Source: an uncultured Bacteroidales bacterium (GTDB lineage: Bacteria > Bacteroidota > Bacteroidia > Bacteroidales > Bacteroidaceae). Taken from it: DNA of 35,006 nucleotides. The notes beneath the pieces were generated by a model. That model saw only the letters and a list, made by a program, of their open reading frames with translations. It did not search any database and was not told where the DNA came from. The stretch lies in the NCBI GenBank assembly GCA_902779315.1, contig CACZBC010000022.1, positions 1-35,006 on the forward strand, written 5' to 3'. Each line of letters opens with the position of its first letter. The first letter of the stretch is position 1. Positions 1-35,006 of the stretch are shown here, piece after piece. The translations under genes were made by a program, and so were the position numbers.

Positions 1-1839
1 GCCAGTGTTGCCGGCGTTCATGTCAGGGCCGGGCTGAGGACCAGCCTGCTGCTGAGCCTGATACATCTTGCCTGCTGCGGTCTGAAGCTCGTTCATGGCT
101 GCATCGATGGCAGCGAGATCCTGTGCCTGATGTGCAGTCTTCAGCTTTGCAACGGCATCCTCGACTTCGCTCTTCACACCGGCAGGAATCTTGTCACCGC
201 TTTCCTTGAGCATGTTCTCGGTCTGGAAGATCATCGAGTCGGCCTGGTTGAGTTTGTCAACCTTCTCGCGTTCCTTCTTATCGGCTTCTGCGTTGGCTTC
301 TGCCTCGGCCTTCATGCGCTCGATTTCCTCCTTGCTAAGACCACTGGAGGCGGTAATCGTGATGTGCTGTTCCTTGCCTGTAGCCTTATCCTTAGCGCTA
401 ACGTTGAGGATACCATTGGCATCGATGTCGAAGGTTACCTCAATCTGAGGCACGCCACGACGAGCGGGTGCGATACCGTCGAGGTTGAACTGACCGACGC
501 TCTTGTTCTGGCTTGCCATAGGACGCTCGCCTTGAAGGACGTGGATGGTGACTGCTGTCTGGTTGTCGGCTGCAGTAGAGAAGATTTCGCTCTTCTTGCA
601 AGGGATGGTCGAGTTGGCTTCGATGAGTCGAGTCATTACGCCGCCCATTGTCTCGATACCCATAGACAGAGGAGTTACGTCGAGCAGGACGATGTCGCTC
701 TTATCGCCGGCCAGGACTGCACCCTGAATGCTTGCACCAATTGCCACAACTTCGTCGGGGTTCACGCCCTTGCTGGGTTCTTTGCCGAAGAAATCAGCCA
801 CGAGTTTCTGCACAGCAGGAATACGTGTTGAGCCACCCACGAGAATAACCTCGTTGATGTCAGAGTTGCTGAGACCTGCGTCCTGCATAGCTTTCTGACA
901 AGGAGCCTTACAAGCCTGGATGAGGCTGTCTGCGAGTTGCTCGAACTTAGCGCGAGTGAGGCTCTTTACAAGGTGTTTGGGCACACCGCCTACTGCCGTG
1001 ATGTAGGGCAGATTAATCTCTGTAGTCGTGCTACTAGAGAGTTCAATCTTCGCTTTCTCTGCTGCTTCCTTCAGACGTTGCAGTGCCATCGGGTCTTGCT
1101 TCAAGTCGATGCCTTCCTCTGCTTTGAATTCGCTTGCCAGCCAATCGATGATAACCTGGTCGAAGTCATCGCCTCCGAGGTGTGTGTCGCCGTTTGTGCT
1201 GAGCACTTCAAACACGCCACCACCGAACTCGAGGATGGAGATATCGAATGTTCCGCCACCCAGATCGAAGACGGCAATCTTCATATCCTTGTTGGCCTTG
1301 TCAACGCCGTAAGCCAATGCGGCTGCAGTGGGTTCGTTGACGATACGTTTCACATCGAGACCTGCAATCTGTCCTGCTTCCTTAGTTGCCTGACGTTGTG
1401 AGTCGGAGAAGTAGGCCGGAACGGTGATGACGGCTTCTGTCACTTCCTGTCCGAGGTAGTCTTCTGCGGTCTTCTTCATCTTCTGGAGAATCATCGCACT
1501 GATTTCCTGCGGTGTGTAAGCACGTCCGTCTATCTCGACGCGAGGTGTGTTGTTGTCGCCCTTAACTACTGAATAAGGTACGCGCGCGATTTCCTTCTGA
1601 ACCTGGTCGTAGGTTTCGCCCATGAATCTCTTGATAGAGAAGATGGTCTTCTTCGGGTTAGTGATGGCCTGACGCTTGGCAGGATCGCCTACTTTACGCT
1701 CGCCGCCATCGACGAATGCCACTACGGAAGGGGTGGTGCGCTTGCCTTCGCTGTTGGCAATAACTACGGGCTCGTTGCCCTCAAAAACGGATACGCAGCT
1801 GTTTGTGGTACCCAAGTCAATTCCAATAATCTTTCCCAT
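1..1839 (-). CDS. dnaK: Chaperone DnaK (Hsp70), 3' end beyond window
   Basis: ATP-dependent cytosolic chaperone that binds exposed hydrophobic stretches of client proteins and works with DnaJ and GrpE. The translation starts [16 protein letters not shown], the classic phosphate-1 motif, and continues with [25 protein letters not shown], the phosphate-2 motif FDLGGGTFD and [10 protein letters not shown]. The substrate-binding domain follows ([18 protein letters not shown]) and then the helical lid ([12 protein letters not shown]). The 613 codons visible reach a Gln/Pro/Gly-rich tail ([12 protein letters not shown]), so only roughly 20 to 30 residues are likely missing. The start is fixed by the conserved [12 protein letters not shown]. 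No co-directional gene lies close upstream, so it appears to have its own promoter region, described separately. Confidence 0.98.
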
Positions 1840-1905
1840 AATTGTATTTAATTTAGTTTATACTCGTGTTTGTTAGGTTGTTTTCCTGCTTACATTCATA
1901 CAAAT

Positions 1906-1953
1906 GGTGTGCCAAAGTGTGCCAATCTGTCAAGAATATGACAAAAACTGACA
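1906..1953 (-). promoter_or_regulatory. dnaK upstream control region: tandem 10-bp repeat plus palindrome
   Basis: On the dnaK strand a 10-bp element TTGGCACAC(T/C) occurs twice in tandem (plus-strand 1906-1925). Two bases farther upstream lies the palindrome TGTCA-N6-TGACA (1928-1943), and a further TGACA sits 10 bp away on the plus strand (949-953 after position 1000). The repeats lie about 67-115 bp before the start codon. The TTGGCAC element resembles a sigma-54 -24 box, but the GG-to-GC spacing is 9 rather than 10. It is not a CIRCE element. The symmetry and the 10-bp spacing suggest protein binding on one DNA face; the regulator is unknown. Confidence 0.45.
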
Positions 1954-1986
1954 AAAAAAGAGCAGGAAGCCTTGACTCCCTGCCCT
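1953..1986 (-). terminator. Intrinsic terminator of the 2011-2817 gene
   Basis: Read on the minus strand just after the stop codon, an 11-bp stem forms between AGGGCAGGGAG (plus 976-986 region after 1000) and CTTCCTGCTCT, with two G-U pairs and a 6-nt loop. A run of seven T residues follows. This separates the gene at 2011-2817 from dnaK, which lies downstream on the same strand. Confidence 0.85.
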
Positions 1987-2010
1987 TTCAATTATGAAAA
2001 ACGAGTGTGT

Positions 2011-2817
2011 TTACTTGACTGCGAACTTGTGTCCCTTCACTACGTAGATGCCTTGAGGAAGGCTCTTTTTGGCAGCGTTGATGTTGGTTTGAGAGAGGAC
2101 GAGCGTGCCCTGAGCATTGTAAACGTCAACGGTTTCGCCTGTCTGCTGAAGCTTCTCGATGCTTGTCGAGATGTCTTCGAGGCTGGTCACGTGCTTGATT
2201 TCGAGCGCGTTAGCTGTGCCTGCTTGCTGGTCCCAAGTGAAACCACAACGGGTGGGCAGGAAGGCTTTGTCGCCTTCTGTGCGAATCAGGACACTCTCCA
2301 GAACGTATGTATCCTGCTGAGCGGGGATTCCATAGCGGCCCGCCATCTGAACTGTCTCCCAAGAGCTGCCGAAAGTGACTGTGTTGCCTTCGCCATCGCT
2401 CTTGCTTACATTCTTCAGTTCGGCATCGACGCCCATAATGTTTGTCGTGTTGGCACGAAGTGTCTGGAATGTGGGGGAGAAGATGAGGTAGGGGACACCT
2501 GCCTCGATACCTTCGTTAGTGCAGTCGAGGAAGTACATGTTCAGGGTGCTTCCTTCCTGACGAACCATTTCGAGACGCTCTATCTGTACGTCTTTGGCGG
2601 CAGCCTTGAGTTGTTCTGCGCTGAGGCTCATGGGCAGGCAAATCGTGTTGTAGCCTGCATAGAGGGTGCGGTTGAGAACGACTGGCTGTGCTTGATTCTG
2701 GAACTGCTCGACGTTGAGAGTCGTGCTGCTTGTATAGACGTTTTTGGGCCTGGGCTGTGCGAAGGCGCTTGTGCAAATGCTGGCAGCAGCCAACAAAAGA
2801 AGAGTAATGTGTTTCAT
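2011..2817 (-). CDS. Secreted protein of unknown function with a sorting-like C-terminal tail
   Basis: The 268-residue product begins with a clear signal peptide (MKHITLLLLAAASICTSAFA, cleavage before QPRPK). I do not recognise an enzymatic domain. The middle has the segments YNTICLPMSLSAEQLK and AGVPYLIFSP, of a kind I associate with secreted proteins of Prevotella and relatives. The C-terminus (VDVYNAQGTLVLSQ, then LPQGIYVVKGHKFAVK) resembles the beta-rich terminal domain often annotated as a type IX secretion or Por sorting signal. Whether it acts as a sorting signal cannot be told here, since no secretion-system genes are in the window. The gene appears monocistronic, with its own promoter upstream and a strong terminator after it. 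Confidence 0.8.
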   Translation of the reverse strand: MKHITLLLLAAASICTSAFAQPRPKNVYTSSTTLNVEQFQNQAQPVVLNRTLYAGYNTICLPMSLSAEQLKAAAKDVQIERLEMVRQEGSTLNMYFLDCTNEGIEAGVPYLIFSPTFQTLRANTTNIMGVDAELKNVSKSDGEGNTVTFGSSWETVQMAGRYGIPAQQDTYVLESVLIRTEGDKAFLPTRCGFTWDQQAGTANALEIKHVTSLEDISTSIEKLQQTGETVDVYNAQGTLVLSQTNINAAKKSLPQGIYVVKGHKFAVK

Positions 2818-2845
2818 AATGCTTCGTTTTTATGGTTTTCCTGTG

Positions 2846-2887
2846 CAATATTACTATTTATTTCGTAAACTGCCAATAAAATTGGCA
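2846..2887 (-). promoter_or_regulatory. Promoter with overlapping inverted repeat (possible operator)
   Basis: On the minus strand a Bacteroidetes-type -7 box TAATATTG (plus 2846-2853) is preceded, after a 19-bp spacer, by TTGG as the -33 element (plus 2873-2876). The -33 lies inside a perfect inverted repeat TGCCAAT-aaa-ATTGGCA (2871-2887). A protein bound to this palindrome would cover the -33 element, so a repressor site is plausible. It would drive the secreted-protein gene starting at 2817. Confidence 0.5.
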
Positions 2888-2965
2888 TGTTTTTTCTGAA
2901 AATTAACAACTCTTTACTTCCAACCGACCAATTCCTTGATTTTCAGGGTGGCTGGTTGCGTCTTC

Positions 2966-3075
2966 AAACGTCGCACTATACAATTCCAAACGTAACACTA
3001 TACGATTGCAATTGTCACACTATACAATCGCCATCGTCACACTAGATGTTTGCCAATGTCACACTAGATGTTTGC
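2966..3075 (+). repeat. 22-bp tandem repeat array 1 (5 units)
   Basis: Five consecutive 22-bp units start at 2966, 2988, 3010, 3032 and 3054, and a decayed sixth (CATCGTCGCTGG) follows. Units begin [AC]A[AT][ACT]GT, contain CACACTATAC or CACACTAGATG, and end in TTGC, TCGC or TTCC. With the shared GC they have dyad ends, for example GCAATTGT and ACAATCGC around the core CACACTAT. The array occupies the gap after the MscS-type gene, and its right end runs into that gene's stop codon and last codons. No intrinsic terminator is visible in the gap. Confidence 0.9.
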
Positions 3076-5725
3076 CATCGTCGCTGGTGTTGTTTTCCAG
3101 GACCTGCTGATATACGTGCAAATCTCGCTGTGGGAAAGGTATCTCGATGCCGTTCTTGTTCAGCGTGTTATATACGATTTCCTTGACTCGAGCCGTGATG
3201 ACGAGCTTCTGTTCGACAAGCATCCAAACGCAGACTTTCAGGTCGACACTGCTCTCTCCAAACTCGCTGAAGGCGACTGTGACTGGGATATTCGTGTCTG
3301 TCAGCATTTGTCCGTCCTCAGTTTTCTCATGGCAAAGAGGTTGCAAAGCCTCGATGATGAGCTGACGAACCTGCTCGACATCGGTTCCATAAGCCACTCC
3401 GACAGGAACCCTGATGAGTTCGTAGCGGTGGTTTCGCGTCATATTCTTGAAGGTCTTGCCGAAGAGAGCGCTGTTCAGGAAAGTAATCACGCTGCCGTCA
3501 TTCGTGATGATCTGCGTGCTTTGATAGGAGATGCTCTCCACCTTTCCTGCAACTCCGTCACACTCGATATAGTCTCCAACGTGAATTCGGCCAGACATAA
3601 GGCTGATTCCATAGAAGAAGTTCTCCAAGATACTCTGCATGGCAAAGCCAAGACCCGTAGCCAAACCTGCGCTCACAATGCTTATGCCATCCCTGGGAAC
3701 ACGGAAAAGAACGAGCACGATGATAACGTAAAGGCCCCAGCAAAGGATGCTGATGATGTTGCGGGCCAGCGTCTTGTTGATGGCTTCGCTGCTTCCGGAA
3801 TATTGTTTCCTGTAGTGAAGGTAGAAACTTCGCAAAGCATAGTTGACATAGCGGAAAATGAAGTAGAGTGCCGCAGCCATGCAGATTCGGAAGAGCGAAA
3901 TGCGAATCAGATTCGTTTGATTGATAATGTCGCGAGTGAAAACCTTTCGGCAAAGACTCGTCATCTCGAAAACCTGGGCCGCCCAATATATGCTGACAAG
4001 TACTGAAAGCACAGCCAGAATGGGAACAAGCGTTCGACAGAACAAATCGTAGAACCAGGTCCGATCGATGAACTCACCCTTCTTAATCTGTTTCAGCAAG
4101 GCCAGACGTTCGCTGGTGTTCGTCGTCTCAGCTCCCAAATGCTTGAGCAAGTAGCGCGATTCGTACTTCTTCGTCAAGTCATATATAAAGGTAATGGTCA
4201 TGATGGCAGCAAGCTGGAAGGTCCACCAAATCATAACCTGAACTGCAAGCAATGTGTAGCCGACCCACGCAGCAGCGCAAGCAAAGAACATTGCCGCAGT
4301 CGTAATGTTCGTATAGAACTTGTCGAGCATCGGAAGATACTGTCTGTGTCGCTTCGCCACAATGTATTGCCAAATCGCGAAGGCAAGCAAAATGGGTGGG
4401 AAGATAAGGTTGACAAGCGCATTGGGAATGAGAACAATGCGGAAAAGGATGACAATGAAGGACAAAGCCATCAAGGGCGTGTAGATAATGGCAGCATGTC
4501 TCATCTGTTCTCCCTTGAGTCGGACATATAGACTCAAGAAGATGGCTTCCAGCAACCAAGCAATATTGATGATGAGACCTGTGCCCATCTGTATGAAATT
4601 GCGTTGGACAGTAGTCCTTATTACCATTACAATGATGGCGAAAAGCGCGATCCCAACCACAAAGACAAGCATCCTTTTCCTCTCCTTAAAGTCTGGCCCT
4701 CTCCATTTCTTCGGCAAAAGCCAACGAAGGACAATGTAACTTATGCCAAGCGAAAGAGCAAGATAGAAGACGAGGAAAATGCTGATGAAGAGCACAGTTG
4801 CGCCTCTCCATTCAGAGTAGAGCTGTCCATGTCCCTCGAAAGGCTTGTACCTCAGATTGACGGTCGACTTTGCAACCATAATCTGCATTGGCAGAGTGGC
4901 AAGGATACTGAAGTAGTTGGGACCTCCGTTACGGAAGATGTTGTCCTGCAACAACTTGTATCTGCTCTGTGCAAACTTGTCAAGTTCGAGCACTTTCTCT
5001 CGAACACTTTGATAGTAGGCATTCTCTGCTTCCAGGTTTTCCAGGAAATGTTGCAGGTTACCCCGTATTGTATCGGCAAACAGCAGACAGGCATTTCGGT
5101 CTCTTTGCTGGGCTCGACTCAGGAAAAGGGGTTCTCCCATCTCCTCTTCCTCTGGTATCTCGTCCTTTGTTTCTTCGAGGATTTCCACAGATTCCTTGTC
5201 CATCGAATTGCGGGCAAAAAGCAAAGAATCCTTCTTGGCAGCCAAAGAGTCGATGGCTTGCAGCAGAATACTGTCGCTAGCACTGAGGATGCTGTCTGCA
5301 TCGATGACTGGCGGCATCCGTTTCAACGAGCGGATAAGGTAGTCGGTGCGTTCTATCTCTTGTTTCAAGCGAGCGATGAACTTGTCGTATTGCCGCATCT
5401 TGCTGTTGCGACTGTCAAGGTCGCGTCGCAGATTGGCAGCCTGTTGGCAGGCATAAGCCATATCAAAGGTATTGTCTGTCGTCTGCGAATAAAGCATCAA
5501 GCCGATTTGTTCGCATTGTTGCATGTACCAAACCAGTTGTTTATGCTGCTGCATGCCTTGCTGCTCATAGTTTTGCATAAAGGCTTGCTGCATTTCGTAG
5601 TTGGTCTGCAACTCTTCCTTGAGCACTCCTAAAGTGCGTGCCAAGTCTTTCTCCTTCAGTACAGCATTGGTGGAAACGAAGGCAGAAAGCAGTATTGCTA
5701 CCAGTAAAAAGAGGCGTTTTGTCAT
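3059..5725 (-). CDS. Large MscS-family mechanosensitive channel
   Basis: An 888-residue membrane protein. A signal peptide (about 1-21) is followed by a long Gln/Leu-rich helical periplasmic region (about 22-290) and about ten hydrophobic segments from residue 300 on. The C-terminal MscS core contains the pore-lining helix (SAGLATGLGFAMQSILENFF, about 685-708) and the beta domain beginning SGRIHVGDYIECDGVAGKVE. MscS-type channels open on membrane tension and release solutes during osmotic downshock. The size and extracytoplasmic domain resemble MscK or YbdG-like large homologues rather than the 286-residue MscS. The start lies 30 bp after the GH31 stop, so the two are probably co-transcribed. 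The stop codon and last six or so residues are encoded inside repeat array 1. Confidence 0.88.
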   Translation of the reverse strand: MTKRLFLLVAILLSAFVSTNAVLKEKDLARTLGVLKEELQTNYEMQQAFMQNYEQQGMQQHKQLVWYMQQCEQIGLMLYSQTTDNTFDMAYACQQAANLRRDLDSRNSKMRQYDKFIARLKQEIERTDYLIRSLKRMPPVIDADSILSASDSILLQAIDSLAAKKDSLLFARNSMDKESVEILEETKDEIPEEEEMGEPLFLSRAQQRDRNACLLFADTIRGNLQHFLENLEAENAYYQSVREKVLELDKFAQSRYKLLQDNIFRNGGPNYFSILATLPMQIMVAKSTVNLRYKPFEGHGQLYSEWRGATVLFISIFLVFYLALSLGISYIVLRWLLPKKWRGPDFKERKRMLVFVVGIALFAIIVMVIRTTVQRNFIQMGTGLIINIAWLLEAIFLSLYVRLKGEQMRHAAIIYTPLMALSFIVILFRIVLIPNALVNLIFPPILLAFAIWQYIVAKRHRQYLPMLDKFYTNITTAAMFFACAAAWVGYTLLAVQVMIWWTFQLAAIMTITFIYDLTKKYESRYLLKHLGAETTNTSERLALLKQIKKGEFIDRTWFYDLFCRTLVPILAVLSVLVSIYWAAQVFEMTSLCRKVFTRDIINQTNLIRISLFRICMAAALYFIFRYVNYALRSFYLHYRKQYSGSSEAINKTLARNIISILCWGLYVIIVLVLFRVPRDGISIVSAGLATGLGFAMQSILENFFYGISLMSGRIHVGDYIECDGVAGKVESISYQSTQIITNDGSVITFLNSALFGKTFKNMTRNHRYELIRVPVGVAYGTDVEQVRQLIIEALQPLCHEKTEDGQMLTDTNIPVTVAFSEFGESSVDLKVCVWMLVEQKLVITARVKEIVYNTLNKNGIEIPFPQRDLHVYQQVLENNTSDDGKHLV

Positions 5726-5755
5726 TTCTCTGGAAAATGAATGATGTGTAAAATG

Positions 5756-8731
5756 TTAGTTTCGGATCAGTAACGTCTGCATTCGCAGAATAGCATTGTA
5801 CTCGTTGTCGTAGTATTCGATGCGTACGTTATACTTCTTGCCCTTCTCCACAGAAATGGTGGCATTGCGAGTTGTCTCAGCATGGTCGCCCCAGTCGCTG
5901 AAGAGTTCCTTACCGTCAACAATCAGTCGATAGGCATCATCGCCAGTCATGATGAACATCACATCACCAGTCTCTGGAGCGGTAAAGGTGCTTTCCGCAG
6001 TCATGCTCCAGTAGTTTTCAGGGATGTTTTGCGTTGGGCTGCCACTGATAAAGAAGTCTATCTTCTCCGAATGTCCTGTTGCTTTTGCCTCGCCTTCCAT
6101 TTGCTTATTGGGGAAATAACGCAAGTCGAAACCTGTTCCAACTGCTGTGCTGAAGGCTTCAGGCGAGACTTCGCTGAGCATCTTGCCGTCCTCGCCAACA
6201 TGTTTCAGGAAGCGGTCGAAGTTCTCATTCTTGCCCATTTGCTCAACAAGCACAACTGGGAGTTTCTTGTAAAGATTATGGAAGTGGTCGAGCGTTGTGT
6301 CTTGTGTCTCAGGATGATATGAGAGGCGGAGTGGTGTGGCCTCAAGGAAGCCGAAGTCTTTGGTATAGACCATGTTGGCATCGTGTCGCTTGAAGTCCTG
6401 CACAGCATTCTGTATGCGATAGAACTCGCCTTTCTCACCATTTGTGACAGCATAATCGGAAGAGGCGAATGTCACCTCGATAGTTGCGCCCTTACTGCAG
6501 TCAATGCTTCCTAAGGCTATGACGGTCTCAAGATTTAAGCCATCGTAGGTGAAGCTAACGTCTTTGCCATCTACTTTAACAGCGCTTGGTGCCTTTTGGC
6601 AAGGCAGGGCAAGCGTGTAGTTGCGGCGAGTTGGCATGTCTTTGTAGTTGCCTTTACGCTGGCCGATAACGACGGTAAGACGTTCGCCGTTACGTTGGTA
6701 GGAGAGTGGCGTGGTAGCATATTCGTTGACATAATTCTTGTCCTCGCCATTGTCTTCATATAGTGTGAACTCATCCTTCTCGGCTCCTGGGAAGACACGC
6801 ACAATGATGGGTTGCTCCGTACCGCTCAGGTTCTTTACTTTTCCATAATATGGAATGATGCTGCCTGCCTTGACGTAAACAGGATATTCATCCATCGAGA
6901 ACTGTCGCTCGACGGTTTGTCCGCCCTTGAGCATCGTGCCAGTCTCATATTCAAGCCATTGTCCTTCTGGCAGCCAAGCCTTGACAGAGGCCAATCCACT
7001 CTCTTTGTTGACTTCTGTCGTGACTGGAGCGATGAGCATTTTATCGCCGAACATATACTGCTCCTTCATTTCGTAGGCTTCCTTGGCTTCAGGATAGTCG
7101 TAGTACATCGGACGGCAAAGCGAGATGCCTGTCTCGTAGTCTTGACGCGCCATAGTATATATGTAAGGTATAAGAGCATAGCGTCCGTTGATGACTGCCG
7201 CGAGTCGGCGCTGTATTGTCTGGTCGAAAGCCCAAGGCTCTTTGTTGAGGCTGGGGTCTTTAGCGCTGTGGCTGCGGAGGATGGGCAAGTACTGGCCCAT
7301 CTGCATGGCTCGAGTATAGAGTTCTGGCTCAACGCCCATGCCATACCTTCTTACTTGGTGTCCGCCAATGTCGTGACTCCAATAACCATAGAGCACATTG
7401 GAGGAGGTGCTGTTGAAGTAGGGCAGGAAACGAAGGCTCTCCCATGTGGCATACGAGTCTCCCGAGAAGCCTATCTGATAGCGATGATTTCCGAGACCGC
7501 CCCAACGATGGTAGAGCAGGGGACGCTTCGTGCCGTTCTTCTCCATGTCGCTAAACCAAATGTAGTTGCACCAGAAGACGTTGTCGAGGTTCTTCAGTGT
7601 CTTGTCCTTTTCCCATTGCTGCCAATCGAGCCACCAGAAGTCGACACCCTCGTCGACATATTGATGCAGATAGGTGTCGAAAAGTGCCTTCACGTATTTC
7701 TTGTCGCTGCCCATCCACTCGTAGGTCTTGCCGTCGTTCTTGCCGTAGCGCCGCATGAACTCGTTGTACTTCTTTTCGTATGGACGAACGCCATCGGCAG
7801 GATGCAAGTTCATGGTTGTCTTTACGCCTTGCTCGTCAAGGTAGGAGAGGAACTTCTTGTAGTCAGGGAAGATGCTTTCGTTCCAGTCCCAACCTGTCCA
7901 GCCGCCTCCGCTTTCCGGTGTGTTGGGGTGCCAGTCCATATCGATGACAATCACGTCGAGCGGCAAGTCAAGACGATGGAAGTCGCTGATAAGGTCGCGC
8001 AACTCTTTGTCGCTGTAGCTCCAGTAGCGGCTCCACCAATAACCAAAGGCGTAGCGTGGAGGCAGAGGCACCTTGCCTGCAAACTTTGTGAAGCTCTTCA
8101 AGGCAGCTTTGTAGTCGTGTCCATAAGCCAAAAAGTACCAGTCCTGCGCTCCTTCGGCACAATTGCGTTCCGTTACCCAATCCCAGTCCTGAGCGCCATC
8201 GAAGAGAAAGTTCTTGGAGTCGTCGATGAGCGTCCAGCCGTCGGTTGCCAGTAAGCCGTCCTCAAGGGGCATGGGGTGCTTGGGGTTGCTGTATTGATAC
8301 ACATCACCATCGTAGCCGTCGAGCGTGCGATAAGTGCCTTTCAAGTTGCCTTTCTGTTCTGTTCCAGGCGTCCATGTGAACGTCTTGCCGAGCCCTTTGG
8401 CAGAGGCAATAGTGAGGTTCTTTGCGCTGAGCGGAGCCCCATCCTTTTTATAGGTAAGTTTGAATTTGCTAGTTGTAATGATAACTTTGCTGCCACTTGT
8501 TGATGCTTTGTGTGGCACTTTGTCGTATTCGCGAATCACAGCCACGAAGCTCTTGTTGTCGACGAACTTTCCGTCTGGAGCGTATTCAATGCGTATTGTG
8601 CCTTCATCAATGAGTGTGAAGCGAACATGGTTGTCGCGATAGATTTCTTCTGCTTGTGCCTTTTCTGTTGCGAAGGCACAAGCAAGGAGCGTAAGCAATG
8701 CTGTGCTGAGTGAGCGCAAGTTTGTTTTCAT
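5756..8731 (-). CDS. Secreted GH31-family glycoside hydrolase with C-terminal PA14 domain
   Basis: A 991-residue protein with a signal peptide (about 1-27), a GH31 N-terminal beta-sandwich, and a (beta/alpha)8 catalytic domain containing VIVIDMDWHPNTP. The likely nucleophile is Asp369 in WWLDWQQW and the likely acid/base Asp425 in FSGDSYATWESL, followed by GYWSHDIGGH. A C-terminal beta domain follows (YPVYVKAGSIIP, FTLYEDNGED). Residues about 869-988 form a PA14 domain (FTAPETGDVMFIMTGDDAYRL), usually carbohydrate binding. GH31 enzymes cleave alpha-glucosides, alpha-xylosides or related alpha-linked sugars by a retaining mechanism. The WWLDWQQ form differs from the WxDMNE type of typical alpha-glucosidases, so specificity is uncertain. 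The start codon lies 5 bp after the upstream stop, indicating translational coupling. Confidence 0.95.
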   Translation of the reverse strand: MKTNLRSLSTALLTLLACAFATEKAQAEEIYRDNHVRFTLIDEGTIRIEYAPDGKFVDNKSFVAVIREYDKVPHKASTSGSKVIITTSKFKLTYKKDGAPLSAKNLTIASAKGLGKTFTWTPGTEQKGNLKGTYRTLDGYDGDVYQYSNPKHPMPLEDGLLATDGWTLIDDSKNFLFDGAQDWDWVTERNCAEGAQDWYFLAYGHDYKAALKSFTKFAGKVPLPPRYAFGYWWSRYWSYSDKELRDLISDFHRLDLPLDVIVIDMDWHPNTPESGGGWTGWDWNESIFPDYKKFLSYLDEQGVKTTMNLHPADGVRPYEKKYNEFMRRYGKNDGKTYEWMGSDKKYVKALFDTYLHQYVDEGVDFWWLDWQQWEKDKTLKNLDNVFWCNYIWFSDMEKNGTKRPLLYHRWGGLGNHRYQIGFSGDSYATWESLRFLPYFNSTSSNVLYGYWSHDIGGHQVRRYGMGVEPELYTRAMQMGQYLPILRSHSAKDPSLNKEPWAFDQTIQRRLAAVINGRYALIPYIYTMARQDYETGISLCRPMYYDYPEAKEAYEMKEQYMFGDKMLIAPVTTEVNKESGLASVKAWLPEGQWLEYETGTMLKGGQTVERQFSMDEYPVYVKAGSIIPYYGKVKNLSGTEQPIIVRVFPGAEKDEFTLYEDNGEDKNYVNEYATTPLSYQRNGERLTVVIGQRKGNYKDMPTRRNYTLALPCQKAPSAVKVDGKDVSFTYDGLNLETVIALGSIDCSKGATIEVTFASSDYAVTNGEKGEFYRIQNAVQDFKRHDANMVYTKDFGFLEATPLRLSYHPETQDTTLDHFHNLYKKLPVVLVEQMGKNENFDRFLKHVGEDGKMLSEVSPEAFSTAVGTGFDLRYFPNKQMEGEAKATGHSEKIDFFISGSPTQNIPENYWSMTAESTFTAPETGDVMFIMTGDDAYRLIVDGKELFSDWGDHAETTRNATISVEKGKKYNVRIEYYDNEYNAILRMQTLLIRN

Positions 8732-8736
8732 AGTTG

Positions 8737-11382
8737 CTATTTGTTAAAGTATTTCTTTCCGTTCTTGATGTAGATTCCCTTCGGGGCTGTCGGCCATTTG
8801 CGACCTTGCAGGTCATAAATCTCCTCACTATTATAGTGGTTGCTTATAGCCTCTATGCCAGTCAAATCACCAGCAAGGAATTGTTCGACGAAGACACGCA
8901 TCCAATAGCCGCCCACGACACTGCGAGCCTGGAACATGGCTTGCCTGCCACTCTTGACGTCGTGGTTGTCGCTGACAGGAACGCGCGATGTGGTTTCGTT
9001 GATGTACTTCCAAAGTGTATTGATGAGTGCTGTGCGTTGCGACTTTTGGTCAGCAAAGCCCATTGCCCACATCTGCCAATCGCTTTTGCAGTAATTGCCT
9101 CGGCTGTCAAGAGGCAGTCCAAAGTTTTGCATTTTGCTCATGTAAAAGGACATTTCTGTAGAGCGAACGTCTCTCATGAGGTTCCATTCCCATATTTTGT
9201 CCCATACAAGGTTGTACTTTGTGCTCCATGTTGCGCCGTCAGCACCGAAGTTAAGCAGGTAATGCCGGCTGCCGTTAGTGGAGAGGGCAGTCCTTTTCCA
9301 GAAGGTTACCATGTCCTGTGCCTTGGCTTTGTACTCGTCGGCCTTTTCGTTGTTGCCTAGCATGCGGCATATCTCGCTGTAACTCATGACGCCCATGATG
9401 GCTTTGGCGGCAAGATTGGTGTTGCGTGCACTATGTCCCATGAAGTCGTCTGTGCAGAGTTGGTTGGCAGGATCTTTGCCATTCTCGACAAGGTAGTTTG
9501 CCCACTTTGTCATGTAGGGCATGTATTTGCGGAGATAATCAAGGTCGCCATCAAGTTTGGCGATGATGGCTGCAAGGGTGAGCATGTTGCCGCTTTGCTC
9601 GACAGGCATTGTGCTTCCACTGCCGTCAGCAGGATTGCCATAATGGTTGCCATTAGCTTGCGGATAGTGTCCGAGGTCGTGATTGGGGAAGTCGTAGTTC
9701 CACTTGCCTAGAGCACTGTACTCAAAGACGGGGGTAATCATTGCCTTGGCTAATGCCGGAGAATAAATCCAATAGAGTGGCTGCGAAGGATAAGTCACGT
9801 CGAGCGTGTTGATGAAGCCGCCTGAGTTGTTTTCACGACTCATGAACATGAGGTTTCCCTTGCTGTCAGTGAAAAGTTTGTGTGCGGCGTTGACTTGTCG
9901 ATAGACGCTTGCCAGAATCTCTGCATACTTTACGCCACCAACTTCATAACCGTCGAGATAGATTTGCCTGTCTGTGTTACGGCAGCGTTCCATGATGTCA
10001 TAGTAGTTCTCGTAGAGGTCTTCGAAGCGTTTTGTGATAGTGTTTCTGCCGTTGCTTGCCCAGTAACCTTTCCTGTTATTCTTAAAGTATTGAATGGAGT
10101 ATACGTCGTCGTATCCGAACATTGCAAAGGCGCGTTTGCCCTCGTCCGTTACGATGCCGATGCTGTCGTTATAGACTATGCTGTAATAAGTCCCGCCTTG
10201 AGTCGTTATGGTTGACGTGGAACTTGTGACGATGCCTTTGTCGGCGAACTCGTGCAGCAGCCTGTCATGCTTGCCGAGCTTGAGGTTGTGGCCTTTTGCT
10301 TTGTCGTTGAAAACGTAAACGTAGCCCCAGTCGATGAGGTCGCTGGTTTGCGACAAGACGTTTTGCGTTTCGTTGCCAGCATAGAGATATTCGTGGCCGT
10401 TCGACGTCTTGCGCTGTGTTTTTGTGCTTTGACTGGTGTTACGGACTGCCATCTCGGCACTTGTCTGCAGGTACATACGAACGTTGTGGGGCTGTCCGTC
10501 GTTTGATTTTGCTTGGTACGAGATGTAGGAGATGGGGGTGGAGAAGAGAATCAAGTCGCTCATCACTTGTGGCGTGGTGAAGACTACATCGAGGTCTATG
10601 CCGCCACATTGGAAGGTGTAGTAGGTGCTGGTTGCTGTGACTGTGCACGATTTCTGCTGAGCCTCTTCCAAAACACTCAGGTAGATTCCCATATCGACGT
10701 ATGCGCCACCTGTCGTGTTGTGGCAGTGGCAAGCGAGGATGTTGTTGCCCGTCTGAAGCAGGTTCCTGTCGATTTTGACTGCAGTACCTGAGACGTCCCA
10801 AGTCTCGCCCGTAGAAACGACTCTTGTTCCGTTGATGTAAAGTTCGAAAACATCATCGTGCTTGTACATCAGATAATAGGAGGCATTGGGGTCTATCTCG
10901 TCGAGCGTGAAACTGCGTCGCACATAAATGTCCACGTTGCCACCAGACCAAGGGGTCTTTACCGTCTTGTTGTAGTTGTCGTCACCACCACCCCAAGGTG
11001 CTTCGCCGCTTTTCCAACTGCTGTCGTCGAAGTCGATACTTGTCCAAGAACCCGTTGGTTTGCTGGTGACGTATTTGCCTGTCCAAGCCTGCTCGGAAGC
11101 CAGCGGGCAGATGCCTTCCATGCTCTCGCCCATGAAACGGTAGGCTTTGTCGTCAACGAAAACGGCTCCGTTGAGGGGCTTCTTCGTGCCGCTCCAATGT
11201 GTGACGCTGCCGTCGTAGAGGTGATCGTACTTGCTCCAAAGGCAAAAGTACGGGTCAACCGTAATGAGAGGCACTGCTGGAAGTCGGAGCGAGTTTTGGT
11301 GAACGGGTGTGAAAAACTCGGCATCTTGTGCGTATCCGGCAAGGGAGAAAAGGCAGAGTATTGCTGTAAACAATCTTTTCAT
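8737..11382 (-). CDS. Secreted DUF4965/DUF1793 (glutaminase-A-like) protein, probable glycan-active (alpha/alpha)6 enzyme
   Basis: An 881-residue protein with a signal peptide (MKRLFTAILCLFSLAGYAQ). The N-terminus (PAVPLITVDPYFCLWSKYDHL) is typical of the DUF4964/DUF5127/DUF4965/DUF1793 family. Residues about 100-235 form an inserted galactose-binding-like sandwich (FDDSSWKSGEAPWG, VRRSFTLDE, YINGTRV). The all-helical part follows, with the conserved FPNHDLGHYPQANG (about 560-573) and MPVEQSGNML (about 590-600). The family is named after fungal glutaminase A, but Bacteroidetes members often sit beside glycosidases, so a glycan substrate is plausible. The tail (EEIYDLQGRKW..PKGIYIKNGKKYFNK) matches the C-terminal type seen in the 2011-2817 protein. 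It is the first gene of the probable operon with GH31 and the MscS-type channel. Confidence 0.88.
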   Translation of the reverse strand: MKRLFTAILCLFSLAGYAQDAEFFTPVHQNSLRLPAVPLITVDPYFCLWSKYDHLYDGSVTHWSGTKKPLNGAVFVDDKAYRFMGESMEGICPLASEQAWTGKYVTSKPTGSWTSIDFDDSSWKSGEAPWGGGDDNYNKTVKTPWSGGNVDIYVRRSFTLDEIDPNASYYLMYKHDDVFELYINGTRVVSTGETWDVSGTAVKIDRNLLQTGNNILACHCHNTTGGAYVDMGIYLSVLEEAQQKSCTVTATSTYYTFQCGGIDLDVVFTTPQVMSDLILFSTPISYISYQAKSNDGQPHNVRMYLQTSAEMAVRNTSQSTKTQRKTSNGHEYLYAGNETQNVLSQTSDLIDWGYVYVFNDKAKGHNLKLGKHDRLLHEFADKGIVTSSTSTITTQGGTYYSIVYNDSIGIVTDEGKRAFAMFGYDDVYSIQYFKNNRKGYWASNGRNTITKRFEDLYENYYDIMERCRNTDRQIYLDGYEVGGVKYAEILASVYRQVNAAHKLFTDSKGNLMFMSRENNSGGFINTLDVTYPSQPLYWIYSPALAKAMITPVFEYSALGKWNYDFPNHDLGHYPQANGNHYGNPADGSGSTMPVEQSGNMLTLAAIIAKLDGDLDYLRKYMPYMTKWANYLVENGKDPANQLCTDDFMGHSARNTNLAAKAIMGVMSYSEICRMLGNNEKADEYKAKAQDMVTFWKRTALSTNGSRHYLLNFGADGATWSTKYNLVWDKIWEWNLMRDVRSTEMSFYMSKMQNFGLPLDSRGNYCKSDWQMWAMGFADQKSQRTALINTLWKYINETTSRVPVSDNHDVKSGRQAMFQARSVVGGYWMRVFVEQFLAGDLTGIEAISNHYNSEEIYDLQGRKWPTAPKGIYIKNGKKYFNK

Positions 11383-11408
11383 TAAGCTAACATCTTTGAT
11401 TTTCCCTG

Positions 11409-11416
11409 CAAAGATA
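11409..11416 (-). promoter_or_regulatory. -7 box of the DUF4965/GH31/MscS operon
   Basis: The minus strand reads TATCTTTG, a perfect match to the Bacteroidetes -7 consensus TAnnTTTG, 27 bp before the start codon at 11382. No good TTTG -33 element is seen at the usual 19-21 bp spacing. Confidence 0.6.
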
Positions 11417-11484
11417 CATTTTTTTTCGTTCTCTTCCTAATGTTGAGGCGAAAAAGCACAAATTACCCTTCGTTAGATGCTTCC

Positions 11485-11594
11485 AAACGAGGCGTGTGAC
11501 GATTGCAAACGTCACGTTAGTAAATCACAATCGTCACGTTAGTAAAATGCAATCGTCACGTTAGTAAATCGCAAACGTCACGTGTGATGTTTCC
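11485..11594 (+). repeat. 22-bp tandem repeat array 2 (5 units)
   Basis: Units of exactly 22 bp start at 11485, 11507, 11529, 11551 and 11573, and a partial unit (CGACGTCACTG) follows. The three central units share the core CGTCACGTTAGTAAA. The first unit is inverted (GTGTGACGATTGC), creating a 20-bp near-palindrome at 11496-11515, GTGACGATT-GC-AAACGTCAC, with one mismatched pair. The last unit contains CGTCACGTGTGATG, also nearly palindromic. The array lies in the gap between the TolC-like gene's stop and the DUF4965 promoter, and no intrinsic terminator is visible there. Confidence 0.92.
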
Positions 11595-11618
11595 CGACGT
11601 CACTGTAGGGGTGAACCG

Positions 11619-12971
11619 TTATCGTGTTTTGCGTTGGTAATCGGCTAGGGCAATCTGATAGTTCGCTTTTGCCTGAGCGAGGTCGTTTTGCGCTTTGCGA
11701 TTTAAGGTTTCAGCATCGAGCAAGTCGGTCAAAGTACAGGTGCTCATGCGATATTGGTCGGATGTCATTCGCAGATTCTCTGCCGCTTCCTCACAACTGG
11801 CTTGTGCAATTTGTGTCTGACGGTAGGATTCTTGCAGATTTGTCCATGCTCTTTCGATGTCTATCTGCAACATCTGGCGTGCATTTTCACGGTCGCTTTG
11901 TGCCTCCTGAAGTTTAATTTTCTGCCGTTTCATCGCATAATTTCCACCCCACCAGTCGCTGATGGGAATGGATAGAGTTCCGAAAACGAGTCCGTTATTC
12001 ATGCTCGAGTGCAAGTACTTCTTTATATTGTCGGAGAAGTCGCCTATTCCTGTGTGATATCCGCCTATTCCTACAGCCAGATGAGGCAGGTACTTGCCGC
12101 GTTCCATCTTGACTTGCAGTTCTTGAGCTTCAACCGCTTTGCTCAACAACTGCAGTTCTTCTCGATAATCTGGCGAGAGGTTCAGCAGGTTTTCGCTGGC
12201 TTCGATGGGCTGTTCCAAAGCCTTGTCCTCGAGAACAATATCGAAATTCTTGTCTGCTTCGGCAGGTTCGATGCCAATCTCCTGTGCAAGCAAAAGGCGC
12301 AATACGTGGTCGGCATTCTCGAGTTTGAGACGGTTGCTGGACAATTCCTGCTGTCGCAATCGAACTTTCAGCAAAGAATTGCGCGTGGTTACGCCAGCAT
12401 TCAGGAAATTTTCCACCTGTTTCATCACCGCATCTACTTGTTTTTCAGCAGCATCGAGAGTGCTCAGGTTGTAACGCACACAAGCAAGTTGCCAGAAGCA
12501 TTCCGTCACTTTTTGCAACACTTCCTTCTCTGTCAATTGTTGCTTGAGCGTCATCACATCCTGTTGCAGGCGAGCAAGTTTGTTTCCATAAACAATCTGT
12601 CCGCCATAGTAGAGTGGTTGAACGAGTGTGGCAGACACAGAATATGCTCTGTTGAACTCAGAAATGCTGAACGGAGTGCCAATAAGTGGAATGAACTGTT
12701 CGCTGATGGCGGCAATCTCTTGGGGATAAGTGCCATCCGCTTTCATCAGATCGTCAAAGAGACGGAAAGCAAGAACATTGGCACTGATGCGTGGAAAGTA
12801 GTTGGTGAAGGCTTCCTTCTTTTGCATAGATGCCGCTTCAATCTCATAGGCGGCATTGCGCAGTTCGTAATTGTTCTGCTTTGCTTTTTCAAGACATTGT
12901 TCTAGGGTCAGCCTCTGAGAGAATGCGTTGAGACTGACAAGCAAACATATAGAGAAAATGTACGGTTTCAT
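11619..12971 (-). CDS. TolC-family outer-membrane efflux channel
   Basis: A 450-residue protein with a signal peptide (MKPYIFSICLLVSLNAFSQ) followed by the typical start of the mature protein, RLTLEQCLEKAKQNNYELRNA. Two OEP-type repeats of long amphipathic helices follow, the second ending in TLTDLLDAETLNRKAQNDLAQAKANYQIALADYQ, the conserved C-terminal helix pattern. It forms the trimeric outer-membrane exit duct of a tripartite efflux pump. It is the last gene of the adaptor-pump-channel operon, with 10 bp between the pump stop and its start. Its 3' flank consists of repeat array 2. Confidence 0.95.
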   Translation of the reverse strand: MKPYIFSICLLVSLNAFSQRLTLEQCLEKAKQNNYELRNAAYEIEAASMQKKEAFTNYFPRISANVLAFRLFDDLMKADGTYPQEIAAISEQFIPLIGTPFSISEFNRAYSVSATLVQPLYYGGQIVYGNKLARLQQDVMTLKQQLTEKEVLQKVTECFWQLACVRYNLSTLDAAEKQVDAVMKQVENFLNAGVTTRNSLLKVRLRQQELSSNRLKLENADHVLRLLLAQEIGIEPAEADKNFDIVLEDKALEQPIEASENLLNLSPDYREELQLLSKAVEAQELQVKMERGKYLPHLAVGIGGYHTGIGDFSDNIKKYLHSSMNNGLVFGTLSIPISDWWGGNYAMKRQKIKLQEAQSDRENARQMLQIDIERAWTNLQESYRQTQIAQASCEEAAENLRMTSDQYRMSTCTLTDLLDAETLNRKAQNDLAQAKANYQIALADYQRKTR

Positions 12972-12981
12972 CGAGTTTTCT

Positions 12982-15900
12982 TTATGATTGAGGTAGTGGT
13001 TCTTTGCTTAATTTCCAGTATACAACAGGCAGCACCGTCACGACCAAAAGCAACGTGCCAATTCCACCTGCGAAAATGGTAATGCCAACGGGCATCCAAA
13101 ATGAGGAGCCACCCAATATCATGGGTATCACGCCGACAGCCGTAGTGGCAGTTGTCAGGAAGATAGGTACCATGCGTCGACGTCCTGCATCGAAAGCGGC
13201 ATCGTGTACAGACATACCTTCTGCTATCTTTTGGTCTGCATGCTCGAATATAAGAATCTCGTTACGCATGATTATGCCCATCAAGGTAATGAAGCCAAAC
13301 AGGCTGGTCAGGCCAAGCGTGATATCTGCAATGCCAAGACCAATCATCGCTCCAGGCAAGGAGAGTGCGATGGATGTCATACAAATGCCGGTCAAACCGA
13401 AACGGCGGAAGTTGAAGAGCAGGAAGAAGAAAATAATGACCAGCGCAATGCCGATGCCCAGGGCGACTTCGGGCACCGTCTCGAGGTTCTTTTCAGGTTC
13501 GCCGCCTATTTCAGCACGTACACCAGCAGGTAGCGGGAAGTCCTTGTCGAGAATATCCTTGATGTGGTTCTGCACCTTTGCAGCCAAGACGCCGCGTTTG
13601 TTCTCTGCAGTAACTGTGATGCATCGCTCGCCGTTGCGATGGATGATGTTTGTCGGCACCCATTTCGCCTTGACGTCAGCAACCTGCCGCAAGGGGATGC
13701 TGCTGATGGGTTGAGCCGTCGGAGTGAGGTAGAGATTCTCGATGTCGCCTATTTGCATTTGTTCTGTTTGCTTGTCACGCAGCACGACAGGCACTTCGTA
13801 GTTGCCCTCCCAGATGGTTGCAACTTGTGTCTTGCCAGTCTGCAAGGCGAGTTGCAGTTCCGCCATAGTGCGAGTGATGCCAAGTTGAGGTGCTGTGATG
13901 GGGTCGAGCGTAATGTCAACGACGGGCGAAGGCTGGTCGTAGTCAGTGTGAACCCACTCCAACTCGGGCATCTCGCGCATCCTTTCCATGAGACGCTCTG
14001 CAGCAAGTTGGATGCTGTCCAAGTCATTGCCATAGAAACGATACTCGTAAGTCGGCACAGGCAAGTAGTCCATTTGCTTGAAACGAACGTAAGCTCCTGG
14101 CCAGAAGTTGCTCAGGCGAGGTGCATACTCGTTCAGCATCTCGAATGTCGTCTCTATGCTTGTTGTATTGACGATAAGTTGTGCGAAGTTCTTTCCACCC
14201 AGTTGCGGCTCATAACTTGTCTGGAATCTTGGCGAACTGCAGCCCATGAAAGTTGTGACGCTCGTGACGCGACTGTCTTTGGCTAGCGAATCGCGAAGAG
14301 CTTCTGTGATGGCTCGAGTCTCGTCCAAGCCTGCACCTTGTGGCAGATAAACCTCGCAAGCAAACTGATTACGGTCGGCAAAAGGGAATTGGCGAAGTTT
14401 GAGCGTAGGGAAGATAAGGGAAGTGAGGATGACAAGCACAACACTACTGCAAATGGTCAACCAAGGATTCTTGAATGTCCACTTCAAAACAACTTCGTAA
14501 ATGTCCTGAACCCAATCGGTGACATCACGTTTGTCGGATTTCTTTTCCTTTGCCTTCTTGATGAGACGCACGTTCAAAGCAGGGATGATGCAGGCTGCAA
14601 CGATAAGGCTTACCATTAGGCAGATGGTAATGGTAGCAGGGAAAAAGCCAATGACGTCACCCGCCTCGCCCGTCATTGTAAAGAGGATAGGGTAGAAGAT
14701 GGCGCAGATGCAGACTGTTGCCAGCAGCATCGGCATGAAGTACTGCTTGACTGACATCACAGCAGCCTCTTTCCTGGCCATACCGTTTCCAAGGTATTCG
14801 AGGTAGCCATCAATGACGACGATGCTGTTGTCCACAATCATGCCAAGTACCACGATGAGCGAAGCCAACGTGATGATATTGAGGGGAATGCCCAGAATAT
14901 ACATGATGCCGACGCTTATGAAAGTTGAAAGCGGAATGGTGATGGCTGCAACGATGGCGCTTCTGAGCGGGAAGAGTATCATCATGACAAGGATGATGAC
15001 AATCATCGACTCGATAAGATTGACGAGAAAGTCCTGGACGCTTGCCTCCACCACTTTCGGCTGGTCAGTTATACGAAGTACATCAACGTCAGCAGGAAGG
15101 TATTCTTGGCGGAACTTCTCGATGACTTTATTGACTTCTTTGCCGTAATGAACGATGTTGTTGCCTTCTGTCATTTCGAGCGAAAGCAGAACGCATCGTT
15201 TCCCATTGCTTTCGATATAGCTGTCGCTTGTGTCGTACTCTCGTTTCACTTCTGCAATGTCGCGCACACGAACAACTTTACCTGTAGCATCGGAATAGAT
15301 GATGTGATCCATCACTTCCTGTTCAGAATGCCGAGTTGTGGCAAGATGAAGAGGAATGTTGGTCGAAGGTGTGCTGACGTTTCCACTCAGCGTCGTGAAA
15401 CCTTCATTGGAGAGGGCAGACATGAGGGCAGCCTGTCCGATTCCATAGGCAGCAAGACGTTCACGATCCACGTAGATGCTCAACTGCTCTTTCTTTTCTC
15501 CGTACTGTCTGACATTACTTACACTCTTGACGCGTCGCAGCCGATCAGCCAGTTCGTCGCTGTATTCTTGGAGTTCGCGATAAGAACGTTCGTTGCTTTC
15601 TAACGTGATAAGCAGGGCTGAAGCATCGCCGAAATCGTCCTTTACGATGAGTGCCACAACGCCGCTTGGCAGTTGACTCTTGTAGGCATTGACACCGTGT
15701 TTCACCTTGTTCCAGATGGGTGCAAGGTTTGTGAGGCGAGGGTTGAAATAAACTTTCATAAAGCACAAGCCGTTCATGCTTTGCGTGGTTGTCTTCGAAC
15801 GATCCACCTCTTTAAATGTGAAGATGTAGCGTTCTAGGGGACGAGCCACTTGTGCTTCGATTTCTTCGCTTGTTGCTCCAGGCATTACAGCTACCACAAC

Positions 15901-16065
15901 TCCCATTCGTATTGTGAAAGGAGGGAACTCGTCTTTCGACATCTTTACGAGTCCGTAGAAGCCAAATGCAAGCAATATGATGGTGATGAGTGCCGTGATG
16001 CCTCTGTTGTTGAGTGGCCAAGCAGACCAATGTCGCATCAGGGCGCTTTGTTTCCTTTGTTCCAT
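12982..16065 (-). CDS. RND-family inner-membrane efflux transporter (AcrB-like)
   Basis: A 1027-residue pump of normal RND length. The N-terminal TM1 (GITALITIILLAFGFYGLV) is followed by a large periplasmic loop opening with PGATSEEIEAQVARPLE. A cluster of membrane helices contains GMIVDNSIVVIDG, then come TM7, a second periplasmic loop, and the final helices with GIIMRNEILIFEHADQK and PIFLTTATTAVGVIPMILG. In AcrB terms Asp412 corresponds to Asp407, but Asp408 is Asn413 and Lys940 is Arg934, so the proton-relay set is altered. Such pumps use proton-motive force to expel drugs, bile acids or metabolites; the substrate here is unknown. The gene sits between the adaptor (14-bp gap) and the TolC-like gene (10-bp gap). 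Confidence 0.96.
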   Translation of the reverse strand: MEQRKQSALMRHWSAWPLNNRGITALITIILLAFGFYGLVKMSKDEFPPFTIRMGVVVAVMPGATSEEIEAQVARPLERYIFTFKEVDRSKTTTQSMNGLCFMKVYFNPRLTNLAPIWNKVKHGVNAYKSQLPSGVVALIVKDDFGDASALLITLESNERSYRELQEYSDELADRLRRVKSVSNVRQYGEKKEQLSIYVDRERLAAYGIGQAALMSALSNEGFTTLSGNVSTPSTNIPLHLATTRHSEQEVMDHIIYSDATGKVVRVRDIAEVKREYDTSDSYIESNGKRCVLLSLEMTEGNNIVHYGKEVNKVIEKFRQEYLPADVDVLRITDQPKVVEASVQDFLVNLIESMIVIILVMMILFPLRSAIVAAITIPLSTFISVGIMYILGIPLNIITLASLIVVLGMIVDNSIVVIDGYLEYLGNGMARKEAAVMSVKQYFMPMLLATVCICAIFYPILFTMTGEAGDVIGFFPATITICLMVSLIVAACIIPALNVRLIKKAKEKKSDKRDVTDWVQDIYEVVLKWTFKNPWLTICSSVVLVILTSLIFPTLKLRQFPFADRNQFACEVYLPQGAGLDETRAITEALRDSLAKDSRVTSVTTFMGCSSPRFQTSYEPQLGGKNFAQLIVNTTSIETTFEMLNEYAPRLSNFWPGAYVRFKQMDYLPVPTYEYRFYGNDLDSIQLAAERLMERMREMPELEWVHTDYDQPSPVVDITLDPITAPQLGITRTMAELQLALQTGKTQVATIWEGNYEVPVVLRDKQTEQMQIGDIENLYLTPTAQPISSIPLRQVADVKAKWVPTNIIHRNGERCITVTAENKRGVLAAKVQNHIKDILDKDFPLPAGVRAEIGGEPEKNLETVPEVALGIGIALVIIFFFLLFNFRRFGLTGICMTSIALSLPGAMIGLGIADITLGLTSLFGFITLMGIIMRNEILIFEHADQKIAEGMSVHDAAFDAGRRRMVPIFLTTATTAVGVIPMILGGSSFWMPVGITIFAGGIGTLLLVVTVLPVVYWKLSKEPLPQS

Positions 16066-16079
16066 GTGTTCCTCTTGTT

Positions 16080-17126
16080 CTACTTTACTGTGCTTCCTTC
16101 ACTTACTTTCTGGTAGCCTTCCACAATTATCCTGTTGCCTTCAGTTAGGCCGGAAAGGATGATGATTCGGTCGCCTTGTGCTTGACCGACTTCGACGGGC
16201 TGCCTGTGTGCTTTGCTTTCCTTGACGACCCAAACGAATTGGTGTCCGTCTGCACTTTGTTGAACGCTTCGAACAGGTATGGTTATTGTTTGGCTTGTGC
16301 CGTCAAGGCCATCCTCGTCGGCATCTGCCGTTACGTTTACGACCATTCCTGGCAGCAGTTCAAGGCCAGGATTGTTTACTGAGAAGCGAACGTCGTAAGT
16401 GTGTGTCAGGACATCGCCTTGTATGTCGCGAACGAAGTAGTTGCTGTGGAAAGACTTCCCACCAAGGGCTTCGGCTGTGATTGTCACGCCTTTGCCTGCT
16501 CTTCCTTGACGCGGATTGAACGAGGCTATCTCTTTTTCTGGGATAGAGACCTTAACCTTTACCTTCGAGATGTTGAGGATTGTGCAAACGGGTTGTGAGG
16601 GAAGGGCGGTCATTCCGCTTTCTATCTCTTTCTTTCCGACGATTCCGCTGCATGGCGCTTTCAGGCGACAATCGGCAAGGGCCTTGCCTGCCATTTGAAA
16701 GCTGGAACGTGCCTGTTGGACTTTTGTCTGCACGTTTATCCAGTCGATTTCTGAGATTGATTGTGATTGGTACAGCACTTCCATGCGTTTTTGTGTGTCG
16801 AGGGCCTGATCGTAGGCGGCTTTGGCGGCTTGAAGGGTGTTCTCGCATTGAACGGGATCCATTTCTGCGATGAGTTGGCCTCTTGTTACGTATTGTCCTT
16901 CCTGCACGTAAACTCTGGTGACTGTCCCCATTCCAGTGAAGCTGACGGGTGTGCTGCTTTCCTCTTCCACTTTGCCTACGTAGTGTTTTCCCATGGGTGT
17001 CGAGTTTGCGCAGACAGTTTCGGTAGTGACTTTCAGAGCCTCCACTTCATAGCTTTTCTCGCTTCTTCCGCAGGCAACCAACAGAATGGTGATTGCCAGG
17101 ATAGCGAATGTGTTGAGTTTATTCAT
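16080..17126 (-). CDS. RND efflux periplasmic adaptor (membrane-fusion) lipoprotein
   Basis: A 348-residue protein whose N-terminus ends in a lipobox, LLVACGRSEK, with Cys19 as the probable lipidation site. The order of the family is visible: a first barrel-sandwich half (GTVTRVYVQEGQYVTRGQLIAEMD), a helical hairpin (about 95-150), the second lipoyl half (LKAPCSGIVGKKEIESGM), a beta-barrel domain, and a membrane-proximal domain ending GLTEGNRIIVEGYQKVSEG. It links the RND pump to the TolC-like channel and is the first gene of the operon. It is divergent from the AraC-family regulator at 17323. Confidence 0.95.
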   Translation of the reverse strand: MNKLNTFAILAITILLVACGRSEKSYEVEALKVTTETVCANSTPMGKHYVGKVEEESSTPVSFTGMGTVTRVYVQEGQYVTRGQLIAEMDPVQCENTLQAAKAAYDQALDTQKRMEVLYQSQSISEIDWINVQTKVQQARSSFQMAGKALADCRLKAPCSGIVGKKEIESGMTALPSQPVCTILNISKVKVKVSIPEKEIASFNPRQGRAGKGVTITAEALGGKSFHSNYFVRDIQGDVLTHTYDVRFSVNNPGLELLPGMVVNVTADADEDGLDGTSQTITIPVRSVQQSADGHQFVWVVKESKAHRQPVEVGQAQGDRIIILSGLTEGNRIIVEGYQKVSEGSTVK

Positions 17127-17155
17127 AGTTTTATGTAATTTTTCTAATTCGGGTG

Positions 17156-17163
17156 CAAAGGTA
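17156..17163 (-). promoter_or_regulatory. -7 box of the efflux operon
   Basis: The minus strand reads TACCTTTG, a perfect TAnnTTTG match, 30 bp before the adaptor start codon at 17126. A -33 TTTG is not evident, which would fit a promoter that depends on an activator. Confidence 0.55.
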
Positions 17164-17205
17164 GCAACTTTTTCCCCACATTATTATATTATTATGTCGC
17201 TAAGG

Positions 17206-17254
17206 TTGTCCCATTTCTCCACATTTGTTCCCTTTTGGAGAAAAAACGAACAAA
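17206..17254. promoter_or_regulatory. Candidate operator in the efflux/AraC divergent region
   Basis: Two interlocked inverted repeats are present: TTTCTCC (17214-17220) with GGAGAAA (17237-17243), and TTTGTTC (17224-17230) with GAACAAA (17248-17254). In addition TTGTCCCATTT (from 17206) and TTGTTCCCTTTT (from 17226) form an imperfect direct repeat about 20 bp apart, the spacing expected for AraC-family half-sites. The region lies between the two divergent -7 boxes. Binding by the adjacent regulator is inferred only. Confidence 0.4.
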
Positions 17255-17293
17255 AAGAGGGGAAAAAGGTTACACGATATGAAAGAAAAATCT

Positions 17294-17318
17294 TATCTTT
17301 GTGGTGAAAAAACGGAGG
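17294..17318 (+). promoter_or_regulatory. -7 box and strong Shine-Dalgarno of the AraC-family gene
   Basis: TATCTTTG at 17294-17301 is a perfect Bacteroidetes -7 box. GGAGG at 17314-17318, 4 bp before the ATG at 17323, is an unusually strong ribosome-binding site for this group and supports that start. The leader would be very short. Confidence 0.6.
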
Positions 17319-17322
17319 TAAT

Positions 17323-18201
17323 ATGGAAAAACTCGACTTTCAGGCTATCGTGGACAGTAAATTCAACTTCCACTGGAACGAACACATCGCGTTGTTCTGC
17401 GATTTCGAGGAGGTGAGGAACCTCTCTATCTCTGATGTTCTTGTCGAAGGTTTCCTGTTTGCTGTGGTGACTCACGGCCAGGCACAGATTTCGGTTGACG
17501 ATAAGACTTATCAGTTGAAAGAGGGCGATGTCATTACCTGCAAGCCTCGCAATATCTTCGAGCGAAGCATGATGAGTATGGACTTCAATGCCTTGTTGTT
17601 GTTCCTATCGCCAGAATATGTGGCGCAGCTCTCGCAAATGGTTCGCATGGAATGGACTTATTCCACTTTCTCCACTTCCCACAAGATACTTCATGCCGAT
17701 GAAATGGCGGTAAAACGCTTCCGTTACTACTTCGACCTGCTGCAGAATCACCTCTCTTGCCCCAATTCCCCGCACAAAGAACTGAGCCTGCGTTTGCTCT
17801 TCGCTTCAATGGCTTACGACCTTCACGATTTGCATGATTTTCAGGGTGAAGAGCTTATGTATCAGACTTACAGTTCTGGCGAGAATATTTTGAGGCAGTT
17901 CATGCAGCATCTTCACGACCCGTCTCAGCCCTATCTCAACGTTAACGAATACGCAAGTCTGTTCAACATCACGCCAAAGTACTTTTCGAGTGTCTGCAAA
18001 CGGCTTACCGGCAAGACTGCGAACCAACTGATCAGCGATGAAATCGTGCGTTCTGCTCAAATCACGCTTCGAGACAGCAGCAAGAGCATCAAACAGATAG
18101 CAGCCATGATGGGCTTCAAAAACCAGTCCCATTTCGGCAGATTTTTCCGTCAGCAGACAGGCGTTTCCCCACAACAATACAGGGAAGGGAAGACACTTTA
18201 G
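17323..18201 (+). CDS. AraC-family transcriptional regulator
   Basis: A 292-residue protein. The N-terminal half (about 30-150) looks like a cupin-type sensor domain (VVTHGQAQISVDDKTYQLKEGDVITCKPRN). The C-terminal part (about 190-290) holds the two helix-turn-helix motifs of the family: YLNVNEYASLFNITPKYFSSVCKRLTG, then SIKQIAAMMGFKNQSHFGRFF and GVSPQQYR. It lies divergent from the RND efflux operon with 196 bp between starts, the usual arrangement for a local regulator, so it probably controls the pump genes in response to an unknown ligand. Its 3' flank is repeat array 3. Confidence 0.92.
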   Translation: MEKLDFQAIVDSKFNFHWNEHIALFCDFEEVRNLSISDVLVEGFLFAVVTHGQAQISVDDKTYQLKEGDVITCKPRNIFERSMMSMDFNALLLFLSPEYVAQLSQMVRMEWTYSTFSTSHKILHADEMAVKRFRYYFDLLQNHLSCPNSPHKELSLRLLFASMAYDLHDLHDFQGEELMYQTYSSGENILRQFMQHLHDPSQPYLNVNEYASLFNITPKYFSSVCKRLTGKTANQLISDEIVRSAQITLRDSSKSIKQIAAMMGFKNQSHFGRFFRQQTGVSPQQYREGKTL

Positions 18202-18237
18202 CAAGTCATTGAAAATCAGCTCGCCTGCGAAGTCCGA

Positions 18238-18392
18238 AAACGTGGCACGTGATGTTTGCAAACGTCACACTAGTAAAACGCAAACGTCACACTAGTAAAT
18301 TGCAATCGTCACACTAGTAAATTGCAAATGTCACACTATACGTTTGCAATCATAACACTATACGTTTGCAATCTTCCCACGTTATGTTTTCC
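18238..18392 (+). repeat. 22-bp tandem repeat array 3 (7 units)
   Basis: Units start at 18238, 18260, 18282, 18304, 18326 and 18348 at exact 22-bp steps, followed by a decayed 23-bp unit at 18370. The first unit is inverted relative to the rest, giving a 20-bp near-palindrome (18249-18268, GTGATGTTT-GC-AAACGTCAC). Units 2-4 carry the core CACACTAGTAAA and units 5-6 carry CACACTATACGTTTGC, so two variant types are grouped rather than mixed. In unit 5 the arms GCAAATGT and ACGTTTGC are almost perfectly complementary. It lies 37 bp after the AraC-family stop codon. Confidence 0.93.
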
Positions 18393-18508
18393 GACTTGAC
18401 ACACTAAATCTGGTGTCGTCATCTTTCGTTTGTGTCGCAAAAGCACGTCATTCTTTCCATTCAGGCAAAAAAAAGAGCTAAGAAAGTGCAACCTATCAAA
18501 AAAAATGC

Positions 18509-18516
18509 TAACTTTG
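18509..18516 (+). promoter_or_regulatory. -7 box of the CotH-kinase gene
   Basis: TAACTTTG matches TAnnTTTG perfectly and lies 41 bp before the ATG at 18557. The -33 region is not a clear match. Confidence 0.55.
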
Positions 18517-18556
18517 CCCCGCTTTATGTGCGTAAATTTGCACGCGAGCTAGACAA

Positions 18557-21500
18557 ATGACGCAATTTAACATGATAAGACTGATGACTCGCAGGCTCAT
18601 GCTCCTGCTCTCGATCCTGCTGACTCCAACCATACTTCGGGCATACGATCCGGCTGTAGATCAACTCCTTTCCGGTTCCATGATATACTCTGGAAATGAG
18701 ACGAAGGCTGCTCTGGCTTTCGATGGAAGCGCGTTAACTTATTACAGCGCAAGTTCGAGCGCTTTTCAATGGGTTGGTCTCGACTTGGGAGAACCCCACG
18801 TCATCACTCGCATCCTCTACACTCCTGCACCAGGTTCTCAAGGTGCTGACCGCATGTTGCTCAGCCTTTTCGAGGGAGCCAACAGTCCTGACTTCATGGA
18901 TGCGGTTCCCCTCTATCTCATCAGCACCAAGCCGAGTATTGGCACGGAGACTACGGCGGAAATCAACGTGAGTCGCGGTTTCCGCTATGTTCGTTACGTA
19001 GGCGGCACAGGTTCATACGGCAACGTGGCCGAGTTGAAGTTTTATGGGCATGTGGGAGAAGGCGATGACAGCCAGTTCTACCAGATAACAAACCTGCCCA
19101 CACTCAGCATTCATGTGCAAGACAACATCCTACCGATGAATCGTGGCGAGGATTTCGAGTCGCAATCAATGCTCATCTACGACGGAGGAACACTCATTCA
19201 GGAGTATCCCATCTTGTTCCGAGTTCGTGGCAACTATTCCGCATCGCACGAGAACAAAGCCTTCCGCATGAAGTACAACGACGGAAAGAGCCACCATGTA
19301 ATGCGAGGAAGCAAGAACGAATCACCCACAAAAGCCAAGAAATGGGTGCTTATCAACAGCTATCGCGACAAGACCTTGATGCGAAACCCTGTTGCTTGGA
19401 TGATGTCGAGGCGCGGAGAGAGGGACTTCACACCTTGGTTCCAGGTCGTGGATCTCGTTGTTAATGGCGACTATCGAGGCACTTATACCTTGGCCGACGC
19501 AGTTTCTGTGGATGCGAAGCGCATCAACATAACCGAAATGTTGGACACGGACATCGATGAGGAAAGCATAACTGGCGGCTATCTTATCGAGTCGGATAAC
19601 AATTATAGCCGTGAGACATATCATTTCCTGTCTGGTCACGGCAACCAGATGTCTGTGCATGAACCGGACGAAGACGTCATGCAACCTGAACAGTTCAACT
19701 ACATCAGGAACACATGGAACAGCATGGAGAATGTTCTCTTTGGTTCGAACTATACTGACAGAGAGAGTGGACTGCGCTCAGTCCTTGATATGGAAACGTT
19801 CCTCAAATGGTTCCTCATAAGCGAGTTCAATGGCAATACCGACATGATTTGTCAGGTCTTCCATTACAAGGAGCGTGGTGACGACCACTTCTATACAGGA
19901 CCTATTTGGGATGCAGACCTCGCCCTCGAGAATGACCAAACCACATATCCTGCAAACGAACGCATGGATTGGACCTATAAAGTACGTCAGGCTGGCAATT
20001 ACGGACAACTTGTCAGCCGAGTTCTTTCCGATCCGTCTGTCTTTGCCAACCTGCAAGAGTTGTGGGCTAAACTTCGAAAGAAGGGCAACTTCGAGCCTGA
20101 AGATGTGGCAGCAGACGTAGATTCGCTTCGAAACGAGGTACGGGCATCTGCCAACCTCAACTTCATACGTTGGCCCTACCTCAATCAATGGCTCTCACTC
20201 AACCCTGCAGTTCCTGGTTCTTGGGAAGCGGAGGTTGACCGTGTTCGCGACTACGTTCGTGACAGGGTCGCATGGATGGACGAGATGCTTTCTTATGGAA
20301 CAATCCGACAGGAAAATGGTATCTATCAGATTGGCACAGCCCTCGATCTCTGTATCTTCAGCCAACTGGTCAACGAGAACGGTATGATAGATGCAAAAGC
20401 CGTACTTGTTGGCGACATAGATATGATGGACTATAATGAAGAGTTCAAGCCTATCGGATTGTCTTCTGCTGCTTTCGCTGGTAGTTTCGACGGCAAAGGA
20501 CACACTATTCGCAACCTCCATCTCAGTGGTGGCGAAGCAGTCGGACTCTTTGGCTATGCAGGAATGTGTACCTTGAGCAACATTGTCTTCGACGAGAGTT
20601 GCTCTGCTGAGGGCTCAAGGTACGTTGGAATGCTTGTCGGCTATGCTCGTAACGGCACAGTCAACGTGTCAGGAATCGAGAATCACGGCTCAGTTACGGC
20701 TACGGACAGTTATGCTGGAGGCATCATCGGCTCTGGCAGACTGTTGGCAACCTTCAATTTGACTAATTGCAGCAACACAGGAACGATTACTGCTCCCACC
20801 AGTGCTGCGGCTCTTGTTGGCCCGTCTGCAGGCAAGATGACTGTGGTGAACAGTTACAACATAGGTACTGTAAACGGAGCAGTCGAAGGGAAAGAGTTCG
20901 CATTTGCAACGAAGAGTCTTGTCCTCAACAATTGCTGGGACTACACTTCCACACAGACCAACAACATGACACCCGCTCAAGTGGATAACGGCTACCTTTG
21001 CTATCAGCTCAACTTCAACGGTGGTGGCGACAAATGGCGCCAGAATCTTGACAATGGAAGACAGCACGACCCATATCCTGTCCTGCGAAAGATTTCTGGA
21101 ACAGTCTTTGAGAAGGAAGGAAGATACACCAATATAAACGCTGAGGCGTCAACGTTCCGCTACTATAAACTAGTGGTAACCTATCTGCAAGGCGGTGGAA
21201 GTTGCATCCAGTTCTCAGAGTTTGACATTCTGAACGAAAGCCTCGAGGAAATCCCTGACCTGTCAGTCTATGCCGGAGGGCCTGAAGGATTCTATAACGA
21301 GAACTGGGAGAATGCGGCTGATAACGCGACTTATACCAAGTATTGCGCTTCATTCTCAGGTTATGCTTACTTCCTCTTCGATGCTGGCAGCGAGGTAGAT
21401 CCTTACGGATATCGCATTTATACTGCTAATGACACGCAGAGCAATCCTGGTCGCAACCCGAGTTCCTGGAAGCTTTACGGCAGCAACACCCAGCTTTATG

Positions 21501-22498
21501 ATCCTGAAGACAGCGAGTGGGTGCTTATTGATGAGCGCGAAGACGATTGGACAATGGAAGCCACGAACTATACACCTTACGACTTCTATATTCCTCATGC
21601 ACTTGAATCGCTCGCTTTGGACAAGCATTCGGCTATGCTCGAAGTCGGTCAGGAAACGCAACTGGAGGCAATTCTCACGCCTGTCATCATGCAGAACATC
21701 GGCCTGCAATGGACTTCCACCAATGAAGATGTTGCCACAGTCGACCAGAACGGACACATCGTGGCAGTAGGTTTAGGTACGGCAGACATCATCCTTTCCG
21801 CTCCCAACTACAGTACCTTGCAGGACACTTGCAAAGTTACAGTCGTAGAAGAACTGCCAGGACACCGTTACTATCAGTTTGCGATAGAGGCTATTCGGAA
21901 TGGCGGTACCATCCAGTTCTCGGAGTTCGACCTCCTTGATGCTGATGGCAATGAGATAGATCCACTTACTCTTTATGCTTGGACAGGGAACTACGTCAGC
22001 AATCATCCGCAAGCAGACCTCTTCGACAACTCTCCCTACACTAAGTATTGCGGCAGTTTCAGTGTGGGCACTACATTATATATATATGTGGATGCAGGGA
22101 AAAAGGTCACACTTTCAGGCTATCGGATAACGACTGCCAACGATACCAACAAGTATCCTGGCCGCAATCCTTCTTCGTGGTCACTCTTTGGCAGCAACAC
22201 CAAGAGCGAAGTTCCCGACGACGAGGTGTGGACTTTCCTCGACCATCGCGAGAATGATAACACGCTTGGAGCAGTCAACTATACACCTTACGACTTCTTC
22301 TTCAGCTATCCTCAGCCCGTTATTCCTGGAGATGTGAATGGCGATGGAGAGGCGAATATGCTTGATTATGAGGCTCTTAAACTCTATATCGTGGGCAAAC
22401 CGGTAGAGGGATTCGTCCCTGAAGCTGCCGATCTCAATACTGATGGAAAGGTAAATGCACAAGATCTGGTGCTGCTGAGAAATATGATAATGAACTGA
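18557..22498 (+). CDS. Secreted CotH-kinase protein with discoidin-like, GLUG-like, Big2 and dockerin-like domains
   Basis: A 1313-residue exported protein (signal peptide to about residue 29; in-frame ATGs at 18557, 18572 and later leave the exact start open). Residues about 30-170 form an F5/8-type discoidin-like domain (WVGLDLGEPHVITRILYTP). Residues about 180-540 are a CotH kinase domain: KKWVLINSYRDKTLMRNPVAW, YRGTYTLADAV, and the metal-site GPIWDADLA with Asp452 and Asp454. CotH proteins are atypical protein kinases, known from spore-coat assembly and from dockerin proteins of anaerobes. A beta-helical GLUG-like stretch follows (FDGKGHTIRNLHLSGG). Two copies of a module with PGRNPSSW (Pro964, Pro1201) flank a Big2 domain (about 1037-1105). 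The C-terminus (1257-1313) has two dockerin-like calcium loops, DVNGDGEANMLD and DLNTDGKVNAQD. Confidence 0.9.
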   Translation: MTQFNMIRLMTRRLMLLLSILLTPTILRAYDPAVDQLLSGSMIYSGNETKAALAFDGSALTYYSASSSAFQWVGLDLGEPHVITRILYTPAPGSQGADRMLLSLFEGANSPDFMDAVPLYLISTKPSIGTETTAEINVSRGFRYVRYVGGTGSYGNVAELKFYGHVGEGDDSQFYQITNLPTLSIHVQDNILPMNRGEDFESQSMLIYDGGTLIQEYPILFRVRGNYSASHENKAFRMKYNDGKSHHVMRGSKNESPTKAKKWVLINSYRDKTLMRNPVAWMMSRRGERDFTPWFQVVDLVVNGDYRGTYTLADAVSVDAKRINITEMLDTDIDEESITGGYLIESDNNYSRETYHFLSGHGNQMSVHEPDEDVMQPEQFNYIRNTWNSMENVLFGSNYTDRESGLRSVLDMETFLKWFLISEFNGNTDMICQVFHYKERGDDHFYTGPIWDADLALENDQTTYPANERMDWTYKVRQAGNYGQLVSRVLSDPSVFANLQELWAKLRKKGNFEPEDVAADVDSLRNEVRASANLNFIRWPYLNQWLSLNPAVPGSWEAEVDRVRDYVRDRVAWMDEMLSYGTIRQENGIYQIGTALDLCIFSQLVNENGMIDAKAVLVGDIDMMDYNEEFKPIGLSSAAFAGSFDGKGHTIRNLHLSGGEAVGLFGYAGMCTLSNIVFDESCSAEGSRYVGMLVGYARNGTVNVSGIENHGSVTATDSYAGGIIGSGRLLATFNLTNCSNTGTITAPTSAAALVGPSAGKMTVVNSYNIGTVNGAVEGKEFAFATKSLVLNNCWDYTSTQTNNMTPAQVDNGYLCYQLNFNGGGDKWRQNLDNGRQHDPYPVLRKISGTVFEKEGRYTNINAEASTFRYYKLVVTYLQGGGSCIQFSEFDILNESLEEIPDLSVYAGGPEGFYNENWENAADNATYTKYCASFSGYAYFLFDAGSEVDPYGYRIYTANDTQSNPGRNPSSWKLYGSNTQLYDPEDSEWVLIDEREDDWTMEATNYTPYDFYIPHALESLALDKHSAMLEVGQETQLEAILTPVIMQNIGLQWTSTNEDVATVDQNGHIVAVGLGTADIILSAPNYSTLQDTCKVTVVEELPGHRYYQFAIEAIRNGGTIQFSEFDLLDADGNEIDPLTLYAWTGNYVSNHPQADLFDNSPYTKYCGSFSVGTTLYIYVDAGKKVTLSGYRITTANDTNKYPGRNPSSWSLFGSNTKSEVPDDEVWTFLDHRENDNTLGAVNYTPYDFFFSYPQPVIPGDVNGDGEANMLDYEALKLYIVGKPVEGFVPEAADLNTDGKVNAQDLVLLRNMIMN

Positions 22499-22504
22499 CG
22501 GGCA

Positions 22505-22659
22505 AAACGTGGGCAGCATCGTTGGCAAACGTAACACTATACGATCGCAAACGTAACACTATACAATTGCCAACGACACACTATATGATTGCAAACGTCA
22601 CGTGTGACGTTGAGCAATTTCACGTGTGACGCTGACAAAGTTTCCGTGTGACGCTGAAC
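22505..22659 (+). repeat. 22-bp tandem repeat array 4 (about 7 units, polarity switch)
   Basis: Units start at 22505 (decayed), 22527, 22549, 22571 and 22593, then two looser units of 21-23 bp at 22616 and 22637. Units 2-3 read GCAAACGTAACACTATAC and end GATCGC or AATTGC, forming inverted arms. At 22594-22611 lies a palindrome AACGTCAC-GT-GTGACGTT with perfect 8-bp arms. After it the core appears inverted (CGTGTGACG). The array begins 6 bp after the CotH-kinase stop, and the gap has no visible intrinsic terminator. Confidence 0.9.
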
Positions 22660-22780
22660 TGCTCACCCAATTGAACAAAAAAAGACCGGCAGAGATACTT
22701 ATTTAACCAAAAGCAGTTAAAAAACGTTAACAAAAGAGAAATAAGTGTCAACGAAAGCAAAAAGACAGAACGAAAATACT

Positions 22781-22788
22781 TATCTTTG
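22781..22788 (+). promoter_or_regulatory. -7 box of the 1720-residue surface-protein gene
   Basis: TATCTTTG is a perfect -7 consensus. It implies a 5' leader of about 100 nt, A-rich near the start codon (CAAACAAAAATG), the usual translation-initiation context in Bacteroidetes. No TTTG is seen at -33. Confidence 0.6.
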
Positions 22789-22894
22789 CTTGCTATTCGT
22801 CACTAAAATGTGGCAGAATCCGGCAATTGCGACGTAAAAACAAAGAAAATCATATTAATTAAACCAATTTATTAACTTCTAAAACCAAACAAAA

Positions 22895-25800
22895 ATGAAG
22901 AAAGTAATTACATCTTCACGCACTCTTTGGTTCGGCCTCCTCACTATGGTGATGATGCTTGCCAGTCAGAGTGCATTGGCGGAGTACGTTCCACTCACCG
23001 CTTTGTCTGGCATTGATGCTTGGTCTGGTGGCGGCGAAGACCACAAGAGTCTGGTCGATGCAAATGTCGGAACAAAGTGGGGTTGCTGGTTCGACCCAAG
23101 CCTGAGTGATGCGGAATCGTGGCCTACGAACACGGACAATTCCAGCAACATCTGCTATATTATCATTAAGGCAGAGAAGGCTGTAGTTCCCGAGTACTAC
23201 TTCCTTGTTACAGGTAACGATACAGGTGGCAATCCTGGCCGTAACTGGGCTACATGGAAGATTTATGGCGGTAACTTCGCAAGCGACGACTTGGCTGTTC
23301 GCAATGGCGAAGGATGGACACTCATCGACGATAAGGAAGATGAGCCCCTGCCGGCAGCAAACACCAAGGAAATCACACTCGACTTCAGCGAGCCTACAAC
23401 AACCGCTTTCCAGTATTTCTGGATTGAGATTGAGAAGACTGTGGAGGATGCCGATGTTTATCAGCAGATGAGTGAATGGGGTCTTGGTTCTTATGGCGAC
23501 TTCCAGAAGTATCTCAAAGACCTTGCTGATGCAGGTACTGGCATTGACGAACCTGTACGTCTCAATGTCCTCGAGGGAACTAAGATGACAGGTAATGAAA
23601 ACTTGCCTATGCTTTTCGACGGCGATGTAACGACCAAGTGGGGTAATGGCTTGACCAACAGAAATGAAGGTGAGACAGCCAATGGCGCATACTTCATTGT
23701 CAAGGCTTCTCGTTCTATGCTGCCCACATACTATGCTCTGACTACAGCCAACGATACTCAGCAGTATTCTGGCCGTAACTGGAAGCAGTGGCAGATTTAT
23801 GGCATGAATGCCGATAGCGACGAGGCTGTAAAGCGTGATTCTGAAGGTTGGGTTGCTCTCGACAAGAAGTACAATGTCGGCAGAGATCAACTTCCAGCAG
23901 CTAACTTCACTCAGGTATTCTTCACTCTTTCCGAGGACAACGAAACTGAGTACAGATATTTCAAGCTGGAGCTCGACCAGATTATGACTAGCGGCGATTA
24001 CATGCAGATGGCTGAGTTCGCTTTGGGCGACCAGTACACACTTGCATTGGATCTGGATGCTATTGCTTCGTCTGCAGAAAGTGACTTCGATCCCGACATT
24101 TTCGCAGAGAAAGCTCAGCTCGACAAGATGGTTGAAATCATAGCAAACGTAAAGGCTTGCACCGATCCAGCGCAGTTAGGTTCGCTGAGAACGGCTATCG
24201 ACAATCAGAAAAAAGTGATTGAACAGTCTGCTGCAAGCTATGCAGAACTGATTACTGCTCGCAATCAGATTGTCAATGCCATCGATGGTGGCAAGCTTTC
24301 TGACGAAGCTGTCGCTTATCTGACAGCATGGATTAGCGAGACTGATCCTATCGCTCCAAATGAGGACTATCCTGTTGGTAACCTTGCTTACCTCAAGGCT
24401 AACCGCCAGATTACCGGTGCAGAAGCTGTGGCTGAGGCAAACCGCATCAATTCTTACCTCATCAACAACAGCGAAACAGATCCTGCCATCTATGCTACAT
24501 ACGAAACAATCGTTGATGCAAAAGGTTTCAACGAAGGTGAGTACGGACATGGTCTTATCGATGGTGACCGTGATGGTACCAAGTGGTGTGCAAACACCAG
24601 CCACCAGCCATGGGTTCTTGTCTTCAAGGCAGACACTCCCATCCAACCTACATACTATGGCCTTGTGACAGGTGGTGACACCTCCAGCTATCCTGGCCGT
24701 AACTGGAAGAGTTGGAAGATCTATGGCGCCAACTTCGATGAGCCTGTGGAGCCTGTCATGATGGACGATCCAGACTTCTCGAGCAAGGCTGATGCTATCC
24801 GCAACTCCGATGCTTGGGTTCTCATTGACAACAAGGTCAATATCGGCAGCGACATTCTCCACACAGAGAGCCTGTTTGAGAGCTACCTTTATCTGTCCGA
24901 AGGTTGTGCAGTTCCTTATGAGTACTTCAAGATTGAAGTTTCTGCAGCAGGTAGTGGCGACCTCATTCAGATGAACGAGTTCACATTCTACAACACAGGT
25001 AACCTGTTCGAATATCGTGAAAGCTTCGTAGATGAGTTCGTTGATTATGATCCAGCAGAAAGACTTGCTTATGGCGAGGACATCGATGCTTATAAAGATA
25101 AGTTCGAGGAACTGCAGACCACTGTTAACGCTCCCGATGTAATGAAGCTCAGGAACGAACTGACAGCTCTCCAGAGCCAGATTGAAGCATCTGCTGACAA
25201 GTACGAAGAGTACGAGGCTATTTACGAAGAAATTCCAGGTCTCGACATTCCTTCTGAAAGCCTGACTGCTTGGCAGACTGGCTACACCACAGAAAATGTA
25301 GCTCCCGGCAGCATGTACATTCGTGGTACTCACGACAATATCGTTAACACCGAGACCAACTATGGTTCTCTTGATAACGATCAGCTCCAAGCTGAGATTG
25401 ATTACCTCCAATGGATTATCAATGCAGTAGACGAAAGCAACGATTGTCACTACATCCTGCTTGGCGGTAACACAGTAAGTCAGTTTGGTGACGGCTTCTA
25501 TGGTCACCTCATTGATGGTATCGCACTGAACACAACAGAAATTAATGAAGAGACAGGCGAAGAAGTTGAAGTCAAGGCTACCAAGTGGGGCGGCTCACCC
25601 GATCCCGATGGTAATACCTACATCATCTTCCGTACCCTCGACAAGACCAATCCGTTCTTCTACACTCTGACAACAGGTAACGATGCAGCTTCTTATCCTG
25701 GTCGTAACTGGGGCACTTGGTACATCTATGCCGCTAACTTCGAAGGTGACGGCGACGCCACTAAGGATGCTGAGGGATGGGTTCTCGTTGACGCTAAGGA

Positions 25801-28057
25801 AGACACAGGTCAGGACCGTCTGCATCCCGTAAATGCACAGCCTTCTTACTTCGGCTTCAGCACCGAGACCACCGAAGAGTATACATATTATAAGGTAGTC
25901 GTAACGAAGGCTTACAACGGCTCTCAAATTCAGATGAACGAAATCTACTTCGGTACAGAAGAAGAGTTTGAGGCAATCAAGGCTGAGTACACTGCTGCTG
26001 CTCAGGAATTCAACACTGATGTTACAGCAGAACAAGCTCTCATTGACGAATATGAGGCAACAATTCCTGACATTGACGAGTGCGCTAACATGGAGGCTCT
26101 CTTCCGTGTGAACTACGCTCTTGAAACTCTCCGCGATAAGATTGAAGCAAGTGTTGCTACATACGAGAAGTATCAGAACACAGTTGAAGAAGCTAAGGCT
26201 TACCTCGCAGAGAATGGCTTTGCTGAAAGCGAAGCTCTGACAGTCTTCCAGAACTACCTGAATGGTGATGTTGCTGAAGGCCCATCAGAACTCTATCCTA
26301 ATGGTGTTGCTGCTTACATTGTCGACGAGCACACTTTGGCAGACAGCGTTATTCTCGAAGAAATTGAGTTCCTGGAATCCTTGAAGGTTGCTGCTGTTGC
26401 TGCAGGTTATGGTCCTGGCATGGAGATTACTCCTCTCATTGTCAACCGTACCTTTGCAAAGGCTGGTGACATGCTGAAGGATGAGGCCGGTAACAACGTT
26501 GGTCGCGAGGCTGAAGGTTGGGACGGCTACATCTATCGTAGCAATAACGATGGCGAAAGCGACGTTTACGCAGCTGAGTTTTGCAACGTAAACGCTAAGT
26601 TTGATGTCAGCCAGACACTCACAGACATGAAGCCCGGTTACTATAAGGTAACTCTCAATGCCGGCTATCGTGCTAATGGCGACGATAAGATGCTGAGCTA
26701 CAACTATGCAGCTATGGCATACGCTAACGAAATCGCCACTTATGTTCCTGTTATTCGTGAAGGTGCTGCTGACGACGAGCAAGCTTGGAAGGGCGCTTAT
26801 GCCGACAAGCAGATCTACAGTGCTGACTCTACTGAAACATTCGGTTGGGGTATCTGGGGTTGCGAAGGTGCTGCCCATGCATTTGCACAGGGCCGCTATG
26901 CAATCACTATGGTTGCTAAGGTAACTGATGGCACTCTGACTATCGGCGTGAAGAACGAAGGCACTCAGGGCAACGAATGGACCGGCGTAGGTAACTTCAA
27001 GCTCTGGTATCTCGGTGAAGAAGCAACTGCAGAGGCTCTCGAAGAGGCTGCTGAATACAATGCTGCTCGCGTTGAAACGTTGGCAAAGTATCTGGAAGAA
27101 TCAGAAGGTACAGAGGCTGAGAACTACAGCTTGGCTCCTGGCTTCGGTGCTGTTCAGATGACTACGCTCCAAGAGAATGGTGCTGCTACCTATGAAGCTG
27201 AAAAGATCATCGGCGAGACCATGCAGTCTATCTACGAAACGAAGAAGGCTTACCTCGCTCTCTACGAGGCTTCAGAAAAGGTTTACCTACATTGGATTGA
27301 CTACTATGTTCCAAAAGAAGGTGAAGAAGGTCTCGACGAAGCAATCTTTGGCGTAAGAGAGAATCTTGACGAAGGTGCATACGCTGATGCCGAAGCTACT
27401 CTCGCAGCAAAGGCTGAACTCTATGCAACATGGCCCGACTACCTGCAGTTGAAGCAACCCACAAAGGTTGATGTATCACAGTCAGACTTCACATTCGACC
27501 TTGAATCAACTGGTTCAAGACCTAACCTCGACCTCGCAAACATCTATGAGCCTCTGGAAAAGGATGAGACAATCCTTGCCTTCGACTATACTGCTGAGCA
27601 GGATATCGAGAATGGCGTGATCATGTACAATACTCCTCAGCTGATGACTGATGTCAGAGAGCAACTTGCTACTCTTCCCGCAACAAGCGAAATGACTACA
27701 GTTTACGTCAATGTTGCAAAGGGTATTAAGCAGCTCGGCTTCGGTACTGCTGTAGATCATGGTATCCGTTGGTACATCAACTACAATGCCGGTGCAGAAG
27801 ATGTTCTTAAATTAGTTGCCCAGAACTTCCGCTTCATTACGAAGGCAGAGATGAAGGCAGCTGGCGGCAAGCCTCTGAATGGTGAGGTTGGTGATGTGAA
27901 CGATGACGGTGACGTTTCTATTGCCGACGGTGTAGCTGTTCTGAACGCAATGGCAGGTCAGGATGTTCCTGGTGATGCTGATGTGAACGGCGACGGTGAC
28001 ATCTCTATTGCCGACTTCGTAGCAGTCCTCAACATCATGGCAGGACAAGGACAATAA
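22895..28057 (+). CDS. 1720-residue modular secreted protein with four PGRN modules and a dockerin-like C-terminus
   Basis: I do not recognise an enzymatic domain. After a signal peptide (to about residue 29, TMVMMLASQSALA|EYVPL) there are four discoidin-like modules of about 170-180 residues. Each has 'TKWG' or 'TKWC', a segment like YY.LVTGNDT..PGRN..W.IYG.NF, 'GW.L.D.K.D', and an aromatic 'Y.YFK.E' strand. The PGRN signature is at residues 114, about 292 (SGRN), 600 and 935. Modules are separated by acidic, Ala/Glu-rich helical linkers with recurrent I.AS...Y..Y patterns. Residues about 1175-1390 form another beta-rich, CBM-like region (MKPGYYKVTLNAGYRANG, VGNFKLWYLGEE). The end (1663-1720) carries two dockerin-like loops, DVNDDGDVSIAD and DVNGDGDISIAD. 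It is probably a surface binding or scaffold protein. It shares modules with the preceding CotH-kinase protein. Confidence 0.85.
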   Translation: MKKVITSSRTLWFGLLTMVMMLASQSALAEYVPLTALSGIDAWSGGGEDHKSLVDANVGTKWGCWFDPSLSDAESWPTNTDNSSNICYIIIKAEKAVVPEYYFLVTGNDTGGNPGRNWATWKIYGGNFASDDLAVRNGEGWTLIDDKEDEPLPAANTKEITLDFSEPTTTAFQYFWIEIEKTVEDADVYQQMSEWGLGSYGDFQKYLKDLADAGTGIDEPVRLNVLEGTKMTGNENLPMLFDGDVTTKWGNGLTNRNEGETANGAYFIVKASRSMLPTYYALTTANDTQQYSGRNWKQWQIYGMNADSDEAVKRDSEGWVALDKKYNVGRDQLPAANFTQVFFTLSEDNETEYRYFKLELDQIMTSGDYMQMAEFALGDQYTLALDLDAIASSAESDFDPDIFAEKAQLDKMVEIIANVKACTDPAQLGSLRTAIDNQKKVIEQSAASYAELITARNQIVNAIDGGKLSDEAVAYLTAWISETDPIAPNEDYPVGNLAYLKANRQITGAEAVAEANRINSYLINNSETDPAIYATYETIVDAKGFNEGEYGHGLIDGDRDGTKWCANTSHQPWVLVFKADTPIQPTYYGLVTGGDTSSYPGRNWKSWKIYGANFDEPVEPVMMDDPDFSSKADAIRNSDAWVLIDNKVNIGSDILHTESLFESYLYLSEGCAVPYEYFKIEVSAAGSGDLIQMNEFTFYNTGNLFEYRESFVDEFVDYDPAERLAYGEDIDAYKDKFEELQTTVNAPDVMKLRNELTALQSQIEASADKYEEYEAIYEEIPGLDIPSESLTAWQTGYTTENVAPGSMYIRGTHDNIVNTETNYGSLDNDQLQAEIDYLQWIINAVDESNDCHYILLGGNTVSQFGDGFYGHLIDGIALNTTEINEETGEEVEVKATKWGGSPDPDGNTYIIFRTLDKTNPFFYTLTTGNDAASYPGRNWGTWYIYAANFEGDGDATKDAEGWVLVDAKEDTGQDRLHPVNAQPSYFGFSTETTEEYTYYKVVVTKAYNGSQIQMNEIYFGTEEEFEAIKAEYTAAAQEFNTDVTAEQALIDEYEATIPDIDECANMEALFRVNYALETLRDKIEASVATYEKYQNTVEEAKAYLAENGFAESEALTVFQNYLNGDVAEGPSELYPNGVAAYIVDEHTLADSVILEEIEFLESLKVAAVAAGYGPGMEITPLIVNRTFAKAGDMLKDEAGNNVGREAEGWDGYIYRSNNDGESDVYAAEFCNVNAKFDVSQTLTDMKPGYYKVTLNAGYRANGDDKMLSYNYAAMAYANEIATYVPVIREGAADDEQAWKGAYADKQIYSADSTETFGWGIWGCEGAAHAFAQGRYAITMVAKVTDGTLTIGVKNEGTQGNEWTGVGNFKLWYLGEEATAEALEEAAEYNAARVETLAKYLEESEGTEAENYSLAPGFGAVQMTTLQENGAATYEAEKIIGETMQSIYETKKAYLALYEASEKVYLHWIDYYVPKEGEEGLDEAIFGVRENLDEGAYADAEATLAAKAELYATWPDYLQLKQPTKVDVSQSDFTFDLESTGSRPNLDLANIYEPLEKDETILAFDYTAEQDIENGVIMYNTPQLMTDVREQLATLPATSEMTTVYVNVAKGIKQLGFGTAVDHGIRWYINYNAGAEDVLKLVAQNFRFITKAEMKAAGGKPLNGEVGDVNDDGDVSIADGVAVLNAMAGQDVPGDADVNGDGDISIADFVAVLNIMAGQGQ

Positions 28058-28076
28058 TCTCTCAGACTACTCTATC

Positions 28077-28113
28077 ATTCTCTTGGTCAGGCCTCGTGCC
28101 TGACCAAGAGAAT
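28077..28113 (+). terminator. Perfect 16-bp stem-loop between surface-protein and fasciclin genes
   Basis: ATTCTCTTGGTCAGGC (28077-28092) and its exact complement (28098-28113) enclose a 5-nt loop CTCGT. Only a short T-rich stretch (ATCTTTA) follows. It may be a partial terminator, or an mRNA-processing or stability element that lowers expression of the downstream fasciclin gene relative to the 1720-residue protein. Confidence 0.75.
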
Positions 28114-28150
28114 ATCTTTAAATTAAGTAACACCTATTTATATTACAACA

Positions 28151-30310
28151 ATGAGGAAGCTCATTCTTACACTCTCAACGTTATTCTTTATCATCTGTTC
28201 TTGTACGGAAGACATTGATACATCTGCGCGCTATGTCTTTACGGAATATACAGTTGCCAGCTATCTTGAGGCACACGCAGACTATTCACAGTATCTCGAA
28301 CTGACAAAGTTGGTGCCTGTGAGTGGTAGGAGTAAGTCTTCCGTCTACCAGCTCCTGACGGCGCGTGGTAACTATACATGCTTTGCACCCACTAATGAAG
28401 CGATTAATGATTACCTGAAAGACTTGGTTGAACAGGGATTGATTAACGAACCTTCGTGGGATGCTTTTACTGACGAAAGGAAGCTCGACTCTATCCGTAA
28501 GGTTGTCGTGCTTAACACGGTTATTGATGGTGGCGATATGGAATCGCAGCGATACACCATCAACCTTATTAATTCAATTGGATACGGAAAAGAAAATGCA
28601 GAGTTCCCTCTGCCTAATATATATGACCACAAGCTGACTGCCAGCAAGAGCAAAGGAGATACAATCTACCTTGACAAGGAGTGTCCTATGGACCCTGTCA
28701 ATTGTGACATTCCTGTCATCAATGGTGTCATCCACCAGTTGCACAAGGTTATTGCTCCGAAGGACGAGTCTTGTGCCCGTTATTTGCAAGTTATCCTCGA
28801 TGAGAAGCGAGAGGGCTATCTGATGATGGCCAGGGCGTTGCAGGCTTGCGGCTTTATGGACACGCTGAGCAAGGTGCGCGATGAGGCTTACGAAGCGCTT
28901 TACCAAGCAGAAGGTGAGAACCTTGACATGAAGGATTACCAGTCGAAGGGTGGAGGCGACATGTCTGCTACGGCTGGAGACCCGGATGCACATGCTCCAG
29001 AGCACAGAAAATATGGTTTCACGATTTTCAGCGAGACAGACGAGTTTTGGCAGTCGCAAGGAATTGATCCGACGGCTTCTGATGCTATTGAGAGGTTGCA
29101 GAACTGGATCGTGACAAACAACATGTACCTCAGCGATGGCGGTTATCAGGCTGACAACAACTACACTTCTCCCAAGAACATGTTGTATCAGTGGGTTGCC
29201 TACCATGTGTTGCCCATGAGAATTCCTGCCAACAAGTTGGTGCACCATTGCAACGAGTTGGGTTACAGCTACAGTGCTCCTACCAGATACTCCATCCCAG
29301 TCATGGAATGGTATCCGGTGTTTGGAGGTGGCCGTTTGATTAAGATATACGAGAGTGCTGAGAGTAATGGTATATACCTGAATACTTTCCCTGAAAGAGA
29401 CAATGGTATAACTGGAACTGGACACGAGAGCTATTGCGCTCCTGAGAAGCGTGGCGTTCTTATCGAAACGAATAGTGAAAAAGCGATAGTTACTGACATT
29501 GTCAATGCCTGCATCTATCCCATAGACAAGCCTCTGGGATATAATGATGTCACGCGTGATGACTTAGGCAAGGAACGTATCCGCTTCGACCTGTTTGCCC
29601 TCTTCCCCGAAGCCATTACCAATGGCATTCGCCGTGCTGACAGCCCGCTCGGCAAGTGGCAGCATGTCTTTGTCTCTCTCTACAACAGGTATAATTATTT
29701 CGACAACATGAGAATCATGAATGAGGAAACGCACTTCATTCATTATAATGGTTACAAGACACCTTGGGCTAACTACAGTGGTGACGAGGATAAGGCTTTC
29801 GGACATTTTGATATCATTTTCAAGTTGCCTCCTGTTCCCAAACGCAACACATACGAGTTCCGTTACAAACTGCTTGCCACTGCTGCTCGCGGCATTGTGC
29901 AGGTTTACTTCGGTAACAATCCGGACAAACTCCCAGTAGCCGGCATTCCTATTGACATGACGAAGAATGTGGAAGTCTTCTTTGGCGAAGGTGCAACGTG
30001 GGGAGACTTGTCGGACAACGGTAAGGATGAAGACCAGATTATCGACATTGACCATAAGCTCCGCAATCACGGCCTGATGAAGGCAACGAAGCACGAGACG
30101 GAGATGAGTGCCACTGCTACTGCCCGTTCGAAGAACAATTGTAGCCGACACATCATTGTGCGTCAGACACTCGATCCTAGCGAGACCTATTATGTCCGCT
30201 TCAAGTCTGTGCAGCCCGACCTGACACGTCCTGAACTGTACCTCGACTACTTCGAGTACTGTCCGAAGGAGATATATGACAGCCCCGAAAAGCCGGAGGA
30301 TATCTGGTGA
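28151..30310 (+). CDS. Fasciclin-domain surface lipoprotein
   Basis: A 719-residue protein with a lipoprotein signal (LSTLFFIICSCTED, Cys18 as probable lipidation site). Residues about 30-220 match a fasciclin (FAS1) domain: YSQYLELTKLVPV, GNYTCFAPTNEAINDYL and the closing INGVIHQLHKVIAP. A second, more diverged FAS1-like region with an insertion covers about 225-500 (YGFTIFSETDEFW, SPKNMLYQWVAYHVLPMR). The C-terminal part (about 500-719) is beta-rich and not recognised. In Bacteroidetes such lipoproteins often accompany SusC/SusD pairs and are thought to assist glycan binding or adhesion. None is present here. The gene follows the 1720-residue protein by 93 bp with a stem-loop in between, so partial co-transcription is likely. 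Confidence 0.85.
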   Translation: MRKLILTLSTLFFIICSCTEDIDTSARYVFTEYTVASYLEAHADYSQYLELTKLVPVSGRSKSSVYQLLTARGNYTCFAPTNEAINDYLKDLVEQGLINEPSWDAFTDERKLDSIRKVVVLNTVIDGGDMESQRYTINLINSIGYGKENAEFPLPNIYDHKLTASKSKGDTIYLDKECPMDPVNCDIPVINGVIHQLHKVIAPKDESCARYLQVILDEKREGYLMMARALQACGFMDTLSKVRDEAYEALYQAEGENLDMKDYQSKGGGDMSATAGDPDAHAPEHRKYGFTIFSETDEFWQSQGIDPTASDAIERLQNWIVTNNMYLSDGGYQADNNYTSPKNMLYQWVAYHVLPMRIPANKLVHHCNELGYSYSAPTRYSIPVMEWYPVFGGGRLIKIYESAESNGIYLNTFPERDNGITGTGHESYCAPEKRGVLIETNSEKAIVTDIVNACIYPIDKPLGYNDVTRDDLGKERIRFDLFALFPEAITNGIRRADSPLGKWQHVFVSLYNRYNYFDNMRIMNEETHFIHYNGYKTPWANYSGDEDKAFGHFDIIFKLPPVPKRNTYEFRYKLLATAARGIVQVYFGNNPDKLPVAGIPIDMTKNVEVFFGEGATWGDLSDNGKDEDQIIDIDHKLRNHGLMKATKHETEMSATATARSKNNCSRHIIVRQTLDPSETYYVRFKSVQPDLTRPELYLDYFEYCPKEIYDSPEKPEDIW

Positions 30311-30332
30311 TGTAAAGAGCTGATTATCAAGC

Positions 30333-30371
30333 AGGCGTGCTTTTATGTAGGTAAGGGCACGCCTTGTTTGT
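30333..30371 (+). terminator. Probable weak terminator after the fasciclin gene
   Basis: An 8-bp stem AGGCGTGC (30333-30340) / GCACGCCT (30357-30364) with a 16-nt loop is followed by TGTTTGT. The stem is GC-rich but the T-tract is poor. Repeat array 5 begins about 20 bp downstream. Confidence 0.5.
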
Positions 30372-30393
30372 GAACACAACGTGGATAGTTTTC

Positions 30394-30481
30394 AAACTTC
30401 ACACTAGTAAATTGCAATCGTCACACTAGTAAATCGCAATCGTCACACTAGTAAATCGCAATCGTCACTGCAGTTGTTTGA
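30394..30481 (+). repeat. 22-bp tandem repeat array 5 (4 units)
   Basis: Units start at 30394, 30416, 30438 and 30460. The second and third are identical, and the first differs from them at only three positions (AAACTTC for AATCGTC, and TTGC for TCGC). The fourth is decayed after CGTCACTG. A possible relic precedes the array at about 30372 (CAACGTGGATAG). All intact units have the core CACACTAGTAAA. The near identity of neighbours points to recent duplication. The array ends about 34 bp before the GH29 start codon. Confidence 0.93.
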
Positions 30482-30514
30482 GAATGACTCATAAAGCATA
30501 ATAAATATAAAGGT

Positions 30515-31888
30515 ATGAAACGAATATTATTCCTCTTTCCCTTCTTGCTGACGACCTTGTTGTCGACAGCTCAGCAGAAGTCTTTGCGCGAGTTGCAGCA
30601 AGCCTTTGTCGATTTGCGTTTCGGCATGTTCATCCATTACAACATGCCCACCTATTCCATCGAGGACTGGCCCGATCCCGATATGCCCGTGTCGGCTTTC
30701 GCTCCGACAAATCTCGACTGCCATCAGTGGGCAAGGGCTGCCAAGTCGGCAGGCATGACTTATGGATGCCTCACGACTAAGCATCATAGTGGCTTCTGCA
30801 TTTGGGACACGAAGACGACCGACTACAATTCCCTTCAATCGCCAGCCCATGTCGATGTGGTTCGCCAGTATGTTGATGCTTTTCGCCAAGAGGGACTTGC
30901 CGTGATGCTGTATTTCAGCATCCTCGACACCCACCATCGCATCCGTCCTGGGCACATCAAACCCGAGCATACCAAGTTCATCAAGGCCCAATTGAAAGAG
31001 CTTCTCACCAATTATGGCGACATTACGGCTCTCATCATCGACGGTTGGGACGCTCCTTGGTCTCGCATATCTTACGACGAAATCCCTTTCGAGGAGATTT
31101 ACAACTACATCAAGAGTTTGCAGCCCAATTGCCTTGTTATGGACCTAAATGCAGCCAAGTATCCTCGCGAGGCACTCTTCTACACCGACATCAAGTCGTA
31201 TGAGCAAGGTGCAGGACAGAAGATAAGCACCAGCGAGAACCGCCTTCCTGCTCTTGCTTGCTTGAGTATCCAGCGCACTTGGTTCTGGAAGGAGTCTATG
31301 CCGACAGACAAACTCAAGAGTGTTCGTTGGCTTGTCGAGGAGAATATCCGTCCCTATAATGAAGCTTATTGCAACTTCATCCTCAATGTTGCCCCCAATC
31401 GTAAGGGCTTGATGGACGATAATGCCGTCGAAGCGCTTCGCCAAATCGGTCAGATCTGGAGGCATGAAGGGCCTACGAAACCTGTCCCTGAATGTGATGC
31501 CCCCATCATCAAACACAACTTCGCCAAGCGCCAACCCACAGAATACAGTTGGAGCAACGACTACGGAATAGGCGATTTCGCCAACGATGATGATTTTGCC
31601 TCTGCTTGGACCTCGCATCCGACGGTCGAAGAGCCGTGGTGGGAAGTCGACTTGCAAGGCAAGAAACGCATCTCGCTCGTGACCATTGTCGAGGAAACGA
31701 AAGGCAGTATTCAGACATATAAAGTGGAATACAAGAAGGGGAAACGCTGGCACACCATCTTCGAGGGAATAGCTCCCGAGTGTCGTGTCAAGCAACATCA
31801 CTTCTCGCCCGTCAAAGCAGAAAAAGTCCGCATTACCATAAAACGGCATCATGGCAAACTTGCCTTGGCCGAGGTGGGTGTGTACTAA
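30515..31888 (+). CDS. Secreted GH29-like alpha-L-fucosidase with C-terminal discoidin-like domain
   Basis: A 457-residue protein with a signal peptide (MKRILFLFPFLLTTLLSTAQ). The GH29 pattern is clear: LRFGMFIHYNMPTYS near the N-terminus, TYGCLTTKHHSGFCIWDTKTTDY, and LIIDGWDAPW, where Asp176 aligns with the usual nucleophile position. WLVEENIRPYNEAYCNFILNVAPNRKGLMDDNAVEAL closes the barrel domain. Residues about 365-457 form an F5/8-type sandwich (PWWEVDLQGKKRISLVTIVEE...LALAEVGVY). GH29 enzymes release alpha-L-fucose by a retaining mechanism; the position of the acid/base residue is not obvious here. Its substrate is probably a host or plant fucosylated glycan. It is followed by a strong terminator. 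Confidence 0.9.
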   Translation: MKRILFLFPFLLTTLLSTAQQKSLRELQQAFVDLRFGMFIHYNMPTYSIEDWPDPDMPVSAFAPTNLDCHQWARAAKSAGMTYGCLTTKHHSGFCIWDTKTTDYNSLQSPAHVDVVRQYVDAFRQEGLAVMLYFSILDTHHRIRPGHIKPEHTKFIKAQLKELLTNYGDITALIIDGWDAPWSRISYDEIPFEEIYNYIKSLQPNCLVMDLNAAKYPREALFYTDIKSYEQGAGQKISTSENRLPALACLSIQRTWFWKESMPTDKLKSVRWLVEENIRPYNEAYCNFILNVAPNRKGLMDDNAVEALRQIGQIWRHEGPTKPVPECDAPIIKHNFAKRQPTEYSWSNDYGIGDFANDDDFASAWTSHPTVEEPWWEVDLQGKKRISLVTIVEETKGSIQTYKVEYKKGKRWHTIFEGIAPECRVKQHHFSPVKAEKVRITIKRHHGKLALAEVGVY

Positions 31889-31903
31889 ATAACATTCCTC
31901 TGT

Positions 31904-31945
31904 TGCCCTTTCTGTTCAGATAATGACAGATAGGGCATTTTTTTT
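31904..31945 (+). terminator. Intrinsic terminator after GH29
   Basis: TGCCCTTTCTGT (31904-31915) pairs with ACAGATAGGGCA (31926-31937) with a single mismatch and a 10-nt loop. Eight T residues follow. This is a textbook rho-independent terminator and separates GH29 from the V-ATPase operon. Confidence 0.92.
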
Positions 31946-31956
31946 GTCAATAAGCA

Positions 31957-31986
31957 TTGATATCCCAGTTAAAATTTGTATCTTCG
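31957..31986 (+). promoter_or_regulatory. Promoter of the V-type ATPase operon
   Basis: TTG at 31957-31959 and TATCTTCG at 31979-31986 are separated by 19 bp, close to the Bacteroidetes -33/-7 consensus (TTTG, TAnnTTTG) with one mismatch in each box. The leader to the ATG at 32020 would be about 25 nt. Confidence 0.6.
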
Positions 31987-32019
31987 CGCCGTAATTTGCA
32001 TAAATACACATAAAGACTA

Positions 32020-32607
32020 ATGGAAAAGATACAAGAACTCACCGAAAAGATCCTGCGCGAGGGCGTGGAAAAGGGACAGGCTGAAGCCGACCGTATCATT
32101 CGAGAGGCAAAAGAGCAGGCAGAAAAGATTCTGCAGGAAGCTCGTCAGCAGGCTCAAGATATAGCAGCTCAAGCACAGAAGAAAGCAGCCGAAACCGATG
32201 CGAACACACGCAACGAGCTGAAGATGTACACAGGTCAGGCACTCAGCGCACTCAAGAGCGAAGTGACAAATGTGCTGACTGACGGCGTGGTTAAAGAGGC
32301 TGTCGAGGGTTTGAAGGCAAGTCCCGACTTCCTCGGAAAGTTTGCTGTTGCTCTCGCAGAAAAGTGGTCTGCCAACGAGCCCATCGTCATCTCCAGCAAC
32401 GAGGCCGAGAGCCTGAAGGCTTACTTCGCAGCCAAGGCAAAGGATCTCCTTGACAAAGGTGTCACCATCAACAAGGTGAATGGCAAGGACACATTGCTCA
32501 CAATTGCTCCCGCCGACGGCAGCTACAAGGTGAACTTCGGTCAGGAAGAGTTCGAAACCTACTTCAAAAACTTCTTGCGTCCACAACTCGTGGAGATGCT
32601 CTTCTAG
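32020..32607 (+). CDS. V-type ATPase subunit E (peripheral stalk)
   Basis: A 195-residue protein. The N-terminal 75 residues form a charged, heptad-rich coiled coil (EKGQAEADRIIREAKEQAEKI, then QEARQQAQDIAAQAQKKA), followed by a globular C-terminal domain, the layout and length typical of the E/NtpE subunit. It forms the peripheral stalk holding the A3B3 head against the membrane sector. It is the first gene of the operon and is followed after 11 bp by the DUF2764 gene. Confidence 0.9.
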   Translation: MEKIQELTEKILREGVEKGQAEADRIIREAKEQAEKILQEARQQAQDIAAQAQKKAAETDANTRNELKMYTGQALSALKSEVTNVLTDGVVKEAVEGLKASPDFLGKFAVALAEKWSANEPIVISSNEAESLKAYFAAKAKDLLDKGVTINKVNGKDTLLTIAPADGSYKVNFGQEEFETYFKNFLRPQLVEMLF

Positions 32608-32618
32608 CATAAAGGCTG

Positions 32619-33476
32619 ATGGCAAATTACTATTGCATGATAGCCGGCTTGCCGGACATCGATCTGAAGGACGCAAAGCCGGGCCTGAGCATTGAGGAGA
32701 TGCGGGAGCAATGCGAGGAGGTGCTCACACCGGGGGACAGGAAGTTGCTCTTCTACTTTTTCTTGCACTTCGATTGCGTCAACCTGGTCAAATTGCTTAA
32801 GAACCCCGAGGCAGACATCGACCAATGGGGCAACTTCACGCTCGACCAGTTGCGTGACCTCATTACCAGTGCCACGGAGCTCAACTTCAACGTGCATCGC
32901 TACCCAGCTTTCATGAGTATCTTTGCCCGCGAATATGCCTTCAACAAGGACAAGGCAGGCTACTTCCCCGAGGACGAGATGGCTTATCAGTTCTTCGATT
33001 ATGCCATCAAGACTTGCCCCAATCGCATGATGCGTCGTTGGTACAAGTTGAATCTCGACATCACCAACATCCTCACAGCCATGCTGGCACGCAGCCAGGG
33101 CTGGAGCGTCGGTGACTTCATCAAGGGAGAAGGTGAGGTGCAGGAGATGATACGCGAGAACAAGACCAAGGACTTCAACCTCGGACTGGAGTTTGACTAC
33201 ATCCCTCAACTCATGAAGATTGTGGACGAAGAAGACCCTGTCCGCAAGGAAAAGATGATTGACGCCTTCAAGTGGATCTGGCTCGACGAGCGTACTTTCT
33301 TCGAACCCTTCAGCATGGAAGCAGTCTTCGCTTACCTCTGCAAGCTCGAAATGCAGGAACGTTGGGCAAAACTCGACGTCGAACAAGGCAAAGAAACCTT
33401 CCAGAGGATAATTGACGACCTGAGGAGCGAGGCACAAGTGCCTGAAGAATTCAAGGCTCCAACTATTCACAGATAA
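32619..33476 (+). CDS. DUF2764 protein of the V-type ATPase operon
   Basis: A 285-residue soluble, mostly helical protein beginning MANYYCMIAGLPDIDLKD, the start typical of DUF2764. No catalytic motif is visible. It lies between subunits E (11 bp) and A (21 bp). DUF2764 genes take this position in Bacteroidetes V-ATPase operons, and a role equivalent to the central-stalk-connecting subunit C has been supposed; the sequence alone does not prove it. Abundant Trp/Tyr/Phe and acidic residues suggest protein contacts. Confidence 0.88.
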   Translation: MANYYCMIAGLPDIDLKDAKPGLSIEEMREQCEEVLTPGDRKLLFYFFLHFDCVNLVKLLKNPEADIDQWGNFTLDQLRDLITSATELNFNVHRYPAFMSIFAREYAFNKDKAGYFPEDEMAYQFFDYAIKTCPNRMMRRWYKLNLDITNILTAMLARSQGWSVGDFIKGEGEVQEMIRENKTKDFNLGLEFDYIPQLMKIVDEEDPVRKEKMIDAFKWIWLDERTFFEPFSMEAVFAYLCKLEMQERWAKLDVEQGKETFQRIIDDLRSEAQVPEEFKAPTIHR

Positions 33477-33497
33477 AAACAAACACAAGATAAGAAC

Positions 33498-35006
33498 ATG
33501 ACAAAAGGTATTGTTAGTGGCGTAGTTGCCAATATGGTCACGCTCCGAGTGGACGGTCCTGTGCTCCAAGGCGAAATATGCTACATCACAACTGGTGGCG
33601 ACCGATTGATGGCAGAGGTCATCAAAGTGGTCGGACAAGACGTATATGTGCAGGTTTTCGAAAGCACACGTGGTCTGAAAGTCGGTGCCGAAGCAGAGTT
33701 TACGGGACACATGCTCGAGATTCAACTCGGCCCGGGTATGCTCAGCCACAACTACGACGGACTTCAGAACGACCTCGACAAGATGGAAGGCGTCTTCCTG
33801 AAACGCGGTGAATACACTGAGGCTCTCGATGGCGAACGCCTTTGGGACTTCGAACCTCTCGTGAAGGAGGGTGACAAAGTGCAGGCGAGTGATTGGCTTG
33901 GCAAAGTGGAGGAGAACCATCAGCCCTTGAAGATAATGGCTCCCTTCCAGATGAAAGGCACAGCCACAGTCAAGAGCATCGTGGCGAAAGGGCAGTATAA
34001 GATTCACGACACCATTGCTGTCCTGACCGACGAGCAAGGCAACGACATCAAGGTCGATATGGTGCAGCACTGGCCCGTGAAGTTTGCTATGACCAATTAT
34101 CGCGAGAAACCACGTCCATTCAAACTGCTTGAGACAGGTGTCCGCACCATCGATACCTTCAATCCCATCGTGGAAGGTGGCACAGGCTTCATCCCCGGTC
34201 CCTTCGGTACGGGCAAGACCGTGCTGCAGCACGCCATTTCGAAGCAGGCCGAGGCAGACATCGTGATTATCGCTGCCTGCGGTGAACGTGCCAACGAGGT
34301 CGTGGAAATCTTCACCGAGTTCCCTGAACTGGTTGACCCCCATACAGGCCGTAAGTTGATGGAGCGCACAATCATCATTGCCAACACCTCTAACATGCCT
34401 GTTGCAGCTCGCGAGGCTTCCGTCTATACAGCCATGACGATGGCAGAGTACTACCGCTCGATGGGACTTCGCGTTCTGCTGATGGCCGACTCGACGTCAC
34501 GTTGGGCACAGGCTCTTCGCGAGATGTCCAACCGTATGGAAGAACTGCCAGGACCCGATGCATTCCCAATGGACTTGGGTGCTCTCATCAGCAATTTCTA
34601 CGGACGTGCCGGTTATGTTTACCTCAATAACGGTGAGGTTGGCTCCGTCACATTCTTGGGAACCGTATCACCTGCCGGCGGTAACTTGAAGGAGCCGGTA
34701 ACGGAGAACACCAAGAAGGTTGCCCGTTGCTTCTATGCTCTTGAGCAGGACCGTGCCGACAAGAAGCGTTACCCTGCTGTCAACCCCATTGATTCTTATT
34801 CGAAGTACCTTGAGTATCCCGAGTTCGCAGAGTATATCAAGGAGCACATCAACGAGGAGTGGATTCCGAAGGTACTCGCCCTGAAGACTCGTATGCAACG
34901 TGGTAAGGAGATTGCCGAGCAGATAAACATCCTTGGTGACGACGGTGTGCCTGTTGAATATCACGTTACCTTCTGGAAGTCAGAAGTGATTGACTACGTC
35001 ATCCTG
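33498..35006 (+). CDS. atpA: V-type ATPase catalytic subunit A, 3' end beyond window
   Basis: 503 codons are visible of about 585 expected. The start MTKGIVSGVVANMVTLRV is typical. The Walker A motif is GPFGTGKT (residues 234-241, Lys240), followed by IIAACGERANEVVEIF and the Walker B-region segment LRVLLMADSTSRWAQALREMSNR. The non-homologous insert characteristic of A subunits is present before the P-loop (about 110-190). ATP hydrolysis in A3B3 drives, or is driven by, ion flow through the membrane ring. Subunits B, D, I and K are expected just outside the window. Confidence 0.96.
   Translation, partial: MTKGIVSGVVANMVTLRVDGPVLQGEICYITTGGDRLMAEVIKVVGQDVYVQVFESTRGLKVGAEAEFTGHMLEIQLGPGMLSHNYDGLQNDLDKMEGVFLKRGEYTEALDGERLWDFEPLVKEGDKVQASDWLGKVEENHQPLKIMAPFQMKGTATVKSIVAKGQYKIHDTIAVLTDEQGNDIKVDMVQHWPVKFAMTNYREKPRPFKLLETGVRTIDTFNPIVEGGTGFIPGPFGTGKTVLQHAISKQAEADIVIIAACGERANEVVEIFTEFPELVDPHTGRKLMERTIIIANTSNMPVAAREASVYTAMTMAEYYRSMGLRVLLMADSTSRWAQALREMSNRMEELPGPDAFPMDLGALISNFYGRAGYVYLNNGEVGSVTFLGTVSPAGGNLKEPVTENTKKVARCFYALEQDRADKKRYPAVNPIDSYSKYLEYPEFAEYIKEHINEEWIPKVLALKTRMQRGKEIAEQINILGDDGVPVEYHVTFWKSEVIDYVIL

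Follow-up and report, generated by a model that had tools for sequence, protein, structure and literature searches.

Helically phased tandem dyads, evenly spaced after genes and respelled between species, as candidate protein-bound chromosome boundaries in an uncultured Bacteroidales bacterium and its relatives

Porphyromonas gingivalis, a member of the order Bacteroidales, is the host of the BrickBuilt MITE. According to its description, this element carries a 23-nt tandem repeat, occurs in 19 copies with up to 22.8 repeats, and possesses a leader and a tail with terminal inverted repeats resembling IS5-family elements (PMC4596501). REP/BIME sequences (GTAG- and CGTC-tagged REPs) are presented in PMC3733652 as short intergenic palindromes with a proposed gyrase or supercoiling role. 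In plasmid assays reported in PMC4725879, LacI bound to tandem lac operators formed long-lived topological barriers. The arrays reported here, from rumen-dwelling Bacteroidaceae, share traits with each of these systems. Like REP/BIME, they are short intergenic palindromes with species-specific sequence families, clustered and often located after genes. Unlike REP/BIME, they have a main period of 22 bp, several half-sites per genome, even spacing and a design kept through sequence turnover, and RAYT was not found in nine of the ten genomes searched. With BrickBuilt, compared by its general layout, they have in common a tandem unit close to two turns of the helix in length, an intergenic position, the lack of spacers and predicted stem-loops; they are, by contrast, far more numerous and shorter, and no common sequence was found in the flanks analyzed. 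As in CRISPR, the repeats are tandem and partially palindromic, but they have no unique constant-length spacers between them and form hundreds of short arrays.

In the window, namely the whole stretch of 35,006 nucleotides analyzed here (assembly GCA_902779315.1, contig CACZBC010000022.1), a first-pass annotation had pointed to five arrays of a single repeat family. At each of these places Tandem Repeats Finder recovered an array of 22-bp (or 44-bp) period, and a lag-22 scan, on which the slightly wider limits of Table 1 are based, gave scores of 35.8–66.0 in the five gaps, as compared with at most 10.2 in 200 shuffles per gap and at most 9.6 at the other lags from 15 to 30 in the same gaps. 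The five arrays are real, far exceed chance, and have the proposed period of two helical turns (22 bp). Their units follow each other head-to-tail with period 22 and without spacers, which agrees with the early exclusion of a CRISPR. Array 1 is not strictly intergenic, since it runs into the 3′ end of ORF 3059–5725 on the minus strand. Likewise, the 8-bp inverted ends attributed to each unit are present but mostly imperfect: among the 21 units caught by the core pattern, none pairs at 8/8 arm positions and the best, at 3008 and 18324, reach 7/8. The impression that no such family had been described is consistent with the absence of any Rfam family reaching its gathering score in the window and of any description in literature searches, which relied mainly on titles and abstract openings and covered passages of PMC5771137.

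Table 1. Arrays and anchor genes in the window (positions are those of the window)
Feature	Coordinates	Strand	Description
Array 1	2964..3099	.	~6 22-bp units; lies downstream of minus-strand ORF 3059–5725 and overlaps its 3′ end
Array 2	11471..11594	.	~5 units, CACGTTAG/CACGTGTG cores; 24 nt past the stop of minus-strand ORF 11619–12971 (presumably TolC-like)
Array 3	18236..18391	.	7 units; 34 nt past the stop of ORF 17323–18201
Array 4	22520..22657	.	~6 units; 21 nt past the stop of ORF 18557–22498
Array 5	30390..30479	.	4 units, 3 near-identical; ~80 nt past the stop of ORF 28151–30310
ORF	3059..5725	-	888 aa; 3′ end overlapped by array 1; cross-species comparison anchor
ORF	17323..18201	+	292 aa, taken here to be AraC-like; upstream of array 3; cross-species comparison anchor

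A genome-wide search found the unit throughout the genome rather than confined to the window. GTCACACTAGTAAA, with up to two mismatches, has 407 matches in the whole genome versus 17 for the reversed control, and 143 arrays were detected in the 1.09 Mb sampled of the source genome; the five arrays of the window belong to a set of hundreds. An array consists of two to nine copies of a short dyad with centres 22 bp (two helical turns) apart, and the position matrix built on G000 turned symmetric upon iteration. In the intergenic DNA of G000, 131 cases were counted at lag 22 versus 2–18 at lags 18–21 and 23–27, lag 21 being the second commonest (18). The 22-bp ruler is not absolute, as indicated by this lag 21 and by the 23-bp arrays of G054, which belongs to another family, and the 23-bp dyads located after guaA in G186.

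With genes called by our own simple dicodon ORF caller instead of a standard annotator, an array is present in only 224 of the 891 gaps that were eligible. In one gap-assignment count, 8 of 98 arrays received no gap owing to their location at the edge of a contig or gene call. In G000, considering gaps of at least 50 bp, convergent gaps have an array in 38 of 65 cases, tandem gaps in 80 of 269 and divergent gaps in 14 of 87; within tandem gaps, the median distance is 24 nt to the preceding stop and 150 nt to the following start. For these G000 counts and for the successive spacings given below, neighbouring arrays separated by less than 60 bp were treated as one, so that unlike back-to-back arrays (at ~109.0 kb in G127 and ~9.7 kb in G017) count once, and those located mostly within called genes were set aside.

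The spacing of arrays along the chromosome is far from random. Against a null matched for gap class (gene orientation) and upstream transcription-unit length, pooled array pairs closer than 3 kb are about seven-fold depleted (7 observed, 49.7 expected), and 64 pairs versus 42.7 expected fall at 5–7 kb, the preferred distance. None of 33 successive spacings in four other species is below 4 kb, where 25–29% were expected. Across the 18 spacings of a mixed group of further genomes, the proportion is reduced below 4 kb (16.7% versus 31–47% expected) and not below 2.5 kb (11.1% versus 11.5–17.0%); G000 has exceptions, with 4 of 122 spacings under 1 kb. Array frequency does rise with the length of the upstream transcription unit, but this effect, although real, is modest and the repulsion persists in the matched null, so that spacing as a by-product of unit length can be discarded.

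The exact unit is nearly species-specific, being present in 8 of 139 genomes of the genus. Other species of the genus have 22-bp arrays of quite different sequence, partly after the same genes, and the type found in orthologous gaps varies by species (TCACACTAGT-, TAACACGTTA-, CCGCACGCGG- or CTCCACGGAG-type); some orthologous gaps of arrays 1 and 3 also hold arrays of this kind. In some arrays (G138, G004, G330) the linkers differ and the dyad alone recurs; for G330, 32 partly overlapping loci were used, so that steps are counted repeatedly. Across 20 stretches from 19 genus genomes (396 kb), picked before the lag scans but mostly cut around contig positions of earlier searches and in some cases holding a chance match to the unit pattern or a window-like gene, 21 segments were detected at lag 22 versus 0–5 at any other lag from 8 to 43, and 11 of the 20 stretches had at least one lag-22 segment. 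The main half-sites are species-specific and the array positions partly conserved, with 80 of 219 orthologous pairs discordant in a comparison that included window-chosen stretches and left out orthologue pairs whose identity was under 55% or in which over 20 residues at the C-terminus were unaligned. Sequence alone thus fails as the conserved unit between species, and the persisting feature is the design: a small dyad every 22 bp, usually within ~60 nt of a stop codon. In a species of another genus, half-sites CTACAA/TTGTAG alternate every 11 bp with variable spacers between them. Neither 8 other-genus stretches of 3–8 kb nor the guaA regions of 30 genomes from 27 other genera contain an identity-level 22-bp array (guaA has one in G000), which implies that G330 may be an exception and does not support family-wide generality. 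In other families of the order, 18 stretches (246 kb, two all-N stretches having been dropped) yielded no lag-22 segment.

The reading that we favour, while granting it somewhat less than an even chance, is that these helically phased arrays are protein-bound boundaries for transcription and supercoils. Each array would work as a double-stranded-DNA element in which, with dyad centres 22 bp apart, protein dimers could sit side by side on one helix face and perhaps bind cooperatively; the earlier idea of a DNA-binding protein finding its sites in phase is, to judge from sequence, possible. Protein-covered arrays, located after stop codons and less often between divergent promoters at distances of ~5–7 kb, would be roadblocks insulating adjacent transcription units and would stop supercoil diffusion, splitting the chromosome into domains of ~6 kb. 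The proposed working model resembles, by analogy, the LacI/lacO tandem operators reported in PMC4725879, where tandem protein sites block supercoil diffusion; unlike that engineered system with a known protein, the arrays are natural and genome-wide and their protein is putative. That the spelling differs by species while the design stays suggests protein-bound chromosome-partitioning markers. A broader and more doubtful interpretation would see here a chromosome-partitioning code residing in geometry instead of fixed sequence: two-turn phased dyads, following genes at intervals of ~6 kb and inherited throughout the genus at places that are partly fixed, with the half-site rewritten in each species as if a fast-evolving architectural DNA-binding protein, or protein family, co-evolved with hundreds of sites. 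The few-kilobase domains of bacterial chromosomes and the marks at their borders are a long-standing question. If correct, these interpretations would provide natural, countable, helix-phased DNA-level marks with a preferred spacing, making border marking directly testable, and would entail an unusual genome-wide concerted change of binding sites at partly fixed positions; if the function differs, the spacing rule and the sequence-free conserved design still need explaining.

It seems unlikely that the arrays are transcription-end elements only, stopping the polymerase or stabilizing mRNA 3′ ends as protein roadblocks or RNA hairpins, with a spacing derived from unit layout. Their strong bias to positions just past stops and to convergent gaps fits such a role, as do the increase of their frequency with upstream unit length and the folding of array RNA, whose stability exceeds on average that of shuffled sequences (mean z from −2.7 to −6.7 across five sets, each of 2 to 30 arrays). 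In tandem gaps of other species, terminator-like hairpins are somewhat commoner with arrays (17/42) than without (41/163), but in G000 the presence of an array makes little difference to their frequency, in tandem (21/74 with, 40/159 without) as in convergent gaps (32/71 with, 21/43 without). Convergent gaps of other species have them in 12/35 cases with arrays versus 23/53 without, and hairpin frequencies show no clear difference that would make the arrays substitute intrinsic terminators. Moreover, G-U is as frequent as A-C at dyad mismatches on the transcript strand of 141 tandem-gap arrays (85 versus 84 in 99 arrays of G000, G098 and G100; 22 versus 23 in 42 arrays of other species), in a test made noisy by the imbalance on the + strand of gaps without a sense direction (for the G000 trio, convergent gaps gave 18 G-U versus 34 A-C). 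This lack of RNA-type wobble bias speaks against RNA hairpins, including the chain of RNA stems once envisaged, as the selected feature; the dyads therefore look selected in DNA, a reading that is fairly well supported. A role restricted to transcription ends is also at odds with the arrays in 14/87 divergent gaps of G000, where no gene ends, and with the repulsion, which persists once the null is matched for both gap class and the length of units.

Comparably improbable is an origin as selfish REP- or MITE-type repeats that a transposase amplifies and that are tolerated behind genes but lost from other sites. Such an origin would account for nearly species-specific bursts: of the 139 genomes, 131 lack two-unit matches, five have 1 to 6, and three related ones have 309, 130 and 101. 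It would also account for the 262 + 277 in a single species out of 21 in another genus. A weak excess of direct repeats ≥6 bp at the two ends of arrays, such as target-site duplication would leave (19/143 versus 11/143 for mismatched ends), may also point in this direction. However, Y1_Tnp/RAYT (PF01797) was matched at E ≤ 0.001 in G126 alone among 10 genomes, the three array-rich ones (G000, G098 and G100, with assemblies 79–86% complete in which a missing piece is possible) being among the negatives, which argues against a REP origin via RAYT. The array ends have no common sequence either: read outward, 286 flanks give a consensus that is close to flat, none of 40 positions exceeding 0.15 bits, with no terminal repeat, leader or tail, and the commonest flank 8-mer occurs in 8 of 286. 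This disfavours a MITE with terminal repeats. In addition, arrays are often kept in orthologous gaps despite sequence change, and unlike arrays of different G127 gaps are also at least 4.2 kb apart. Very unlikely, finally, is a mutational by-product, in which slippage and near-palindrome correction leave functionless palindromic tandem repeats at weakly constrained post-gene sites: local duplication does happen in G000, as adjacent units are more alike (0.72) than those two apart (0.66) or in different arrays (0.60), but one main period among unrelated sequences, constant dyads with unrelated linkers, even spacing and one half-site agreed on genome-wide all oppose it.

Some of the data weigh against the favoured boundary reading, among them the many gaps lacking an array, the discordant orthologous pairs and the spacing exceptions given above. 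Several unrelated dyads coexist within a single genome in G127, G017 and G080, and a single sequence-specific protein would not explain such a mixture. The dyads of G000, G098 and G100 are weak, their best axis pairing a median of 58% of arm positions versus 76% in other species.

The five 22-bp arrays that a first-pass annotation had described in the window are present as claimed, with a self-match at lag 22 well above shuffled sequence (35.8 to 66.0 per gap, against a maximum of 10.2 in 200 shuffles and never more than 9.6 at other lags from 15 to 30). The inverted ends ascribed to the unit are real and imperfect: none of the 21 window units caught by the core pattern pairs at all 8 arm positions, the best reaching 7 of 8. 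CACxxTA cores lie on the + strand in all five arrays, whichever strand the upstream gene occupies. Nor is the unit confined to the window. Its own genome (G000, an assembly of 2.83 Mb, 84% complete, of which the window is contig 22) holds matches to GTCACACTAGTAAA genome-wide, 407 with at most 2 mismatches, where the reversed control gives 17. In 790 kb of this genome there are 98 arrays, each 2 to 9 units long (reversed control, 0), and a more sensitive detector finds 143 in 1.09 Mb, about one per 7.6 kb. The exact unit sequence belongs to a few related species, since only 8 of 139 genomes of the genus contain matches to a two-unit pattern when 1 mismatch is allowed (reversed control, 0 in all): G000 has 309 matches, its close relatives G098 and G100 have 130 and 101, and the remaining five genomes 6, 6, 3, 2 and 1. 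One G000-type array is also found in each of two IMG/VR contigs with a common gene stretch; if these are phages, as IMG/VR classes them, a phage carries the host-type array. Among 286 flanks of G000 arrays, the 8-mer TTACCTTG occurs in 8; TACCTTGC, a small motif, occurs in 6 and in no array-free gap.

Arrays and other features, with the approximate offset of window arrays from the stop codon of the flanking gene
Feature	Source	Coordinates	Offset (nt)	Upstream gene strand	Remarks
Array 1	window	2964-3099	-41	minus	overlapping
Array 2	window	11471-11594	24	minus	
Array 3	window	18236-18391	34	plus	
Array 4	window	22520-22657	21	plus	
Array 5	window	30390-30479	80	plus	
ORF	window	18557-22498			1313 aa
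ORF	window	22895-28057			1720 aa
Long inverted repeat	window	28077-28113			16-nt arms ATTCTCTTGGTCAGGC / GCCTGACCAAGAGAAT, 5-nt loop
ORF	window	28151-30310			
TAACACGTTA array	G008				gap orthologous to array 1 and/or 3
CCGCACGCGG arrays	G127 and G027				gaps orthologous to arrays 1 and 3, both gaps in each genome
CTCCACGGAG array	G126				gap orthologous to array 3
CCCACGTGAT-like array	G036				gap orthologous to array 1 and/or 3
G000-type 22-bp array	L290 (IMG/VR contig)	12859-12937			
G000-type 22-bp array	L292 (IMG/VR contig)	7679-7757			
CTCACAAGTTTGTCAGTTTTTAC array	L195 (G054)	8238-8261			dyad ACAA-GT-TTGT
CTCACAAGTTTGTCAGTTTTTAC array	L195 (G054)	9654-9700			1.4 kb from the preceding
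Three TCTCCAGCCTGGAGA-like dyads	L270 (G174, another genus)	516-572			21-bp spacing, upstream of guaA

In other species, the gaps orthologous to arrays 1 and 3 contain different array sequences in the same layout; the stretches examined of G088, G115 and G160 had no lag-22 segment (DNA resembling itself 22 bp further on, detected without knowing any sequence). Next to gap 3, G100 shares 87-89% identity with the window, and within the gap it has TAACACGTTA-like units; G000 has mostly CACACTAG and CACACTAT there, and the units of G098 are mixed, a pattern that looks like a stepwise replacement of the unit sequence. Across the 22 genomes of a census, TCACACTAGT was confined to these three, CCGCACGCGG to G127 and G027, and CTCCACGGAG to G126; TCACACGTGA and TAACACGTTA were spread over several groups. 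A sequence-free scan of 20 stretches from 19 genomes of the genus detected 21 lag-22 segments, with at least one in 11 stretches; none of the other lags between 8 and 43 gave more than 5. Across 18 further families of the order, 18 usable stretches yielded no lag-22 segment. The design is older than the unit sequence. Some arrays keep the dyad alone while their linkers vary (GACCATGGTC in G138, ATTCGTGAAT in G004). The comparison points to dyad and phase being constrained, rather than to copying by itself. The G126 gap that corresponds to array 1 (contig L148) carries a different short repeat of ~10-bp period, CTTATAGGACTTATGTGACTTATAGGAC, and a stretch in G080 resembles it.

In tandem gaps of G000, arrays start at a median of 24 nt past the stop and end at a median of 150 nt ahead of the next start. 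Counting only gaps of 50 bp or longer, G000 has an array in 38 of 65 convergent, 80 of 269 tandem and 14 of 87 divergent ones, and four other species pooled have one in 12 of 24, 21 of 108 and 5 of 33, respectively. Array positions are partly conserved between species, in counts that are not independent because orthologous pairs share loci: at 18 orthologous gene ends compared between G000 and G127, G024, G017 and G080, both had an array in 8, G000 only in 1 and neither in 9, and 26 pairs with a mixed set of other genomes gave 9, 9 and 8; among species outside the close trio, 46 pairs excluding window-chosen stretches gave both in 7 (2.0 by chance), one in 5 and neither in 34, and 219 pairs including them gave 70 (55.3 expected), 80 and 69.

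Successive arrays are spaced too evenly along the chromosome. In G000, 13.9% of 122 spacings fall below 4 kb (32-37% expected), four of them below 1 kb; the corresponding shares are 15.8% of 19 in G098 and G100 (36-47% expected), 16.7% of 18 in the mixed set (31-47% expected), where the share below 2.5 kb was not reduced, and 0 of 33 in four other species (25-29% expected; minimum 4.2 kb). Under a null that preserves both gap class and the length of the upstream unit, 49.7 pooled pair distances would be expected below 3 kb and 42.7 at 5-7 kb; 7 and 64, respectively, were observed. Orthologous regions are counted in several species, so the pooled test is not fully independent; in G000 alone, 5 lie below 3 kb against 32.9 expected. 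In G127, arrays of unlike sequence in different gaps also lie at least 4.2 kb apart, which would not be predicted by target immunity of a single element or by recombination among copies, although such pairs are few; two unlike arrays stand back to back in one gap of that genome.

A chain of RNA stems, as earlier envisaged, does not appear to be the selected feature. Such selection should leave more G-U than A-C mismatches on the transcript strand, and no excess was seen at mismatched dyad positions (85 versus 84 in 99 arrays of G000, G098 and G100; 22 versus 23 in 42 arrays of other species) in a noisy test that gave 18 versus 34, 6 versus 11, 9 versus 12 and 6 versus 7 on the + strand of directionless gaps. 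Array RNA folds to lower energy than shuffles because any dyad yields this. The findings fit sites for a dimeric protein, packed along one helix face; once covered, the arrays would serve as boundaries, at once transcription roadblocks and supercoil barriers. In plasmid assays, LacI bound to tandem lac operators creates topological barriers whose half-lives are ~two hours (PMC4725879). The after-gene position, the presence in some divergent gaps, the convergent enrichment, the independence from gene direction and the even spacing together lead us to prefer this boundary role to a pure terminator, tentatively and at somewhat less than an even chance. Terminator-like hairpins are about equally frequent with and without arrays in G000, and other species are mixed. 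The boundary reading meets two main difficulties: several unrelated dyads coexist within one genome, and the dyads in the G000 trio are weak (median best-axis pairing 58%). Several proteins would be needed, or one reading symmetry and phase loosely. At least one tested hallmark fails for each of REP/BIME with RAYT, BrickBuilt-type MITEs, CRISPR and intrinsic terminators. Literature searches, whose coverage left out most subscription papers, returned no description of such arrays, and we call them a categorically new class of sequence element with a candidate function only.

Such arrays recur in some genomes beyond the genus, with a period of 21-23 bp, not invariably 22. G330 belongs to a second genus of the family; its half-sites, CTACAA and TTGTAG, follow each other in alternation at 11-bp steps, with variable 5-bp spacers (131 and 104 steps of 11 bp and 48 of 12 bp in 32 partly overlapping loci), and the pattern has 262+277 matches there versus 0-1 in 20 other species of its genus. 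In 20 kb of sequence, G054, from a different family of the order, has two arrays of 23-bp period. No identity-level 22-bp array was present around guaA in 30 genomes from 27 other genera; 23-bp dyads follow guaA in G186. Within the window, the long inverted repeat sits between ORFs 22895-28057 and 28151-30310, in a gap with no detected 22-bp array, and the 1313-aa and 1720-aa ORFs end with repeats such as GDVNGDGDVSIADGVAVLN, which we take to resemble type I dockerin.
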